From positions 248,001 through 312,000 of the forward strand of contig JAIUPD010000005.1 in the NCBI GenBank assembly GCA_020161615.1: 64,000 nt of DNA, given 5' to 3'. Both the position numbers and the translations under genes were made by a program. The notes under the pieces were generated by a model, which saw nothing but the letters and a program-made list of their open reading frames with translations, had not been told where the DNA came from and ran no database searches. Each line of letters starts with the position of its first letter. Position 1 is the first letter of the stretch. This document shows positions 1-64,000 of the stretch, piece after piece. Source of the DNA: Pseudomonadota bacterium (GTDB taxonomy: Bacteria; Pseudomonadota; Alphaproteobacteria; Rhodobacterales; Rhodobacteraceae).

Positions 1-207
1 GAAAGCCGCGCGGAATGGCCGATGCGGGTGCGCATCCGCTCGACCAAACCGCCGGCCGAGGCGATCCTGCGGCCGACCGGCCCGACCACCGCCTTCGTCG
101 AGCTGCTGACGCCCGAGGATGGCGTCTCGCCCGGCCAGGCCTGCGTCTTCTACGCGCCCGAGGGCAGCCGCGTCTTCGGCGGCGGCTGGATCTGGCGCGG
201 CTATTGA
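1..207 (+). CDS. mnmA: tRNA-specific 2-thiouridylase MnmA, C-terminal fragment
   Basis: The open frame enters from the left edge and ends at 207, giving the last 68 residues. The end reads like the C-terminal beta-barrel domain of MnmA: a run ending [12 protein letters not shown] followed by a GGGWI motif, where family members have a GQA-V-Y segment and a GGG-I tail. MnmA makes the 2-thio group of wobble uridine in tRNAs for Lys, Glu and Gln, using ATP and a persulfide relay. The catalytic and PP-loop regions lie outside the window, so the assignment rests only on the C-terminal domain. Confidence 0.72.
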
Positions 208-210
208 CCT

Positions 211-522
211 CTAGGAGCGGCGCCGCGCCAAGGCATCGAGGGCCCGGGCCAGCAGCAAGGCCCCGCCGCCGAGCATCAGCGAGCGGCCGATCGAATCGGT
301 GACATTGCCCGGCGCGAACACCGACACCCCGTCGCGCGCCCCGGCCGCGAGCCGCCGCAGCCCCGGCCCCTGCTCTTCTGACAACCGCGGATCCGGCACC
401 TCGCCGATCCGCGGCTTCGCCAGCAGCAGGATCGCCCCCAGGGCCAGCATCCCCATGCCATAAGCGCCGGGCGTCGGACGGTTGCGCGGCATGGGCAGAT
501 CGGTCGACTCGGAACGGGACAT
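211..522 (-). CDS. hypothetical small membrane protein, 103 aa
   Basis: The start at 522 is chosen because an AAAGGAGG ribosome binding site sits just upstream, and the codons have the G/C-rich third positions of the neighbours. The protein has a hydrophobic stretch around residues 22-36 (GMGMLALGAILLLA) and a second around 82-95, with a polar segment between, so it is probably a two-pass inner membrane protein. It ends 4 bases from the mnmA stop and is convergent with it. Longer open frames across this region run through lpxB in another frame and are not real. I do not recognise the family. Confidence 0.62.
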   Translation of the reverse strand: MSRSESTDLPMPRNRPTPGAYGMGMLALGAILLLAKPRIGEVPDPRLSEEQGPGLRRLAAGARDGVSVFAPGNVTDSIGRSLMLGGGALLLARALDALARRRS

Positions 523-722
523 GAAGGGCCTCCTTTCCTCACCAACGCCGTCATGGACCCCGGGGTTCCACCCGGCGCGGGCCCTGCCCCTCTTCGTTCG
601 GCAAATATCCTGCGGGCCCGGGGGTGAAACCCCGGGGTCGCCGCCCAGACCCGGACCCTTGCGAAGCCCCCCGCCGGCCACGGACGACGGGAGGCGGCAC
701 CCCTCCCCGGGCGCGAGGGGGG
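523..722. other. intergenic region with GC-rich hairpin sequence
   Basis: These 200 bases separate lpxB from the small membrane protein gene, both read leftward. They hold a CAAATATCC motif at 602-610, followed by G/C-rich inverted sequence (CCCGGGGG-TGAAA-CCCCGGGG around 617-636). The same motif beside G/C hairpins recurs near 15.9 kb and 46.7 kb. I see no additional gene here. It probably acts as transcript-end or spacer sequence after lpxB. Confidence 0.4.
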
Positions 723-1892
723 TCAATCCCCCCGAGCGCCCGGCCCCCCGAGATAGCCGAGCACCGAGCGCGCCGCCCGCAAGCCCGGGGCCTCGCCGCC
801 GCGCCCCAGCCGGTCCATGGTCAGGGCCATGGCCGCCTCCTGCGCCGCGCGCGACGGCCCGCCCGCCAAAAGCGCCTGCACCGCCGGCGCGATCACCTCG
901 GCGCGGCAGGCGGGGCCGATGAATTCCGGCACCGCCCGCGTCTCGCTCACCAGATTGACCAGAGTCACCGTGTCGATCTTCAGCATCCGGCCGATGATCG
1001 CCTGGCTGAGCGCCGCCATCCGGTAGGCGATGACCATCGGCGTGCCCGCCGCCGCCAGTTCCAGCGAGACCGTGCCCGAGGCGGCCAGCGCCGCGTCCGC
1101 CGCGCCGAAGGCCGCGCGTTTCACCGCGACGGGCACCTCGGCCGCGTCCAGCACCACCGGCGCGCCCGGCCAATCCGCCACCAGCGCCCGCACCTGCCCC
1201 GCCCGTGAGGCTACCGTGGGCACCACCAGCCGCAGCCCAGGCACCGACAGCCCCCTCAGGACCTCGCCGAACACCGGCCCCAGCCGCTCGATCTCGCCCC
1301 GGCGCGAGCCCGGCAGGACCAGCAGCAGCGGCGCGCCCTCCAGCCCGTATTCGGCCCGGAAGGCCGCCACCTCGGCCTCTGAGGCCACCGGCTCCGCCGC
1401 GACCGGATGCCCGACGAAATCGCAGCTCATCCCGGCCGCCTGCATATGGGGCGGCTCGAACGGGAGCAGCGCCAGCACATGATCGACGTAGCGCGCCATC
1501 TTCATGGCCCGTCCCGGCCGCCAGGCCCAGACCGAGGGCGCGACGTAATGCACCGTCTTCAGGCCCGGATCGGCGGCCCGGGCCAAGGCCAGCACCCGCA
1601 GGCAGAAATCCGGGCTGTCGATGGTGATCACGGCCGCCGGCTGGGCCCGGGCAATCGCCTCGGCCGTCTCGCGGATCCGGCGCTTGAGGGGGAAATACTT
1701 CGGCAGGATCTCGGCCAACCCCATGATGGAGAGTTCCTCCATCGGGAACAGGCTCTCCATCCCCTCGGCCGCCATCAGCGGACCGCCCACGCCCTCGAAG
1801 GCCACGCCCGGCACCAGTGCTTTCAGCCCCGCCATCAGCGCCGCACCCAGGGCATCGCCCGAAGGCTCGCCCGCGATCAGGAACAGCCTCAT
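723..1892 (-). CDS. lpxB: lipid-A-disaccharide synthase LpxB
   Basis: LpxB joins UDP-2,3-diacylglucosamine to lipid X to give the tetraacyl disaccharide of lipid A, at the cytoplasmic face of the inner membrane. The 389-residue length fits the family. The N-terminus MRLFLIAGEPSGDALG carries the family AGExSGD signature (about residues 7-13), and the C-terminal half has the GT-B-like VLPGSRRGEI segment. The start codon overlaps the lpxI stop by 4 bases (ATGA), indicating translational coupling at the end of the envelope cluster. Identity is confident from both motifs and context. Confidence 0.95.
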   Translation of the reverse strand: MRLFLIAGEPSGDALGAALMAGLKALVPGVAFEGVGGPLMAAEGMESLFPMEELSIMGLAEILPKYFPLKRRIRETAEAIARAQPAAVITIDSPDFCLRVLALARAADPGLKTVHYVAPSVWAWRPGRAMKMARYVDHVLALLPFEPPHMQAAGMSCDFVGHPVAAEPVASEAEVAAFRAEYGLEGAPLLLVLPGSRRGEIERLGPVFGEVLRGLSVPGLRLVVPTVASRAGQVRALVADWPGAPVVLDAAEVPVAVKRAAFGAADAALAASGTVSLELAAAGTPMVIAYRMAALSQAIIGRMLKIDTVTLVNLVSETRAVPEFIGPACRAEVIAPAVQALLAGGPSRAAQEAAMALTMDRLGRGGEAPGLRAARSVLGYLGGPGARGD

Positions 1893-2689
1893 GGCTCGGC
1901 CCAGAGCGCGATCCGCGCCGCATCGGCCGCGGCCTGCACGCCCTTGCGCTCCAGCACAACGACGCGACCGGCCTGCAGCGCGATCCCGGTCAGCCCGGCC
2001 CTCGCCGCGGCCAGCACCGTTCCCGGCCCGATGGTCGGCAGATCGGCCCGCAGATCCTGCCCCACCTTGGCGCGCTTGACGAAAACGCCGCCCGCCTGCG
2101 GTTCGCGCTCGGCCCGGTGGCGGGTCACATCATCCAGCATCGCATCGGTGCCATAGAGCGTCTCGACCCCCAGGCAGAGGCCCGAGGCCACGACGCAGCC
2201 CTGCCCCACATCGACCGCATCCAGCGCCGCCAGCACCGCGCGGCCGCGCTCGGCATCGGCGCGCTCGGCCTCGGTCGGCGCGCGGGCGCCCAGCACGCCC
2301 TCCCCGGCAAGGAGCTCCGGCGCCATCTCGGCCAGCCCCGCCACCCGCAGGTCGTATTCCTCGATCAGGGCGATGATCCAGCGCAGCGCGGCATCGTCAC
2401 CGCCCCGCATCGCCGCCAAGAGGTCGGGCACCAATGCCGCCGTCTCGCGGTCGAAGAGCGCGGGATCCAGCCGCGGCCGGTGGATGGCGCCCGCCAGGAC
2501 CACCGTGTCGATCCCCCGATCACCGAGCGAGCGCAGGAAGGGCGAGAGGCGTTCGAAATGGAACACCTGATCGACGGCCAGCCCGGCCGGCTGCACGCCG
2601 GTCGGTGCGCAGATCAGGGGTGCCTCCAACCGGGCGGCCAGTTCGGCCGGCAGGCTGCCGGCCCCGGCGATGAGCGCGATGCGGCTCAT
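1889..2689 (-). CDS. lpxI: UDP-2,3-diacylglucosamine pyrophosphatase LpxI
   Basis: LpxI hydrolyses UDP-2,3-diacylglucosamine to lipid X plus UMP. It replaces the unrelated LpxH in many alphaproteobacteria. The 266-residue protein starts MSRIALIAGAGSLPAELA, typical of the family's nucleotide-binding N-terminal domain, and has the C-terminal conserved block with GPGTVLAAARAGLTGIA and GRVVVLER. It overlaps lpxA upstream and lpxB downstream by 4 bases each, so three lipid A steps are translated as a coupled unit. The presence of lpxI is itself a marker of the alphaproteobacterial lineage. Confidence 0.93.
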   Translation of the reverse strand: MSRIALIAGAGSLPAELAARLEAPLICAPTGVQPAGLAVDQVFHFERLSPFLRSLGDRGIDTVVLAGAIHRPRLDPALFDRETAALVPDLLAAMRGGDDAALRWIIALIEEYDLRVAGLAEMAPELLAGEGVLGARAPTEAERADAERGRAVLAALDAVDVGQGCVVASGLCLGVETLYGTDAMLDDVTRHRAEREPQAGGVFVKRAKVGQDLRADLPTIGPGTVLAAARAGLTGIALQAGRVVVLERKGVQAAADAARIALWAEP

Positions 2690-3483
2690 TTCGGTGTCAG
2701 GAACGAGCGGTCCGAGGCGCCGAGGATGAAATCCGTGATCTCGCGCACATGGCGGCTGTCGGTTTCCTCGGCCAGCCGGCGGGCACGGTCCAGGAAGGTC
2801 CCCTCGCCCTGCGCCAGCATCTGATAGGCAGCGCGCAGCGCGGTGATCTCGGCTCGCTCCACCCCCCGGCGCTTCAAGCCCACCAGGTTCAGCCCGTCCA
2901 GCTCACCCCGCGGCGCCTGCACCAGCCCGTAGGGCATCACGTCATTGGTGACCATGGTGACGGCGCCGATGATCGCGCCCTTGCCGATACGGACGAATTG
3001 ATGCACGCCTGAAAGTCCGCCGACGATCACATCGTCGCCGATCACGCAATGCCCGGCGATGGCCACGTTGTTGACCAGCACCACCCGGTCGCCGATCTGC
3101 GCATCGTGGCCGACATGGGCGCCGGTCATGATCAGGCAATCGTCGCCGACCCGGGTCACGCCGCCGCCGCCTTCGGTCCCGGTGTTGAGGGTCGCACCCT
3201 CACGAATGCGGGTCCGCTTGCCGACCACCAGTCGGGTCCGCTCGCCCCTGAATTTCAGGTCCTGCGGGATCTCGCCCACGCTGGCGAAGGGAAAGATGGT
3301 GCTGTCGTCGCCGATCTCGGTCCAGCCGGTGACCACGGCATGCGACTTGACCACCACGCCGCGACCCAGCACCACCTCGGGCCCGATCACGGCGAAGGGG
3401 CCGATCTGGCAGTCAGGGCCGATGACAGCGCCGTCCTCGATCACCGCCGAGGCATGGACCCGCGCCGAAGGATCGACCGCCAC
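2686..3483 (-). CDS. lpxA: acyl-ACP--UDP-GlcNAc O-acyltransferase LpxA
   Basis: LpxA performs the first lipid A step, moving a 3-hydroxyacyl chain from ACP to the 3-OH of UDP-GlcNAc. The 265-residue protein has the expected N-terminal left-handed beta-helix of hexapeptide repeats (ASAVIEDGAVIGPDCQIGPF and on) and a C-terminal helical region. The HVGHDAQIGD segment around residue 120 contains the histidine expected to be the general base. It starts 3 bases after fabZ and overlaps lpxI. Its substrate, 3-hydroxyacyl-ACP, is shared with the neighbouring FabZ, which makes the pairing metabolically sensible. Confidence 0.95.
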   Translation of the reverse strand: MAVDPSARVHASAVIEDGAVIGPDCQIGPFAVIGPEVVLGRGVVVKSHAVVTGWTEIGDDSTIFPFASVGEIPQDLKFRGERTRLVVGKRTRIREGATLNTGTEGGGGVTRVGDDCLIMTGAHVGHDAQIGDRVVLVNNVAIAGHCVIGDDVIVGGLSGVHQFVRIGKGAIIGAVTMVTNDVMPYGLVQAPRGELDGLNLVGLKRRGVERAEITALRAAYQMLAQGEGTFLDRARRLAEETDSRHVREITDFILGASDRSFLTPK

Positions 3484-3486
3484 GGC

Positions 3487-3972
3487 TCAGCCCCGCCCCG
3501 ACAGGTCGATCATCGCCATGAACTCGGCCTCGGCCGCCATCTCGCCGTCGACGGTCGCCGTGCCCTGGAACTTCCAGATCTTGGTCGAACCGCGCAACAC
3601 CTCGACCTTCAGCTCCAGCACGTCGCCGGGGACCACCTTGCGGCGGAACTTGGCCTTGTCGATCGACATGAAATAGACCAGCGGATTCTTGTCCACGAGG
3701 TCCAGTGTCAGCCCCACCAGCACGGCCGAGGTCTGCGCCAGCGCCTCGATGATGGTGACGCCCGGCATGATCGGCGCCCCCGGGAAATGGCCCTGAAAAT
3801 GCGGCTCGTTGAAGGTGACGTTCTTGACGCCGGTCGCCTCTTTGCCAACCGCGATCCCCTTCACCTTGTCGATCAGCAGGAACGGGTAGCGATGCGGAAT
3901 GATGCGCATGATGAGCGACAGATCCGCCTGGGTGGTGGTGGACCAGTCGCGGGTCTCAAGAGGGTCGGACAT
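3487..3972 (-). CDS. fabZ: 3-hydroxyacyl-ACP dehydratase FabZ
   Basis: FabZ dehydrates 3-hydroxyacyl-ACP to the trans-2-enoyl form in fatty acid synthesis and competes with LpxA for the same substrate. The 161-residue protein shows the hotdog-fold signature: [13 protein letters not shown] (about residues 26-38) carries the catalytic histidine, and [20 protein letters not shown] carries the central-helix glutamate. A 91-bp gap separates it from ompH upstream, while lpxA follows at 3 bases. Identity and start are secure. Confidence 0.95.
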
Positions 3973-4063
3973 CTGTGCACTCCGCTGGAATTCGCCTCAA
4001 GGCCCGGGGCCTTGTCCGCAGCACTAACAACTTAGCCCCCTGCCGACAAGGCAGAGCGCCGGG

Positions 4064-4741
4064 TCAGGGCTGCGTCTGGGCGGGCGCAGGCTCAGCCGGT
4101 GCGGTCTCCGGGGCTGCGGGAATGGCTGGCGCGGGATCGGGGGGCGGGGTCTGACCCTGTTCGACCAGGTTGCCCCCGGCGATGGCCGCGTCCAGCCGGG
4201 CTATGGCCGTATCGGTCACGTCCAGCCAGTCCGACCCCAGGATCATCACATCGGGCTTCAGCAGCGCCAGCAGCCCCTCTTCGTTCATCATCTGCACCAA
4301 AACCGGCAGCGCGGTGTCGAAGAATTGCTGCGCCTGCTGCTCGGACCAGAGCGTCAGCGCCTGGCTGGCCGCGGCGCGCTCGGCGCGGATTGCCTCGACC
4401 CTGGTGTCGAAGGCATCGGCCCGGCGGCGGAATTCCTCGGCGCTGAGCCCGGCGCGGGCATCGGTCAGGGCCTGCTCTTCTTCGGCCAGCTGGTCGAAAA
4501 GGCGCTGGTTCTCGGCCGCGAGCCGTCCCTCGGCCTCGCGGATCCGGCCCAGGATCTGCTGCCCCAGCGCAGAGCCGCGAAGCAGCCGGTCCTGGTCGAG
4601 GATGCGGAACGGCACGCTCGACAGGCCCTCGGGCGGCGGGGCCAGCACCTGCGGCGAGACCGAGGGCGCGCTCTGCGCCGCCACGAAAACGGGGGCGCCC
4701 GAAAGCGCCCCCGCCAGAAGGATCACGGCAAGGCGATTCAT
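4064..4741 (-). CDS. OmpH/Skp-family periplasmic chaperone
   Basis: This 225-residue protein begins with a signal peptide (MNRLAVILLAGALSGAPVFVAAQ). It then has a charged helical stretch from about residue 50 to 150, predicted as coiled coil, which is the tentacle region of Skp/OmpH proteins. A proline/alanine-rich tail follows (PAPAIPAAPETAPAEPAPAQ), longer than usual. Skp trimers hold unfolded outer membrane proteins in the periplasm before BamA inserts them. The position immediately after bamA, with a 1-base overlap, fits this role. The family is divergent in sequence, so the call leans partly on context. Confidence 0.85.
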   Translation of the reverse strand: MNRLAVILLAGALSGAPVFVAAQSAPSVSPQVLAPPPEGLSSVPFRILDQDRLLRGSALGQQILGRIREAEGRLAAENQRLFDQLAEEEQALTDARAGLSAEEFRRRADAFDTRVEAIRAERAAASQALTLWSEQQAQQFFDTALPVLVQMMNEEGLLALLKPDVMILGSDWLDVTDTAIARLDAAIAGGNLVEQGQTPPPDPAPAIPAAPETAPAEPAPAQTQP

Positions 4742-7125
4742 CAGAACCGGGTGGCCAGCGACAGGTCGAAGCGACGGGTCTCGTCGTAGTCCTCGCTCAT
4801 CACCGGCACCGAGAAGTTGAAGCGCAGCGGCCCCATCGGCGAATCCCAGAAGAGCGAGACACCGGCCGTTGCCCTGAGCGTGCGGTCATCGACGACGCAG
4901 CTGGTGGTCACACCCGGCGGGCAGATGGTGCCCGGATTATCGATACCCCAGACCGAGCCGACATCCATGAACAGGCCGCCATGCATGTTGTATTCGGCGG
5001 GCAGGCCGATCGGGAATTCCGCTTCCAGACGGGCGACGGCGAAGAAATTGCCGCCCAGACCGTTGCGCGTTCCATTGGCGCTGTAGGCCACCGGCCCCAT
5101 GCCATAGGCCGAGAAGCCGCGGAATTGTTCCGAGGTCAGCACGAAACGCTCGTTGATCCGGCTGGCGCCCGACCGATGGGCAATCGCCCCGGCCTCGAAC
5201 TCGGCGCGCAGGGTCACGTCGCCGTTGAAGACGCGGCGCTCGTAGCCCGCCATCACCGTGCTGCGCAGCCAGCGGCGGTCGCCGCCCAGCCCGGCCAGAT
5301 CCTGACCGAAGCGGAAGACGAAGCCGCGGTCGGGATCGCGCCCGTTGCGCCGTGTGTCGAAGCTGTAGCTATAGCCGACCGACGAGGTCATGGCGCTGCC
5401 CGCGTCCTGCCGGATGCGGTCGGCGATGGTGTCGTCGGCGGGAATCGCCGGAACCGCCGCCACCGTCAGCTCATCGCGCGAGATCGAGGCGCGCACCGAA
5501 AGCCGCCCGAACTCGCTGACCGGGAAGGTGAGCGAGGGCGAGAACTGCATGCGCTGCGTGCCGAACTGCGCCGTATCGCTCGCCGTGGTCGAGGACAGGC
5601 CGACAGCGATGCCAAAGGCCAGGTCGCGGCCCAGAAGCGCCGGTTCGGTGAAGTTGAACGACAGGCTGCGCGCGCTCGACACCGTCGAGACCTGAACGCT
5701 CAGCCGCTGACCGCGGCCGAGGAAATTGCTCTCGTTATAGGTGATGCTGCCGCCGATGCCGTCATCCGCGCCATAGCTCAGACCGAAGCCCAGCGAGCCG
5801 GTCGGCTGTTCCTCGACCTGCACATCGACCACGGCCTGCTCGGGCGAGGAGCCCGCCACCGGGTTGACCTGCACGTCCGAGAAATAGCCGAGCGCCTGGA
5901 TCCGCGCCGCCGCTTCGCGGATCTCGCGCGGGTTCAGGGGATCGCCTTCTGCCACGTCGAACTGACGGCGGATCACGTTGTCCTGGGTGACGACGTTGCC
6001 CTGGATGTCGATCCGTTCGATGAAGACGCGTTCGCCGCGCACCAGCGCCAGCTCCACATCGATGGTGCCGTCACGCTCGTTGCGCACCAGGCGCGGCTCG
6101 GCCCGGACGAAGCGCTGGCCGGACTCGTAGCCGACGCGCTCGGCCTGCTGGATCAGCGATTCCACCATGGTCGGGGTGAACAGCATCCCCGTGCGGTCGG
6201 TCAGCGCCGCCTGATAGGGCGCCGCATCGATGCCACCGATTTCGGACACGACGGTCACGCGGCCGATGCGGTATTGCTGACCCTCGCGGATGGTGAAGGT
6301 CACATAGGCGCCGTCCCGCTCGCGGGTCAGTTCCGTCACGCCCGACAAGACCTGCACATCGACGAAACCGCGCGACAGGTAGAAATCCTGCAGCGCCTGA
6401 CGGTCGCGCGCGACCCGGGCCTCGTTGTAGTTGTCGGCGCGGAACAGCGTCGACAGCCGACCGGCCTGAACCGTGGCCAGCGCACCGCGCAGGCGGCGCT
6501 CGCTGAACGACCGGTTGCCCACGAAGGACACGCGCTCGACCTCGACAACCGCGCCTTCCTCGATCTCGAAGGCCAGATCGACGCGGCCATTCGCGCGTTC
6601 GATCAGGCGCGGCGTGACCCGGGCCGACAGGCGACCCGCCTCGGCATAGGCGGCGGCGATGGCATTGGCGTCGGCCTCGGCGGTGGCGGGCGAATAGACG
6701 CCGCCCGAGCGCGAGGTGACCACGGCGCCCAGACGCTCGTCATTCAGCCGGCGATTGCCCTCGAAGGCGACGCGGCTGATCAGCGGATATTCCTGAACCG
6801 TGATCACCAGCGTGTTGCCGCGGGGCGTGAAATCCACCTGGCGGAAAAAGCCGGTTCCGGCCACGCGCTGATAGGCCGCGTTCAGGTCCGCCCCGCTCAT
6901 GCTGCGGTTGCGAACGATTCTCGCAAAGGCAACGACCTGATCGTCGTCGATCAGCGTGTTGCCTTGAACGTCGATGCTGGAAAAACGATAGGCCTGCGCT
7001 GCAGCCCCACCTGCCGCCGCGATTGAAATCGCAGAGGAAACGAGAAGAACTGCCGCCAAGCCCCGCACCGGGCGCATGACCCCCGCGAGGGCACGCGCAT
7101 GCAGGTTCACATTTGTGCCGCGCAT
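4741..7125 (-). CDS. bamA: outer membrane assembly factor BamA
   Basis: BamA is the beta-barrel subunit of the BAM complex, which inserts proteins into the outer membrane. The 794-residue protein has a signal peptide ending near AAAGGAAAQ, then POTRA repeats (FSSIDVQGNTLIDDDQV, VAFEGNRRLNDERL, VSFVGNRSFSERRL and others), then a C-terminal barrel with the characteristic YSFDTRRNGRDPDRGF region. It ends in a phenylalanine (SLATRF), the outer-membrane targeting signal. It lies downstream of rseP across a small gene and a terminator-like hairpin, so it may also have its own promoter in the 7126-7259 interval. Confidence 0.96.
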   Translation of the reverse strand: MRGTNVNLHARALAGVMRPVRGLAAVLLVSSAISIAAAGGAAAQAYRFSSIDVQGNTLIDDDQVVAFARIVRNRSMSGADLNAAYQRVAGTGFFRQVDFTPRGNTLVITVQEYPLISRVAFEGNRRLNDERLGAVVTSRSGGVYSPATAEADANAIAAAYAEAGRLSARVTPRLIERANGRVDLAFEIEEGAVVEVERVSFVGNRSFSERRLRGALATVQAGRLSTLFRADNYNEARVARDRQALQDFYLSRGFVDVQVLSGVTELTRERDGAYVTFTIREGQQYRIGRVTVVSEIGGIDAAPYQAALTDRTGMLFTPTMVESLIQQAERVGYESGQRFVRAEPRLVRNERDGTIDVELALVRGERVFIERIDIQGNVVTQDNVIRRQFDVAEGDPLNPREIREAAARIQALGYFSDVQVNPVAGSSPEQAVVDVQVEEQPTGSLGFGLSYGADDGIGGSITYNESNFLGRGQRLSVQVSTVSSARSLSFNFTEPALLGRDLAFGIAVGLSSTTASDTAQFGTQRMQFSPSLTFPVSEFGRLSVRASISRDELTVAAVPAIPADDTIADRIRQDAGSAMTSSVGYSYSFDTRRNGRDPDRGFVFRFGQDLAGLGGDRRWLRSTVMAGYERRVFNGDVTLRAEFEAGAIAHRSGASRINERFVLTSEQFRGFSAYGMGPVAYSANGTRNGLGGNFFAVARLEAEFPIGLPAEYNMHGGLFMDVGSVWGIDNPGTICPPGVTTSCVVDDRTLRATAGVSLFWDSPMGPLRFNFSVPVMSEDYDETRRFDLSLATRF

Positions 7126-7250
7126 CCAAAAGCCCCGTTATTACCGCCGTTTGTTTTGAGTCTTGCTAGCGAGGCAGGGCAGGATTGTCAAAGAGTTGCG
7201 TACATCCAGAGTCGATTTCGCAGCATGTGGGGATTCGCGGCATCGCCGGG

Positions 7251-7282
7251 CAAAGGAAACCCGCCACACCGGAACCGGCGGG
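7251..7282 (-). terminator. Rho-independent terminator candidate
   Basis: Read on the minus strand this is CCCGCC, an 11-base loop, GGCGGG, then TTTCCTTTG. It sits downstream of the 55-aa gene and upstream of bamA. It would separate the rseP transcript from bamA, or attenuate read-through. Confidence 0.5.
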
Positions 7283-7318
7283 CGGGACGATTCGTCCGGC
7301 ACGGGCGCGCGCCCGGTT

Positions 7319-7486
7319 TCAGAAGCCCAGCAACTCGATCGGCGGGCTGTCTTGCAGCAGCAGGATCTCGACCAGTTCGCCAGCCACCGCCAGCCCGATC
7401 ACCGTGGCCAGAAGGAACCACAGACGGTCCGACGACAGGGCATAGAGGTTCCGCAGGCTGCGCGTGGCGGGAAGGACCAGAGGCAT
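7319..7486 (-). CDS. small membrane protein, 55 aa, between rseP and bamA
   Basis: This gene is short but well supported: a GGAG site lies 7 bases before the ATG at 7486, codon usage is native, and a terminator-like hairpin follows. The protein has a positively charged N-terminus (MPLVLPATRSLRNLYALSSDR), one hydrophobic span at about residues 22-40 (LWFLLATVIGLAVAGELVE), and a short tail ending LLGF. It is probably a single-pass inner membrane peptide with the N-terminus inside. Its place between the site-2 protease RseP and BamA is suggestive of an envelope role, but that is inference only. Confidence 0.6.
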   Translation of the reverse strand: MPLVLPATRSLRNLYALSSDRLWFLLATVIGLAVAGELVEILLLQDSPPIELLGF

Positions 7487-7599
7487 GACGGGGCTCCGAA
7501 ATCAGGCGGGACGCCGAGGGGATTTCCCCCGGTATCCCGCCGAATCGTGGCGCAAATGGGGCCAAGCCATGTCCGCCTGAGGACAGGGTTAACCGCCCC

Positions 7600-8925
7600 T
7601 CAGCAGAACAGGTCGTTCCCCAGCGCAAAGAGCATCATCGCCCCCAGCAGCACCAGCCCCGTGGTCATCAGCGCGCCCATCACCCGATCGCTCGGCGGCT
7701 TGCCGCGGATCGCCTCGTAGGCGTGGAAGACCAGATGCCCGCCGTCCAGAATCGGGATCGGGAACAGGTTCAGCAGACCCACCGCCGTGGACAGCACGGC
7801 GATGAACCAGATGAAGCTTGCCAGCCCGTCCGAAGCCATCGCGCCCGAGGTCTCGGCAATGCCCACAGGGCCCGACAGGTTGCAGGTGCTGATCGCGCCC
7901 GTCACCATGTGATAGAGGCCGGAAATCGAATTGGTGACGATGGTGACGATCTGGCCCACCGCCAGCGGCAACGCCTCGGTCAGGCCCACATTCCGCACCG
8001 GATGCTCGAAGAACGTGCCCGATTGCAGCCCGATCAGCCAGCGCGTCTCGAACCCGCCATCGGCCAGCGGCAGGTCGGTGCGGCGCGGCGTCAGCGACAG
8101 GTCGAGAATCTCGCCCGCGCGCCAGATCTCCAGCGCCACCGGCTCGCCCCCGGCGGCGGCGACCAGCGGCGGAAGCTGCGAGAAGGCATGGACCGGCGCG
8201 CCATCGACCGACAGCACCACATCGCCCGTCTGCATGCCCGCATCCCGCGCCGCCGATGCCAGCGCGATTCCCGCCGCCCGGGCCGGGATCGGATGCGGCC
8301 CCTCGACGGTCAGGACCGTGCCGTCACGCTCGACCGTGTAGAGGACCGTGGCGGCCGGTTCGATCTCACCGGCGAGGGTGTAGAAGTCGCTCAGCTCGGG
8401 CGTGGCGCGGCCGTCGACGGCGGTGATCAGATCGCCCTCCTCCAGCCCCACGGCCTGCGGCAGGGGATAGATCTCGCCCACGCGGGGCTGATCGGCCGGC
8501 AGGCCCTGCACGGCGATGAAACCGGCGAAGACCGCGATAGAGAAGATGAAATTGAAGGCCGGCCCGGCAAAGATCGTCGCCGCCCGCGCCCAGAGCGGCG
8601 CGCCATGCATCGTGTGCCGCCGCTGTCCGGCGTCGAGATGCGACATCACCGCCTCGTCCGCCCCGGCCGAGGCGGCATTGGCGTCGCCCAGGAACTTGAC
8701 GTAACCGCCAAAGGGCAAGGCCGCGATCTGCCATTGCGTGCCGCGCTTGTCGGTGCGCTTGAACAGCACCGGTCCGAAACCGACCGAAAAGACCTCGGCA
8801 TGGATGCCGGACCAGCGGCCGACGATGTAATGGCCGTATTCATGCACCGTCACGATGATCGACAGCGCGACGATGAAGGCGCCGACGGTGAAGAGCAGAT
8901 TGCCGAAATCGGGCAGAAGACCCAT
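7600..8925 (-). CDS. rseP: site-2 intramembrane zinc metalloprotease RseP
   Basis: RseP cleaves membrane-anchored anti-sigma factors and remnant signal peptides within the inner membrane. The 441-residue protein has the zinc-binding HEYGH at residues 28-32 in the first membrane segment, a central PDZ region (about 120-300), and a C-terminal PIPILDGGH motif supplying the third metal ligand (the LDG motif). The length is close to the 440-450 typical of the family. It follows dxr by 15 bases in the same operon. All catalytic residues appear present. Confidence 0.94.
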   Translation of the reverse strand: MGLLPDFGNLLFTVGAFIVALSIIVTVHEYGHYIVGRWSGIHAEVFSVGFGPVLFKRTDKRGTQWQIAALPFGGYVKFLGDANAASAGADEAVMSHLDAGQRRHTMHGAPLWARAATIFAGPAFNFIFSIAVFAGFIAVQGLPADQPRVGEIYPLPQAVGLEEGDLITAVDGRATPELSDFYTLAGEIEPAATVLYTVERDGTVLTVEGPHPIPARAAGIALASAARDAGMQTGDVVLSVDGAPVHAFSQLPPLVAAAGGEPVALEIWRAGEILDLSLTPRRTDLPLADGGFETRWLIGLQSGTFFEHPVRNVGLTEALPLAVGQIVTIVTNSISGLYHMVTGAISTCNLSGPVGIAETSGAMASDGLASFIWFIAVLSTAVGLLNLFPIPILDGGHLVFHAYEAIRGKPPSDRVMGALMTTGLVLLGAMMLFALGNDLFC

Positions 8926-8940
8926 GCGTTTTCCTTTTCC

Positions 8941-10119
8941 TCAGACCGCCTTGGCGCGACGGGCCTGGGCCGCGGTTCCCGCCAGCGCGCGGGCCTCGGC
9001 ATCAATGGTCAGAACCTCGGCCAGGCTCTCGGGCCGGCGGCTGATGGGACTGCGGGCGGCGAAGGCCGCCAGCGTGGCCTCCACCACCGGCGCCATGTCG
9101 AGAAAGCCGATGTTTCGGGCGATAAAATGGTCGAGCGCGATCTCTTTGGCGGCATTGAACACCGCGCCCGAGGCACCCCCGGTTTCCATCACCTGCCGCG
9201 CCAGGTCCAGCGCCGGATAGCGGCGGTGGTCGGGTTCGGCGAAATCGAGCCGGCCGGCGCGCGCCAGGTTCAGCCGCTCGACCGGCAGATCGCCGCGCGC
9301 GGGCCAGTTCAGTGCATAGCCGATCGGGTGGCGCATGTCGGGCGCGCCCAGATGGGCCATCACCGCCCCGTCGCGGAAGGCGACCAGCGCATGAACCAGC
9401 GATTGCGGATGAATGAGGACCTGCACCTGCTCAGGCGCGAGGCCGAAGAATTCATGCGCCTCGATGACTTCCATCGCCTTGTTGAACATCGAGGCCGAAT
9501 CGATGGTGATGCGCTGCCCCATATCCCAATTGGGATGCCGGCCCGCTTCGTCCGGCGTGGCCTGCGCCAGCCGCTCCAGCGGCCAGTCGCGCAAGCCCCC
9601 GCCCGAGGCGGTCAGCGTCACCGTCTCGACCGCGCCGATCTCTTCGCCGGTCAGCGCCTGGAAGACGGCCGAATGCTCGCTGTCCACCGGCAGGATCGTC
9701 GCGCCATGCGCGCGGGCCTCGGCCAGCAGCAGGGGCCCGGCGGTCACCAGCGATTCCTTGTTGGCCAGCGCCAGAATCTTGCCCTGGCTCAGGGCGGCAA
9801 AGCCCGGCGCCAGACCCGCCGCGCCGACGATGGCCGACATGACCCAATCGGCCGGGCGATAGCCCGCTTCGACCACCGCGCCGGGGCCGCCCGCAACCTC
9901 GATCCCGGTGCCAGCCAGCGCCTCTTTCAGCGGGCGGTAGCATTCCTCATGGGCGGTGACGGCGAGCCGGGCCTTGTGCCGGATCGCCTGCTGCGCCAGC
10001 AGGGCCACGTTCTGCCCGCCGGTCAGAACCTCGACCGCGACATCGGCGCGCCGCCCCAGCAGATCCAGCGTGCTGACCCCGACCGAGCCCGTCGCCCCGA
10101 AGACCGAAACCCGCCGCAT
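8941..10119 (-). CDS. dxr: 1-deoxy-D-xylulose 5-phosphate reductoisomerase Dxr
   Basis: Dxr converts DXP to MEP with NADPH, the committed step of the non-mevalonate isoprenoid route that feeds UppS. The start at 10119 is chosen because MRRVSVFGATGSVG begins the protein with the NADPH-binding GATGSVG motif at residues 8-14, and the ATG overlaps the cdsA stop by one base (TGATG region). Further family motifs are ILPVDSEHSAVFQ and TASGGGLRDWP. The 392-residue length is normal. A longer open frame upstream simply reads through cdsA in another frame. Confidence 0.95.
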   Translation of the reverse strand: MRRVSVFGATGSVGVSTLDLLGRRADVAVEVLTGGQNVALLAQQAIRHKARLAVTAHEECYRPLKEALAGTGIEVAGGPGAVVEAGYRPADWVMSAIVGAAGLAPGFAALSQGKILALANKESLVTAGPLLLAEARAHGATILPVDSEHSAVFQALTGEEIGAVETVTLTASGGGLRDWPLERLAQATPDEAGRHPNWDMGQRITIDSASMFNKAMEVIEAHEFFGLAPEQVQVLIHPQSLVHALVAFRDGAVMAHLGAPDMRHPIGYALNWPARGDLPVERLNLARAGRLDFAEPDHRRYPALDLARQVMETGGASGAVFNAAKEIALDHFIARNIGFLDMAPVVEATLAAFAARSPISRRPESLAEVLTIDAEARALAGTAAQARRAKAV

Positions 10120-10907
10120 CAGGCCGTGAGCCCGGCGAAGGCGCCGGCCAGCGCCAGCAGCAGCGCCAGCGCCGCCACGGCGATGATCGCGTCGAATCGG
10201 TCCAGAAAACCACCATGGCCGGGGATCAGATTGGAGGAATCCTTGACGCCCATCCGTCGCTTGATCGCGCTTTCGGCGATGTCCCCCAGCTGTCCGGCGA
10301 AGGCCAGCACGGCCGAGATCGGCACCACGGCCCAGGGCATCCCCGTCCAAAGGACGAAGGCCAGGCCCACCAGCGCCGCCAGAACCCAGCCCGCCACGGT
10401 GCCAGACCAGGTTTTCTTGGGGCTGAAACGCGGCCAGAATTTCGGCCCGCCCAGAATGCGCCCGGCGAAATACCCCGCCACATCCGAGGCGATGACGATC
10501 AGCAGCAGCCACAGCACGAAGGTGAAGCCCATCCCGTCCCGCAGCAGGATCAACCCATGCGCGGCCCAGAGGATCAGCCCGTAATAGACGCCATAAAGGC
10601 CCCGGTCGCGCGGCATCCGCCAGGCCATGACCGCCGCCCCCAGCGCCAGCCCGGCCAGGCCGATCCACCCCGGCTGATACCAGGTGAAGACCCCGACCAG
10701 CAGCGCCGCGACCAGACCCGCGGCCTCGGCCCGGCCGTCGGGGCCGGCAGGCGCCATCATCCGGGTCAGTTCCCACCCCATCAGCGCCGCCAGCACCAGC
10801 CCCAGAACGCCGAAGGCCCAGCCCCCGAGCCAGAGCGCGCCCAGCCCCACCACGGCCATCGCCAGACCCGAGATCACCCGCGCCCTGAGATCGGAGAAAT
10901 CGCTCAC
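10119..10907 (-). CDS. cdsA: phosphatidate cytidylyltransferase CdsA
   Basis: CdsA makes CDP-diacylglycerol from phosphatidate and CTP in the inner membrane. The 262-residue protein has multiple hydrophobic segments and the C-terminal CDP-alcohol signature ESAIKRRMGVKDSSNLIPGH. I set the start at the GTG at 10907, whose bases overlap the uppS stop (GTGA). The open frame continues upstream to an ATG at 10991, but that part lies inside uppS and lacks membrane character. The frr-uppS-cdsA-dxr order is widely conserved. Confidence 0.92.
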   Translation of the reverse strand: MSDFSDLRARVISGLAMAVVGLGALWLGGWAFGVLGLVLAALMGWELTRMMAPAGPDGRAEAAGLVAALLVGVFTWYQPGWIGLAGLALGAAVMAWRMPRDRGLYGVYYGLILWAAHGLILLRDGMGFTFVLWLLLIVIASDVAGYFAGRILGGPKFWPRFSPKKTWSGTVAGWVLAALVGLAFVLWTGMPWAVVPISAVLAFAGQLGDIAESAIKRRMGVKDSSNLIPGHGGFLDRFDAIIAVAALALLLALAGAFAGLTA

Positions 10908-11620
10908 GGCTTCACCCCGCCGAACCGCCGGTCCCGTCCCGAGAAGCGGCGCAGGATATCGCCCAGAACCTCGGGCGTGAAATCGGGCCACAGGACCGGG
11001 GTGAATTCATATTCGGCATAGGCCGCCTGCCAGAGTAGGAAATTCGACACCCGCGTCTCGCCCGAGGTGCGGATCACCAGATCCGGCTCGGGCAGGAAGG
11101 CCGTGTCCAGCTCGGCCTCCAGCCGCGAATCGTCGATGGCCGCGGGGTCCAGTTCCCCCGCCGCCACCTGCCGCGCCAGCCGCCGCGCCGCGCGCACCAG
11201 CTCGTCGCGGCCCCCGTAATTGATGGCGATGGTGAAGGTCAGCTTGGTATTGGCCTCGGTCCGCTTCTCGATCCAGGCCATCAGCTCCTGCAGCTTGGGA
11301 TCCAGCCGCCGCCGGTCGCCGATGAAGCACATCCGCACATTCTCGCGGCTCAGCGCCTCGGCCTCGCGCTGGATATAGCGCGCGAACAGCTTCATCAGCC
11401 CCAACACCTCCTCGGTCGAGCGTTTCCAGTTCTCGGTCGAGAAGGCGTAGACGGTCAGATGCGTGATGCCCAGATCCGGCGCCGCGCGCACGATCTCCTT
11501 GACGCGCTCGGCCCCCTTGCGATGGCCGACCAGCCGGGGCCAGCCCTTCTGCGTTGCCCAGCGGCCATTGCCATCCATGATGATGGCAACATGACAAGGC
11601 GTGCCGGACGGTACGGGCAT
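10904..11620 (-). CDS. uppS: undecaprenyl diphosphate synthase UppS
   Basis: UppS extends farnesyl-PP with isopentenyl-PP to the C55 carrier lipid for peptidoglycan and O-antigen. The N-terminal VAIIMDGNGRWA motif contains the catalytic aspartate and pyrophosphate-binding residues. Other family blocks are TVYAFSTENWKRS and LVIRTSGETRVSNFLLWQ. The length of 238 residues is typical. A CGGAG site precedes the ATG at 11620. It lies 56 bases after frr and overlaps cdsA. Confidence 0.95.
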   Translation of the reverse strand: MPVPSGTPCHVAIIMDGNGRWATQKGWPRLVGHRKGAERVKEIVRAAPDLGITHLTVYAFSTENWKRSTEEVLGLMKLFARYIQREAEALSRENVRMCFIGDRRRLDPKLQELMAWIEKRTEANTKLTFTIAINYGGRDELVRAARRLARQVAAGELDPAAIDDSRLEAELDTAFLPEPDLVIRTSGETRVSNFLLWQAAYAEYEFTPVLWPDFTPEVLGDILRRFSGRDRRFGGVKP

Positions 11621-11676
11621 GGGAACTCCGGGTCAAAAATACGATGGCGCGGCCCCGAAAATACGGGGAGGGGCCG

Positions 11677-12240
11677 TCACACCTGCATGATTTCTTCCTG
11701 CTTCGACTCGAGCGCCTTGTCGATCAGGCCAATATGCTTGTTGGTCAGTTCCTGCACCTCGGATTCCCAGAATTTCTGGTCGTCCTCGGACATGCCGTCG
11801 CCCTTGGCCTTCTTGATCTGGTCCATGCCGTCGCGGCGCACGTTGCGCACGGCGACGCGGGCATGTTCGGCGTATTGGCCCGCCACCTTGGTCAATTCGC
11901 GCCGACGTTCCTCGTTCAGCTCGGGGATCGGCAGCATGATGATCGTGCCATTGAGCTGCGGGTTGATGCCCAGACCGGATTCCCGGATCGCCTTTTCCAC
12001 CTTGTTGACCATCGCCTTGTCCCAGACGTTGATCGTGACCATCCGGGGCTCGGGCACGTTGACCGTGCCCAGCTGGTTGATCGGTGTCATCTGACCGTAA
12101 GCCTCGACCTGGATCGGCTCCAGCATCGAGCCCGAGGCGCGGCCGGTCCTCAGCGAGGCGAATTCGGTCCGCAGCGCGGTGATCGCCCCCTCCATCCGAC
12201 GCCCGAGGTCGTCAATATCAATCTCGATGTCGTCGGCCAT
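11677..12240 (-). CDS. frr: ribosome recycling factor
   Basis: Frr, with EF-G, splits post-termination ribosomes. The 187-residue protein has the expected three-helix-bundle signatures: [20 protein letters not shown] near residues 30-50, and the C-terminal helices with [24 protein letters not shown]. The length matches the usual 185-187. In many bacteria it follows pyrH; here a predicted membrane protein gene lies between pyrH and frr. Confidence 0.96.
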
Positions 12241-12343
12241 GGCGCGCGCTTCTCCGTCAGGCAGTTAATCACGTCGAGGCGTTTTAGGGCCTCCTCGCGA
12301 CTTTGTATAGCGCGCTGACCGGGAAGTGAAGCAAACCCGGCGC

Positions 12344-12988
12344 TTACCGCGCCCGCCAGATTGCCCAGAGACCCGGCAGCGTGAGCGCGGCGACCGTTGC
12401 CATCCACAGGCCCAGACCCAGCGCCCAGGGCCAGCGCGGCAGCGGACCCGGGTCGCCGGGACAGGCGCAGCGGTCGATCAGCGGCACCGGATAGGCGCCC
12501 AGCATGCCCGGCAGGATGCCGAGGAGCAGAACACTCAGCACGCCCAGCCCCCAACGCAGGCCGAACCCGGTCCACGGCCAATGCACGGGTCCGCCCCGCA
12601 CCCCGCTGTCCACGTAGCGCCCCAGGCGCAGGCTGGCCGCGTAAGAGGCGGGCGTGTCCAGATGTTCCGGAAAGCTGTTGGCGGCGAGAAGGCGGCGGGC
12701 ACGGTCTGACAGAGCGCCCAGAATCGCCAGCGAGGTCATGGTCAGCCTCGGCAGCCCCGGCACGGGATCGGGCGGTGGCGCCACAACGCCCATCGCCTCC
12801 AGATCAACGCCCAGATCCCCGGCCGCAAGCTCCCACAGATCGGCCTCGCAATCCTCGTCAGGAAGCCAATGACGCAGCGGTGCGCCGGGATCGATACGCT
12901 CGCGGGGAACCTCGGCCATCTCGGCCAGCCTGTCCAGCACCGCGTCCAGATAGCGGTCGCCCGCCCCTTCCTGCCCCTTGTCCGGCAT
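12344..12988 (-). CDS. predicted membrane protein with acyl-carrier-like N-terminus
   Basis: I do not recognise a named gene. Residues about 1-75 (RYLDAVLDRLAEMAEVPRER then LPDEDCEADLWELAAGDLG) resemble the small acyl-carrier-like fold of DUF1493 proteins, but I cannot confirm the phosphopantetheine serine. The C-terminal 90 residues hold two hydrophobic spans (LGVLSVLLLGILPGMLGAY and WALGLGLWMATVAALTLPG) flanking a CACPGD segment. The ATG at 12988 is preferred over 13009, because G-rich sequence precedes it and nothing resembling a binding site precedes the other. It lies between pyrH and frr. Confidence 0.55.
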   Translation of the reverse strand: MPDKGQEGAGDRYLDAVLDRLAEMAEVPRERIDPGAPLRHWLPDEDCEADLWELAAGDLGVDLEAMGVVAPPPDPVPGLPRLTMTSLAILGALSDRARRLLAANSFPEHLDTPASYAASLRLGRYVDSGVRGGPVHWPWTGFGLRWGLGVLSVLLLGILPGMLGAYPVPLIDRCACPGDPGPLPRWPWALGLGLWMATVAALTLPGLWAIWRAR

Positions 12989-13065
12989 TCTGCCCCCATC
13001 GCGCCCCATAAGCCGGGGCGTCTAGCGACAGAATCGGGCGGGAATTGGACCCGGGCGCAAGACTG

Positions 13066-13788
13066 CTACCCTTGGACGCGGGTATAGGTCCCTTCGCCCG
13101 CCAGGATCGAGCGGAAGCCGCCCGGGGCATCCAGCGAGAAGACGATGATCGGCAGCTGGTTGTCCCGCGCCAGCGCGATGGCGGTCGCATCCATCACGCC
13201 GAGGTTCTTCTCCAGCGCCTCGTCATAGCTCACCACGTCATAGCGCACCGCATCGGCGTGTTTCTTGGGGTCCTTGTCATAGACGCCATCCACCTTCGTG
13301 CCCTTGAAGACCCCCTCGCAGCCCATTTCGCTGGCCCGGAGCGTCGCGGCTGTATCGGTGGTGAAATAGGGGTTGCCGGTGCCCGCCGCGAAGATGCAGA
13401 CGCGCTTTTTCTCCAGGTGGCGGACGGCGCGGCGGCGGATATACGGCTCGCAGACCTGATCCATCGGGATGGCGCTGATCACGCGGGTATGGATCCCCAG
13501 CGCCTCCAGCTGCGACTGCATGCCCAGCGCGTTCATCACCGTCGCCAGCATCCCCATGTAATCGGCCGTGGTCCGCTCCATCCCCTGCGCCGAACCGGCG
13601 AGGCCGCGGAAGATGTTGCCGCCGCCGATCACCATGCAGATCTCGACGCCGAGGTCGTGCACCGCCTTCACCTCCTGGGCGATGCGCGCGACGGTCGGCG
13701 GGTGCAGCCCGTAGCCCTGGTCGCCCATCAGGGCCTCGCCCGAGATCTTCAGCATGACGCGGCGATAGGCGGGGGGATTGCGATCCAT
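13066..13788 (-). CDS. pyrH: uridylate kinase PyrH
   Basis: PyrH phosphorylates UMP to UDP and is the hexameric bacterial UMP kinase of the amino-acid-kinase superfamily. The 240-residue protein starts [20 protein letters not shown], and the KISGEAL motif is diagnostic. [11 protein letters not shown] and the [13 protein letters not shown] segment complete the nucleotide-binding site. The start at 13788 follows an AGGAAAGG site and matches family N-termini. The open frame extends to 13863 but with low-complexity sequence. It is divergent from miaA, with a 139-bp shared regulatory interval. Confidence 0.95.
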
Positions 13789-13927
13789 CGGGGGGCCTTT
13801 CCTGGCAGCACGCGGCCCCTGCACGACGGCAGGGCCTGGGGCGTTGGAGGGGGGTGGTTTCATTCGCGCGCAAAATGTCGGAAAACCCCGGCAGGATCAA
13901 CGCCTCAATCCGGCCCCTTGCCCGTTC

Positions 13928-14818
13928 ATGTTCGCCGACCTGCCCCTGCCCGACCCCGCGCGCCCCGTGCTGATCGCCGGCCCCACCGCCAGCGGCAAAT
14001 CGGCGCTGGCGCTGCGCCTCGCCCGGGCGCAGGGACGGGCTGTGGTCAACGCCGACGCGCTTCAAGTCCACGACAGCTGGCGCGTGCTGACCGCCCGGCC
14101 CGATGCAACGGACGAGGCCGAGGTCCCCCACCGCCTTTATGGCCATGTCCCGAAGGGGGCGGCCTATTCCGTCGGCCATTGGCTGCGCGAGGTCACGCCA
14201 TTGCTGCCGGAAAACCCGGTGATCGTCGGCGGCACCGGTCTCTATTTTCTGGCCCTGACCGAAGGGCTGGCCGAGATCCCGCCGACCCCGCCCGAGATCC
14301 GGGCCGAAGCCGACGCCCGCCTTGCCAAGCAGGGCCTCGGGGCGCTTCTCGACGACCTCGACCCCGAAAGCCGCGCGCGGTTGGACCCGCAGAACCCGGC
14401 CCGGGTGCAACGCGCCTGGGAGGTGCTGCGCGCCACCGGTCGCGGCATCGCCGCCTGGCAGGCCGAGACCGGCGCGCCGCTTCTGCCGCTGTCGGGGGCC
14501 ACCGGGCTGGTGCTGGTGCCGCGAATCGACTGGCTGAACGCGCGAATCGATGCCCGTTTCGAGACAATGCTCACCCAGGGTGCGCTGGACGAGGCGCGGG
14601 CCGCCCTGCCCCACTGGCCCGGGGATTTCGCCGCGCCGACCGCCCCCCTGTGGACAAAGGCCATCGGCGCGCCCGAGCTCATCGCCCATCTCAAAGGCCA
14701 GATCTCGTTGGCCGAGGCCAGGGATTCCGCAACATTGGCCACGCGCCAATATGCCAAGCGCCAGCGCAGCTGGTTCAGGAAGCGCATGGCCGACTGGTAT
14801 CCCGTACTTATCCCCTGA
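13928..14818 (+). CDS. miaA: tRNA dimethylallyltransferase MiaA
   Basis: MiaA prenylates adenosine 37 of tRNAs that read UNN codons. The 296-residue protein has the P-loop [10 protein letters not shown] at about residues 20-29 and a [11 protein letters not shown] block where other members have NADSMQVY. It also has [16 protein letters not shown] and a C-terminal [13 protein letters not shown] block. The ATG at 13928 is chosen because the family domain begins just after it. The 50 residues upstream in the same frame overlap the pyrH regulatory region and look non-coding. Confidence 0.92.
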
Positions 14819-14946
14819 CTTGTCCAGAGTCACATTCCTGCAACGGAATGATTCGGAATCGGGCCCGGCTCACGGATCCGTGTGATTCCCCTTCCTGTGT
14901 GTCGTCACGGTTTCCTAGGCTGGAGGTCCGCTGCCACGGAACAACC

Positions 14947-15780
14947 ATGACGATCATTCCCGATACCCCTTCGCGCCTGCGCCTGACGCCGATCTCGCGG
15001 CTGGCCGCCGGCGGCCGCTGGCGGGTCGAGGCGATGCGCTCGCTGCGTGAGCCGGTGCTCCTGTTCTTCACCCAAGGGCAGGGGCGCATCACCATCGCCG
15101 GCTCAACCCGCGCCTATGGGCCGAACAACACGATCTTCATTCCGCCGGGCGTCATGCACGGCTTCGATTTCGCGCCCCGCGTGCAGGGCTCGGTCGTGTT
15201 CTTCGGCCGCAACCACGGGCTCGACCTGCCCACCACGCCGCAATTCCTGCGCCCGCGCGATCCGGTCAGCCAGAAGGAACTGGCCGGGATCCTGGAGGCG
15301 ATCCAGCGCGAGCTGGAAAGCCACCGTTCGGGCTCGCAGAAGGCGGCGCAGCACCATCTGGGGCTGCTGGGCGTCTGGATCGACCGGCAATTGGAGCGCG
15401 ACCGCGCGCTGGAAACGATGCCGCAGCGCCCTGGCGCCGCGCAACGCCTCGCCGCGCGCTATGCCGCGCTGCTGGAGCGCGATTTCCGCTCGAACCGGGC
15501 GGTGGCGGATTACGCCGAGGCGCTGGGAGTCACGCCGACCCACCTGACCCGCGTCTGCCGCGCCACCTCGGGCAAGGGCGCGCATCAGATCCTGGAGGAC
15601 CGGATCCTGTTCGAGGCCCGGCGCCTGCTGAGCGAGACGCGGCTGCCGGTCAAGGATGTGGCCGAGATGTTGGGCTTCAATTCCCCGGGCTATTTCACCC
15701 GCGCCTTCCAGAAGAACGCCGGCGTAACGCCGTCGGGGTTCCGCAAGAAACCGCAGGCGCCGGTGGTGCCGCGGGACTGA
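14947..15780 (+). CDS. AraC-family transcriptional regulator
   Basis: This 277-residue protein has an N-terminal cupin sensor ([20 protein letters not shown]) and a C-terminal double helix-turn-helix. The first HTH is near [20 protein letters not shown], and the second ends in the AraC signature [19 protein letters not shown]. The start is the ATG at 14947, after a CTAGGCTGGAGG stretch that probably supplies both promoter and ribosome-binding elements. No catabolic operon adjoins it: miaA is upstream and a lytic transglycosylase converges from the right. Its effector is unknown. Confidence 0.85.
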
Positions 15781-15802
15781 GGCGCCGAAGGCAGGGTGCT
15801 GC

Positions 15803-15858
15803 CGCCTCGGAAGAGGGAAAAAGGCCGGGGCGCCTCGGAAGAGGGAAAAAGGCCGGGG
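15803..15858. repeat. perfect tandem duplication, 28 bp x 2
   Basis: The unit at 15803-15830, beginning CGCCTCGGAAGAGGG, is repeated exactly and without spacer at 15831-15858. It sits just after the AraC gene stop, before a long hairpin, and within non-coding sequence. It is probably a recent slippage duplication. Confidence 0.85.
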
Positions 15859-15883
15859 GGCTGCCGCCCCCCGTGCCCCCCGC

Positions 15884-15909
15884 TTCAAGGGGGGCACGCC
15901 CCCCTTGAA
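15884..15909. terminator. bidirectional terminator hairpin
   Basis: TTCAAGGGGGG, the loop CACG, then CCCCCCTTGAA form a perfect 11-bp stem between two convergent genes (AraC regulator and lytic transglycosylase). A GATATTTG motif and GCGCAAAGAAGG sequence lie beside it, as in the hairpin region near 46.7 kb. Confidence 0.6.
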
Positions 15910-15946
15910 AATCCCCGTGGATATTTGCGGCGCAAAGAAGGGCCGG

Positions 15947-16525
15947 TCAGCCCGAGCCGAGGATGACCTGCACGTAATTGGTCGTCTCGGCGAAGGGGGG
16001 CACGCCGTTGTGCCGCTCGACCGCACCCGGGCCCGCGTTATAGGCGGCGAGCGCCAGACGCCAGCTGCCGAAACGGTCGTACATCATCCGCAGGAAGCGC
16101 GCGCCGCCCTCCAGGTTCTGATGCGGGTCGTCGATGTTGACACCCAGCAGCGTCGCCGTCTCGGGCATCAGTTGCGCCAAGCCCCGGGCGCCGGCGGGCG
16201 AGACCGCGCCGGGGTTCCAGCGGCTCTCCTGGTTGACAAGGCGCAGGAACAATTCCTCGGGCACGCCGTGGCGGCTGGCGGCGGCGCGCGCCACGCCGAT
16301 GAACTCGCCCCGGTAGCTGCCCTGATAGGTCACCGCGGGTGCCGAACCCTGCGGCGCCGATGCCGAATATTGGCGCGACAACCGCGTATCCATCAGCCGC
16401 GTCTGCGCGCGGAACGTATCGGCCCGCGACACCGGCGCGGTTCCCGCCCCCGCCAGCCGCAACCCGCTGGCATCGGCTCCGGTCGCAGCAACCAAAAGCC
16501 CTGCCGTCAGCAGCACCTTGAGCAT
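15947..16525 (-). CDS. lytic transglycosylase (SLT domain), secreted
   Basis: This 192-residue protein has a signal peptide ([19 protein letters not shown]) and one SLT/goose-lysozyme-like domain at about residues 75-185. Signatures are [20 protein letters not shown] with the catalytic glutamate in [13 protein letters not shown], and [15 protein letters not shown]. It should cleave peptidoglycan glycan strands to 1,6-anhydro ends. The ATG at 16525 has AAGGGG 6 bases upstream. A GTG 15 bases earlier is the alternative. It is divergent from ssb and stands alone. Confidence 0.9.
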
Positions 16526-16693
16526 CTCATGCCCCTTCACGATCCCCTAGTGCGCCCGATCATAGCTGCGAATCGATCCGCCGCCAAGCGGGCGGCCCCG
16601 GGGGCGGCGGATCGGCGTTATCCATTTCCTTACCCAGATCATGTGGTGTACCCATGCACGACACAGATTCGGCAAGACGCGGGGCGACACATC

Positions 16694-17242
16694 ATGGCAG
16701 GTTCGGTCAACAAGGTGATCCTGATCGGCAATCTGGGCCGCGATCCCGAGGTCCGCAGCTTCCAGAACGGCGGCAAGGTGGTGAACCTGCGCATCGCCAC
16801 CTCGGAAACCTGGCGCGACCGCAATTCGGGCGAGCGGCGGGAAAAGACCGAATGGCATTCGGTGGCCATCTTCAACGAGGGGCTGGCCCGGATCGCCGAG
16901 CAATATCTGCGCAAGGGCTCGAAGGTCTATATCGAGGGCGCGCTGGAAACCCGCAAATGGCAGGATCAATCGGGGCAGGACCGCTATTCCACCGAAGTGG
17001 TGCTGCGCAACTTCAACAGCACGCTGACGCTGCTGGATGGGCGGGGTGAAGGCGGCGGCAGTGGCGGCCCCTCCTATGACGATTCGATGGGCGGCGGCTC
17101 TTATGGCGGTGCGCCCGCCTCGGGCGGCGGCAGCCGGGGTGGCGGCAGTTACGGCGGTGGCAGCGGTGGCGCGGGCGGCGGCAGCCGCGGCGGCTCGGGC
17201 TTCGGGGGTGGCTCGGACATGGATGACGAGATCCCGTTCTGA
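16694..17242 (+). CDS. ssb: single-stranded DNA-binding protein Ssb
   Basis: Ssb coats single-stranded DNA during replication and repair and recruits partners through its C-terminal tip. The 182-residue protein has an N-terminal OB fold (residues 1-110: [41 protein letters not shown]). A glycine/serine-rich linker of about 60 residues follows. The end is DMDDEIPF, the classic acidic interaction tip. A short Rho-independent terminator follows. The start at 16694 matches the family N-terminus MAGSVNKV. Confidence 0.96.
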
Positions 17243-17248
17243 TCCCAG

Positions 17249-17275
17249 GGCCCGGCACGCGCCGGGCCTTTCGCT
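17249..17275 (+). terminator. ssb terminator
   Basis: GGCCCGGC, the loop ACGC, then GCCGGGCC followed by TTTCGCTT lies 7 bases after the ssb stop codon. This is a compact Rho-independent terminator. Confidence 0.75.
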
Positions 17276-17423
17276 TCCTGCCCTGGCCCGGCCCCAGCCG
17301 GACCTTTCGCCTCGCGCCTTGCCGCCCGCCGCCAGGCCTTTCGCCCGGCCCCCTTGCCCCGCGACAACGCCGCCTTTCCGCCCCTTGACGCTGCCGCATG
17401 CGCCCGGTAGATCCCCTGTCAGC

Positions 17424-17497
17424 GCGGGTATGATGTAATGGTAGCCTGTCAGCTTCCCAAGCTGAACGCGCGGGTTCGATTCCCGCTACCCGCTCCA
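17424..17497 (+). tRNA. tRNA-Gly (anticodon CCC)
   Basis: A 74-base cloverleaf including an encoded 3' CCA. The acceptor stem is GCGGGTA/TACCCGC, the anticodon stem TCAGC/GCTGA surrounds the loop TTCCCAA with anticodon CCC, and the T arm contains GGGTTCGATTCCC. It reads GGG codons, which are frequent in G+C-rich genomes. Confidence 0.95.
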
Positions 17498-17545
17498 GCC
17501 TCTTCCAGAAAGATCACCCTGTTGCACCGCCCTCTTGCGCGGGCC

Positions 17546-18667
17546 TCAGGCGAAAAGCGGCGCCATTGACCGGGCGAAGGCGTCGGATTTCAGCCAATCG
17601 TGCAGCAGCGTGAAGGCGGATTGCGCGATCCGCCGACGCAGGGCCTCGTCGGCGCAGAGCCGCCGCACGACCTCTTCGAAATCCGATAGGTCCCAGGCCA
17701 GCGGCACATAGGTCTCCCAGGGCTGGAAGATGTCGGGCGCGGTCTCGATATGGCTCATGTCGGGTTTCAGCAGAACCGCCCCCGCCATCACCGATTCGTA
17801 GTCGCGCCAGCAGACCTCGCCATAGCCGAAGGGCGAGAAGCCGAGTTTCGAGCGCGCCATCTCGACCATGAAGCGCGGCAGCGGCACCCCCTCGCCCTTC
17901 ACCACGTTCAGATCCGCCACCAGATCCAGCGCCGCCTCGGCCTCGCCGCGCATGCCCTGATACCAGGGCGTGCCGCCGACCGCGAAACGGGCGTGCAGGT
18001 CGATGGGCCGGGCGCCCCCGGGCATCCGGCCCAGAAGCGCGGGCAGGATATTGGGCGCGGTGGCGAAGGAGGGACCGAGCACCAGCTTGTCCCAGAAGCC
18101 GGGCGGGATGGGGAAGACCTGCTCGGGCTCGGCGATGCCATAGCGGCGGTTGTAGAAATCGGTGAGGTTGGTGTCGCCCAGCGTCGGCCGGCCATAGGCC
18201 GAGCGATCCCGCAGCAGGTGCTTCTTCACATAGAGGTCGACCAGCGGGTCCATCCGCGCGGCATTGCGCAGATCGGTGGGCGCGAACCAGTCGAGGCAGA
18301 CGATCCGCGCGCCGGGGTTCTGTGCGCGCAGCAGGGCGACCAGCCGCTCTAGATCCGCATCGGCGATGTCGAAGGGCGTCTGGAAGGCCACGACCGTTGC
18401 ACCACTCGCCGCCGGCTTGTCACCGCGCAGCACCGCCCAGGTATCGGCCTCGCGGACCTCCGCCCCATAAAGGCGTTTCAGGTCGTCCGCGTAATGGTGG
18501 AACGGGTAGATCTGCGATTGCGGGATCCGCTCGGGCTGGGTGACCAGCAAGAGTCGCTCGCCCGCGCCCTGGGAAAACCCGGTCGCCATGGCCGCCGCCC
18601 GCGCCTTTTCGGCGCGCTTGCGGCGGGCATAGAGCCGCAGCCGGTTTGCCAGAACCTCACCCGCCAT
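17546..18667 (-). CDS. glycosyltransferase-like protein, function unknown
   Basis: The 373-residue protein begins with a basic helical stretch (RLRLYARRKRAEKARAAAMA). It resembles a GT-B/GT1-like transferase at the C-terminus: FSPFGYGEVCWRDYESVMAG and LLKPDMSHIETAPDIF, followed by LSDFEEVVRRLCADEALRRRIAQ, as seen where such enzymes bind sugar nucleotides and end in a trailing helix. I recognise no specific substrate. Its start overlaps the end of the asparagine-synthase-like gene by 11 bases, so the two are co-translated. Cell-surface glycan modification is a reasonable guess but unproven. Confidence 0.6.
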   Translation of the reverse strand: MAGEVLANRLRLYARRKRAEKARAAAMATGFSQGAGERLLLVTQPERIPQSQIYPFHHYADDLKRLYGAEVREADTWAVLRGDKPAASGATVVAFQTPFDIADADLERLVALLRAQNPGARIVCLDWFAPTDLRNAARMDPLVDLYVKKHLLRDRSAYGRPTLGDTNLTDFYNRRYGIAEPEQVFPIPPGFWDKLVLGPSFATAPNILPALLGRMPGGARPIDLHARFAVGGTPWYQGMRGEAEAALDLVADLNVVKGEGVPLPRFMVEMARSKLGFSPFGYGEVCWRDYESVMAGAVLLKPDMSHIETAPDIFQPWETYVPLAWDLSDFEEVVRRLCADEALRRRIAQSAFTLLHDWLKSDAFARSMAPLFA

Positions 18668-20288
18668 GGATCTCGCTCACCAGCCTGTCCCCCTTGGGCG
18701 CGGCCCGCCTGAGCCGCGCCTCCAGCGCCAGCAGCCGCCGTGCCTCGGCCGCGTTCATTCCTGTAACCATGTCCCGATGCATCCGCAGCACGTCCGAGGG
18801 CGCGCGTTTCAGCGGCGTCGGCGCCAGCGCCGCCTGCATGTTCGTCAGTGCCCCGCCCTGCCCGGCCATCGCGGCGATCCTCAGCGAATCCAGCGCGTTG
18901 GTCAGCCGGTGTGCCCTGACCCGCGGCAAGGGCTGGCTGCGGAAGCCCGCGGCGAAGGGGATGTCCTTGAACGCCGGATACGCGCGGAAAATGGCGTCGT
19001 CGTGCAGCTTCTGGTCGCAGGTGACAGACCAGGGCAGCGAGAGGCCGAACTCCACGAAATCGGGATCCAGATAGGGGCAGAAGACCATCGCCGCGCCGCC
19101 CATCACGGCGGTCGAGACGAAGGAAATCTCGCGCCGAGTCCGGTGATAGAACCAGAAGGCCTGATACGGATCGGGCGCCGCATCATAGGCGCGGACCTCC
19201 TCGGCGATGCGGGCGATGGCCGCATCCTCCAGCCCGGGCGAGAGCCAGGCGCCGGCCCCGCCGCGATGCCCGTCGCGGCTGATCACGCCGCCGTGCCCCT
19301 CGGCCATGCCCCGCGCGATCCCCTCGTAATCGCCGCGCCGCGCACGCTCCATGAAGCCCGCCGCCCAATCGTCGGGGTTGGTCAGGATGTCGCCGCCGAT
19401 CCCGTCGACCGCGGCGTAGTCCGATCCGCTGAGGAAATCGTGCATCGGCATCATCTGCGCGTGTTCATCGGCGCAAAGCTGCGTCATCAAGAGCGCCCGG
19501 AGCGCGTCGCGCAGCCGGTAGCGCGGATGGCCCAGGATCGAATGCCGCACGCCGACCCGTTCGGCCACCGCGCGGGCTGCCTGAACCTCGGCATTCTGCA
19601 CGCGGCCGCCGTGGTGGAAGGTCACGCAAGTGTCGGGCAACCGCCCCTGATGCGCCATCTCCAGCAGGATATGCCGCGAATCCCGCCCGCCCGAGAGGGG
19701 CAGCGCGATAGGCCCGTCCCAGTCTTGCAGGAAGCGGCGGATGGCGGCGCGGGGGAGCTCGATGAAGCCCTCGACCGCCTGCGCGCGGCTGACATCCAGC
19801 GTCTTCGGCGCGGCCGGCCCGCCCGAGATCCGCCCCTGCCCCGCCTGCCAGTCGAGCCGTCCGTCGGGCGGCAGGACCTTGATATGCTTGAAGGGCGTAT
19901 CGCCACCGACGAAGAAACCGACGCGGTGAAAGACGGCCATCGCGACCGGATCGACCTCGGCATCCGCGCCCGCTGCCAGGAGCTGGAAAATCGAGGGCGA
20001 AACGCCGACCTGCCCGCCCTTCTGGTACACAAAGAGCGTAAAATAACCCAGCGCATCGACCCGCGCCGTCAGCCGGTCGCCATCCCAGGCCCATTCGCCC
20101 CAGAGCCCCCTCGGCCTGAGGTCCCCCGGCACCCGCATCCGGTGGCCGACGAGGGCCGAGGCGGTGCCCGAAACCCGCGTCTCCCCCTCCCGGTGGTCCA
20201 GGAACAGATAGGGCACCGCCGCCCCGGCATCGATCCAGGGTTTCGACTCGACCAGCGCCGCGCCGGGCACAGAAGCGTCACGTATCAT
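18657..20288 (-). CDS. asparagine-synthase-like amidotransferase, glutaminase cysteine absent
   Basis: The 543-residue protein contains the ATP-pyrophosphatase PP-loop LPLSGGRDSRHILLEMA (about residues 190-206), as in the synthetase domain of class B asparagine synthases. The N-terminus is MIRDASVPGAALV, so the catalytic Cys2 of the glutaminase domain is missing. Remnant Ntn-like strands remain (VDALGYFTLFVYQKGGQVGVS). It may use ammonia or act as an amide or lactam former rather than make asparagine. The overlap with the glycosyltransferase-like gene suggests a joint role in modifying a surface polymer or metabolite. The start at 20288 has only a weak ribosome binding site. Confidence 0.72.
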   Translation of the reverse strand: MIRDASVPGAALVESKPWIDAGAAVPYLFLDHREGETRVSGTASALVGHRMRVPGDLRPRGLWGEWAWDGDRLTARVDALGYFTLFVYQKGGQVGVSPSIFQLLAAGADAEVDPVAMAVFHRVGFFVGGDTPFKHIKVLPPDGRLDWQAGQGRISGGPAAPKTLDVSRAQAVEGFIELPRAAIRRFLQDWDGPIALPLSGGRDSRHILLEMAHQGRLPDTCVTFHHGGRVQNAEVQAARAVAERVGVRHSILGHPRYRLRDALRALLMTQLCADEHAQMMPMHDFLSGSDYAAVDGIGGDILTNPDDWAAGFMERARRGDYEGIARGMAEGHGGVISRDGHRGGAGAWLSPGLEDAAIARIAEEVRAYDAAPDPYQAFWFYHRTRREISFVSTAVMGGAAMVFCPYLDPDFVEFGLSLPWSVTCDQKLHDDAIFRAYPAFKDIPFAAGFRSQPLPRVRAHRLTNALDSLRIAAMAGQGGALTNMQAALAPTPLKRAPSDVLRMHRDMVTGMNAAEARRLLALEARLRRAAPKGDRLVSEIHGG

Positions 20289-20385
20289 GCTGTCTTTCAC
20301 TGCCCGATCCCGGATCTGGGGCGCCCCTCGCGCCGCCCGGGTGCCGCGCAAGGCTAGGGCCCGCGCCGCCTCCGGGCAAGCTGTG

Positions 20386-20916
20386 TCAGGCGCCGAAACC
20401 GCCGTAATTGCCGCGATGGAAGACCAGCGGCAGGCCCCGCCGGTGCCGCGCGGCCAGAACCCGGCCGACGACGATGGCATGATCGCCCCCCTCGTGCACC
20501 GCCTCGCGCGCGCATTCGAAGACCGCCAAGCAGCCCGGCAACACCGGCACGCCCTGCGCGTTGACGGCCACGCCCGGCAGGTCGAAATCGTGCCCCTGCC
20601 GGGCGAAATGACGGCCCAGTTCGAATTGTTCGGCGGCCAGCACATGGATCGCGAAATGCTCGGCCTCGACAAAAGCGTCGAAGCGGCGCGAGAAACGGCC
20701 GGGCGACCACAGCACCAGCGGCGGCGCCATCGAGAGCGAGGCAAAGGAATTCGCCGTGATGCCCAGGGGACCGATGGAAGATTGCGCCGTGATCACCGTC
20801 ACGCCGGTCGCGAATGCGCCCAGGGCATCGCGGAATTCGCGTTCGGTACCCGGGCCGGGGACGAAACTGGGGGGCTCGGTCGGGTCGCTCATCCGCTCCG
20901 CGCGTGCATAAGTCAT
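20386..20916 (-). CDS. flavin reductase family protein (FMN-binding)
   Basis: This 176-residue protein has the flavin-reductase fold: FRDALGAFATGVTVITAQSS, GITANSFASLSMAPPLVLWSP and the C-terminal HEGGDHAIVVGRVLAARHR. Such proteins supply reduced FMN or FAD to two-component monooxygenases, but no oxygenase gene adjoins it. The ATG at 20916 follows CTAGGAACACC. A second ATG at 20892, with GGAG 4 bases upstream, is also possible. It is divergent from the nucleoside hydrolase gene across 222 bases. Confidence 0.85.
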   Translation of the reverse strand: MTYARAERMSDPTEPPSFVPGPGTEREFRDALGAFATGVTVITAQSSIGPLGITANSFASLSMAPPLVLWSPGRFSRRFDAFVEAEHFAIHVLAAEQFELGRHFARQGHDFDLPGVAVNAQGVPVLPGCLAVFECAREAVHEGGDHAIVVGRVLAARHRRGLPLVFHRGNYGGFGA

Positions 20917-21138
20917 CGGGGTGTTCCTAGCCTGTCCTGCCCCCTGATTACCAGTCAAAGAGGGCCAATTTACGGCAAGATAATCCGCCCGGCGCCCGGG
21001 TCGAGGCGGGTCGGGCCGCAGCGCTCGACAAGACCTGACCATTTGGTTAAAAGGGGGGCTTGCTTTTCACGGACACTCGGCTTTGCAACTCGGGGTTGCC
21101 GCCCCGACCATGGCGCTTTCACTCACGGACCTTTTTTC

Positions 21139-22065
21139 ATGCCTCGCAAGATCATCATCGACACCGACCCCGGCCAGGACGACGCCGTGGCGATCCTGCT
21201 GGCCCTGGCCTCGCCCGAGCTGGAGGTTCTGGGCCTGACCTGCGTCGCGGGCAACGTGCCGCTTTCGCGCACCCAGCGCAACGCGCGGGTGGTCTGCGAA
21301 CTGGCCGGCCGCACCGGGGTGAAGGTCTTTGCCGGCTGCGACCGTCCCCTGGTCCGGCCGCTGGTCACTGCCGAGCATGTGCACGGCAAGAGCGGCCTCG
21401 ACGGCGCCGACCTGCCTGAGCCGGTCATGCCGCTGCAAGACGGCCACGCGGTCGATTTCATCATCGAGACGGCACGCGCCCGGGACGGTATCACGCTGGT
21501 GGCCATCGGCCCCCTGACCAATATCGCCACCGCCCTGCAAAAAGCCCCCGACATCGCCGCCAGGATCGACGAGATCGTCATCATGGGCGGCGCCTATTTC
21601 GAGGTCGGCAACATCACCCCCGCGGCCGAGTTCAACGTCTTCGTCGACCCCGAGGCCGCGGCCATCGTTTTCGCCTCGGGCGTCCGGCTGACGGTGATGC
21701 CGCTCGACGTGACGCACAAGGTGCTGGCGACAAGACCCCGGATCGAGGCCCTGCGCGCGCTGGGTCCGGTGGGCGAGGTGGTCGCCGCCTGGACCGATTT
21801 CTTCGAACGGTTCGACAGGGAGAAATACGGCTCGGACGGCGCGCCCCTGCACGACCCCTGCACCATCGCCTGGCTGATCAGGCCCGAGCTCTTCTCGGGC
21901 CGCCAGATCAATGTCGAAATCGAGACGCAATCGCCCCTCACGCTGGGCATGACGGTGGCCGATTGGTGGGGAATCACCGACCGGCCGAAGAATGCGTTCT
22001 TCGTCGGCAGCTGCGACGCGGACGGCTTCTATGCGCTGCTGACCGAGCGGTTGGGGCGACTCTGA
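21139..22065 (+). CDS. inosine/uridine-preferring nucleoside hydrolase
   Basis: The enzyme hydrolyses the N-glycosidic bond of ribonucleosides in salvage or catabolism. The 308-residue protein starts MPRKIIIDTDPGQDDAVAIL, containing the DTDPGxDDA calcium-binding signature (residues 8-16). It also has VAIGPLTNIATAL, IVIMGGAYFEVGNITPAAEF and HDPCTIAWL. These match the IU-nucleoside hydrolase family throughout. No ribosome binding site is obvious before the ATG (CGGACCTTTTTTC). It stands alone between two divergent or convergent neighbours. Confidence 0.93.
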   Translation: MPRKIIIDTDPGQDDAVAILLALASPELEVLGLTCVAGNVPLSRTQRNARVVCELAGRTGVKVFAGCDRPLVRPLVTAEHVHGKSGLDGADLPEPVMPLQDGHAVDFIIETARARDGITLVAIGPLTNIATALQKAPDIAARIDEIVIMGGAYFEVGNITPAAEFNVFVDPEAAAIVFASGVRLTVMPLDVTHKVLATRPRIEALRALGPVGEVVAAWTDFFERFDREKYGSDGAPLHDPCTIAWLIRPELFSGRQINVEIETQSPLTLGMTVADWWGITDRPKNAFFVGSCDADGFYALLTERLGRL

Positions 22066-22323
22066 CCCGCCTGGTGCCTGCGAGCGCGCAGCCTAGGAGG
22101 GTCTTCGCGTGGGGATGTGTCCTGCGGTGGCGCGTGTGAGCACGCCCCCTGCTGGATGGTGGTTTGTCCCGGGTTGGTGGGATGAAATCCCATCCTACGG
22201 GGACGGGCGCCGATCCGTAGGGTGGGGTTTCACCCCACCGTCGCGGAACCTGTAGGGTGCGTGCTCACATGCGTCAAAACCGACCGCCCCCAAAACACCT
22301 CCGCGGGTGGGGTTTCACCCCCC
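22066..22323. repeat. cluster of REP-like palindromes in a convergent intergenic region
   Basis: Between the nucleoside hydrolase and EamA genes lie four or five copies of a short imperfect palindrome. Two are clear: 22176-22198 (GGTGGGAT-GAA-ATCCCATCC plus CTAC) and 22217-22239 (GTAGGGTGGGG-TTT-CACCCCACC). A variant with GGTGCGTGCTCACATGCG is at 22252-22273, and a partial copy overlaps the end of the region at 22305-22322. No gene is visible. Confidence 0.8.
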
Positions 22324-23205
22324 TCACCGCCGGTTGATCAACACCAGCCCCGCCACCAGCAGGACCAGCGCCACCGGCGTGACCCAGGTCACCGCCTCGC
22401 CCAGCACCAGCCAGCCCAGCAGCGCGCTCAGCACCGGGGTCAGGAAACTGAAACTCGCGACAGTCGAGGCATAGTATTTCCCGATCAGCCAGAACCAGGT
22501 GACGAAGCCCAGGCAGACCACGCCCACCGCCTGCACCACCAGCATGACCGCCTGAGTCAGATCGAACTCCCTGACCAGCGGCAGGCCGAACAGCGGCGCC
22601 GTCGCGGTCAGCAGCACGGCGGAGACCAGCACCTGCCAGAAAATCTGCGCCTCGGCCGAGGCGGTGCCGAACCGGGTCTTGCGCGACACGACCACCACGC
22701 CGGCCCAGCACATGCCCGCCACGATGGCCGCCAGATCGCCCAGGATCCCCCCCTCGCCCGCGCCGCCGCGCCCGGCCACCGTCAGCACCACGCCCGAGAA
22801 GCCGAGCGCGAAGCCCAAGGCCCGCTTCGGCGTCAGCCGCTCGCCCGGAAACAGGAAATGCGCCGCCAGCGCCAGCCAGATCGGCATCGCGTAGAAAAGG
22901 GACGAGGCCCGCACCACGCTGGTGTGATCCAGCGCCAGGAACAGGAACAGGAACTCGCCTGAAAAAAGCAGCCCCGCCAGAAGCCCCACGCCCCAGAGCT
23001 CCAGCCGCGGCGAGAGCCTCCGCAACCGCATCCAGAGCAGCAGGAACCCCAGCGCCACGATGGAGCGCACGCCGGCGAAGAAGGCCGGCTGCAACCCCTC
23101 GTTTCCCAGCTTGATCATCAGGTTGTTGGCGCCAAACAACATGGCCAGCCCCAGCATGAGCCAGAAGCCCTGCGTGTCGAGCGGTCGGCGAGTGGGGATT
23201 GTCAT
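22324..23205 (-). CDS. EamA-family (DMT) transporter
   Basis: A 293-residue inner membrane protein with about ten hydrophobic spans in two EamA repeats (LMLGLAMLFGANNLMIKLG at the start, WAGVVVVSRK and VAQAVGVVCLGFVTWFWLIG later). These drug/metabolite exporters usually carry amino acids or small metabolites; the substrate cannot be told from sequence. The ATG at 23205 is preferred over 23217 because GCAGGAAATC places AGGA at good spacing before it. It is divergent from a second EamA gene 83 bases away. Confidence 0.88.
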   Translation of the reverse strand: MTIPTRRPLDTQGFWLMLGLAMLFGANNLMIKLGNEGLQPAFFAGVRSIVALGFLLLWMRLRRLSPRLELWGVGLLAGLLFSGEFLFLFLALDHTSVVRASSLFYAMPIWLALAAHFLFPGERLTPKRALGFALGFSGVVLTVAGRGGAGEGGILGDLAAIVAGMCWAGVVVVSRKTRFGTASAEAQIFWQVLVSAVLLTATAPLFGLPLVREFDLTQAVMLVVQAVGVVCLGFVTWFWLIGKYYASTVASFSFLTPVLSALLGWLVLGEAVTWVTPVALVLLVAGLVLINRR

Positions 23206-23288
23206 GATTTCCTGCACAGGTTAAGGGCGCACAGGTAAGCCCCCGTGCCCGATGGGGTCAAGCCCCCAAGCCCCGGCAGGAGAACGCC

Positions 23289-25584
<2,296 letters not shown>

Positions 25585-25607
25585 GATCCCGCAGGGCTCT
25601 CGAACGG

Positions 25608-25634
25608 CGGCGCGGTTCCCCCGGGACCGCGCCG
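25608..25634 (+). terminator. eno transcription-end hairpin
   Basis: CGGCGCGGT, a nine-base loop, then ACCGCGCCG lies 23 bases after the eno stop. It lacks a strong T run, so efficiency is uncertain. Confidence 0.45.
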
Positions 25635-25808
25635 TCTGCGTTGCGGGGACGGGCCGAGCCCCGGAAGGGCGCAGCGATCCCTGCCGCGCCGGGCCATTTT
25701 TCCTGACAATTTGACGGGTTAAACGGGAATTAACGCCGCGATGCCTAGGCTGGAAGGGCAATCAGACCAGAGGACCCTTTCCATCAGAGGATTATCCAGA
25801 GGTTCATC

Positions 25809-26210
25809 ATGACCAGCGTCCTGTCTCCTGTTGCCCCGCCCGGGGCCTTCGCGCGCGACGCTCTGACCACCCTGCTCAGCGCCGTGCCCCGCACCGCGGC
25901 CCCCGTCGCCAAGGTGGAAAGTGCCCGCGCCGTCAAACCGGTCGACGTTGCCCCCCGCAGCGAAAGGCTGCGCAACCCGGCCGAGCGCGAGCGCCCCGTG
26001 GGTCCGCCCCCCTCGTTCGAGATCAACGTGCTGCAGGACATTCGCACGCGGCTGGCCGAACCGCCGCTGGCCCTCGCCCCCGAAAACGACGCGCCGGTCC
26101 TTCCCGACGCCCGCAGCGACCAGCTCGAGGGCCCGGAACCGGCCGAGCCGCCGACCCGCCCCACCGGCGCCGAGGCCGAGCCGGCGCATCTGCTCGACCG
26201 GAAGGTCTGA
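25809..26210 (+). CDS. hypothetical protein, 133 aa, proline-rich
   Basis: An isolated gene with a TTGACG-GGTTAAACGGG-AATTAAC stretch and a CCTAGGCTGG element upstream (25711-25755), so it probably has its own promoter. CCAGAGG precedes the ATG at suitable distance. The protein is rich in Pro, Ala, Glu and Arg, has no membrane span, and has one helical segment in the middle (FEINVLQDIRTRLAEPPL). It is probably mostly disordered. I do not recognise a family. Codon usage is native. Confidence 0.55.
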   Translation: MTSVLSPVAPPGAFARDALTTLLSAVPRTAAPVAKVESARAVKPVDVAPRSERLRNPAERERPVGPPPSFEINVLQDIRTRLAEPPLALAPENDAPVLPDARSDQLEGPEPAEPPTRPTGAEAEPAHLLDRKV

Positions 26211-26582
26211 GGGAACACGCCAGCGCCCGACCGGCAGACCGATGCCCGGTGAGCGCCCGTTGGCGTCCCGACGCTGCCCCCCAACGGCGAAGCACCGGGG
26301 GCACCGGCCACCCAGATCGATCCCCACGCCGCCCGCCAGTGCGGCACGCGGTGACCAGCACCGCAACGCTGCTTGCACAGCGACTCGGTCAGGCCAGCCT
26401 CCTGGACACGACGATCCCTCGACCGGAAACGGTCAGGACGGCGCCCGCAGAAGGGGCAATACCATCCTACGCAATGCCCCGCGCAAAAGGACCGGCGCGT
26501 CGGGAGGGACCGCGCCGGTCGCAGGTGGGGAAGCCCCCCAAGGGCCACCCGGTTTATTCCGTCACCCTGCGTCCCGGGGGGC
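26211..26582. other. 372-bp non-coding interval
   Basis: This stretch lies between the 133-aa gene and the convergent preA gene. The open frames crossing it have no recognisable protein features. Its main visible structure is the 10-bp-stem hairpin at 26490-26520. The rest is ordinary G/C-rich sequence. Confidence 0.5.
26482..26520 (-). terminator. preA operon terminator
   Basis: On the minus strand GACCGGCGCG, an 11-base loop, and CGCGCCGGTC are followed by CTTTTGCG, about 60 bases after the preA stop. The stem is perfect and the T tract modest. It would end the preT-GFA-preA transcript. Confidence 0.65.
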
Positions 26583-27887
26583 TTATTCCGCCGCCCGTGC
26601 CATCGGGTTGTTCGGATGCACCGTCCAGTCGCCATGGTCGGCCGGGACGATCTTGCCCGTGCGCTGGTCCAACGCCCCCGGCGCCACCTTCTCCATGGTG
26701 ATGCAATCCTCGACCGGGCAGACATTGACGCAGAGGTTGCAGGCCACGCATTCGGCGTCATTCACCTCGAACACCCGCCCCGGCTTCATCCAGATCGCCT
26801 GATGCGAGGTATCCTCGCAAGCCGCATAGCAGCGCCCGCAGGAGATGCACTTGTCCTGGTCGATCTTCGCCTTGGTCACGTAATTCAGGTTCAGATATTG
26901 CCAGTCGGTCACATTCGGCACCGCCCGGCCCACCACCTCCTCGATCGAGGAGAGGCCCTTGCGGTCCATCCACAGGGACAGGCCGGCCGTCATCTCCTTG
27001 ATGATCCCGAAGCCATAGGTCATGGTCGCGGTGCAGACCTGCACATTCCCCGCGCCCAGGGACAGGAATTCCGCCGCATCGCGCCAGGTCGTCACCCCGC
27101 CGATGCCGCTGATCGGCAGGCCGCGGGTTTCGGCATCCCGCGCGATCTCGGCCACCATGTTCAACGCGATGGGCTTCACCGCCGGGCCGCAATAGCCGCC
27201 ATGCGTGCCCTTTCCGTCAATGGTCGGCTCCGGCGCGAAATCGTCCAGATCCACCGAGGTGATGGAATTGATCGTATTGATCAGGCTGACCGCATCCGCC
27301 CCGCCCCTGAGCGCCGCCCGCGCGGGCAGGCGGACATCGGTGATATTGGGCGTCAGCTTCACGATCACCGGCATCCGCGTGTTCTGCTTGCACCAGCGGG
27401 TGATCATCTCGATCAGATCGGGGTTTTGCCCCACTGCCGCGCCCATGCCGCGCTCGGACATGCCATGCGGACAGCCGCAGTTCAGCTCGATCCCGTCGGC
27501 ACCGGTTTCCTCGACCAGGGGCAGGATCGCCTTCCAGGCCTCCTCGACGCAGGGCACCATCAGCGAGGCGATCAGCGCCCGGTCGGGGTAATCGCGCTTC
27601 ACCGCCTTCATCTCGCGCAGGTTCACCTCGAGCGGCCGGTCGGTGATCAGCTCGATGTTGTTCAACCCCAAAAGCCGCCGGTCGGCGCCCCAGATCGCGC
27701 CATAGCGGGGCCCGTTCACGTTGACCACCGGCGGCCCCGCCTCGCCCAGGGTCTTCCACACCACCCCGCCCCACCCGGCCTCGAAGGCACGGCGGACGTT
27801 GTATTCCTTGTCGGTCGGCGGCGCCGAGGCCAGCCAGAACGGGTTCGGCGATTTGATGCCGACAAAGGTCGAAGTCAGGTTGGCCAT
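26583..27887 (-). CDS. preA: NAD-dependent dihydropyrimidine dehydrogenase subunit PreA
   Basis: PreA is the FMN and iron-sulfur subunit that reduces uracil and thymine to dihydropyrimidines, first step of reductive pyrimidine degradation. The 434-residue protein has the dihydroorotate-dehydrogenase-like barrel (LTSTFVGIKSPNPFWLASAP, then ELNCGCPHGMSERGMG with the active-site cysteine region). The C-terminus has two 4Fe-4S motifs: CISCGRCYAACEDTSHQ and CVACNLCVNVCPVEDC. It follows the GFA gene by one base and its partner preT lies two genes upstream, so the operon is preT-GFA-preA. Confidence 0.95.
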   Translation of the reverse strand: MANLTSTFVGIKSPNPFWLASAPPTDKEYNVRRAFEAGWGGVVWKTLGEAGPPVVNVNGPRYGAIWGADRRLLGLNNIELITDRPLEVNLREMKAVKRDYPDRALIASLMVPCVEEAWKAILPLVEETGADGIELNCGCPHGMSERGMGAAVGQNPDLIEMITRWCKQNTRMPVIVKLTPNITDVRLPARAALRGGADAVSLINTINSITSVDLDDFAPEPTIDGKGTHGGYCGPAVKPIALNMVAEIARDAETRGLPISGIGGVTTWRDAAEFLSLGAGNVQVCTATMTYGFGIIKEMTAGLSLWMDRKGLSSIEEVVGRAVPNVTDWQYLNLNYVTKAKIDQDKCISCGRCYAACEDTSHQAIWMKPGRVFEVNDAECVACNLCVNVCPVEDCITMEKVAPGALDQRTGKIVPADHGDWTVHPNNPMARAAE

Positions 27888-27888
27888 C

Positions 27889-28374
27889 TCAGCTCTCCTG
27901 TGACGCGATCAGCGTTGCGTATTCCGCCAAGAGCGGGCCGAAGGCCTCGTCCGGCGGGAAACTCTCGTATTTGTGGGGCGCCGGGGTTTCGGCCCAGGGC
28001 AGACGCTCGGCGGTGCAGGTCTCGACGAAGGGCACGAAGCCCGAAGGGTCGTCCAGCATCACCGCCCGGACATTGAGGAAGGGCGCGCCCTCGATCCGGG
28101 TGAAGACCCAGCTCAGACACTCGGCGCAATGCATGTGTTGCAGCGCCGGGTTCTTCATGCCGCCCACGACCGGCGCGCCCGCCAGAACCTCGAACCCCTC
28201 GCCCGGGACCATGAGCGTGGTGGAAAAGGCGCTGCCCGACATGCGCTGACAGCCCCGGCAATGGCAGGCGGCGGTGGCGATGGGCTGGGCTGTCACCCGA
28301 AACCGCAGCGCGCCACAACGGCACCCCCCTTCGGCCGGCAAGGCATAGGGACGAAAGAGCGCGACGCCGCTCAT
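27889..28374 (-). CDS. GFA (CENP-V-like) zinc-binding domain protein
   Basis: The 161-residue protein has the zinc-site pattern of the glutathione-dependent formaldehyde-activating (GFA/CENP-V) family: GGCRCGALRFRV, ACHCRGCQRMSGSAFS and HMHCAECLSWVFT. The true substrates of this family are mostly unknown, and activation of S-hydroxymethyl-glutathione is disputed. The ATG at 28374 overlaps the preT stop by 4 bases and the stop is one base from preA, so it is translationally coupled inside a pyrimidine-degradation operon. A role with reactive carbonyl products is conceivable but unproven. Confidence 0.85.
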   Translation of the reverse strand: MSGVALFRPYALPAEGGCRCGALRFRVTAQPIATAACHCRGCQRMSGSAFSTTLMVPGEGFEVLAGAPVVGGMKNPALQHMHCAECLSWVFTRIEGAPFLNVRAVMLDDPSGFVPFVETCTAERLPWAETPAPHKYESFPPDEAFGPLLAEYATLIASQES

Positions 28375-29693
28375 GGGCAAAGCGCCCGATGGATGTCCAT
28401 GGCCGCATCGCGCCCCTGGGCCACGGCGGTGACGGTCAGATCTTCGCCGCCGGTCGCGCAATCGCCCCCCGCCCAGACCCCGGGGAGCGAGGTGCGTCCG
28501 CCCGCGTCCACGGCGATCTTGCCGCCCTCCAGCGCCAGCCCCTCGGGCTGACCCGAAAGCGTCTGGCCGATGGCCTTGAACACCTGATCGGCCTTCAGGG
28601 TGAAGGTCTCGCCGGTCTTCTCCAGCCCCGCCGCCCCGCTGCGGGTATAGGCGAAGGTCACGCCCTCGGCCGTGACCGCCACCGGCATGGCATTGGTGAG
28701 GATGCTGACCCCTTCGGTCGCGGCATGGTCGAGTTCGTAATCCGAGGCCGACATGGCCGCGCGGTCGCGGCGATAGACGATCGAGACATGCTCGGCCCCC
28801 AGCAGCCGCGATTGCACCGCCGCATCGACGGCCGTCATGCCGCCGCCGATGACCACCACATTGCGCCCGATCGGCAGGCGCGACTTGTCCTCGATCTGCC
28901 GCAATTCCTCGATGAAATCGACTGCATCGCGCACGAAGGGCAGATCCTCGCCCGCGACCCGCAGCGCGTTCACGCCCTGCAGGCCGATCCCCAGGAACAG
29001 CGCGTCGTACTGGGCCTTGAGCCCGTCCAGCGTCAGCCCGGCGCCCAGCGCCTGCCCGGTCTTCACCGTGATCCCGCCGATCCGCAGCAGCCAGTCGACC
29101 TCGGCCTGGGCGATGCCATTCGCGGCCTTGTAGGCGGCGATCCCGTATTCGTTGAGGCCCCCGGCCCTGGGCCGCGTGTCATAGAGCGTCACCGCATGGC
29201 CCAGCATCGCCAGCCGATGCGCCGCGGACAGGCCCGCGGGACCGGCGCCAACCACGGCAACCGACTTGCCGGTCGCGGGCGCGCGGGTGAAAGGATGCTC
29301 ATTGGCCAGCAGCAGGCCATCCGTCGCATAGCGCTGCAGCCGGCCGATCTCGACCGGGTTGCCCTCGGCCTCGTTCCTGACGCAGGCGCCTTCGCAGAGC
29401 GTCTCGGTCGGGCAGACCCGGGCGCACATCGCGCCAAGGATGTTCTGCGACAGGATGGTGCGCGCCGCGCCCTCGGGCTGGCCCGCCTGGATCTGCCGGA
29501 TGAAGAGCGGAATGTCGATCGCCGTGGGACAGGCGGTCACACAGGGCGCGTCATGGCAGAAATAGCAACGATCGGCGGCCACGCGGGCCTCGTGATCGTC
29601 GAGGATCGGATAGAGATCGTCGAAATGCGCGGCCAGCGTCGCATCGTCCAGACGCCCGGCCACGATGCCGTCGGTCTGCGGGGAATTCGTCAC
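28371..29693 (-). CDS. preT: NAD-dependent dihydropyrimidine dehydrogenase subunit PreT
   Basis: PreT is the FAD/NADH electron-input subunit of dihydropyrimidine dehydrogenase, similar to glutamate synthase small subunits. The 440-residue protein has N-terminal iron-sulfur cysteines (CYFCHDAPCVTACPTAIDIP and CARVCPTETLCEGAC). An FAD motif follows (VAVVGAGPAGLSAAHRLAMLG), then an NAD(P) motif (NVVVIGGGMTAVDAAVQ), and it ends with WAGGDCATGGEDLTVTAVAQG. It is the first gene of the preT-GFA-preA operon. Confidence 0.93.
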   Translation of the reverse strand: MTNSPQTDGIVAGRLDDATLAAHFDDLYPILDDHEARVAADRCYFCHDAPCVTACPTAIDIPLFIRQIQAGQPEGAARTILSQNILGAMCARVCPTETLCEGACVRNEAEGNPVEIGRLQRYATDGLLLANEHPFTRAPATGKSVAVVGAGPAGLSAAHRLAMLGHAVTLYDTRPRAGGLNEYGIAAYKAANGIAQAEVDWLLRIGGITVKTGQALGAGLTLDGLKAQYDALFLGIGLQGVNALRVAGEDLPFVRDAVDFIEELRQIEDKSRLPIGRNVVVIGGGMTAVDAAVQSRLLGAEHVSIVYRRDRAAMSASDYELDHAATEGVSILTNAMPVAVTAEGVTFAYTRSGAAGLEKTGETFTLKADQVFKAIGQTLSGQPEGLALEGGKIAVDAGGRTSLPGVWAGGDCATGGEDLTVTAVAQGRDAAMDIHRALCP

Positions 29694-29938
29694 GGGCTAC
29701 CTCCCGGGTTGGCTGTGCGAAGGTCCCCAGCTTGCCACGGTTCAAAATTTTATCAACGGGTAAAATTTTGAAATCGCGCGAGCGACGCGATTTGCCCAAA
29801 TTGCAGGCAATCGGACCGCGTGTTGGGATGAAATCCCACCCTACCCGTCGTCGCCGTAGGGTGGGATTTCATCCCACCAAGCACACCCCAAGCCAGTGCC
29901 GCCCCGTAGGGTGGGATTCATCCCACCACCCCGCCCCG
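29694..29938. repeat. three REP-like palindromes between aroB and preT
   Basis: Copies lie at 29822-29844 (reverse orientation, GTTGGGATG...CCCACCCTAC), 29856-29878 (GTAGGGTGGGAT...ATCCCACC) and 29906-29927 (one base shorter in the loop). They fill the space between the aroB stop and the preT start, both on the minus strand. Near 29745-29770 there is also a short AT-rich inverted sequence: TTCAAAATTTTATC, a few bases, then GGTAAAATTTTGAA, which can pair and may serve as promoter or operator for preT. Confidence 0.8.
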
Positions 29939-31051
29939 TCAGGCCAGAGCCTCGTCCAAGAGCCGCTCCAGCGCCGCGCGCGGCACATCGCCGGTCACGA
30001 AGGCCTCGCCGATCCCCCGCGCCAGGATGAAGCGCATCCGCCCATCCTGCACCTTCTTGTCTTGCGCCATCAGGTCGATCAGCCCCTCGCGCCCCGGCAA
30101 CTCGCCCGGAATGTCCGACAGCTTCCGCTTCATCCCCATCCGCGCCAGATGCTCGGCCACCCGCTCGGGCGCCTCCTGCGAACAGAGCCCCAGCCTCGCC
30201 GACAGGTCAAAGGCCAGCAGGCAGCCGATCGCCACCCCTTCCCCATGCAGCAGCCGGTCGGAATAGCCCGTCGCCGCCTCCAGCGCATGGCCGAACGTAT
30301 GGCCCAGGTTCAACAGCGCCCGATCCCCCTGCTCGGTCTCGTCGCGCTCGACCAGATCGGCCTTCATGCGCACCGCATGGCGCACCGCCTCCTGCCGCAG
30401 GTCCTTGTCACCCGCGGCCATGGCCGGGGCATTCGCCTCAAGCCATTGAAAAAAGGCGGCATCCCCCAGCAGCCCGTATTTCACCACCTCGCCATAGCCG
30501 GCCAGGAAATCCCGCCCGGGCAGACTGTCCAGCGCGTCGATGTCGCACAAGACCAGCGAGGGCTGGTGGAACGCCCCCACCAGATTCTTGCCCAGCGGCG
30601 AGTTGATCCCGGTCTTGCCGCCCACGGAACTGTCCACCTGCGCCAGAAGCGATGTCGGCACCTGCACGAAGCGCACGCCCCGGCGCAGCACGGCGGCGGC
30701 AAAACCCACCAGATCGCCGATCACCCCGCCGCCCAGCGCCACCACCATATCGCCGCGCTCGACCTTCTGGCCGATCAGCCATTCCACGACTTGTTCCAGA
30801 AAGCGCCAGCTTTTCGTCCCCTCGCCCGGCGGCAGGATCAGCGCCGCCATCGCGACGCCCCCGGCCTCGAGCCCCGCACGAAGCCGCGAAAGCTGGGCGG
30901 CGGCGACCGTCTCCTCGGTCACCACGGCGACCCGGGGACGGCGCAGCAGCGGCAGGATCTCGGCCCCCGCGCGCTCCATCAGCCCGCGGCCGACCTGCAC
31001 GGTATAGGAGCGCGCGCCCAGATTCACCCGCACGTCGTCGATATTGCTCAT
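29939..31051 (-). CDS. aroB: 3-dehydroquinate synthase AroB
   Basis: AroB converts DAHP to 3-dehydroquinate in the shikimate pathway, using NAD and a divalent metal. The 370-residue protein has the family motifs ILPPGEGTKSW, VALGGGVIGDLVGFAAAVLRRG, SSVGGKTGINSPLGKNLVG and NLGHTFGHALEAATGYS. It overlaps aroK by 4 bases (31048-31051), a conserved pairing of shikimate genes. The start is secure from the overlap and family length. Confidence 0.95.
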   Translation of the reverse strand: MSNIDDVRVNLGARSYTVQVGRGLMERAGAEILPLLRRPRVAVVTEETVAAAQLSRLRAGLEAGGVAMAALILPPGEGTKSWRFLEQVVEWLIGQKVERGDMVVALGGGVIGDLVGFAAAVLRRGVRFVQVPTSLLAQVDSSVGGKTGINSPLGKNLVGAFHQPSLVLCDIDALDSLPGRDFLAGYGEVVKYGLLGDAAFFQWLEANAPAMAAGDKDLRQEAVRHAVRMKADLVERDETEQGDRALLNLGHTFGHALEAATGYSDRLLHGEGVAIGCLLAFDLSARLGLCSQEAPERVAEHLARMGMKRKLSDIPGELPGREGLIDLMAQDKKVQDGRMRFILARGIGEAFVTGDVPRAALERLLDEALA

Positions 31052-31611
31052 GGCTTTCCCGGCAGATCTGGGACCGACAGGACATCGGGACGCGAGGCCA
31101 GCGTCTCGACCACCTTTTCGGCCGTTGTTTCAATGGCATACTCGGCGGTTGTCGGCACGATCAGATCGGCCTCGGCATAGGCGGGCTCGCGCGCCGCCAT
31201 CAGTTCGGCCAGCGTCCGGTAGGGATTGGCGGTCTTCAGCAAGGGCCGCGTATCCTTGCGCCGCACCCGGGCCCAGAGCGTGTCCAGATCCGCCTTCAAC
31301 CAGACCGAGACACCGTAGTCGCTGATCCGCCGCCGCGTCTCGGCCCGCAGGAACGCGCCGCCCCCCACCGACAACACGCAGGGTTCGCCATCCAGCAGCC
31401 GCGCGATCACCTGCGCCTCCTTGTCGCGAAAGAAGGCCTCGCCGTCGCGGGCGAAGATCTCGGCGATGGTGGCATTGGCGGCGCGCTCGATCTCGGCATC
31501 GGAATCGAGGAAGGGCACGCCCAGCACGGCCGCCAGCTCCTTGCCGACAGCGGATTTGCCGGCGCCCATCATGCCGACCATCACGACAGTCTTCTTCAGC
31601 CTCGGCTTCAT
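31048..31611 (-). CDS. aroK: shikimate kinase AroK
   Basis: AroK phosphorylates shikimate with ATP. The 187-residue protein has the P-loop GMMGAGKSAVGKELA at about residues 13-27, the shikimate-binding DSDAEIERA block and the GGGAFLRAETRR segment. It precedes aroB with a 4-base overlap, and the two are expressed as one unit from the interval shared with the divergent 54-aa gene. Confidence 0.94.
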   Translation of the reverse strand: MKPRLKKTVVMVGMMGAGKSAVGKELAAVLGVPFLDSDAEIERAANATIAEIFARDGEAFFRDKEAQVIARLLDGEPCVLSVGGGAFLRAETRRRISDYGVSVWLKADLDTLWARVRRKDTRPLLKTANPYRTLAELMAAREPAYAEADLIVPTTAEYAIETTAEKVVETLASRPDVLSVPDLPGKP

Positions 31612-31777
31612 CGGCGATTCCCTGCCGCCCTCCCCCGGGACGGATCACAAGCTGGCGATTTTTCGCTGCGCGCCCCTGAATGGCGTGAACTCGCGCCGAG
31701 TTCCAGTTATAAATCACCGTGAACGGCCGCGGTACGTCAGCGCAGCCGAGGAAACAAAGAGACGAGGACCGAGCCCC

Positions 31778-31942
31778 ATGCCCCGATACGACGACGGCCC
31801 CGGATTTTTTGGTTACCTGTTCCGCCTGGTGGTGGTTCTGGTGCTGGTCGGCGGCGTCGGCTTTGTCGCCTTCGCCTATTTCGGCGACCTGAGCCATCCG
31901 CCGGAACCGCGCAGCCTGCCCGTCGACCTGCAGCTGGGCTGA
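31778..31942 (+). CDS. small membrane protein, 54 aa
   Basis: The ATG at 31778 follows a GACGAGGACCGAG stretch. The product MPRYDDGPGFFGYLFRLVVV continues as one long hydrophobic span (about residues 13-36), then a short periplasmic proline-rich tail ending LPVDLQLG. The gene lies 6 bases before the 533-aa exported protein gene, so it appears to be the first gene of a three-gene operon ending in a XerD-type recombinase. The family is not recognised by me. Confidence 0.62.
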   Translation: MPRYDDGPGFFGYLFRLVVVLVLVGGVGFVAFAYFGDLSHPPEPRSLPVDLQLG

Positions 31943-31948
31943 GCCATC

Positions 31949-33550
31949 ATGCGCAGGCGCCCTCTTCCCGGAACCGAATCACCCCGCCGGACGGATCGGG
32001 GGTTCGGGGCGTGGCTGGCGCTGGCCCTGATGCTGGCCGGTCCCCTCGCCGCGCAGGAGGTGACGCCGCTCTCCGCCATCGACTGGCTGCGCCGTGGCCA
32101 TGAGGCCGGCGGACCCGGGGCCTATCCGGTGACGCCGCCCCTTACCGCGCGCGATGTGGCGATCTCGGTCCGCGCGCTTGATGCCTTGCGACCCGAGGCC
32201 GTGGGCCTGTTCCCCGCCGCGCGCGTGGGCCTTCCGGCGACGCTCTGGGGGCCGACGCCCGCCCGCGCCCTCGCCGATCTGATCAACGACCTGCCCGCCG
32301 ACATGCTGCCGGCGCTGCGCGATCTGTCGCACCGGCTGCTTCTGGCCGAGTTCAACGCCCCCCTGCCCGACACAACCCCCGCGGCCGCCCCCGATTTCCT
32401 GCTGGCCCGGATCGACAAGCTGGTCGAGTTCGGCGCCCTCGATCAGGCGGCGGCACTGCTCGACACGCTCGATTCGCCGGTCCCGGTGCTGCGGCTCAGG
32501 CGCTTCGACATCGCGCTTCTCCTGGGCGACGAGGACCGCGCCTGCACCACGATCACCGGCAACGAGCCGCCGATCGAGGATGACGCGGCGCTGATCTTCT
32601 GCCTTGCCCGCGCCGGCGATTGGGACGGGGCCGTGGCGCGCCTCGACGCGACCCTCGCCGAGCATCGCATGTCCCCCTATCTGGCCGAACTGCTCACGCA
32701 ATTCCTCCATGACGAGGAAACGCTGGAAGGCTCGCCCACGCTCCTGCCGCCGCCGCCGGGCACGCCCGACCCCCTGACCTGGCGCCTGCGCGAGGCGGTG
32801 GGCGATGCCCAGCCCTCGCTGGGAATGCCGGTGGCCTATGCCCATGCCGATCTGCGCGGGCTTCAGGGCTGGCGCAGCCAGATCGAGGCGGCCGAGCGGC
32901 TGACCCGCGTCGGCGCCCTCTCGCCCAACCGCCTGCTGGGACTTTATACCGAGCGCCGCGCGGCCGCGTCGGGCGGGATCTGGGAGCGCGTGAGCGCCAT
33001 CCAGCGCCTCGACACCGCGCTGCGCGACGCCGATGCCGAGGCCGCGGGTCCTGCGCTTCTGGCCGCCTGGCCGCTGGTTCAGGCGGGCGAACTGGAGGTG
33101 GCGATGGCCGCGCTCTTTGCCCAGCCGCTCAGCCAGCTGCCCCTGACCGGCGAGGCGCAGGCGCTGGCCTTCCGCATCGGGCTGTTGTCGCCCGATTACG
33201 AGACCGTCGCCCTCGGCCTCGACACGGCGACGGCCGATCCCGCCAGCCGCTTCCTCGCCGCCATCGCCCGCGGCCTCGACCCGGCCGACAGCCGCGGCGC
33301 CCTGCCCGGCGAACTCGCGGGTGCCGTGGCGCTGGCCTTCGGCCCCGAGCCGCCGCTGCCGCCCGAGATGGCCGAGCGTCTGGCCCAGGGTCGCCTGGGC
33401 GAGGAAATCCTGCGCATTCTCAACGCGCTCGGCGGCCCCGGCGATCCGCGCCTGCTGGCCGAGGGGCTGAGCGCGCTGCGCGCTCTGGGGCTCGAGGATA
33501 TCGCGCGGCGCACCGCGCTCGAAAGCCTGCTCCTCGAACGGAACGGCTGA
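31949..33550 (+). CDS. exported helical-repeat protein, 533 aa, function unknown
   Basis: The protein starts with an N-terminal signal or anchor segment (FGAWLALALMLAGPLAAQE, about residues 19-37). The rest is alanine/leucine-rich helical sequence with a TPR-like character (LVEFGALDQAAALLDTLDSP, FCLARAGDWDGAVARLDATL, AWPLVQAGELEVAMAALFA), so it is probably a periplasmic solenoid. The stop overlaps the recombinase start by one base (TGATG), which strongly suggests coupled translation. I know no defined role. Codon usage is native. Confidence 0.6.
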   Translation: MRRRPLPGTESPRRTDRGFGAWLALALMLAGPLAAQEVTPLSAIDWLRRGHEAGGPGAYPVTPPLTARDVAISVRALDALRPEAVGLFPAARVGLPATLWGPTPARALADLINDLPADMLPALRDLSHRLLLAEFNAPLPDTTPAAAPDFLLARIDKLVEFGALDQAAALLDTLDSPVPVLRLRRFDIALLLGDEDRACTTITGNEPPIEDDAALIFCLARAGDWDGAVARLDATLAEHRMSPYLAELLTQFLHDEETLEGSPTLLPPPPGTPDPLTWRLREAVGDAQPSLGMPVAYAHADLRGLQGWRSQIEAAERLTRVGALSPNRLLGLYTERRAAASGGIWERVSAIQRLDTALRDADAEAAGPALLAAWPLVQAGELEVAMAALFAQPLSQLPLTGEAQALAFRIGLLSPDYETVALGLDTATADPASRFLAAIARGLDPADSRGALPGELAGAVALAFGPEPPLPPEMAERLAQGRLGEEILRILNALGGPGDPRLLAEGLSALRALGLEDIARRTALESLLLERNG

Positions 33551-34485
33551 TGGCCTGCCCGCCCGACCCGCGCGCGATCTCGACCTTCCTCGAGGCCATC
33601 GCCGCCGAAAACGGCGCCGCGCGCAACACGCTGCTCGCCTATGGCCGGGACCTGATGCATGCGAGCGCCTGGTTCGCCGGGCAATCCTCAAGTCTCGCCG
33701 GAGCCGACCGCGAGGGGGTCGAGGGCTATCTCGTCGCCCTAGACGCCGAGGGCCTGTCCCGCTCCACCCGCGCCCGCCGCCTCTCGGCCCTCAAGCAATT
33801 CTACCGCTTCGCCTATGACGAGGGCTGGCGCGCCGACAATCCGACCCTGCGCATCGACGGCCCGGGCCGCAGCCAGCGCCTGCCCGGCACGCTGAGCGAG
33901 GCCGAGGTCACGCGCCTGCTGGACGCGGCCCGCGACCATGGGCCCGATGCCGCGACAAGGGCCCGCAACGCCTGCCTTTTCGAGTTGCTCTATGCCACCG
34001 GCCTCCGGGTCAGCGAGTTGGTCGGCCTGCCCGATGCCGCGCTGCGCGGCGCGCCCGAAATGATCATGGTCCGTGGCAAGGGCGGCAAGGACCGGCTGGT
34101 GCCGCTGTCTGACCCCGCCCGTGCCGCGACCGCCATCTGGCTCGATCACCGCGACCGGGCCGAGGCCGCGGCCCGCAAGCGCGGCCAGCCGCCCTCGCGC
34201 TTCCTCTTCCCGGCCAAGGGGGCCGAGGGGCATCTCAGCCGCATCCGCTTTCACGGGCTGGTCAAGGAGATCGCGCTCAAGGCCGGGCTCGACCCCGCGC
34301 GGGTCAGCCCGCATGTGCTGCGCCACGCCTTCGCCACCCATCTGCTGGCGGGCGGCGCCGACCTCAGGGTGATCCAGACGCTGCTGGGCCACGCCGACCT
34401 CGGCACGACCGAGATCTATACGCATGTCCTGGACGAACGCCTGCGCCAACTGGTGATGGAGCATCATCCACTGGCCAGAGAGTGA
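33550..34485 (+). CDS. xerD: tyrosine recombinase, XerD type
   Basis: XerC/XerD proteins resolve chromosome dimers at dif. The 311-residue protein has the N-terminal SAM-like domain and a complete catalytic domain: ATGLRVSELVGL (first Arg), HVLRHAFATHLLAGG (His-x-x-Arg), LLGHADLGTTEIYTHV (His and nucleophilic Tyr). The length and end are typical of XerC/XerD. Assignment to XerD over XerC rests on overall appearance and is less certain. It is chromosomal in codon usage and unrelated to the integrase at 62-63 kb. Confidence 0.85.
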   Translation: MACPPDPRAISTFLEAIAAENGAARNTLLAYGRDLMHASAWFAGQSSSLAGADREGVEGYLVALDAEGLSRSTRARRLSALKQFYRFAYDEGWRADNPTLRIDGPGRSQRLPGTLSEAEVTRLLDAARDHGPDAATRARNACLFELLYATGLRVSELVGLPDAALRGAPEMIMVRGKGGKDRLVPLSDPARAATAIWLDHRDRAEAAARKRGQPPSRFLFPAKGAEGHLSRIRFHGLVKEIALKAGLDPARVSPHVLRHAFATHLLAGGADLRVIQTLLGHADLGTTEIYTHVLDERLRQLVMEHHPLARE

Positions 34486-34545
34486 CGGCCCGGACCCAAG
34501 GGGCTGACAAAGATGCGGTCTCGCATGCATCGCTCCCGTCACCCT

Positions 34546-34568
34546 GTAGGGTGGGATTTCATCCCACC
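34546..34568. repeat. REP-like palindrome
   Basis: A single copy of the GTAGGGTGGGAT / ATCCCACC palindrome lies between the convergent recombinase gene and the 382-aa gene, 60 bases after one stop and 11 before the other. It could act as a bidirectional terminator. Confidence 0.8.
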
Positions 34569-34579
34569 CCGAGCGCCCT

Positions 34580-35728
34580 CTACGGCAGGAACACCATCTC
34601 CCGCTGCAGAAGCGCCCGATAGATCGCCTCGAACCCGCGGTTCACCGCCAGCCCCGCCCTGCTTTCCGCAACCGGCCCGGTCACCACCAGCCGCAGCAGC
34701 GCCAGCCCCTCGGGGCCGGGCTGGGCCTCCACCTCGGCGAGGCTGCCCAGCATCGCCCCGAAACTCGCGCCCGAAGCCGTCGCAACCTCCTGCCAGCGCC
34801 GCGCCACCGCCTCGGCCAGAGGCTCCAGCGCCTCGCCCTCAGGCCAGCCCAGGCTCAGGACCAGCACCGCCGTCGCCTCCACCCCGGTCGAGAAATCCGC
34901 CAGCAACAGGCTGCGCCAGCCCTGGCCCGAGCCCCCGGGCGCCCGCCCGGTCACTGCCGCCAGCGGGTCGCCCACCGCGATCCCCGAGGCATCGGGCAAG
35001 AGATAGGCCCTGAGCAGCACGCCCCGGTCCAGCCCCTCCAGCATCCCGACCATCGCCGCCATCGCCGGATCGTCGCGGGCCGACGCCGCCTCGGCCCGTT
35101 GCAAGGCGCCGAGGATCGGCCAGGTGCTGCCATGCCGCAGCACCGCCCCCTCGACCTGCACCCGCGCCGACCGGCCCAGCATCCCCCGGAACGGATCCCC
35201 CGGGGCGCGGGCGGTCAGATCGATCTGCCCCTCCTCGCCCGCCGCCAGCGCCGTCACCCCGCCTTCCGTGACCCGTGCATAGCCCCGCGCCTGCAGCGCT
35301 GCGGGCACCCCGGCCGCCGCCGCGGGATCCAGCCGATACACCCCACCCCAAAGGGGCGGCGCGGCGAACAGGATCATCTGCTCGATATCGGCAGGGGCGA
35401 AGCCGACCTGTTCTCGCCATTGCCCGGCGGGAATGCCGATCGCCTCGGCCAGCGGCCCGGGCGGCACGGCCCGCGCCGCGCTCTGCACCTCGGCGGGCAG
35501 CCGACTGCTGACAATGGGCGCGGGCAGGCTTCGCGCCGCGGCCAGATCGCCAAAGCCGATCTCGGCCCGGGCCATGCCGGGGGTTACCATCAGTGCCGGA
35601 ATCCGGTGCAGCATGGCGCGAAACGCTGCCGTGTCCGAGCGGGCGAAGAAACCGGGCGCGGCATCTTCCGCCCCGGCCGAGAGCGGCAACAGCAGAACCA
35701 CGGTCAGAAGGGCCGAGAAAAGGCGCAT
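34580..35728 (-). CDS. exported hypothetical protein, 382 aa
   Basis: The protein has a signal peptide (MRLFSALLTVVLLLPLSAGA) and no later membrane span, so it is probably periplasmic. The sequence alternates short strands and helices with blocks such as FGDLAAARSLPAPIVSSRLP, GVYRLDPAAAAGVPAALQA and LLLADFSTGVEATAVLVLSL. I recognise no enzyme motif. It sits between XerD and a LysE-type exporter on the same strand as the latter, 65 bases downstream of it, possibly in one transcript. Confidence 0.6.
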   Translation of the reverse strand: MRLFSALLTVVLLLPLSAGAEDAAPGFFARSDTAAFRAMLHRIPALMVTPGMARAEIGFGDLAAARSLPAPIVSSRLPAEVQSAARAVPPGPLAEAIGIPAGQWREQVGFAPADIEQMILFAAPPLWGGVYRLDPAAAAGVPAALQARGYARVTEGGVTALAAGEEGQIDLTARAPGDPFRGMLGRSARVQVEGAVLRHGSTWPILGALQRAEAASARDDPAMAAMVGMLEGLDRGVLLRAYLLPDASGIAVGDPLAAVTGRAPGGSGQGWRSLLLADFSTGVEATAVLVLSLGWPEGEALEPLAEAVARRWQEVATASGASFGAMLGSLAEVEAQPGPEGLALLRLVVTGPVAESRAGLAVNRGFEAIYRALLQREMVFLP

Positions 35729-35793
35729 GAAGAACCTCTTGAAGCCATGAAAGCCTCAAGCCTGCCAAACCGGGCGCCTGCGGGCAAGCGGCC

Positions 35794-36423
35794 TCAGGCC
35801 CGGCGCAGCGCCGCCGTCATCACCCCCATGCCGACCAACGCCACGCCTCCGGCCCGCGACAGGCCGGCGATGACCCCGGGCCGACCGATCCGCACCCGCA
35901 TCCGGTCGGCGAGCAGCGCATAGGCCAGCGTGTTGAGCCCGGCGAGGCCCACGAACGTGGCGATCAGGATGGCGAATTGCGGCAGCAGCGGCGACGAGGG
36001 ATCGACGAATTGCGGCACGAAGGCCACGAAGAAGGCGATGCTCTTGGGGTTCAGCGCCGTGACCAGCGCCGCATGGCCGAAGACGGCGCGGGCCGGCAGG
36101 GCCCCGGTCTCGGCCAGCGCGCCCAGCGCCGCGCCGCTGCCTGCACTCCGCCAGAGCTGCACGCCCAGATAGACCAGATAGACCGCGCCCACCCATTTCA
36201 GCACGGTGAAGAGCGTGGCCGAGGCCAGCACCAGCGCCCCCAGCCCCATGAGCGAGGCGCTCATCGCCAGGAAATCACCCAGCGTGACGCCAGCCACCGT
36301 GGCCAGCGCCACCCGGCGGCCCTGGCTCAAGGCATAGCTGAGGATCAACAGGACCGTCGGCCCCGGAATCAGCAGAAGGACGACCGAAGCGGCGACGAAG
36401 GCAAACCAGAGATGCAGATCCAT
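35794..36423 (-). CDS. LysE/RhtB-family exporter
   Basis: The 209-residue membrane protein belongs to the amino-acid exporters of the LysE/RhtB type. The N-terminal signature FVAASVVLLLIPGPTVLLIL contains the PGP motif in the first membrane span. TVLKWVGAVYLVYLGVQLWR and the ALNPKSIAFFVAFVPQFVD block are also typical. About six hydrophobic spans are visible. The start at 36423 gives the usual N-terminus. A much longer open frame reads through into tdk and ychF territory and is spurious. The substrate is unknown. Confidence 0.88.
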   Translation of the reverse strand: MDLHLWFAFVAASVVLLLIPGPTVLLILSYALSQGRRVALATVAGVTLGDFLAMSASLMGLGALVLASATLFTVLKWVGAVYLVYLGVQLWRSAGSGAALGALAETGALPARAVFGHAALVTALNPKSIAFFVAFVPQFVDPSSPLLPQFAILIATFVGLAGLNTLAYALLADRMRVRIGRPGVIAGLSRAGGVALVGMGVMTAALRRA

Positions 36424-36759
36424 GAGCGGGCTCCTGTTCAGGGCCCCAGCAAAGACAGATTGCCCAGGTCCCCGCAAGAGGTCGCGCGACAGGCCCGCAG
36501 GTCCCGCGGCGACTCCTGTCCGCAACCCCATCGTGTCCCCCGGATCCCGCGCCGGCCACCCCCGGCAACCTCCCCCGCCGGACCCGGCGCTTTGGCCGCC
36601 TCCCCGCCCCGGCATGGGACAGTCTTGCGATTTCCTTAATACGCGGGGCCAAGCCCTTGAAAAGGCAGTGACAGGCAGGGTGTCCCATGCGTGGGACAGG
36701 CACGGGCCCGGCGCAAGAATCGGGTTCCCAGCCCGCCCGCCCCGCGCTATCACCCGGCC
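36424..36759. promoter_or_regulatory. 336-bp divergent regulatory interval with TGTCCCA palindrome
   Basis: No gene is visible between the LysE-type gene and tdk. The notable feature is a perfect palindrome with arms TGTCCCA (36681-36687) and TGGGACA (36692-36698) around TGCG, 62 bases before the tdk start. A further half-site TGGGACAG occurs near 36615. It could be an operator or a hairpin. Confidence 0.4.
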
Positions 36760-37338
36760 ATGGCCAAGCTCTATTTCCACTATTCGACGATGAACGCCGG
36801 CAAGTCGACGATCCTCCTGCAGGCGGCCTATAATTACCGCGAGCGGGGGATGGAGCCCTATCTCGTCACCGCCCGTTTCGACAACCGGGCGGGTGAGGGA
36901 AGGATCGGCTCGCGGATCGGAATCGCCTCGCCCGCCGACACGTTCGAGCCGGGCGAGGATCTCTATGCCAAGATCGCGGCCCGGCTGCAGAAGGGTCCCT
37001 GCGCCTGTATCTTCATCGACGAGGCGCAGTTCCTGTCGAAAGAGCAGGTCTGGGACCTGGCCCGCACCGTGGACGACCTCGGCGTGCCGGTGATGTGCTA
37101 CGGGCTGAGGGTCGATTTCCAGGGCCAGCTCTTCCCCGGCTCCGCCGCGCTGCTGGCGCTGGCCGACGAGATGCGCGAGGTTCGCACCATCTGCCATTGC
37201 GGCCGCAAGGCTACGATGGTGATCCGCCAGGACGCTCAGGGCCGCGCCATCAGGGAAGGCGCCCAGGTCCAGATCGGCGGCAACGAAACCTATGTCTCGC
37301 TCTGCCGCAAGCACTGGCGCGAGGCGATGGGCGCCTGA
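36760..37338 (+). CDS. tdk: thymidine kinase Tdk
   Basis: Tdk phosphorylates thymidine (and deoxyuridine) for salvage. The 192-residue type II enzyme has the P-loop YSTMNAGKSTILLQ (residues 8-21), the Walker B FIDEAQFL, the lasso region, and zinc-binding cysteines (CHCGRKA and the C-terminal SLCRKHW). The ATG at 36760 gives the standard N-terminus MAKLYFHYSTMNAGKS. A palindromic element lies upstream and a G/C hairpin follows the stop. Confidence 0.93.
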   Translation: MAKLYFHYSTMNAGKSTILLQAAYNYRERGMEPYLVTARFDNRAGEGRIGSRIGIASPADTFEPGEDLYAKIAARLQKGPCACIFIDEAQFLSKEQVWDLARTVDDLGVPVMCYGLRVDFQGQLFPGSAALLALADEMREVRTICHCGRKATMVIRQDAQGRAIREGAQVQIGGNETYVSLCRKHWREAMGA

Positions 37339-37360
37339 TCCGCGCCCGCAGCGGCGCAAG

Positions 37361-37378
37361 CGGGGGGCCAGCCCCCCG
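37361..37378. terminator. hairpin between convergent tdk and ychF
   Basis: CGGGGGG, the loop CCAG, then CCCCCCG followed by CCCTTTGCG lies 22 bases after tdk and about 77 before the ychF stop. It probably ends tdk transcription. Confidence 0.5.
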
Positions 37379-37454
37379 CCCTTTGCGTTCTCTGGGTGCA
37401 GCGGCCCCCCGGCTCCGGTCGCCCGAAGGAACTGAGGGCGAAACCCCTCTCCGG

Positions 37455-38552
37455 TCAGGCGTTGAACAGGAAATGCAGGACGTCGCCGTCCTTGACCTCG
37501 TAGGTCTTGCCCTCGACGCGGAACTTGCCGGCTTCCTTGGCGCCGGCCTCGCCCTTGCCCGCCACGTAATCGGCATAGGCAATGGTTTCCGCCCGGATGA
37601 AGCCCTTCTCGAAATCGCCATGGATCACCCCGGCCGCAGCGGGCGCCAACGTCCCCTTGTGGATGGTCCAGGCGCGGGCCTCTTTCGGGCCCACGGTGAA
37701 ATAGGTCTGCAGGCCCAAGAGGTCGTAACCCGCGCGGATCAGCCGGTCGAGGCCCGCTTCCTCCAGCCCCATCTCCGAGAGGAACATCTCGGCCTCCTCG
37801 GCGTCGAGCTGGCTGATCTCCTCCTCGATCCGGGCCGAGATCACCACGACGCCCGCGCCCTGCCCCTTGGCCATCGCCTCGACCCGCGCGGTCTGGGCAT
37901 TGCCGCTGGCGGCCGAGCTTTCCTCGACGTTGCAGACATAGAGCACCGGTTTCGAGGTCAGAAGCTGCAGCATCCGCCAGGCCTTCTGGTCGTCCTCTGA
38001 CACCGTGACCGACCGCGCGGGCTTGCCGTCCTCCAGCACCTTCTGGGCCAGCGCCAGCAGGCGGTCCTGATCGGCGGCTTCCTTGTCGTTGCCCTTCAGC
38101 TTGCGGGCGAGGTTCGCCCGGCGCCGCTCGATCGATTCCAGATCGGCCAGCATCAGCTCGGTCTCGATGGTCTCGGCATCCGCCACCGGGTCGATGCGGC
38201 CCTCGACATGGGTGATGTCGCCATCCTCGAAGCAGCGCAGCACATGGGCGATGGCGTCGCATTCGCGGATATTGGCCAGGAACTGGTTGCCCAGCCCCTC
38301 GCCCTTGGACGCGCCGCGCACCAGGCCTGCGATATCGACGAAGGTCATCCGCGTCGGAATGATCTGTTTGGAGCCGGCAATCGCCGCCAGCGTCTCCAGC
38401 CGCGCGTCGGGCACTGCCACCTCGCCCACATTGGGCTCGATGGTGCAGAAGGGGAAGTTCGCGGCCTGCGCCGCCGCCGTCCTGGTCAGCGCGTTGAAGA
38501 GGGTCGACTTGCCGACATTCGGCAGACCCACGATGCCCATCTTGAAGCCCAT
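37455..38552 (-). CDS. ychF: redox-regulated ATPase YchF (Obg family)
   Basis: YchF is a universally conserved Obg-family P-loop protein that binds ATP rather than GTP and associates with ribosomes. The 365-residue protein has the G1 motif [15 protein letters not shown] (residues 8-22), [20 protein letters not shown], and NVEE in place of the GTPase NKxD motif, explaining ATP preference. It ends with a C-terminal TGS-like domain finishing DVLHFLFNA. The ATG at 38552 is preferred because GGAGG lies 5 bases upstream and the length matches the family. Confidence 0.94.
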
Positions 38553-38612
38553 CATTCCCTCCGGCGCCACATTCGCGCCGCTTCTAGGGCGAAGGCGCCC
38601 GGCGGGCAAGCC

Positions 38613-39023
38613 TCAGAAGGGTTTCACCACCACGACCCAGAGGATGGCGATGACGCCGATCACGCTGACCTCGTTGAAGATGCGCAGGAAGCGGTCGCTT
38701 TCGCGGAATTCGCCACGGCGCGCGCGGGCCAGCATCCGGCCGGTCCAGACGTAATGCGCGGCCAGCAGCAGGACGAGGGTGATCTTCAGATGCGTCCAGG
38801 GCGCGAAGCTCCAGACCGACCAGGCGAGCCACAGCCCGGTCAGCGCGGCGATGACGCCCAGACCCGAGGAAAAGCGGTAAAGCCGGAAGGTCAACTCGCC
38901 GATCTGGGTCGGCGCCCCCTCGGCCGCCGCCCGCTTCCAGTAGATCAGCGCGCGCGGCACGGCGAAGATGGAGGTCATCCAGCCCATGACGCAGAGAATG
39001 TGGATGATCTTGACCCAGTCCAT
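38613..39023 (-). CDS. HemJ/CopD-like membrane protein
   Basis: The 136-residue protein has four hydrophobic spans. It resembles the HemJ (UPF0093/CopD) family: a histidine in the first span ([14 protein letters not shown]), LRFYRF-like sequence replaced here by [11 protein letters not shown], and the hallmark C-terminus [23 protein letters not shown]. HemJ oxidises protoporphyrinogen IX in many alphaproteobacteria. This copy lacks the PRLFVYH motif of true HemJ (it has [10 protein letters not shown]), so it may be a paralogue. It follows just upstream of ychF on the same strand. Confidence 0.6.
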
Positions 39024-39063
39024 GCGCCCCTGATGCCCCGTTGCGCCTCCCGGTGCAAGGGGG

Positions 39064-40002
39064 TCAGCGCGGGGTGAAGATGGACCAGCCGGTGCGCTCG
39101 GCCAGCCGTTCCAGCGCCCGCGAGGCCAGCAGCGAATTGCCCACCGCGTTCAGCCCCGGCGACCAGCAGGCGACCGAGGCCTGACCCGGCGCCACGGCGA
39201 GAATGCCGCCCCCCACCCCGCTTTTCCCCGGCAACCCCACCCGGAAGGCGAATTCACCCGACCCGTCGTAATGCCCGCAGGTCAGCATCAGGGCGTTGAT
39301 CTGCCGCGCCATGCGCGAGGAGACGGCGCGCGGCCCATGCGGCGAGAGGCGCCCGTCGAAGGCCAGGAAGCGCCCGGCCCGGGCCAATTGCCGCACCGTC
39401 ATAGCTATGGCGCAATGGTGGAAATAAACGCCCAGCACCTTCGCCGGCTCGCCGCTGAGGACGCCGTAGCCGCGCATGAAATTGGCCAGCGCCACGTTGC
39501 GAAAGCCCGTCTCCTGTTCGGACCGCGCCACCGCCGGGTCGATGGCGATGTCGTCGTCGCCCGCCAGGTATTGCAGGAAGCGCAGGATCTCGCCCAGGGC
39601 CTCGCGCGGGGCATAGGAGGACAGCAGCGCATCGGTCACGGCGATGGCGCCGGCGTTGATGAAGGGGTTCCGGGGCCGACCCTTCTCGTATTCCAGCTGG
39701 ACGATGGAATTGAAGGGATCGCCCGAGGGCTCGCGCCCCACCCTGTCCCAGACCTTTTCGCCGTGCCGCCCCAGCGCCAGTGCCAGGGTAAAGACCTTGG
39801 ACACGCTCTGGATCGAAAACGGCACTTCGGTATCGCCCGCCGCGATCACCCGCCCATCGGGCAGCGCCAGTGCCAGGCCGAACTGGCCGGGGTCCATGCG
39901 GGCCAGTTCGGGGATGTAATCAGCGACCTGGCCGCGCTCGGTCTCGGCGGCCAGTTCGGCGGCGATTTCGGTCACGATCATCGGCAGGTCAAGCTCGGTC
40001 AT
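39064..40002 (-). CDS. glsA: glutaminase
   Basis: The enzyme deamidates glutamine to glutamate and ammonia. The 312-residue protein is of the serine-dependent beta-lactamase-like type: [17 protein letters not shown] holds the Ser-x-x-Lys catalytic pair (about residues 63-66). [16 protein letters not shown] and [18 protein letters not shown] are further family blocks. The ATG at 40002 is chosen since the family domain follows directly; another ATG at 40038 adds 12 residues without support. It is divergent from the VOC protein gene. Confidence 0.92.
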
Positions 40003-40098
40003 CCGGCGGTGATACGCCAGCGGGGCGGCGCTGGCCACGGGATTCCCTTGCCAGCCGCCCCGCCCCGCCGCAGGCTGGCCGAAAAGCCGGAGGATTCG

Positions 40099-40506
40099 AT
40101 GCCCCTACATCCTTACATCCATTTCCAGGGCACCTGCGCCGAAGCGCTGGCCTTCTATGCCGAGGTCTTCGGCGCCCCTCCCGCCAAGGCGATGCGCTAC
40201 AGCGAAGTCCCCGGCGCCGGGTTCGACAGCCAGCGGATCATTCACGCGCAGCTGGAGATCGCGGGCCGCACGCTGATGGCCTCGGATTTCCCCGAAGGTG
40301 TCGAGGGCGATCCGCAAAAGGCGGTGACCATCACCGCGACGCTGCCCAGCGTCGAGGAAGCCCGCGCTCGGTACGATGCGCTGATGGCGGGCGGCGATGT
40401 GATCCACCCTTTCGGGCCCAGCTTCTTCTCCGAAGGATTCGGCATGCTGCGTGACCGCTTCGGGACCCATTGGATCCTGATGAAGGAGAGCGCGGGCCTG
40501 CGCTGA
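40099..40506 (+). CDS. VOC-superfamily protein (PhnB/glyoxalase-like)
   Basis: The 135-residue protein starts [20 protein letters not shown], continues [20 protein letters not shown], and ends with [16 protein letters not shown], typical of the PhnB-type vicinal-oxygen-chelate fold. Most members have no proven reaction. A CCGGAGGATTCG site gives a confident start. It lies upstream of trpA in the same direction but with a 59-base gap. A functional link to tryptophan synthesis is not evident. Confidence 0.85.
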
Positions 40507-40565
40507 GGCCTTGATTTCCCCCCATCCGCCGTGCGAGGCCTGTCACGCAATTCACGGGGGGCCCG

Positions 40566-41357
40566 ATGACCAGGATCGACGACACTTTCGCCCGTCTCAA
40601 GGCCGAGGGGAAAAAGGCCTTCGTGGCCTATATGATGGGCGGCGACCCTGACGAGGCCACCTCGCTGGCCATCATGCAGGGCCTGCCGGGCGCCGGTGTC
40701 GATGTCATCGAGCTGGGCATGCCCTTCACCGACCCGATGGCCGACGGGCCGACCATCCAGCGGGCCGGCCAACGCGCCCTCGACGGCGGCATAACCATGG
40801 ACAAGGTGCTGGCCATGGTCCGCGCCTTCCGCCAGGGCGACGCGACGACGCCCATCGTTCTCATGGGCTATTACAACCCGATCTATGCCCGGGGCGTGGA
40901 CCGCTTCCTGTCCGAGGCGGTCGAGGCCGGGATCGACGGGCTGATCGTGGTGGACCTGCCACCCGAGGAAGACAGCGAACTCTGCCTGCCCGCCCAGGCG
41001 GCGGGAATGAATTTCATCCGCCTCGCCACCCCCACCACCGATGACAAGCGCCTGCCGAAGGTCCTGCAGAATACCTCGGGCTTCGTCTATTACGTCTCGA
41101 TCACCGGGATCACCGGGGCAGCCGCGGCGCAGGCGGGCGATGTGGGGCCGGAAGTGGCGCGCATCAAGGCGGCGTCCGACCTGCCGGTGATCGTGGGCTT
41201 CGGCATCACCACGCCCGCGCAGGCACAGGCCATCGCCGGCGTCGCCGATGGCTGCGTCGTGGGCTCGGCCATCGTCAAGGAAATCGGCGAGGGCAAGCCC
41301 GTGGCCGAGGTCCTGTCCTTCGTCGCCTCGCTGGCCGAGGGGGCGCATCGGGGCTGA
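40566..41357 (+). CDS. trpA: tryptophan synthase alpha subunit TrpA
   Basis: TrpA cleaves indole-3-glycerol phosphate and passes indole to TrpB. The 263-residue barrel protein has the signatures [39 protein letters not shown] (catalytic glutamate and aspartate region), and [22 protein letters not shown] near the phosphate site. trpB is not adjacent within the window, so the trp genes are split here. A G-rich segment (ACGGGGGGCCCG) precedes the ATG. Confidence 0.95.
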
Positions 41358-41467
41358 CCCCCGGCGTTTTCGCCCGTCCCTGGCGCGCAAAATCGACCCG
41401 CCCGGCCCCAGATCCGGCGGCCGGGCCGGTGCCGTTTTCCCCGCCCGGGGATCGCGCGCTTGCTTTC

Positions 41468-41608
41468 TTGACGAAATACTGTACACCAGAGGGGCTAGTT
41501 ACGCCGACCCGCACCCTGTCTCCTTCACCGGCTTCAGTCTGCTATTCGTACTGACCAAGCCGGGCTGCCGCATGTCGTGGGCAGCAAACCAAATGAAGGA
41601 GTCTCACG
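41468..41608 (+). promoter_or_regulatory. cold-shock gene promoter and leader
   Basis: TTGACG at 41468-41473 is followed, 20 bp further on, by GGGCTAGTT, a plausible promoter. The interval to the csp start is about 110 bases, fitting the long 5' leaders through which cold-shock mRNAs are regulated. ATGAAGGAGTCTCACG supplies a strong ribosome binding site. Confidence 0.4.
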
Positions 41609-41815
41609 ATGGCCAAAGGCACCGTGAAATGGTTCAACGCCACCAAGGGTTTCGGGTTCATCCAGCCGGAAACCGGGTCGAAGGACGTGTTCGTCCACAT
41701 CTCGGCGGTCGAGCGCGCGGGTCTGACCCAGCTCGCCGACGGTCAGAAAGTGACCTTCGAGATCGAGACCAGCCGTGATGGCCGCGAGTCGGCCCGCGAT
41801 CTCGCTCTTGCCTGA
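41609..41815 (+). CDS. cold-shock protein, CspA family
   Basis: The 68-residue single cold-shock domain protein contains both RNA-binding motifs, KGFGFIQPE (RNP1) and VFVHISAV (RNP2). It binds single-stranded RNA and DNA and melts mRNA structure. AAGGAG lies 10 bases before the ATG. Several paralogues usually occur per genome, so I give no gene symbol. A small gene and a strong terminator follow. Confidence 0.95.
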
Positions 41816-41876
41816 ATCGCGCCGCGCGGGGACGCCCGGCAAGGGCCCCGGCGCGACGGGAAAGACCAGATCCGGG

Positions 41877-42083
41877 ATGCCTGCATCCCGGGTTTCGGCC
41901 GAGTTTCTGCGGGGTCTCAGCCAGCCGGTTCTGGCGCCGCACGACAAGACGGCCGCCGCGGCGCGCGAGATCGTTTCGGCCGATGCACGCAAGCGCATCG
42001 AACGCAGCGCCGCGCTGAAAGCGGCCCGTCTTGCCCGCGATGCAGGCCTGCCATCCCCGGGCGTTTCCGGGGACGACGAGTAA
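41877..42083 (+). CDS. hypothetical protein, about 68 aa
   Basis: A small open frame with native codon bias encodes a basic helical protein (MPASRVSAEFLRGLSQPVLA, then ARKRIERSAALKAARLARDA). The in-frame sequence upstream overlaps the csp stop and looks non-coding. The ribosome binding site is weak (GATCCGGG), so it may depend on read-through from csp. A perfect 10-bp-stem terminator follows at 42157. I recognise no family; its position suggests co-transcription with the cold-shock gene. Confidence 0.45.
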   Translation: MPASRVSAEFLRGLSQPVLAPHDKTAAAAREIVSADARKRIERSAALKAARLARDAGLPSPGVSGDDE

Positions 42084-42156
42084 GCGCCTGAAAGATCAGA
42101 GTTTCCGCCGCCCGCCCCGGTGCTTCGCGCATCGGCAAGGGCCATGCGGAGAGAGA

Positions 42157-42185
42157 AGCGGCGGGGCCAACCCCGCCGCTTTTCC
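42157..42185 (+). terminator. terminator after csp and small gene
   Basis: AGCGGCGGGG, the loop CCAA, then CCCCGCCGCT followed by TTTCC forms a perfect 10-bp stem. It is one of the clearest Rho-independent terminators in the window. Confidence 0.85.
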
Positions 42186-42306
42186 ATGCCAACCCTGGCC
42201 TCCGCTGCGTCACCAAACCGTCACCGGTCTGTCGCCCCCCCGTTTCATCCCGCCGCCATGATCCGCGCGAGCATTGACTCGCAACCCATGGACTCAAGGT
42301 AGCCCG

Positions 42307-44193
42307 ATGACCGACAAAACCCGCCTTTCCGCCGACGAATGGGATGAAGCCAACTTCCCCCGCCCTGCCGAGACCGAGTTCGACCGTGTGGTCGAGCGCG
42401 CGCTGAGCCGCCGGGGCTTTCTGGGTGGTGTGGTGGCGCTGGGTTCGGGCGCGGCGGCGATGGGCCTCGGCGTGCTCAGCCCGCGCGCCGCTCTGGCCTC
42501 GACCACCGCGCGCTTCCCCTTCACCCCGATCGACGCGCAGACCGACGAACAGATCCACGTGCCGCAGGGCTACCGCGCCCGCGTTCTGGCCCGCTGGGGC
42601 GACGCGCTCTTCTCGGATGTCGAGGGCTATGACCTGACCGAGGGCGGCCCGGCCGCCGGTTCGGACCGCATCTTCGGCGAGAATACCGACGGGATGGAAA
42701 GCTTCCCCTTCCGCGGTCACGAGCTGATCGCGGTGAACCACGAATACACCAACAACGATATCAACCTGCCCGCCGGCCAGGACGGCGTTCCGGCCAATGC
42801 CGAGGACGTGCTGAAGCTGCAGAACCTGCAAGGCGTCACGGTGATGGAGATCGCCGAGGACGAGAACGGCTGGTCGGTGGTCAAGGACAGCCCCTTCAAC
42901 CGCCGCATCCACCACAACACGCCGATGGTGATGGCCGGTCCCGCCGCGGGCCATGCGCTGCTGCAGACCTCGGCCGATCCTGCGGGCCTCAACCCGCTGG
43001 GCACGCTGAACAATTGCGGCTCGGGCAAGACGCCCTGGGGCACCTATCTGACCTGCGAAGAGAATTTCAACGGCTATTTCGGCGCCAATGGCGAGCTGCC
43101 CACCGACCAGGTTCTGGCCGAGGGCTATACCCGTTACGGCATCAGCGCCGAAGGCTGGGGCTATGATTACCACAAATGGGACGCGCGCTTCGACGTGGCG
43201 GCCAACCCCAACGAACCCCACCGCCACGGCTGGGTGGTCGAGATCGACCCGACCGACCCGCAATCGACCCCGGTGAAGCACACCGGCCTCGGCCGCTTCA
43301 AGCATGAGAACGCCGAAGTGGTGCTGGCCCGCGACGGCCGCGTCGTGGTCTATATGGGCGACGACGAACGCGGCGAGTTCCTCTATCGCTTCGTCTCGAA
43401 CGGGGTCTACACGCCCGGCGGCGCGACCGAGGGGCTGCTCGATGACGGCATGCTGTCGGTCGCCCGGTTCAACGATGACGGCACCGGCGAATGGCTGGAT
43501 CTGACGCCCGAATCGACCGGGATGGACATGGCCGAGATCCTGGTCTTCGCCCGCACCGCCGGTTCGCGCGTCGGCGCCACGACCATGGACCGCCCGGAAT
43601 GGGTCGCCGTCAACCCCTACGCGGTCGAGGCCTATTGCTGCCTGACCAACAACACCCGCCGGGGCACCCGCCCCAATGCGGGCGGCGACGAGACCCCGGT
43701 CGGCGGCCCGAACCCCCGCGCCGAGAACCAGTACGGCCAGATCGTCCGCTGGTTCCCGCATGACGACGACCACGCCGCCGCCAGCTTCGACTGGGATCTC
43801 TATGTCATGGCCGGCAACCCGGCGGTGCATTCGGACGCCTATGCCGGCTCGCCCAATGTGACTGCGGGCAACATGTTCAACGCGCCGGATGGCATGGCCT
43901 TCGACTCGACCGGGCTTCTGTGGATCCAGACCGATGGCGAGGATTCGAACGAGGGTGATTTCGCCGGCCAGGGCAACAACCAGATGCTGGCGGGCGACCC
44001 GGTCTCGGGCGCGATCGCCCGCTTCCTCACCGGGCCGAAGGGCTCGGAAGTGACCGGCCTCTGCTGGTCCAGCGACCGGCGCACGATGTTCGTGGGCATC
44101 CAGCACCCGGGCGGTAGCTGGCCGGACGGCTCGGGCCTGCCGCGCTCGGCCATCGTCGCCGTGACGCGCGAGGATGGCGGGCTGGTGGGATGA
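42307..44193 (+). CDS. PhoX-family (DUF839) Tat-exported phosphatase-like protein
   Basis: The 628-residue protein has a twin-arginine signal (SRRGFLGGVVALGSGAAAMG, about residues 33-52) and the PhoX-like blocks NHEYTNNDINLPAG, TYLTCEENFNGYFG, WVVEIDPTDP and LGRFKHENAEVVLA. PhoX enzymes are calcium/iron-dependent alkaline phosphatases folded in the cytoplasm and exported by Tat. Key metal-site residues look present. The last codons and stop (GGG CTG GTG GGA TGA) lie inside a REP-like palindrome. I set the start at 42307, where TCAAGGTAGCCC precedes the ATG. Confidence 0.88.
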   Translation: MTDKTRLSADEWDEANFPRPAETEFDRVVERALSRRGFLGGVVALGSGAAAMGLGVLSPRAALASTTARFPFTPIDAQTDEQIHVPQGYRARVLARWGDALFSDVEGYDLTEGGPAAGSDRIFGENTDGMESFPFRGHELIAVNHEYTNNDINLPAGQDGVPANAEDVLKLQNLQGVTVMEIAEDENGWSVVKDSPFNRRIHHNTPMVMAGPAAGHALLQTSADPAGLNPLGTLNNCGSGKTPWGTYLTCEENFNGYFGANGELPTDQVLAEGYTRYGISAEGWGYDYHKWDARFDVAANPNEPHRHGWVVEIDPTDPQSTPVKHTGLGRFKHENAEVVLARDGRVVVYMGDDERGEFLYRFVSNGVYTPGGATEGLLDDGMLSVARFNDDGTGEWLDLTPESTGMDMAEILVFARTAGSRVGATTMDRPEWVAVNPYAVEAYCCLTNNTRRGTRPNAGGDETPVGGPNPRAENQYGQIVRWFPHDDDHAAASFDWDLYVMAGNPAVHSDAYAGSPNVTAGNMFNAPDGMAFDSTGLLWIQTDGEDSNEGDFAGQGNNQMLAGDPVSGAIARFLTGPKGSEVTGLCWSSDRRTMFVGIQHPGGSWPDGSGLPRSAIVAVTREDGGLVG

Positions 44194-44206
44194 AATCCCA
44201 CCCTAC
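44184..44206. repeat. REP-like palindrome overlapping a stop codon
   Basis: A copy in reverse orientation (GGTGGGATG...CCCACCCTAC) begins within the last codons of the PhoX-like gene and supplies its TGA. A second copy follows at 44294-44316 before the convergent argC gene. Confidence 0.85.
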
Positions 44207-44235
44207 GCCCTGACCCCGCCTCGGCACAGAAAAAG

Positions 44236-44270
44236 ACCGGGCCCCAGCGATGGGGCCCGGTTTCCTTTTG
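44236..44270 (+). terminator. terminator after the PhoX-like gene
   Basis: ACCGGGCCCC, the loop AGCGAT, then GGGGCCCGGT followed by TTCCTTTTG is a perfect 10-bp stem with a T-rich tail. It lies between the two REP-like copies. Confidence 0.88.
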
Positions 44271-44293
44271 ACGATGTCTGAGGACGCGGCGCC

Positions 44294-44316
44294 GTAGGGT
44301 GGGATTTCATCCCACC
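44294..44316. repeat. REP-like palindrome
   Basis: A forward copy (GTAGGGTGGGAT / ATCCCACC) ends 11 bases before the argC stop, in the convergent interval with the PhoX-like gene. Confidence 0.85.
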
Positions 44317-44327
44317 ACACTGCGCCG

Positions 44328-45245
44328 TCAGAGCCCCGCGCCCTCGTCCGCGCCCAGCATCAGGTTCAGGTTCTGCACCGCCGCACCCGAGGCCCCCTTG
44401 CCGAGGTTGTCGAGCACCGCGATCAGGACCGCCTCGCCGGTCTTCGGATTGCCATGCACCGACAGTTCCAGCCGATTGGTGCCGTTGAGCCGCTCGGGCC
44501 AGACCCGCGGCTCGTGGACCGAAGGCTCGACCACCGCGACGAAGCGTGCCCCGGCATAGGCCGCGCGCAGGGCTTCCTCGGCCGCTTTCATGCCCGCCTC
44601 GCCCAGGTCGCGCATATGGACGGCCACCGCCATCCCCTGCGCATACTGGCCGACCGAGGGCACGAAGACCGGGGCCCGGGACAGAAGCCCATGCGCCTTG
44701 ATCTCGGGCAGGTGCTTGTGGCCCTGCGCCGCGGCATAGAGGAAGGATCCCTTGACCTCGCCCGAGTCGTATTCGGCGATCATCGATTTGCCGCCGCCGG
44801 TATAGCCCGAGACGCCCGAGATCGAGGGCGGCGCATCCGGGTCGATCAGCCCCGCCTGCACCAGCGGCCGGATCAGGGCGATGGCGCAGGTCGACCAGCA
44901 GCCGGGGTTCGAGACGCGCGTGGCACCGGCGACCAGCGCCCGCTGCCCCTCGGCCATCTCGGGGAAACCGAAGACCCAGTCCGGCGCCACGCGATGCGCG
45001 GTCGAGGCGTCGATCAGCCGCGTGCCATAGGGCTCGGCCAGCGCCGCCGCTTCCTTGGCCGCATCGTCGGGCAGGCAGAGGATCGCCACATCGGCCTCGG
45101 CCAGCGCCTCGCGCCGGGCGCCTGCGTCCTTGCGTCGCTCGGCCGGGACCTGCACCAGCGTGATGTCGTCGCGGTGCTGCAGCCGCTCGCGGATCTGCAG
45201 CCCCGTGGTGCCGACTTCCCCATCGATGAAGACCTTGTGCGCCAT
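44328..45245 (-). CDS. argC: N-acetyl-gamma-glutamyl-phosphate reductase ArgC (type 2)
   Basis: ArgC reduces N-acetylglutamyl phosphate with NADPH in arginine synthesis. The 305-residue length and the start MAHKVFIDGEVGTTGLQIRE mark the shorter type 2 form. The nucleotide-binding GEVGTTG and the active-site VSNPGCWSTCAIALIRPL with its cysteine are clear, as is GVSGYTGGGKSMI. It stands alone and is divergent from the lldD-like gene. Confidence 0.94.
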   Translation of the reverse strand: MAHKVFIDGEVGTTGLQIRERLQHRDDITLVQVPAERRKDAGARREALAEADVAILCLPDDAAKEAAALAEPYGTRLIDASTAHRVAPDWVFGFPEMAEGQRALVAGATRVSNPGCWSTCAIALIRPLVQAGLIDPDAPPSISGVSGYTGGGKSMIAEYDSGEVKGSFLYAAAQGHKHLPEIKAHGLLSRAPVFVPSVGQYAQGMAVAVHMRDLGEAGMKAAEEALRAAYAGARFVAVVEPSVHEPRVWPERLNGTNRLELSVHGNPKTGEAVLIAVLDNLGKGASGAAVQNLNLMLGADEGAGL

Positions 45246-45378
45246 GGCGGATTCCTTTGTTCAGGCCCCGTCAGATAGGACAAACTGGCCAACGGGGCAA
45301 GCTTCGCGCAGCGCCCGCCGCGCGCTTGCGAGCCGCGCCGGGCGGTGGTAAGAAAACTTGACCAATCCCGGGGGAACC

Positions 45379-46548
45379 ATGAGCGCCATCACCACCATCG
45401 AAGACCTGCACCAGATCTACCGGCGCCGCGCCCCGAAGATGTTCTACGATTATTGCGAATCCGGCAGCTGGACCGAACAGACCTTCCGCGAGAACAAATC
45501 CGACTTCCAGAAGATCCACCTGCGCCAGCGCGTCGCGGTCGACATGTCGAACCGCACCACGGAAAGCACGATGATCGGCGAAAAGGTCGCGATGCCCGTG
45601 GCGCTGGCGCCCGTGGGGCTGACCGGCATGCAGCATGCGGATGGCGAGATCCTGGCGGCCAAGGCGGCCGAGGCCTTCGGCGTGCCCTTCACCCTCTCCA
45701 CCATGTCGATCTGCTCGATCGAGGATGTGGCCGCGCATACCACCAAGCCCTTCTGGTTCCAGCTCTATGTGATGAAGGACGAGGATTTCGTCCGCCGCAT
45801 CCTGCAACGCGCCAAGGACGCCGGCTGCTCGGCCCTGGTGCTGACACTGGACCTGCAATTGCTGGGCCAGCGTCACAAGGACCTGAAGAACGGCCTCTCG
45901 GCGCCGCCAAAGCTGACCCTGCCGACGATGGTGAATCTGGCGACCAAATGGCGCTGGGGCATGGGGATGCTGGGGACCAAGCGGCGGTTCTTCGGCAATA
46001 TCGTGGGACATGCGCAGGGGGTGGGCGATCCCGCCTCGCTCGGCGCCTGGACGGCCGAGCAATTCGACCCGCAACTCGACTGGGGCAAGATCGAGAAACT
46101 GCGCGACCAATGGGGCGGCAAGCTGATCCTCAAGGGCATCAACGATCCCGAGGATGCGGTGATGGCCGCGAAGATCGGCGCCGATGCGATCACGGTCTCG
46201 AACCACGGCGGGCGGCAACTCGACGGCGCCATGTCCTCGATCCGCATGCTGCCCTCGATCCTCGATGCGCTGCAGGGCGATACGGAAGTGCATCTCGACA
46301 GCGGCATCCGCACCGGCCAGGACGTGCTGAAGGCGCTGGCGCTGGGGGCCAAGGGCACGATGATCGGCCGCGCCTTCGTCTATGGGCTGGGGGCGATGGG
46401 CCAGGCGGGGGTGACCAAGGCGCTGGAGATCCTGCACATGGAGCTGGACAAGACCATGGCGCTCTGCGGCGAACGCGACGTGAAGGCGCTCGGCCGCCAC
46501 AACCTGATCCTGCCGCAGGGATTTGCGGACCCGACCGTGCAGCTCTGA
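45379..46548 (+). CDS. lldD: FMN-dependent alpha-hydroxy-acid dehydrogenase (L-lactate dehydrogenase type)
   Basis: The 389-residue TIM-barrel flavoprotein oxidises an alpha-hydroxy acid, most likely L-lactate, to the keto acid. Signatures: MFYDYCESGSWTEQTFREN at the N-terminus, LAPVGLTGMQHADGE, TLDLQLLGQRHKDLKNGL, and the catalytic block TVSNHGGRQLDGAMSS with His and Arg. The C-terminal FMN phosphate site reads LDSGIRTGQDVLKALALGA and MIGRAFVYG. The ATG at 45379 follows CCCGGGGGAACC. The substrate within the family cannot be fixed from sequence alone. Confidence 0.88.
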   Translation: MSAITTIEDLHQIYRRRAPKMFYDYCESGSWTEQTFRENKSDFQKIHLRQRVAVDMSNRTTESTMIGEKVAMPVALAPVGLTGMQHADGEILAAKAAEAFGVPFTLSTMSICSIEDVAAHTTKPFWFQLYVMKDEDFVRRILQRAKDAGCSALVLTLDLQLLGQRHKDLKNGLSAPPKLTLPTMVNLATKWRWGMGMLGTKRRFFGNIVGHAQGVGDPASLGAWTAEQFDPQLDWGKIEKLRDQWGGKLILKGINDPEDAVMAAKIGADAITVSNHGGRQLDGAMSSIRMLPSILDALQGDTEVHLDSGIRTGQDVLKALALGAKGTMIGRAFVYGLGAMGQAGVTKALEILHMELDKTMALCGERDVKALGRHNLILPQGFADPTVQL

Positions 46549-46823
46549 GGCGGCCGAGAGGTTTCGCCCTCGGCGGGAGCGGCGTTGCTGCGCCCGTCTC
46601 GGGCGCCGAAGAAAGGGGGCTGTCTGCCCCCCTCTTGGCCCGAGGGCCAATTCACCCCCCGAGGATATTTGAAGCGCAAAGATGAAGGTTAAGGGGGCGT
46701 TAAGCCGCCTTCTTTGCGCGTCAAATATCCGCGGGGGTTTCTCAAGGGGGTGGAAAACCCCCTTGAGCGGGGGGCGCGGGGGGCTGGCCCCCGCCACCGC
46801 GCAACGGCCCAGCGAACGCCCGG
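46549..46823. repeat. convergent interval with inverted GATATTTG blocks and hairpins
   Basis: Between two convergent genes lie two inverted blocks: GAGGATATTTGAAGCGCAAAG (46660-46680 region) and its approximate reverse complement CTTTGCGCGTCAAATATCC (46714-46732). They flank a short AAGGGGGCGTTAAGCC stretch. A hairpin at 46741-46767 (CTCAAGGGGG, seven-base loop, CCCCCTTGAG) follows. The same elements occur near 15.9 kb. No gene is visible; this is probably a bidirectional termination region. Confidence 0.65.
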
Positions 46824-48161
46824 CTAGTGGCCTCCGCGCGGCAGGATCAGCCGGGCGAGCAGCCCGCCATAGCCCGGAATCGTGCTCTCGCCCAGGTCCA
46901 GCCGGCCGCCATGGCTGCGCATCGCATCGGCGACGATCGCCAGCCCCAGCCCTGCCCCGCTCCCGCGCGAGGCGCCGCGGGCGAGGTCGAGCCGCACGAA
47001 GGGCCGCATCGCCGGCTCCCGGTGCTGGGGCGCGATCCCCTGCCCGTCATCGGCGACGCAGATCGTGACGCTGTCGGGTCCCTCCTCGATCCAGATCTGC
47101 GCCTTCGCGCCATAGCGCAGCGCGTTGCCGATCAGGTTGTCGACGGCCCGCGCCAGCATCTGCGGGCGGAGGTTCATCACCGGCCCCGCCGCCGCACCAA
47201 TGAAACGCACCGGCCGCCCGCCCCGCGCCGCCTCGGCCGCCCGCCGCGCGACCAGCGCGCCGAGGTCGGTCTCGACCTCGGTCTCCACCGCCTCGGTCCG
47301 GGCGAATTCCAGGAAGCGGTCGATCAGCGCCTCCATCTCGGCCACATCGGCCAGCAGCGCCCGCGCCTCGGGCTCGTCCTCCAGCATCGACAGCGCCAGC
47401 CGCATCCGGGTCAGCGGCGTGCGCAGGTCATGGCTCACCCCTGACAACATCAGTGTCCGCTGCTCGATATGCCGTTCGATCCGCGCCCGCATCTCCAGGA
47501 AGGCCTTGCCCGCGGCCCGCACCTCGGTCGCCCCGGCCACCCGATAGGGCAGGGTCTGGCCGTGGCCAAAAGCCTCGGCCGCCTGGGCGAGGCGCAGCAT
47601 CGGGCGCATCTGGTTCTTCAGATAGGTGAAGGAAATCATACCCATGACCACGCCGATCACCAGCGTCAGCACCAGCATCTGATGCGGGTTGCGCGCCGAG
47701 ATGCGGCTGAGCTGGAAGGCCAGTTCCAGATGCCCGTGCCGCCCGGCGAGCCAGAGGGTCACCCCCCCGTCATGGAGCGCGACCGAATCCATCTCCGGCA
47801 GCCCGCGCGCGAGTTCGCGCACCGCCAGCCGGCCCGAAAGGTCGTAGAACGGCAGATCCTCGGCCCGGGCGCTGGGGGGGGCTTCGGCAACGATCGCGGC
47901 GCGCAGGTCAAAGGCCCCCGCCAGCCGATCCACTGCCCGTTCGGCGGCGGCCACGTCCGGGGCGGCGTCGGCCTGGGCCAGGATGTGATGCGCGACCAGC
48001 ACGAAATTGGCCGTCATCTGCCGGGTCACCCCGTCGTAATGGCGCTGGATGAACGACAGCGAGACGACCAGCAGGATCGTGGTTACCGGCACGAAAACGA
48101 TCAGCGCGGCCCGCCAGTAGAGGCCGCGCGGAAAAATCGGTTTGAGCAGTCGGCCAAGCAT
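46824..48161 (-). CDS. sensor histidine kinase, EnvZ-like, orphan
   Basis: The 445-residue inner membrane kinase has two membrane spans (about residues 15-36 and 162-182) around a periplasmic domain, then a HAMP region and a kinase core. The core shows the H box SGVSHDLRTPLTRMRLAL, N box DNLIGNALRYG, G1 VADDGQGI and G2 GAGLGLAI. The overall layout resembles EnvZ, which with OmpR responds to osmolarity. No response regulator gene is adjacent: an MBL-fold hydrolase is divergent and lldD convergent. Its partner must be encoded elsewhere. Confidence 0.9.
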   Translation of the reverse strand: MLGRLLKPIFPRGLYWRAALIVFVPVTTILLVVSLSFIQRHYDGVTRQMTANFVLVAHHILAQADAAPDVAAAERAVDRLAGAFDLRAAIVAEAPPSARAEDLPFYDLSGRLAVRELARGLPEMDSVALHDGGVTLWLAGRHGHLELAFQLSRISARNPHQMLVLTLVIGVVMGMISFTYLKNQMRPMLRLAQAAEAFGHGQTLPYRVAGATEVRAAGKAFLEMRARIERHIEQRTLMLSGVSHDLRTPLTRMRLALSMLEDEPEARALLADVAEMEALIDRFLEFARTEAVETEVETDLGALVARRAAEAARGGRPVRFIGAAAGPVMNLRPQMLARAVDNLIGNALRYGAKAQIWIEEGPDSVTICVADDGQGIAPQHREPAMRPFVRLDLARGASRGSGAGLGLAIVADAMRSHGGRLDLGESTIPGYGGLLARLILPRGGH

Positions 48162-48230
48162 GGCGATACTCTAGGCGCCGCGTCGGCCCTTGGCCAGCGC
48201 CCGCCGCTCTCCTTCCCTGCGAGGCTTCCC

Positions 48231-49133
48231 TTGTCCGATCCCGATTTCGCCCCCCTGCCCGGCCAGTCTCTGCTGCTGGAGCCCGGCCTGCGCCTGGTGC
48301 TGGCGCCCAATGCCTCGCCGATGACCGAACGGGGGACCAACACCTATCTACTGGGTGAGGGCGCGGTCAGCGTCATCGACCCCGGCCCCGCCGACCCCGG
48401 CCATCTCAGGGCGATTCTGGCCGCGCTCGCGCCCGGCGAGCGAATCGCGCAGATCCTGGTCACGCATGCGCACAAGGATCACTCGCCCCTCGCCCGCCCG
48501 CTGGCCCAGGCCACCGGCGCGCCGGTCCTGGGCTTCGGCGGGGCCGAGGCCGGACGCTCGGCCCGCATGGCGGCGCTGGCGGGCGAGGTCGGGGGCGGCG
48601 AAGGCGTGGACGAGGCCTTCGCCCCCGACATCCTTCTGCCCGACGGGGCCGAGATCGAGGCGGGCGGCCGCCCGCTCGCGGCGGTGCATACGCCCGGGCA
48701 TTTCGGCAACCACCTCTGTTTCCGCTGGGGCGCCGCGCTCTTTTCCGGCGACCATGTGATGGGCTGGGCGCCGAGCCTCGTCTCGCCGCCGGACGGGGAT
48801 CTGACCGATTTCATGGCCAGCCTTGAGCGGGTCGAGGCCCTGGGGCCGCTGCGCTATTACCCCGGCCATGGCGCGCCGGTGGCCGAGGGACAGGCCCGGG
48901 TCCAGGCGCTGCGCGCCCATCGGCTGGGGCGCGAGCGGTCGATCCGGGCGGCGGTCGAGGGCGGCGCCGCGACCCTCGCCGCAATCACCGGGGCGGTCTA
49001 CCACGATGTCGCCCCCGCCCTCCTGCCCGCCGCGGCGCGCAACGTGCTGGCGCATCTGATCGACCTCGAGGCCCGCGGATTGCTGCGCTTCGACGGGGTT
49101 CCCGGTCCGGAAACCCCTGTTTTCACGGTATAA
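48231..49133 (+). CDS. MBL-fold metallo-hydrolase (LACTB2-like)
   Basis: The 300-residue protein has the zinc motif VTHAHKDHSPLARPLA (HxHxDH), the N-terminal NTYLLGEGAVSVIDPGPADP, the third ligand in HTPGHFGNHLCF and the bridging aspartate in LFSGDHVMGW. The C-terminal winged-helix-like tail is typical of LACTB2-type enzymes. The start is a TTG at 48231 with GCGAGG 6 bases upstream; no ATG is available close to the domain. RNA or thioester substrates are known in the family, but the substrate here is not predictable. Confidence 0.85.
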   Translation: MSDPDFAPLPGQSLLLEPGLRLVLAPNASPMTERGTNTYLLGEGAVSVIDPGPADPGHLRAILAALAPGERIAQILVTHAHKDHSPLARPLAQATGAPVLGFGGAEAGRSARMAALAGEVGGGEGVDEAFAPDILLPDGAEIEAGGRPLAAVHTPGHFGNHLCFRWGAALFSGDHVMGWAPSLVSPPDGDLTDFMASLERVEALGPLRYYPGHGAPVAEGQARVQALRAHRLGRERSIRAAVEGGAATLAAITGAVYHDVAPALLPAAARNVLAHLIDLEARGLLRFDGVPGPETPVFTV

Positions 49134-49226
49134 ATGCGAAACCCCGGGGGCCCTTTCATTTTCCGCGAAAAAATCGCGCCGAGGCTCTGGACGCCGCTCT
49201 GGGGCCTTGCTATACGGCCCCCATGT

Positions 49227-49301
49227 TCCGGCGTAGCTCAGCGGTAGAGCAGTTGACTGTTAATCAATTGGTCGTAGGTTCGATCCCTACCGCCGGAGCC
49301 A
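49227..49301 (+). tRNA. tRNA-Asn (anticodon GTT), integration site of the element
   Basis: A complete 75-base cloverleaf with encoded CCA. The acceptor stem is TCCGGCG/CGCCGGA, the D stem GCTC/GAGC, the anticodon loop CTGTTAA with anticodon GTT, and the T arm GTAGGTTCGATCCCTAC. The last 45 bases are duplicated at 63373-63417, so the gene was the target of site-specific integration and was restored by the element's attL sequence. Confidence 0.95.
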
Positions 49302-49305
49302 AAAA
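49257..49305 (+). repeat. attL direct repeat (49 bp)
   Basis: From CTGTTAATCAATTGG in the anticodon loop through the tRNA 3' CCA plus four further A residues. It is identical base for base to 63373-63421. Confidence 0.93.
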
Positions 49306-49371
49306 TCTAGAATATTTACAAGATGTTAGCGGGCCGCTCCTCCGGGCGGCCTTCGCTATTTTTGGCTGGTT

Positions 49372-49391
49372 CTGCAACATCTCTGCAACAT
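49372..49391 (+). promoter_or_regulatory. candidate integrase arm-type sites, left end
   Basis: CTGCAACAT occurs at 49372-49380 and again at 49383-49391. A matching pair lies at 63235-63243 and 63247-63255 at the other end, in the same orientation. Paired short repeats internal to both att ends are typical of integrase arm-binding sites. Confidence 0.5.
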
Positions 49392-49486
49392 TTCGACACG
49401 CCTCCGCAAACGTGGAGGCTTCCGCTCACTCTTGACCAGATCGCGTCAAAGTTCTGCCACATCAGTGCTTTAGCCGTAACACTGCC

Positions 49487-50263
49487 ATGCTTCGGACCTT
49501 CGAAAATACCCGGCCCTACGCCCAACCACTCGCGGCCATCGAGGTGCGCGGTAAACCGTGCGCGTTGCCACCCGACTTCGTTCAGGGTCTCGACTTCCTT
49601 CGCCGCTTCACTGTTAGCCACCATGAAGTGCTGCGATGGGTCTATCTGGTCGACGGCAGGCTCTACGCCGCGTCGAACAGTATGATCATCGACTACGAGA
49701 TCGGTTCTTGCGAGCTGGAAGACTCGGCTTTCCTGCCGTTGATTTGCCGCATCCTTGCTGGCTTTTATGCACCGCCGGATAGCGTTGTCATCGACTACAT
49801 GACCTATGTGTTTACTTGGGACGACGGACAGGAACTTCTTGTTGATTGCAGCAACACGGCGTGGCGCCCAGTTTCCTCCGTCGGTGACCGAATCAAGGAC
49901 ATGATCGCGGGCACCTTCAAACGCCATTGGAGCTTTGGCGAGGTCACCCACATAGACGACGAGACACGCGAGAGTTTGAAGCGTTCTTTCGATGGCCGTG
50001 GGAACGGTGACATTTTCTTTGATGGTCAGACAGCTATCTACCGCAATGACACGCGCACATCGGAACATCTGCGACCATTCCCCTCGAACACCGAAGGACT
50101 GATCCGCTTCGACCGCAAGCCGTTCCTCGCCATGCTGAAGGTCGCGACCGAGATCGACTTTTCGGCAAGCCCCCTCTGCTTCCGGCATGCGCACGGGCGC
50201 GGAATGCTCGTGCGGCGCACCTTGGGGCGCGACGTGCCGACGTTCGGGGGCGAAGATGGCTGA
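49487..50263 (+). CDS. hypothetical element protein, possibly sliding-clamp-like
   Basis: The 258-residue protein is the first gene inside attL. Its alternating strand pattern (HHEVLRWVYLVDGRLYAASN, DSVVIDYMTYVFTWDDGQEL) and the C-terminal RFDRKPFLAMLKVATEIDFS recall DNA polymerase clamp-like proteins carried by some phages. No motif proves this, and I would rate the resemblance as weak. There is no clear ribosome binding site before the ATG. The 3' end overlaps the next gene by 8 bases, so three leftmost genes form a rightward operon. Confidence 0.6.
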   Translation: MLRTFENTRPYAQPLAAIEVRGKPCALPPDFVQGLDFLRRFTVSHHEVLRWVYLVDGRLYAASNSMIIDYEIGSCELEDSAFLPLICRILAGFYAPPDSVVIDYMTYVFTWDDGQELLVDCSNTAWRPVSSVGDRIKDMIAGTFKRHWSFGEVTHIDDETRESLKRSFDGRGNGDIFFDGQTAIYRNDTRTSEHLRPFPSNTEGLIRFDRKPFLAMLKVATEIDFSASPLCFRHAHGRGMLVRRTLGRDVPTFGGEDG

Positions 50264-50888
50264 ACCTCTCGACGGCTTCTTCTTCCATCCTGATGGCGGT
50301 TCACCTGATGCGCAGCTTGCGCGCCTCCTTGCGGGTGAGCACAATCCCAACTTCGACAGCCCCTTCTCGGCGACCTTTGACGAGGTGGACGACGAGATCA
50401 GGGGTGTTGAGGCGGAACGGAAAAGGCTGCTCGCGCGTCTTGTCATGCTACGGGAGAAGCTGGTGTCGCTTCGCGCTCATCGGCAGCAGGTCACAGAGGC
50501 CGTTGAGCGATTCGAGGCAACAGGTGAGATTGCTCCCCTGCTAATCCCTGCGTGCAAGGCGCTGTCCGCGAAAGAGCAAGCAGCCCTTCGGAAGGCAGAC
50601 GATCCGATCAAGAATACCGAGATCGACAACGCAAAGGCGACGCTTGCGGCCAGCCTGCCCGGAGGGTGGGATGTGACCGAGACGACCGCAGACGACGAGT
50701 TTGTCTATGTGACGATCAAGCGCCGCCGCGAAGTTGTCGCGGCAGAACGCCCGTCACACGAAACGACCCGAGAGGGGATCGTCGAAAAGGTGAAGCAGGC
50801 TTTCGAAGCGTATCGCCGAGACTTTCTGAACAGCGCGCGCCCGCTTCGGATCGTGACGACAACGGCCAGTCCGAGGGCGTCCCCATGA
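50256..50888 (+). CDS. coiled-coil hypothetical protein, 210 aa
   Basis: The protein begins MAEPLDGFFFHPDGGSPDAQ and has a long charged helix at about residues 45-85 (EIRGVEAERKRLLARLVMLR and on), predicted as coiled coil. A compact C-terminal part follows (LPGGWDVTETTADDEFVYVT). The ATG at 50256 overlaps the preceding gene, and the stop overlaps the next start (ATGA). In a phage-derived element it might be a replication accessory protein, but I recognise no family. Confidence 0.6.
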   Translation: MAEPLDGFFFHPDGGSPDAQLARLLAGEHNPNFDSPFSATFDEVDDEIRGVEAERKRLLARLVMLREKLVSLRAHRQQVTEAVERFEATGEIAPLLIPACKALSAKEQAALRKADDPIKNTEIDNAKATLAASLPGGWDVTETTADDEFVYVTIKRRREVVAAERPSHETTREGIVEKVKQAFEAYRRDFLNSARPLRIVTTTASPRASP

Positions 50889-51205
50889 ACAAGTTGAGTT
50901 GGGAAGGCGACCTAACTGAGGGAGACCTCTGGAAGCTGTTCTCAAGCGACCCGGCAGAAGCCAGCGACACCATCCTTTTCTACAGCCAGATCAAGCCGCT
51001 GCTTGCCAAGTTGAAGCTTCAAGACGAGACGCGGTTCTACCACGTCTTTGCCCACTCGACCGTGCCAGAGCGGCCAGAGTGCGCACGCCTGCGCGCCACC
51101 GTGACCCAGCGAAACCTTCGCAAAGTCGCGGCGGCATTCGCGGCTGAGAACGACGACGCTGCGATCCAATATCATGGCCGCGGTGTAGCGCATCGAAACC
51201 GTTAG
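50885..51205 (+). CDS. hypothetical protein, 106 aa
   Basis: The small acidic-to-neutral helical protein starts MNKLSWEGDLTEGDLWKLFS. Its ATG overlaps the preceding stop by 4 bases, so it is the third gene of the left-end operon. AKLKLQDETRFYHVFAHSTV and RNLRKVAAAFAAENDDAAIQ are its most distinctive stretches. I do not recognise it. The sequence after its stop changes to lower G+C where the R-M module begins. Confidence 0.55.
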   Translation: MNKLSWEGDLTEGDLWKLFSSDPAEASDTILFYSQIKPLLAKLKLQDETRFYHVFAHSTVPERPECARLRATVTQRNLRKVAAAFAAENDDAAIQYHGRGVAHRNR

Positions 51206-51239
51206 AGCAGTTGAGACGCCGAAGGACCAGACACTGGTC

Positions 51240-51336
51240 TTGACAGGCTTTGCAAGGTGGCCATTCCTCGAGTACTGTTCCAAGAAGTTCAGTCGTTGCG
51301 TCTTGCACTGTCGCCCACACAAGATATTGTGGGGGG
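51240..51336 (+). promoter_or_regulatory. promoter and hairpin ahead of the methyltransferase gene
   Basis: TTGACA at 51240-51245 is a good -35 match; a -10 is less clear. Just before the start codon CCCACA (51314-51319) can pair with TGTGGG (51328-51333), burying half of the GGGGGG ribosome binding site. This could throttle methyltransferase translation. Confidence 0.35.
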
Positions 51337-52560
51337 ATGGATGACTCAATGAACCTTATCTTCGACCCCGCTCAGGCGCTGGAAAGCTCCGCTTTCCATG
51401 GTCGCGTTCAATCTAGCGAAGACCAACATCGGCTCGACATCGTGGCTAAGGAGCGAACAAGCGCGCTTCCGTGGCGTGGGCAATTTAGTCCTCAACTGGT
51501 CGAGTATCTGTTGAGCAGACATTCTGAAGCCGGAAAAACCATCGTTGATCCGTTTTGTGGAAGTGGCACCGTGCTACACGAAGCCGCCAGAAGCGGTGCG
51601 CACGCACATGGGTTTGACGTAAATCCTGCTGCAATTTGCTTGGCAAAAGTTAGTGAATTATCGAATTTGGATATGGCTGCGCGCTGGGCCTTGATTGATT
51701 CACTTCGCGCCTTTTCGCATAGACTTGGCTCACTAACCCCAAGTCATGGCATGATAAGTTGTGCGGATGCAGTGGCTGCTATTGACGCTTCGCGGGATGA
51801 TCCAGTAACCCGAACGGCACTAGAAGGTTTTTTACTGTTTGCCTTTACAAATGGAACCGCAATTAGCCCGCCAAATTTGCGGAGAGCAACTGAACGCTAT
51901 CTATCAGTCCTTGCCGACTTGCGTCAAACCAACTGCACCATTATGGCACAAGTTGGTGATGCCCGCTCAATACCTGCAGATCCTGCCACATTTGACTACA
52001 TGATTACGTCCCCCCCCTACATCAACGTATTTAACTACCACCAAAATTATCGACCGATTATTGAGGCGCTCGGTCATTCTCCTCTTGCAGCAGCCAAGTC
52101 AGAGATTGGCGCAAACCGTAAGTTTCGTCAGAATAGATACATGACAGTAGTGCAGTATTGCATGGACATGGCTTGGTTTTTTGTGGAGGCGAGGCGGATA
52201 CTGAAGGATAGTGCCAAACTTACGATTGTTTTGGGCCGAGAGTCGAACGTTAGGTCTGTTTCTTATAGAAACGGAGAGCTCATTAGTGCGATTGCTTGCG
52301 AAGGCATAGGCTTCAAACTCATCGACTGGCACGAGCGAAAGTTCACCAATAGATTTGGTGAAGCTATTTTTGAGGATGTCCTGACGGTCGTACCGGCCAC
52401 TGCTACGCTGGAACATGCGCTCGGGATCGGTCGTGCGGTTGGACGGCAAGCACTTGAGAACTCGCTCGAGTACTGCCCTATTGACCGTCGGGCAGAAATT
52501 GAGGCCGCAATAGAATCTGCAAACAGCATTGAGCCTTCTCAGATATCGGGGGCAATTTGA
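51337..52560 (+). CDS. DNA methyltransferase (DPF-CGSG / SPPY type)
   Basis: The 407-residue protein has the SAM-binding motif I DPFCGSGTVLHEAA (residues 71-84) ahead of the catalytic motif IV TSPPYINVFNY (from about 224). This is an amino-methyltransferase, and SPPY favours N4-cytosine over N6-adenine. It should protect host DNA from the restriction enzyme encoded by the next gene, whose ATG overlaps its stop. The start at 51337 follows GGGGGG. The gene is far richer in A/T, especially at third positions, than its neighbours, indicating separate transfer. Confidence 0.88.
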   Translation: MDDSMNLIFDPAQALESSAFHGRVQSSEDQHRLDIVAKERTSALPWRGQFSPQLVEYLLSRHSEAGKTIVDPFCGSGTVLHEAARSGAHAHGFDVNPAAICLAKVSELSNLDMAARWALIDSLRAFSHRLGSLTPSHGMISCADAVAAIDASRDDPVTRTALEGFLLFAFTNGTAISPPNLRRATERYLSVLADLRQTNCTIMAQVGDARSIPADPATFDYMITSPPYINVFNYHQNYRPIIEALGHSPLAAAKSEIGANRKFRQNRYMTVVQYCMDMAWFFVEARRILKDSAKLTIVLGRESNVRSVSYRNGELISAIACEGIGFKLIDWHERKFTNRFGEAIFEDVLTVVPATATLEHALGIGRAVGRQALENSLEYCPIDRRAEIEAAIESANSIEPSQISGAI

Positions 52561-53486
52561 TGGTACAAGTCATCCAAACTCGCGCGCACGGCGACAAGTT
52601 GCGCGCACTCGCAGACAATGTGAAGCTTCCGGAACAAGATCGACCGAGGGTCGAGGCTCAAATCGCAAAATATGATGAGTGGGTTTCCAAACTCAATGCT
52701 CTTGAGGGCCAAGGTGATGGGCTTCTTCACTCAATGGTGGATTTGCTGAATGAGTACAAAAAATCGGTCGAGTTTGATTTGATTTTTTGTTCCGGGGATG
52801 ATTTCTTGTATCGCCAGAAGGGCCAACTTAAACTAGATAACACAATTCTTGAGGAGTTTTTGCCACGTCTTTTTGATTCAAGGCTTGTTCCAGGCTTTAG
52901 CAGACAAAACGGACTGGAATGCGGCCCTCGCGCAAGTTTCGCGGGGCTTTCTTTTGAAAGCCCGTTGCTTCCGTTGGCCGCTGGCGGGGTTTATGTGAAG
53001 AGAAAAGATCAGGACTTCTCAGTAACTAGGCAACACAAGCTCAGAATTACAACCACGTCAAACCCTAAAGATGTGTTCGAGCAGGACTTCCATGTCTCCT
53101 ACTTTGCGACAGAGATTAAAACCAACCTTGATAAAACAATGTTTCAAGAGGCTGCGGCAACAGCAGGAGAATTAAAGAGAGTTTCGTCTGGATCCAAGTA
53201 TATACTTCTTTGCGAATGGCTCGACATGACGCCAATCAATACTAAGCTCACTGCGATGGACGAGGTGATCGTCTTGAGGAGGGCCAAAAGGTTAGGCTCG
53301 AACCTTCGTTCTGACTTTTCGACTGCGGCTGGACGAAAGGCGGCAAAGGAGTGGTATTCCAGATTTCTTGATGACCACCCGCTGAGTTATGATGGATTTA
53401 AGCGCTTCGTATGGCACCTTAATGAGTGCTTTCCCGCAGAGGAGCACGACGCCGAAGACGTGGTTTTGGAACGAGGCTATTTCTAG
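52560..53486 (+). CDS. Bpu10I-like type II restriction endonuclease
   Basis: The 308-residue protein closely resembles the Bpu10I restriction endonuclease family: VEFDLIFCSGDDFLYRQKGQ then LKLDNTILEEFLPRL (residues about 70-104), the probable catalytic EIKTNLDKTMFQEA (185-198), and LLCEWLDMTPINT. Bpu10I itself is a two-subunit enzyme for the asymmetric site CCTNAGC; the site here cannot be deduced. The ATG at 52560 overlaps the methyltransferase stop (TGATG), a usual way to ensure modification first. Codon usage is A/T-rich like the methyltransferase. Confidence 0.82.
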   Translation: MVQVIQTRAHGDKLRALADNVKLPEQDRPRVEAQIAKYDEWVSKLNALEGQGDGLLHSMVDLLNEYKKSVEFDLIFCSGDDFLYRQKGQLKLDNTILEEFLPRLFDSRLVPGFSRQNGLECGPRASFAGLSFESPLLPLAAGGVYVKRKDQDFSVTRQHKLRITTTSNPKDVFEQDFHVSYFATEIKTNLDKTMFQEAAATAGELKRVSSGSKYILLCEWLDMTPINTKLTAMDEVIVLRRAKRLGSNLRSDFSTAAGRKAAKEWYSRFLDDHPLSYDGFKRFVWHLNECFPAEEHDAEDVVLERGYF

Positions 53487-53493
53487 GCGTGCC

Positions 53494-54213
53494 TTAGTAG
53501 TAGCCCGCCAATGTAGATACGGTAACTGACTGACGGCGCAAATACTGCGACGAGAATGCTCCGACGATGAGCGCAATCCCAAGGTCGCCATGACCGGACG
53601 CCGACCGCGATTGGGTGATGATCTGGTTACCAGCAACAGTTGTCGCCGTTGTGAAGGATGCAAGATCGGCTTCGATCTCGGAGCGCAGCGGGCAGTCGTG
53701 GGCAAACTTGATCTCGCCTGCGGCGAACATCACTGCGAGGTTTTCGACCATGAAGGTCTTGCCTGCTGAGACGTAGCGGCTTGACTTCTTCGACCAGTCC
53801 TGCCCGCCCGTCATCGTTATAGCGTGGTGCGGGACCGACTGCGCTTGCATCATGTCCGACACGACGCGTCCGATGGACGTGCCGTCGATGGCGAGGAGGG
53901 ATTTGCCGCCGAAGGGCTGAGCGTTGCGCAGGCGGATCAGGTAGTCCACAACATCGACGTAGGAGACGCCACGGAACCGGTCAGCATAGACGATGGTGCG
54001 CTCCCTCGGCCCGACGATGATCTTGCCAGAATCGACAATCGGCAGCGCCTGATCCTTGAGCACCACGACCGCCGAGAAATCGTTGGCCTGCCCCAAGTCG
54101 GCAGCGATCCAATAATTCTGATAGCCTGTGACGCGCGGAATTCCCGGGTCCATGTTGGTTTCGTTGATCACCCGGCCATCGGGCAGATAGACCAGGTTCA
54201 AAGTCGTGGACAT
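53494..54213 (-). CDS. terminase large subunit, nuclease domain as a separate protein
   Basis: The 239-residue protein has the RNase H-like nuclease layout of phage terminases: YWIAADLGQANDFSAVVVLK with the first acidic residue at about 39, KSLLAIDGTSIGRVVSDMM with the second, and GHGDLGIALIVGAF with the last acidic residue near the C-terminus. It should cut packaged DNA. It overlaps the ATPase gene by 16 bases but has its own GGAGG site 7 bases before the ATG, so the split from the ATPase is built in rather than a frameshift. It converges on the R-M module. Confidence 0.75.
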   Translation of the reverse strand: MSTTLNLVYLPDGRVINETNMDPGIPRVTGYQNYWIAADLGQANDFSAVVVLKDQALPIVDSGKIIVGPRERTIVYADRFRGVSYVDVVDYLIRLRNAQPFGGKSLLAIDGTSIGRVVSDMMQAQSVPHHAITMTGGQDWSKKSSRYVSAGKTFMVENLAVMFAAGEIKFAHDCPLRSEIEADLASFTTATTVAGNQIITQSRSASGHGDLGIALIVGAFSSQYLRRQSVTVSTLAGYY

Positions 54214-54998
54214 ATTGCACCCTCCGTGCTTGTCGCGTTTTCGATTATGCTGAGATCAAAGTAGCTCGTGCCGTCAGCCAGCATTTCCACCTCGATCTCG
54301 GCGCGGAACTTCGTCGCGGACAGCGTGCGGCGCATCCGCTCGACCTTCTCTGCCAGCCTCGGAATGCTCGTGCCTTTGACGACGATGCGATGGACATCTT
54401 TGTCCATGCGTTCGCGCCCGTTCTCGTCGAGGAACAGGCGGGCGAAATAGTTGTTCTTCCCGGCAGGTGTGCTGCTGAAATAGACCTGCCCGCGCGTCGT
54501 GAGCATGGGCAGAACACCGGCAATCAGATCCTCGCCGCCACCCTCGCCTTGGAGAAATGCGCACTCGTCGATCACGAGCAACGACACGGACGGGTAGCCC
54601 CGGATCGTATCAGACGTGGACGGCAGCGCGATCACGCGGGCACCGTTCGACATTTCGAGTTCGGTCAAAGTGGATCGCGTGATGACCAGATCGGTGCGGC
54701 GAATCTGGCGGCCGATTTCGCGGGCGATGATCTTCGCCTGCCGTTCCGCGGGGGCGATGCAGAGCGAGAGGGATTCCGGGACGTGCAATTCCTCGACGGC
54801 GCGGGCGGCGAGGACCGATGTCTTGCCCGACTGACGCCCGACGCGGCACGCCACTTCGGACGCGCGGGTCGTGAACATCTCGACTTGCCAATCGTCCGGC
54901 TCGTGACCCATCCAATGGGCGAGGCGCGCCCTCGGGTCGAGGGAGCGTTCAAGGTCGCGCGCCCATGCTGTGAACCCGTCAAATGCCAACGCCGTCAT
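54198..54998 (-). CDS. terminase large subunit, ATPase domain as a separate protein
   Basis: The 266-residue protein carries the packaging-motor ATPase motifs: Walker A RVGRQSGKTSVLA (P-loop residues 54-60), Walker B SLLVIDECAF (acidic pair about 144-145), and the coupling motif YFSSTPAGKNN. It ends right after the motor domain with YFDLSIIENATS. The nuclease half follows as another gene. The start overlaps the upstream small-terminase candidate by 20 bases. Together TerS, ATPase and nuclease form a leftward packaging operon. Confidence 0.85.
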   Translation of the reverse strand: MTALAFDGFTAWARDLERSLDPRARLAHWMGHEPDDWQVEMFTTRASEVACRVGRQSGKTSVLAARAVEELHVPESLSLCIAPAERQAKIIAREIGRQIRRTDLVITRSTLTELEMSNGARVIALPSTSDTIRGYPSVSLLVIDECAFLQGEGGGEDLIAGVLPMLTTRGQVYFSSTPAGKNNYFARLFLDENGRERMDKDVHRIVVKGTSIPRLAEKVERMRRTLSATKFRAEIEVEMLADGTSYFDLSIIENATSTEGAICPRL

Positions 54999-55575
54999 CC
55001 TCTTTCGTCACGGATAGAACGTGCTGCCGCATCTTGCGCAGCAGCGGTTCGCGGGCGGCGGGAACCTCGACGCAGACTTCTTGGAGGATGCGGCGCAGCG
55101 TGACCCATTCGGGCGCTTGCGAGAGAGTGACCGAAACGGTCAGATTGGTCGCGAGCCTCCCCTGCATCGTGGCGATGTCGCGCAGGACTTTCCGCAGGCC
55201 TTCCATCGCGGACAGGGCAAAGCCGTCATCTTCGTTCTGCTCGGCCTTCGTGATCAGGGCTTCAACGCGCTTCGCCAGCGTTTCGTAGGTGCGGGCAACA
55301 TCCATGCGGTCCTCGTTCAGGACGGCGGTATCGCCTTCGACCTTGGACAGGCGCACCTCAGCCAGCACGGCGCGCACCATTTCCTCCGTGATGTGATCCT
55401 TGCGGAACCGCACGATGGAATCCGGGTGCATCCCGAGGCGCTTCGCGACCTGCGCCTTCGTCATCCCACCCGGCAGGTTGTTTTCACCCAAGATGATCTG
55501 TTTGATGATCGTCTTGCGCTCCGGGTGCATCAGGATCGTGTTCTTGCGGCCACCGCCACGCCTGCCGTCAGCCAT
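54979..55575 (-). CDS. terminase small subunit candidate, HTH protein
   Basis: The 198-residue protein starts MADGRRGGGRKNTILMHPER and has a helix-turn-helix near residues 37-60 (GMTKAQVAKRLGMHPDSIVR). Helical sequence and a basic tail follow. Position directly upstream of, and overlapping, the terminase ATPase is the usual place of TerS, which recognises the packaging site and loads the motor. The HTH alone could equally be a regulator, so the call rests largely on context. The start at 55575 is preferred over in-frame codons upstream that overlap another gene. Confidence 0.65.
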   Translation of the reverse strand: MADGRRGGGRKNTILMHPERKTIIKQIILGENNLPGGMTKAQVAKRLGMHPDSIVRFRKDHITEEMVRAVLAEVRLSKVEGDTAVLNEDRMDVARTYETLAKRVEALITKAEQNEDDGFALSAMEGLRKVLRDIATMQGRLATNLTVSVTLSQAPEWVTLRRILQEVCVEVPAAREPLLRKMRQHVLSVTKEDDGVGI

Positions 55576-55576
55576 T

Positions 55577-55966
55577 TCAGGTGTCTCCCGAAAGCGAAGT
55601 TGAGGCGAAGATCGGCGCGCCGTTATCGTCGCCATACCAACGGACGCGGGCACGTAGCCGGTCCCATTCTGCAACGGAGACATCGACCAAATGATCATAA
55701 ACGCGATTTGCGAACTGTTCCCCAACGCCCGACCGCAGGAGGTCGTCGCGCAACTTGCCAAACGAGATGCCGTCGAGATGGAGCTTCATCATCCCGGCAA
55801 GCGTGGCGATCACGGCAGCCGTCGGGCTGCCTGACGGGTCGAGAGGTTCAATCCCGTGGCGGGTGACGATCTCGCCACCACGGAGGACGATCACCTCGTC
55901 CTCCGCACAGAACCCAAGCCCGATGCGGTAGGCCCATTCGAGGCAGGCACGATCAATCGGCGTCAT
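55577..55966 (-). CDS. hypothetical protein, 129 aa, packaging operon
   Basis: A small protein starting MTPIDRACLEWAYRIGLGFC with mixed helical and strand character (EDEVIVLRGGEIVTRHGIEP, VSVAEWDRLRARVRWYGDD). Its stop is one base from the TerS candidate start and its own start overlaps the coiled-coil gene upstream by 14 bases. The tight spacing argues it is real and part of the packaging operon. I recognise no family. Confidence 0.55.
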   Translation of the reverse strand: MTPIDRACLEWAYRIGLGFCAEDEVIVLRGGEIVTRHGIEPLDPSGSPTAAVIATLAGMMKLHLDGISFGKLRDDLLRSGVGEQFANRVYDHLVDVSVAEWDRLRARVRWYGDDNGAPIFASTSLSGDT

Positions 55967-56576
55967 GAGCCTTCTCCATCAGGTGCAGCTTGGCCTGCAT
56001 GTGCTCGGGCAGATCGTCAGGCGTGCGCCACGTCTGGACCCGCAGGCCAAGGCGCTCCGCCTCAAGGCGGCGTTGCACGATGCCGTGGCCCGTGTTGTGA
56101 TCGGCGCGGACATACCGAATACGGTGGTGGTCGTCGTCGAGGCTGATGGTTTTCGTCTGGGCGATGGCCGTGGCGGAATGGGTGTTGCGGCGGGTCGGAT
56201 CGTCGCGGTCGTCCGCTATCTTCAAGGGAAGACCAGCTTTCGCCGCCGCCTCTTTCGCCGCCCGATACTTGGCAGGATCGCGGGCGTCTGCGCGGCTGAT
56301 TGTGTGGGCAGGCAAGGTCGATGTATTCAAGCGCAGATTGCCGTCAGCATCCCTTGTGAAGTTGGCGCTCTCAAGGGCACGGTCGCGCTGCTGTTCCTCG
56401 AGGGTCTGCAACAGCGACTTTTTCTCCCGCTTGAGGTCTTTCGCCTCGTCCAAGATGCGCCCGTTGAAGGCGTGCAAATCGTCGAGGCGCTTCTGCTGCG
56501 CTGTGACGGTCTCGGTCAGGGCCGTGACCTGTTTCAGGAGGGCTTGAAGGGCTGCGGTCGTGTCGTTCTCAGGCAT
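55953..56576 (-). CDS. coiled-coil hypothetical protein, 207 aa, packaging operon
   Basis: The protein starts MPENDTTAALQALLKQVTAL and has a continuous charged coiled coil over about residues 8-65 (TVTAQQKRLDDLHAFNGRIL, EAKDLKREKKSLLQTLEEQQ). A C-terminal basic part (HHRIRYVRADHNTGHGIVQR) follows. The ATG at 56576 has AAAGGA 8 bases upstream; other in-frame starts lie at 56591 and 56636. Scaffold-like proteins and DNA-binding accessory proteins in phages can look like this, but no family match is visible to me. Confidence 0.6.
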   Translation of the reverse strand: MPENDTTAALQALLKQVTALTETVTAQQKRLDDLHAFNGRILDEAKDLKREKKSLLQTLEEQQRDRALESANFTRDADGNLRLNTSTLPAHTISRADARDPAKYRAAKEAAAKAGLPLKIADDRDDPTRRNTHSATAIAQTKTISLDDDHHRIRYVRADHNTGHGIVQRRLEAERLGLRVQTWRTPDDLPEHMQAKLHLMEKAHDAD

Positions 56577-56645
56577 GTGGCGTCCTTTCATCTGCCGAGG
56601 GCGGTGCGCTGACCAAGAGGGCAGAGAGGGACGCACCGCGAACAG

Positions 56646-57095
56646 TTACAATATAACGGTGGCTGTTGATCTGACCGACCGGGCGCGTGAGGTGGAGGTC
56701 GGTTGATTTAGGTGGAACCACCGGGCGCGGGCGTAAGCGACGCGTTCCGCGTGGCGTGCGAGGGCACGCTTCCGACTTTCGGGATTCGAGGGCACTTCAT
56801 AGGCAATGTGCGGCATGGGCAGATCGCCGTCCAGCATCCGGCGCATTCGCTCGGCCAGCACGTCGCCGTCGATGCCGACCAAGTCGCAGTAGTGGTTCCG
56901 AAGGCGGGCGGCGGGGCCTGAGCGGTCGGTCAGGAAGCGGATCGCGCGGTCAACGTCGTTTTGCTGAACGGGTGCGGAATCTGCCCAGCTTTCCGACCTG
57001 GACTCAATGTCCGTCAGCACGTCGCGGTAGGCACCGATCAGGATGGCCGCGATCAGCCGTTGTTCCGGCGTCCATAGGGGGTCGCGGTCGAGCAT
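56646..57095 (-). CDS. hypothetical protein, 149 aa, packaging operon
   Basis: First full gene of the leftward operon. The protein starts MLDRDPLWTPEQRLIAAILI and is mainly helical with a basic C-terminal half (NPESRKRALARHAERVAYAR). Its ATG overlaps the stop of an 11-codon leader that has a strong ribosome binding site, so its translation is probably coupled to the leader. I do not recognise the family. It ends 69 bases before the coiled-coil gene. Confidence 0.5.
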   Translation of the reverse strand: MLDRDPLWTPEQRLIAAILIGAYRDVLTDIESRSESWADSAPVQQNDVDRAIRFLTDRSGPAARLRNHYCDLVGIDGDVLAERMRRMLDGDLPMPHIAYEVPSNPESRKRALARHAERVAYARARWFHLNQPTSTSRARSVRSTATVIL

Positions 57096-57130
57096 CAGGC
57101 GTCAGTGCCAGCGGGGGCGGTGTGCTGCAT
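57095..57130 (-). CDS. 11-aa leader peptide coupled to the next gene
   Basis: A GGAAGGAG site 7 bases before an ATG opens a short frame, MQHTAPAGTDA, whose TGA overlaps the next gene's ATG (TGATG). The downstream gene lacks a good site of its own. This looks like translational coupling through a mini-gene, though the peptide may have no function. Confidence 0.4.
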   Translation of the reverse strand: MQHTAPAGTDA

Positions 57131-57375
57131 GGACGCGCTCCTTCCGCGTTGGGCGCGCGCACCGGGTGGTTGGGTTGATCCACTGGGTTCCGGTGCGCGC
57201 AGGCGGGAGGCATTTCCATCGGGTCGCGCGCCTCCCCAACCCAGCAGTGATTGCGTAACACCTGTGGGATGGGCGATGGTCTTCGGATTAAGGTGGAGCG
57301 GGAGGAAATTTAGGTGCCGACGGCGTGTGCGGTGAATGCCCGGAAGATGCCACGCGATATTGAGAAGGACGATTG
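57131..57375. promoter_or_regulatory. divergent control region with 11-bp inverted repeat
   Basis: The region separates the leftward packaging operon from the rightward UDG-like gene. It contains perfect arms GCGCGCACCGG (57155-57165) and CCGGTGCGCGC (57190-57200) around a 24-base spacer. The repeat may be an operator, a replication or packaging recognition site, or an mRNA leader structure. Confidence 0.4.
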
Positions 57376-58005
57376 ATGACACCGACAGACGAATTGAAAT
57401 CCTTGCTGCTGGAAACCTACCAACCGTGCCGGTTCTTCGGGCAGTGTCGCGAGGCGCAATGGGGACCGGAGAGCGGGCATATCCCTCGCGGGTATGTCGG
57501 AGCGACGGGTTCGCCCGAAGATGTCGAAGTCATCATGGTTTTCGCGGAGCCGGGACACCCGCACGCGGACGAAAGATACGACGCGGCGTTGGGCGCGGAG
57601 GGCCTGATGGCCGCTTGCACCTCACATGCCTATGAGAGCTTCAAGAACGGCACGGACCTGTTTCACCGCAACGTGCGGTGGTTCATTTCCCAACTCTACC
57701 CGGACATGACCTTCGACGAGCAGTTGCAGCGGGTGTGGTTGACCGAAGGACGTCTCTGCTCCATCGACGTTGAGATTGGGAAGACCACGGATCGAACATG
57801 CGCCGCCAATTACTTGGTCGAGCAGATCAGGCTGTTGCCCAACGCCGCCGTTGTAGCCTTCGGCGGCAAGGCAAAACACTACCTCAACGGGTTGGGCGTC
57901 GATTTCATAGCTGCCTACGCGCTCGCTCCACCCGGCGCAAATCACAAGCCCGCCCGCCCAAGCTGGGAGGCGGCGATTGAGGCGGTGAAGGCGAGACGTC
58001 AATAG
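57376..58005 (+). CDS. uracil-DNA-glycosylase-superfamily-like protein
   Basis: The 209-residue protein shows features that recall the UDG superfamily: VEVIMVFAEPGHPHADERYD where UDGs have a G-E-A/D-P-G block, YLVEQIRLLPNAAVVAFGGK where they have a strand ending in a glycine pair, and a late PGANHKPARPSWEAAI near the usual His-Pro-Ser loop. Several cysteines (CRFFGQC, CSIDV, CAANY) might be iron-sulfur ligands, but the spacing is not canonical. It could act on modified bases or be an antidefence factor. The ATG at 57376 has AGGA 6 bases upstream. Confidence 0.5.
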   Translation: MTPTDELKSLLLETYQPCRFFGQCREAQWGPESGHIPRGYVGATGSPEDVEVIMVFAEPGHPHADERYDAALGAEGLMAACTSHAYESFKNGTDLFHRNVRWFISQLYPDMTFDEQLQRVWLTEGRLCSIDVEIGKTTDRTCAANYLVEQIRLLPNAAVVAFGGKAKHYLNGLGVDFIAAYALAPPGANHKPARPSWEAAIEAVKARRQ

Positions 58006-58594
58006 CGCGCAGCAGCGCGCCTATGAGGGGTGGTGCGTTAGCCGTGGGTGTCGTGTCGGACATGCCAAGGATACCGCCCAGCCCCCCAGCAGATCGAGCG
58101 ATTCACGGCACGGCGGGTGCGGACGACGCGGCGGAACAACGAACCAACCGCCGATGTGCGGTATCCGACCTTTTGTGTCGCTGAATGCGCCCGAGAAGAC
58201 GATCTTTTTGGTTCCCTATTTCGCGATGTTGCAGATGAAACGCGCTCTGCAACACCGCCAGCCCATATCCGCTTTGAAAAGAATCGGTTAGCGGATTGGA
58301 CAAGTTGCATTGGCATCAATTGGTCGTGGCGAACCGGCCCGATAGTCGAGGTGTTCGCATCAAGAAGGTGGAGAGCACGCCCGGACCTCACCGAGCAGTT
58401 CGATGGACGCCGCCGTCGAGCACGCCACAACTGACAGGCACCACAAGAATGACACGGGGTTCATCCTACCGGGAAAAGTTAGTTGGTTGGTCGGTCAACA
58501 TTCACCAACCAACCAACTAATGTTTTCCTATACCTACAGCGCCATGTTATCCCTGACATCCGTGCAAACGTGGACCGACTTAGAGGAGATCGTC
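58006..58594. other. 589-bp interval without a convincing gene, with strong hairpin
   Basis: Open frames exist on both strands (about 58048-58434 plus, 58038-58430 minus), but neither has a ribosome binding site or recognisable features. GCGCGC-AGCA-GCGCGC at 58005-58020 follows the UDG-like stop. A larger inverted repeat lies at 58479-58520. The stretch could hold an RNA, an origin or a packaging site. Confidence 0.4.
58479..58520. repeat. 13-bp inverted repeat with tetranucleotide character
   Basis: TTAGTTGGTTGGT (58479-58491) pairs perfectly with ACCAACCAACTAA (58508-58520) across a 16-base loop. The arms consist of repeating GGTT/AACC units. It lies 74 bases before the ADP-ribosyltransferase-like gene. 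Confidence 0.8.
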
Positions 58595-59011
58595 ATGAGA
58601 TGCCCCCAGCCTGCTTTTGCACCCGCCGTCGGCCAGAGTGGATATTTCCGCATGACGATGTATCGAGGTATTCGGTCAACAAAACTTCACGCTGAGTTCG
58701 CTTCCGACCCCGGCGACTACGGCAGAGGTGTTTACTGGGCCGCAACGCGAGAGTTCGCAGAGATCTACGGCGACGAGATCATCTGCGATGAGGTTTGCCT
58801 CTCGAACGCTTTGCGACTGGACCATCGGGAAGTTGGCACGGTAGCTCGTGAGCGGGGAATCACGCGGATGGAGGATGGCCACGAAGCGCGATTGATCGCG
58901 GCAGAAGCCTTTACCAACGAGATGCGCGCATTGGGCTATGATGGCATTGTGGTCGAAGGTTATGAACAGCCGGGCCTTTGGTCGGCTTGCGTGTTCCCTG
59001 CTGTAACTTAA
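58595..59011 (+). CDS. ADP-ribosyltransferase-like protein, 138 aa
   Basis: The sequence pattern fits small ART-fold proteins of phages: MTMYRGIRSTKLHAEF supplies the first-strand arginine, GRGVYWAATREFAEIYGDEI is the usual G-x-Y-W/F-A-T plus helix following the NAD pocket, and MRALGYDGIVVEGYEQPGLW resembles the late GYDGIV block with acidic residues. Such enzymes can modify host RNA polymerase or defence proteins. The ATG at 58595 has GAGGAG 6 bases upstream. Upstream in-frame sequence runs through the inverted repeat and is not coding. The call is by pattern and needs structural comparison. Confidence 0.55.
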   Translation: MRCPQPAFAPAVGQSGYFRMTMYRGIRSTKLHAEFASDPGDYGRGVYWAATREFAEIYGDEIICDEVCLSNALRLDHREVGTVARERGITRMEDGHEARLIAAEAFTNEMRALGYDGIVVEGYEQPGLWSACVFPAVT

Positions 59012-59048
59012 GTTCGCATAGAGGCGGCGCCGATGCGCCGCCCCGAGT

Positions 59049-61496
59049 TCATCGCTGCATCGCAGCCAGTTCTTCCGCCGTGATCTCCGGCGGCGGGATA
59101 AGCAGCCACTTCCGTGACTTCTTGTCGATCTGCCACCCCCGCTTGCGCAGCGCGGGCTTGAGCTGGTTCAACTCGCGGCTCAGTGTCGCCGCCGTCAGAG
59201 GCAATCGCGCGAGGTTCATGCCCCGCGCCTCTGCCGACTGCCGCATGACCTCCAACAACTCCTGCGGCGTGCCGAGGAACTTTCCCTGCCGCGCCACCGG
59301 TTCCTGCATCGCTTCAAGCGCCTGCATCGTCACGGAGTCATCCGCCGCCTCGTCCTGCGCGATAGCCTGCGCCTCGACCATGACACTAATGAACCAGCCA
59401 GGTTCCTTCCCGAGAACGCGCGCTGTCGCCTCGCCAATTGCGCCGAACTCGGCCAACCGAACGTTGTCCGCGAAGTCATACGGGTCGATCTGCGGCAGCA
59501 CCTTCAACACATTGGAAACAAGGCCGACGACCGCGCCGAACATGCGCGGTGCAGAGTCCGCGAGGCGCCGTTCAAACTCGGATTCGAGCATCCTACGTTC
59601 CGGCTTCACCAGTTCGATCTCGACCATCCGCGAGATCAGGTCCGCCGCGTACTTCGACGGGTCGATGCCGTTGACGATCACAGGACGGCGCACCCAGATC
59701 GAAAACAGGTCGCCGTTGGTGAACAACTGCCGCACCTCGAACCCCATCCCCGTCGTGATCCCGCAGAGCGTGTCCGACAGCTTAGTCAGATCGGACATGT
59801 TCTCGAGGGTCAGGACGTAGTTGTGCCATGCACGGATCAGCACATCGTCGGGCTTCTCGCCGCCGGGGGCGACCATTGCCGTGACGGGATCAATCAGTGA
59901 CCGCATCACCCGTGTCGTGGATGTCTTGGCCGATCCATACTCGCCAATCAGGTTGACGATGGGCGACGGGGTGTCGGGGAAGAACATCTTCACGGCGCAG
60001 GCCATGAAGATGGCGAACTGATCATCGTCCATGTTCACCATCGACCGAATGTCATCGAGGGTGCCATCGGCAAGTCGAAGGGGAAGTTGCCGCGACCGAC
60101 GGAACACCACGGGACATTCGTGGTCGCCGTCGATCAGGTCGATACCCTCGGCCGAGATCACGAGGACACGATCCTCAGCGTCGCATAGATCGACATAGAT
60201 GCGGGGGCCGACCTTCGCGACCCGTAGATGCACGTCTTCAACAGTCTCATGGGCGTGCGCCCGCGCTATGCCAACGACAAGGCCGATCTGCTCCTGGCTA
60301 GGAGTCACGCCGCTCGAATAGGCCGCGCGCCGCAGCCAATCCGCAAACTCGATTGAGTCGATCCGCATAACCCGCCTCGGGCCGACCCGTGCGTAGGCGG
60401 TGCCATCGGGATCGCGGAACAGCTTTAGCGAACCGACTACGTCATCAAGGATGACTTTCGTCTGATCCCCTTTCCGATCAAGTTGCACCTCGTCAGGCAA
60501 TCCGCCGGTGTATCCCCCAACCCGCGCATAGGCCCAAAACGGCTCCTTGCCGCACTTGCCCGCTTTAATGATGTCTTCCCACTTGTCGAGGACATCCCGC
60601 TCGGAGACGAAGCCGTCGGTTTCCTTTGAGTAAGTCAGCCAGTGTTCGCGGCCATCTGCGCCGAAGGCACCGAAAATGTTGAACCCAGCGTCCGACCAAG
60701 CCTTGTAGCCGCCACCGGGGCGCGCCTTCATGAACGCCTGCAAGGCCGCCGTCTCATCGACCGCCTTCGTGCGCTGCCCGTTCTTGGGGCCGGGCTTCTG
60801 GGCTCGCGCCAACCGAAGAACGAGTTCGCCCCCTTCCTCGAACTGCATCGCGCCCGACTGGTCGATCTCAGTCGGCGTGAGGACGATGCTTTCGAGGGCG
60901 AGGGGCAACGCCACTACCGGCCGCTTGCCACCCTTCGGCAGCAACTCGACATGGTGTTCCACGGCATAGATGTCATGCTTCGGATGCTTCTTCCACACCC
61001 TGTCTGTGTCGTGGAACATCCCCTTGCCCTGCCCGTCGTCAGGCACAAACTTTTCGTGCGCCCAAGGCGACTGGCCGAGGATGCGGTTGGCCGTGTCGAG
61101 AACATCGCGCATCCTTGCGCGGATGCTGTCCATACGGGCGGCAATCTCGAAGGTGACCCACACATGGTAGCCGCGCCCGCCGCCGGAGCGGACAACGAAG
61201 TAGGGGATGCCCATTTCGCGGAGTGCGCGGGCAATATAGCCGACCCGCTTACGCATCACCCAAGCGTCGTGTTTTCCACCGTGATCATCAAGGTCGAACA
61301 CGGCGAAGTGGGACTTGTCGTCCCCTACGTTCATGTTGATCCCGATAGGTTGGGTGCCGTCGAGGTGCGCGCAGATCACGTCGTCCGTGATCGCGCGGTC
61401 CTTGGGGTAGTATGCCTTCTTGCCGTCCTTCCAATGCAACTCCGAGTAGCCGGGGCCAGCGAGGGCAGCGATCTGTTTCAGTCCGTCCATTCCCAT
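59049..61496 (-). CDS. AEP-type primase fused to P-loop ATPase/helicase
   Basis: The 815-residue replication protein starts with an archaeo-eukaryotic primase domain: the metal-binding FAVFDLDDHGGKH (residues 64-76) and VVRSGGGRGYHVWVTF (101-116). A later block reads DIYAVEHHVELLPKGG. The C-terminal half has Walker A IGEYGSAKTSTTRVM (P-loop about 518-526, with Ala-Lys-Thr in place of Gly-Lys-Thr) and Walker B-like NYVLTLENMSDL. It should prime and unwind the element's origin. AlpA-like and integrase genes follow upstream on the same strand. Confidence 0.85.
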   Translation of the reverse strand: MGMDGLKQIAALAGPGYSELHWKDGKKAYYPKDRAITDDVICAHLDGTQPIGINMNVGDDKSHFAVFDLDDHGGKHDAWVMRKRVGYIARALREMGIPYFVVRSGGGRGYHVWVTFEIAARMDSIRARMRDVLDTANRILGQSPWAHEKFVPDDGQGKGMFHDTDRVWKKHPKHDIYAVEHHVELLPKGGKRPVVALPLALESIVLTPTEIDQSGAMQFEEGGELVLRLARAQKPGPKNGQRTKAVDETAALQAFMKARPGGGYKAWSDAGFNIFGAFGADGREHWLTYSKETDGFVSERDVLDKWEDIIKAGKCGKEPFWAYARVGGYTGGLPDEVQLDRKGDQTKVILDDVVGSLKLFRDPDGTAYARVGPRRVMRIDSIEFADWLRRAAYSSGVTPSQEQIGLVVGIARAHAHETVEDVHLRVAKVGPRIYVDLCDAEDRVLVISAEGIDLIDGDHECPVVFRRSRQLPLRLADGTLDDIRSMVNMDDDQFAIFMACAVKMFFPDTPSPIVNLIGEYGSAKTSTTRVMRSLIDPVTAMVAPGGEKPDDVLIRAWHNYVLTLENMSDLTKLSDTLCGITTGMGFEVRQLFTNGDLFSIWVRRPVIVNGIDPSKYAADLISRMVEIELVKPERRMLESEFERRLADSAPRMFGAVVGLVSNVLKVLPQIDPYDFADNVRLAEFGAIGEATARVLGKEPGWFISVMVEAQAIAQDEAADDSVTMQALEAMQEPVARQGKFLGTPQELLEVMRQSAEARGMNLARLPLTAATLSRELNQLKPALRKRGWQIDKKSRKWLLIPPPEITAEELAAMQR

Positions 61497-61621
61497 GTCT
61501 CACTTCCCGTGAGATTGGTTCCTCAAACTCCGGTTCGTTGCCGCCGTGAAAACCACTATAAATCGGTTATCAATTCTGCGCTTGGCGACACCGAATGGGG
61601 CGGGAGCCAATCTCGCCCCTT

Positions 61622-61870
61622 TCACTTATTGACCCGGCGTTCCCGCGCCCATGCGAGCACATCGTCACGGTCATAGCGGATCGTCCGCTCCGTGATGTGG
61701 AGGTAAGGCGGCCCCTGTGTTGCGGCAGACGGACGCCTGCGCCAGTCGAACAAAACGCTTTCGGATACACCGAGGAATTCTGCGCATTCGGCGGGTGTCA
61801 TCAGTTTGGGCGAGGTCGAGATATTCTCGATGGCGGCGCGGAGCGCGCGCATTTCTTGTGCGAGGTCCAT
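61622..61870 (-). CDS. AlpA/MerR-like helix-turn-helix regulator or excisionase
   Basis: The 82-residue protein has a winged-HTH of the excisionase type at residues 24-75: KLMTPAECAEFLGVSESVLF then DWRRRP, the wing, and RYDRDDVLAWARERR. Proteins of this type regulate or assist excision of P4-like elements. The ATG at 61870 is preceded by GAGGGA. It sits between the primase and the integrase genes on the same strand, the usual arrangement. The longer frame upstream (to 61951) lacks support. Confidence 0.85.
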   Translation of the reverse strand: MDLAQEMRALRAAIENISTSPKLMTPAECAEFLGVSESVLFDWRRRPSAATQGPPYLHITERTIRYDRDDVLAWARERRVNK

Positions 61871-62001
61871 GTTTAGTCCCTCAATTTCGCAGGTGAGGGA
61901 AGGACGGCGCGATATGCTCAGCGCAGGCGTATGGTCGGTCTGTGTCCTCAACGAGGGCCGCTATTCCGACCGCGACACCCTCGCATATAGCCCATGGTCG
62001 A

Positions 62002-63255
62002 TTACTTGGTCGCCACGACCGCAATATCGCGCCCATTCGCGATACGCTCAACTACGAAAGCAGGTGCCAAATTGTTGGAGCGGATGATCTCGTCGGCGAT
62101 GGCGTTGACGTGGGCATGTGTGCCTGCCCGCGTGAGGTAGTGGCCGACCATCTTCTGCTGATCCGACGTTATCTTGTCGCCGCGCAGGTGGGCGACGACG
62201 TAATCAGGCAGCAGTGCGTTCGCACCAGCCGCCGTGAACAAGCGGCGGGTGTCGTGCTGGCGCAGCAGTTTGGTTTCGATCCGCTTGCCATCAACCTTCT
62301 CGACCTTGGTCAGGGCGGCAAGGGAGTAGATGTGGCCCGTGCGGGAGTCAGCCGGGAACACCCAACCCTCGCGGTGGGGCAGCGCAGAAAGCGCCAACAC
62401 CAGCACATCCGAGATCGGGAACGTGCGGTCGAGGCCGTTCTTCATCTTCCGCAGCGTGATCGTCTTGCCCGCGAGATCGACCTGATCCCAGTTCAAGGTG
62501 ATCACGGACAGCGACCGCATCCCGGTGAACAGCATGGTCAGCCATGCCGTCCGATGGACAAGGCTCGACATGTCGAGGATCAGCCCGAGTGCGGGCGACC
62601 CCTTGCTTTCGTCGAAGAGGATCTTCGGCGTCTTCCGCTCGACCCCTTTGACCTTCAAGTTCAGCGCGCGGTTGGGCAGGTTTTCCCGCGACTGGCAAGC
62701 GCGGCGGAAAGCCATCTTGAGCAACGTGGCGCAGTGCTGGGCCGTCGATTTCTTCCCCTCCGACTTCAACTTGGTCAGAAGGTCGTTCATCACGTCGAAG
62801 GTCACGCGCTCGACCGGCATGTCGAAGATCGGATCGAGATGGTTCTTCACCTGCAAGCGGTAGTTCGCCTCCGTCTTGGGCTTGAGCGTGCCATCGGCGC
62901 GACTTTCCCGGCAGTGGGCATCGAACGCATCGCGCAGCGTGGCGATCTTCGTTGTCGCGGCGTCCGTGCCCGTGGTCAGTTCGCGTAGCTTTGCCTCGGC
63001 CACCTTCCACGCCTCGTTGCCCGTGGGCAGTTCCGGCCAGTGGCCGAGCGTGATCGACTTGACCGATGCGCCTATCCGTTTGGACAGCACCCAAGTCTTC
63101 TTGCGGGTGCCGACGGCGAGGCGCAGGCCGGGGAAGGAGTCGCCCTTGTGGGAGAAGAACGTCGTGCCTGCGTCCGGGTTCTTGATCGCTTCGATCTTCG
63201 GGCGCGACCGCAGGTCTGCTTGATTGGCCATGTTCTGCAACATCCTCTGCAACAT
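62002..63255 (-). CDS. int: tyrosine integrase of the element
   Basis: The 417-residue protein is a P4-like tyrosine recombinase: N-terminal DUF4102-like arm-binding domain (GLRLAVGTRKKTWVLSKRIG), core-binding region, and catalytic domain with MLFTGMRSLSV (Arg), KLLRQHDTRRLFTAAGANAL (His-x-x-Arg), HLRGDK where most relatives have a G-H-K motif, and QQKMVGHYLTRAG with the nucleophilic Tyr at about residue 373. The gene starts within the right-hand CTGCAACAT repeat pair, 118 bases from attR. Alternative in-frame starts are 63243 and 63231. It catalyses integration at tRNA-Asn. Confidence 0.93.
   Translation of the reverse strand: MLQRMLQNMANQADLRSRPKIEAIKNPDAGTTFFSHKGDSFPGLRLAVGTRKKTWVLSKRIGASVKSITLGHWPELPTGNEAWKVAEAKLRELTTGTDAATTKIATLRDAFDAHCRESRADGTLKPKTEANYRLQVKNHLDPIFDMPVERVTFDVMNDLLTKLKSEGKKSTAQHCATLLKMAFRRACQSRENLPNRALNLKVKGVERKTPKILFDESKGSPALGLILDMSSLVHRTAWLTMLFTGMRSLSVITLNWDQVDLAGKTITLRKMKNGLDRTFPISDVLVLALSALPHREGWVFPADSRTGHIYSLAALTKVEKVDGKRIETKLLRQHDTRRLFTAAGANALLPDYVVAHLRGDKITSDQQKMVGHYLTRAGTHAHVNAIADEIIRSNNLAPAFVVERIANGRDIAVVATK
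63235..63255 (+). promoter_or_regulatory. candidate integrase arm-type sites, right end
   Basis: CTGCAACAT at 63235-63243 and 63247-63255, same orientation as the pair near attL. The second copy overlaps the integrase start codon, so occupancy could also regulate the integrase gene. Confidence 0.5.
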
Positions 63256-63329
63256 TCAGTTGCGCCATCATACGATCCAGCACGAAAGCGACCAACTCAT
63301 TTTTGTTGCAAATCGTTTAAAACCAGGGT

Positions 63330-63349
63330 CTAATACGGTCTAGTACGGT
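63330..63349 (+). repeat. tandem 10-bp repeats beside attR
   Basis: CTAATACGGT is followed directly by CTAGTACGGT (one mismatch), then GGTAC, 24 bases before attR. Short tandem repeats at this place are often excisionase or integrase sites. Confidence 0.5.
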
Positions 63350-63372
63350 GGTACACGACCCAGACAAGGCGT

Positions 63373-63421
63373 CTGTTAATCAATTGGTCGTAGGTTCGAT
63401 CCCTACCGCCGGAGCCAAAAA
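63373..63421 (+). repeat. attR direct repeat (49 bp)
   Basis: An exact copy of 49257-49305, that is the tRNA-Asn 3' half plus A residues. The 5' part of the tRNA is absent here, so this is only a remnant, not a gene. Confidence 0.93.
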
Positions 63422-63446
63422 ATCAGATACTTAGCTACCAGACCTG

Positions 63447-63471
63447 CCCGAAAACCTTACGCGACGTAAGG
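63447..63471 (-). terminator. terminator after the reverse transcriptase gene
   Basis: On the minus strand CCTTACG, the loop TCG, CGTAAGG and then TTTTCGGG follow the stop of the partial gene at 63485. This is a 7-bp perfect stem with a T run. It lies outside the integrated element. Confidence 0.7.
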
Positions 63472-63484
63472 CTAAAGTAAGGCT

Positions 63485-64000
63485 CTAGGCGGTGTTTTCG
63501 GGCTCAGGCGCGCGCCGCTTCGCCACGCGCGTCGTTATGGCCTCCTCCACGCGACTGCGGACAAAGTCAGGGAAACCGCTGGCCTGCCGAAGGATTCGGT
63601 CACCCTTACTTCCAAACGTCCGTGATGCCCGTTTCAAATAGGTATAGAAGGTCCAGCTGCGGTAGTCGTCGGTCAGCTTGGTGCGCTTCACCCGCGCAAA
63701 CCGCTGCGAGAACAGCGAGAAATCAAACGCGCCGATCAAGTCAGCCGCGCCGCGCGTCGGGTTCGCCGCAACCAACTTCGCGGCTTCACTGTTGGCCGCC
63801 GTCGCAACTTTTCGATAGAAACCCGATATGGTGCTGTCGCGGACGTAGACGCGCCGCCCATCATAGCGGAAGCCGAGGTACTCGAAGCCGTTCTTGTTGG
63901 GCTCGTCAGGGTGCTGTGGGACGTGCTCAAAGTCGAGCTGGTCGCCTGCGCGGCGGAACAGGGCAACGCAGGTCTTCTGTTCCTTTATCCGAAGCTCTGG
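63485..64000 (-). CDS. reverse transcriptase, C-terminal part, probably defence-associated
   Basis: The frame is open from the window edge to 63485, giving the last 171 residues. LRIKEQKTCVALFRRAGDQL then NGFEYLGFRYDGRRVYVRDS matches the region after the YxDD box and the thumb of bacterial reverse transcriptases (Lys-Thr strand, F-x-Y/F-L-G-F block). STISGFYRKV and the helical WTFYTYLKRASRTFG tail recall antiviral DRT/UG-type RTs more than group II intron RTs, which would have a maturase domain. The catalytic YxDD is outside the window. It lies just beyond attR, in a separate acquisition or older island. Confidence 0.68.
   Translation of the reverse strand, partial: PELRIKEQKTCVALFRRAGDQLDFEHVPQHPDEPNKNGFEYLGFRYDGRRVYVRDSTISGFYRKVATAANSEAAKLVAANPTRGAADLIGAFDFSLFSQRFARVKRTKLTDDYRSWTFYTYLKRASRTFGSKGDRILRQASGFPDFVRSRVEEAITTRVAKRRAPEPENTA

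Follow-up and report, generated by a model that had tools for sequence, protein, structure and literature searches.

Phage satellites of the PICI/SaPI type are described in excerpts of PMC6092414 as elements of about 15 kb that carry int, a regulator and a primase, and no structural or lysis genes; those of the SaPI1 type (cpmAB, terS) are att-bounded and bring their own TerS and cargo. PICI/SaPI are also characterised by att sites that prophages never occupy and by induction that depends on a phage, under the master repressor Stl or under AlpA. The SaPI protein CpmB has a C-terminal motif in common with the helper scaffold and, according to excerpts of PMC6893505, occupies the scaffold's binding site on the coat protein. 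As outlined in sections of PMC10690885, cf-PICI and the Streptomyces satellites MulchRoom and MiniFlayer possess TerS and TerL together with coat, portal and connector genes, and Gram-negative PICI and P4-like satellites, equipped with integrase, AlpA and primase and lacking virion genes, redirect the helper terminase (Rpp, cos sites).

The element described here lies in a window of 64,000 nt, the whole stretch of DNA analysed, from the genome of a marine-type bacterium of the Rhodobacteraceae. It is att-bounded with an integrase and a replication gene of its own, as expected of a satellite, and agrees with PICI/SaPI in size and gene set. With SaPI1-type PICI it shares the att borders, int, primase, a TerS candidate of its own and cargo, as well as a small scaffold-like protein (gene E) bearing the scaffold C-terminal motif of a proposed helper; E is likened to CpmB by motif position. 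Unlike SaPI1-type PICI, it has a complete two-gene TerL (TerL-N and TerL-C) besides TerS and a different proposed helper, and no Stl-type repressor was identified in it, an AlpA-like gene being present in 27 of 28 related elements. TerS plus TerL is a combination shared with cf-PICI and MulchRoom/MiniFlayer, but no major capsid protein, portal or connectors were found in the window element, and only a portal in its sister clade. Integrase, AlpA and primase without virion genes recall Gram-negative PICI and P4-like satellites; the element nevertheless brings a TerL, whereas P4-like satellites have no terminase gene but Sid and Psu, and neither Sid nor Psu is named among its Pfam and PHROG matches. 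It is neither a standard PICI, which has TerS at most, nor a cf-PICI, which has its own capsid. Judged from its sequence, it is likely to be a phage satellite that captures procapsids of Nanhaivirus type by means of a scaffold mimic and fills them with its own terminase.

A preliminary description of the locus had reported a perfect 49-bp att repeat at tRNA-Asn, which proved exact: the two copies (Table 1) lie 14,116 bp apart, start to start, and frame an element of about 14.1 kb. The repeat comprises the last 45 nt of the tRNA gene and 4 more, and the tRNA-Asn stretch has four matches in the genome, among which, besides itself, the distal copy alone reaches 100%. The genes beyond this copy encode a DRT2-type reverse transcriptase and a restriction-modification pair of type II, which rules out a larger prophage extending past the distal att and dispels the earlier concern that the element might be one half of such a prophage.

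Table 1. Features of the element in the window, with the matches on which each assignment is based.
Feature	Position	Strand	Basis or remark
tRNA-Asn(GTT), integration site	49227..49301	+	ARAGORN
att copy within tRNA 3' end	49257..49305	.	49-bp perfect direct repeat
Gene A, accessory	49487..50263	+	cluster in 7/28 elements
Gene B, accessory	50256..50888	+	cluster in 7/28 elements
Small accessory ORF, 106 aa, after A and B	50885..51205	+	gene call
N6/N4 DNA methylase, cargo	51349..52560	+	PF01555; PADLOC MTase_II
Bpu10I-type restriction endonuclease, cargo	52560..53486	+	PF09549 6.8e-68; no PADLOC match
TerL-C, nuclease half	53494..54213	-	phrog_27743 4e-25; phrog_5909 terminase 8.4e-6
TerL-N, ATPase/translocase half	54198..54998	-	phrog_7579 3.5e-35, PF03237 1.4e-10; start may be 54989
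TerS candidate (small terminase; putative DNA recognition)	54979..55575	-	weak HTH, position, 28/28 elements
Gene D, conserved, between E and TerS	55577..55966	-	17/28 elements
Gene E, scaffold mimic (proposed capsid-capture protein)	55953..56576	-	28/28 elements; profile match to scaffolds
Motif common to E and Nanhaivirus scaffold C-terminus	56229..56309	-	blastn to R26L gene 93
Gene F, conserved, no assigned function	56646..57095	-	cluster in 25/28 elements
Gene G, weakly uracil-DNA-glycosylase-like	57376..58005	+	PF03167 at E 0.12 only
Gene H, no assigned function	58403..59011	+	no Pfam/PHROG match
Primase with AEP-TOTE domain	59049..61496	-	PF22548 1.5e-12
AlpA-like HTH regulator/excisionase	61622..61951	-	PF12728 (HTH_17) 2.6e-6, phrog_66; start may be 61870
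Tyrosine integrase	62002..63255	-	PF00589 1.6e-9, phrog_1 3.7e-23; start may be 63231
Second (distal) att copy	63373..63421	.	49-bp perfect direct repeat

The comparison with Pfam and PHROGs covered 15 ORFs of the element, all those in Table 1 but the 106-aa one. The integrase, AlpA-like protein, primase and TerL named at the outset were recovered as family matches. No portal, coat, tail or lysis family appeared among the 15 ORFs, and the sole virion-type match, of the integrase to a virion protein, was meaningless (E 0.41); the earlier statement that virion genes are missing holds for these families and gives way at gene E, a relative of head scaffolds. Profile searches of the PDB gave no match for D and A. 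The AEP-TOTE type of primase recurs in 7/28 elements, and further along the same protein a Walker-A-like motif can be discerned by eye. Gene G has a copy of 77% identity at another locus (L041), and gene H looks ADP-ribosyltransferase-like, by eye only. The methylase and the Bpu10I-type endonuclease had gone unlisted in the preliminary description.

The suggested search for the same gene order in other Rhodobacteraceae revealed a family. A census counts 28 att-bounded elements, mostly from Rhodobacterales and 25 of them in the window's clade, with the common order int-alpA-replication-F-E-TerS-TerLN-TerLC and variable cargo, which in the window element is the Bpu10I-like restriction-modification pair. 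All but one measure 13.1-16.0 kb (27/28; the other, 10.5 kb). TerS and E occur in 28/28, and TerL-C, TerL-N, AlpA and Int each in 27/28. This core recurs across genera and at different tRNA genes (tRNA-Asn, -Thr, -Ala, -Lys and -Gly sites), one Roseovarius record holds a tandem pair, and the att repeats of G077 and G144 span 20 bp only. Among 39 loci screened, 17 lacked an att pair within the stretch, two (L076, L084) repeated contigs already present, and 20 entered the census beside the window element, G003, G035, G134, G113, G077, G229 and G144; G211, G140a, G140b, G010, G141, G200 and L033 stand outside it, owing to damage or the lack of a usable att pair. No complete virion gene set emerged in the family: the portal profile matched in a distant clade only, and ten conserved clusters were read singly. 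Of the families matched in two pooled scans, 25 of 119 (109 representatives) and 25 of 231 are listed, and a coat gene of a single element could escape these scans. In IMG/VR as scanned, the close clade is nearly absent: its one contig, L033, has two TerS copies and no TerL-C match, and was set aside as virion evidence. A literature search on Rhodobacterales satellites returned nothing useful, and the family is widespread and apparently not described before.

TerL-N matches T4 gp17 (1.1e-18) and 4zni (2e-17), and TerL-C the TerL nuclease 5tge (2.9e-9). The nuclease aspartates D39, D110 and D210 and the Walker-A residues G58 and K59, which we take to be catalytic, are invariant in 10 aligned rows each. 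Both TerL genes are under purifying selection: for pairs with 0.15 < dS < 1.2, the median dN/dS is 0.14 for TerL-N (range 0.03-0.96) and 0.20 for TerL-C (0.03-0.70), compared with 0.14 for Int (0.03-0.89); TerS ranges over 0.04-1.15, and E evolves faster than TerL (median 0.42). The element departs from the reliance of PICI/SaPI on helper TerL, its own conserved TerL-N and TerL-C being of predicted use only. The proposed TerS remains a candidate, identified by its position, an HTH match (E 0.0016) weaker than the curated cut-off and co-occurrence with TerL across elements; it has no family match, and tblastn of TerS and TerL-C against phages gave no useful match.

TerL-C has its own ATG and Shine-Dalgarno sequence and overlaps TerL-N by 16 nt. 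By-eye counts find the same overlap in 23/26 junctions, which therefore have an identical frame relation, and GGAG upstream in 22/26. IMG/VR phage contigs (L105, L108 and others) likewise hold TerL in two separate frames, their TerL-C being 20-28% identical to that of the satellites. Because of the recurring overlap, the ribosome-binding site and the split in phage contigs, a sequencing error or lesion is ruled out; a programmed frameshift may produce some fused TerL. The TerL of G144 (L056), considered as a fused gene, was rejected as such, there being two frames. These phage contigs differ from the element in having head genes after TerL. L105 encodes a portal (PF05133) and a coat protein (PF25209) there, L108 a head-tail connector (PF12236), and L109, L112 and L115 look similar by eye only. 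The preliminary description had called TerS plus a split TerL without capsid unusual; the two-gene TerL and the lack of a detected coat gene stand, but the split itself is a trait common to the satellites and to phage contigs with head genes. A literature search on split terminases returned nothing useful. For the TerL tree, 71 of 87 rows were kept; the other 16 were duplicates, fragments or damaged.

Nucleotide and profile comparisons relate gene E to a phage head scaffold. The stretch from F to TerL, compared by blastn with 50,697 phage records, gave a single match, between the E motif and R26L gene 93 (77.8% over 81 nt, E 1e-7), which lies directly upstream of the R26L coat gene. A profile of 32 satellite E proteins ranked the scaffolds of R26L (1.6e-14), R5C (6.9e-13; annotated 'head scaffolding protein') and Pan1 (2.5e-12) at the top of 3,953 ORFs from 13 phage stretches, the next match being at 1.6. 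The motif forms the C-terminal end in 18/19 Nanhaivirus-like scaffold rows, the remaining row being cut by its contig end; these rows represent 13 distinct C-termini (common to L153/L154/L158, L162/L163 and L167/L168), and L157 is R5C itself by length and C-terminus. It is absent from three picked scaffold relatives of other phages (E 0.5, 0.085 and none). The N-terminal part matches weakly (i-E 0.12). Phage scaffolds stop at the motif, but E of the window's clade and of G077 continues, by eye, for about 70-100 residues more; in G140b the motif is strongly diverged. As tblastn of two E proteins, and of the 36-aa motif alone, gave no phage match, where the BLAST low-complexity filter may matter, the link depends on the blastn match and the profile comparison. 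Against head proteins the E family had weak matches only (E 0.06-0.1), its best PDB profile match had an E of 0.39, and comparison with a structural protein of Paracoccus phage Pkon1 was not useful.

The same phage group emerges from the sister clade of satellites, which carries a portal closest to Nanhaivirus-like siphophages. For three satellite portals, the three Nanhaivirus phages rank first among phage matches, at 39-52%, and the matches listed after them stand at about 30%. A tree groups seven satellite portals in a single clade (98/98) next to Nanhaivirus. No coat gene was seen in the sister clade, and a portal scan of IMG/VR yielded nothing useful. R5C, R26L and Pan1, the source type of both the E motif and this portal, differ from the element in being phages of 72-80 kb; TerL is annotated as one gene in R5C and Pan1, and the R5C protein is no more than a remote relative of the satellite TerL (hhalign 81% across the ATPase core). 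Excerpts of PMC5454422 give D. shibae alone among 19 strains as the host range of R5C. Since the element has its own packaging motor and a protein that resembles a shortened phage scaffold, and no shell gene was found, its shells are probably stolen, and satellites of this family probably take those of a particular phage group.

On infection by a Nanhaivirus-like siphophage, the element would excise and replicate with its own primase. E, through its scaffold C-terminal motif, would compete for the phage coat protein and divert procapsids, which it would probably shrink, like CpmB in SaPI1. Element DNA would be selected by the element's own TerS and pumped in by its two-subunit TerL, docked on a portal. 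Satellites of the sister clade encode a portal likewise of Nanhaivirus type, by which procapsids would be reserved for the element; the gene was probably lost from the window's clade, which would use the helper's portal. Helper tails would complete the particle, and cargo such as the restriction-modification pair would protect the host. A more ambitious proposal, tentative and somewhat short of an even chance, is that this large Rhodobacterales lineage has a private packaging line on stolen shells. In it the mimic seizes coat protein of Nanhaivirus type, an element-encoded portal, ancestral and since lost from the window's clade, would mark the shells, and an element-encoded two-subunit terminase not of helper type would fill them. 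If true, this would be a step between TerS-only and capsid-forming satellites.

A strongly reduced or decaying prophage, its virion genes lost and not mobile by packaging, would likewise present an integrase, a primase and a terminase of phage type and no detected virion genes, and damaged relatives do exist: TerL is short or broken in L070, L075 and L092, and in L049 the primase and part of TerL-C share a single frame. Decay would nevertheless be expected to relax constraint and to remove genes irregularly, which is not what was found; size and gene order are alike throughout the 28 att-bounded elements, in different genera and at different tRNA sites, TerL is constrained with its catalytic residues intact, and the Roseovarius pair stands in tandem. 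Decay was ruled out because of this uniformity and the dN/dS values, and is regarded as highly improbable. The recurrence of the core and the purifying selection on TerL favour a satellite, one of the two readings that the preliminary description had offered, with packaging redirected into helper particles, the role in particles being a prediction.

Even as a satellite, the element might use E as a portal- or terminase-associated adaptor with a coat-binding segment, leaving capsids at full size and filling helper heads with concatemers. E adjoins the TerS-TerL region and not a coat gene, its motif is internal in the window's clade, and excerpts of PMC10803314 describe PICMI satellites packaged as concatemers without capsid remodelling. 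The common segment is nevertheless the scaffold's own C-terminus, as with CpmB, and the adaptor is considered unlikely. Another source of particles in place of a Nanhaivirus-like phage, for example an unrelated prophage or a gene transfer agent, is scarcely credible. In its favour, RcGTA-like clusters range over Rhodobacterales, where the family is mainly hosted, and no portal links the window's clade to Nanhaivirus. Against it, the motif is confined to Nanhaivirus-like phages in the scaffolds read, with three other phages compared, and an RcGTA head has room for about 4 kb, not enough for an element of 14 kb.

For a satellite that captures procapsids by scaffold mimicry, the helper group is predicted from sequence alone, and the satellite is therefore directly testable with the isolated roseophages R5C and R26L and carriers such as Rhodobacter capsulatus DSM 1710. 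A complete terminase and a scaffold mimic, with or without a portal and with no coat found, would place these elements between SaPI-type and capsid-forming satellites, and they offer a packaging motor in which ATPase and nuclease occur naturally as separate subunits. Defence cargo, together with TerL-C matches in 25/295 family genomes, suggests a real role in phage-host conflict.

The core of the window element, whose gene order the preliminary description had proposed to seek in other Rhodobacteraceae, recurs across a family of 28 elements, mostly from Rhodobacterales, with both att copies inside the stretch read; 25 of them belong to the window's clade. One of them (G144) measures 10.5 kb and the other 27 range from 13.1 to 16.0 kb; their integration sites are tRNA genes for Asn, Thr, Ala, Lys or Gly, apart from those that lie behind another element, and a tandem pair of family elements is found in Roseovarius OX638333. 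TerS and the proposed scaffold mimic E are present in all 28 elements, TerL-C, TerL-N, AlpA and Int in 27 each, gene F and an 88-aa protein in 25 each, and gene D in 17. Several unrelated types of replication gene occur, and the cargo is variable; when the accessory proteins were pooled and compared with PADLOC, type II methylases topped the best 25 of 231 families. Gene A and its homologues resemble DNA sliding clamps by eye, and the PDB profile search gave no match for them.

TerL-C matches occur in 25 of 295 Rhodobacteraceae genomes, fragments counted, and a stricter TerL-C profile matches 4 of 385 genomes across the class, including the window's own. From 89 pattern matches, a scan of species genomes kept 39 loci: 37 are alphaproteobacterial, nearly all of them Rhodobacterales to judge by record title, and two come from Bacillota MAGs (L099 and L100, gut contigs), which carry a split TerL of the same type as the window element. 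Rhodobacter capsulatus is the classic gene-transfer-agent species; its strain DSM 1710 holds two family loci, L072 with the core from TerL-C to the integrase and L068 with TerL matches only. Another locus, L033 (IMGVR_UViG_2816332395_000004), has two consecutive TerS genes and TerL-N with no TerL-C match, gene A on the opposite strand running into the end of TerL-N, and a second segment that carries an integrase and is bounded by a 46-bp tRNA-like repeat.

Repeat search and tRNA and family scans bore out the att repeat, tRNA and genes described earlier. The tRNA-Asn flank is retained in the six same-genus genomes compared, and the site is polymorphic among them, since its occupancy differs. 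At the same tRNA, G685 carries another member of the family, whose TerL halves show 77 and 81% identity; G684, G691 and G679 have the flank and a single att-like copy, and the 20 kb read there contain no match to TerL; in G681 and G677 a second att copy occurs, at about 6 and 10 kb, with no family match. The possibility that the element is one half of a larger prophage continuing past attR does not hold: the region on the right of the distal att copy contains defence genes and no virion genes, namely a DRT2 reverse transcriptase (7.7e-125) followed by a type II endonuclease (3.7e-144) and a methylase (4.5e-166).

Locations of individual features
Feature	Location	Remark
DRT2, type II restriction endonuclease and Eco57I-type methylase	L038:14485-18964 (window 63485 to beyond window end)	defence genes adjoining the satellite directly
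Gene A	window 49487-50263	
Segment of E matched by blastn	window 56229-56309	
Primase fused to C-terminal part of TerL-C	L049:12312-15245	single 978-aa open frame, apparently via deletion

The two TerL genes encode recognizable motor halves. TerL-N matches T4 gp17 (1.1e-18) and the terminase ATPase domain 4zni (2e-17), TerL-C matches the terminase nuclease domains 5tge and 5m1f (2.9e-9 to 9.5e-9), and the presumed catalytic positions of both are invariant in ten aligned rows. At 23 of 26 junctions TerL-C begins 16 nt before TerL-N ends; the start is an ATG at 24 junctions and has GGAG just upstream at 22, with starts as chosen by a gene caller that favours such sites. Decay as the origin of the split is ruled out by IMG/VR contigs in which split TerL is followed by head genes (L105 and L108, the two contigs with neighbours scanned); the split is thus a phage trait. 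Of the loci from L033 onward in which both halves were found, Thermus phage Riverbug alone encodes them in a single frame; in Meiothermus phage MMP17 the N half alone matched, within a 415-aa frame. Median dN/dS values of 0.14 for TerL-N (72 pairs) and 0.20 for TerL-C (65 pairs) place the motor genes under constraint; TerS has a median of 0.24 (101 pairs), the integrase one of 0.14 (79 pairs) and E one of 0.42 (42 pairs). The circular Salinibacter ruber plasmid pSR14 (L120, 14,894 bp) carries a primase-helicase, a split TerL (266 + 209 aa; TerL-C 22% identical) and, by eye, a tape-measure-like protein, and may be a satellite of comparable size that exists as an episome in a different phylum.

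Six distant relatives of the window element carry a DUF4055 portal gene, as does a plasmid-borne element of Rhodobacteraceae SC52. The G077 portal matches PF13264 (1.9e-37) and phrog_145 (3e-119), the latter matched in all four aligned satellite portals; the G010 portal was recognized by profile and that of G144 is broken. The portal profile gave no match in any locus of the window's clade. The best phage relatives of three satellite portals are Pan1, R5C and R26L at 39-52%, the next among the matches listed being at about 30%. In a tree with weak root placement and G140b on a long branch, the seven satellite portals group together (98/98) next to these three Nanhaivirus phages (89/98). The TerL tree, built by a quick method and with long branches flagged, divides portal-bearing elements into two clades, with the window's 35-row clade as the sister group of one (88), suggesting that the portal was lost in the window's clade.

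Gene E points to the same phages. Comparison of the F-to-TerL stretch with 50,697 phage records by blastn gave one match, R26L gene 93 (81 nt, 77.8%, E 1e-7), which immediately precedes the coat gene and whose R5C homologue is annotated as a head scaffolding protein adjoining a P22-type major head protein. In a set of 3,953 ORFs taken from 13 phage stretches, a profile built exclusively from 32 satellite E proteins ranked the three Nanhaivirus scaffolds first (1.6e-14, 6.9e-13, 2.5e-12), the next match being at 1.6. Patterns outside the C-terminal motif found 16 scaffold loci in IMG/VR, one of which (L157) is evidently R5C itself; the motif forms the scaffold end in 18 of 19 rows (13 distinct C-termini), the other (L160) being cut inside it by the contig end. 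Scaffold relatives of Acinetobacter phage qsb1, Pseudomonas phage AH14a and Vibrio phage 1.207.B, picked from 139 phage records, end differently and lack the motif. By eye, 31 of the 32 E proteins show the motif clearly, and that of G140b has it in diverged form. E is 118-227 residues long and the scaffold 255; the two can be aligned at both ends, with a weak match at the N-terminus. Two observations fit a scaffold relationship poorly: E of the window's clade runs on past the motif, and tblastn against phages with E or the motif gave no match. By the blastn and profile results, E is related to the Nanhaivirus-type head scaffold. SaPI CpmB shows this pattern as well: its C-terminal motif, which it has in common with the 80alpha scaffold, binds to the scaffold's site on the coat protein and changes T=7 to T=4 (available text of PMC6893505). 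Pseudomonas phage phiAH14a (L151), the reported helper of satellite AH14b, encodes a member of the Nanhaivirus scaffold family that lacks the motif.

Integration, family conservation, motor constraint and scaffold and portal kinship can be read from the sequences themselves. The helper would be a Nanhaivirus-like phage, whose capsids the element may capture or shrink, on whose portal the element's own TerL would dock, and whose tails it would use. In the window's clade the helper portal would have to accept a foreign TerL, which is the weakest step because R5C TerL is only distantly related to satellite TerL. Gene D, which adjoins TerS in 17 of the 28 elements and has no known relatives in Pfam and PHROG scans or the PDB profile search, might be an adaptor, as a guess.

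No description of the family was found in the openly accessible literature, subscription papers being mostly outside its scope, and the word satellite is absent from the available text of a Rhodobacteraceae prophage survey (PMC8224337); an earlier report may exist. In the portions available of PMC10690885 and PMC6092414, PICIs carry TerS at most, whereas the window element has a TerS candidate and a two-gene TerL. The cf-PICIs of the same sources bring an entire capsid module along with the two terminase subunits, whereas the element has its terminase with no capsid module found.
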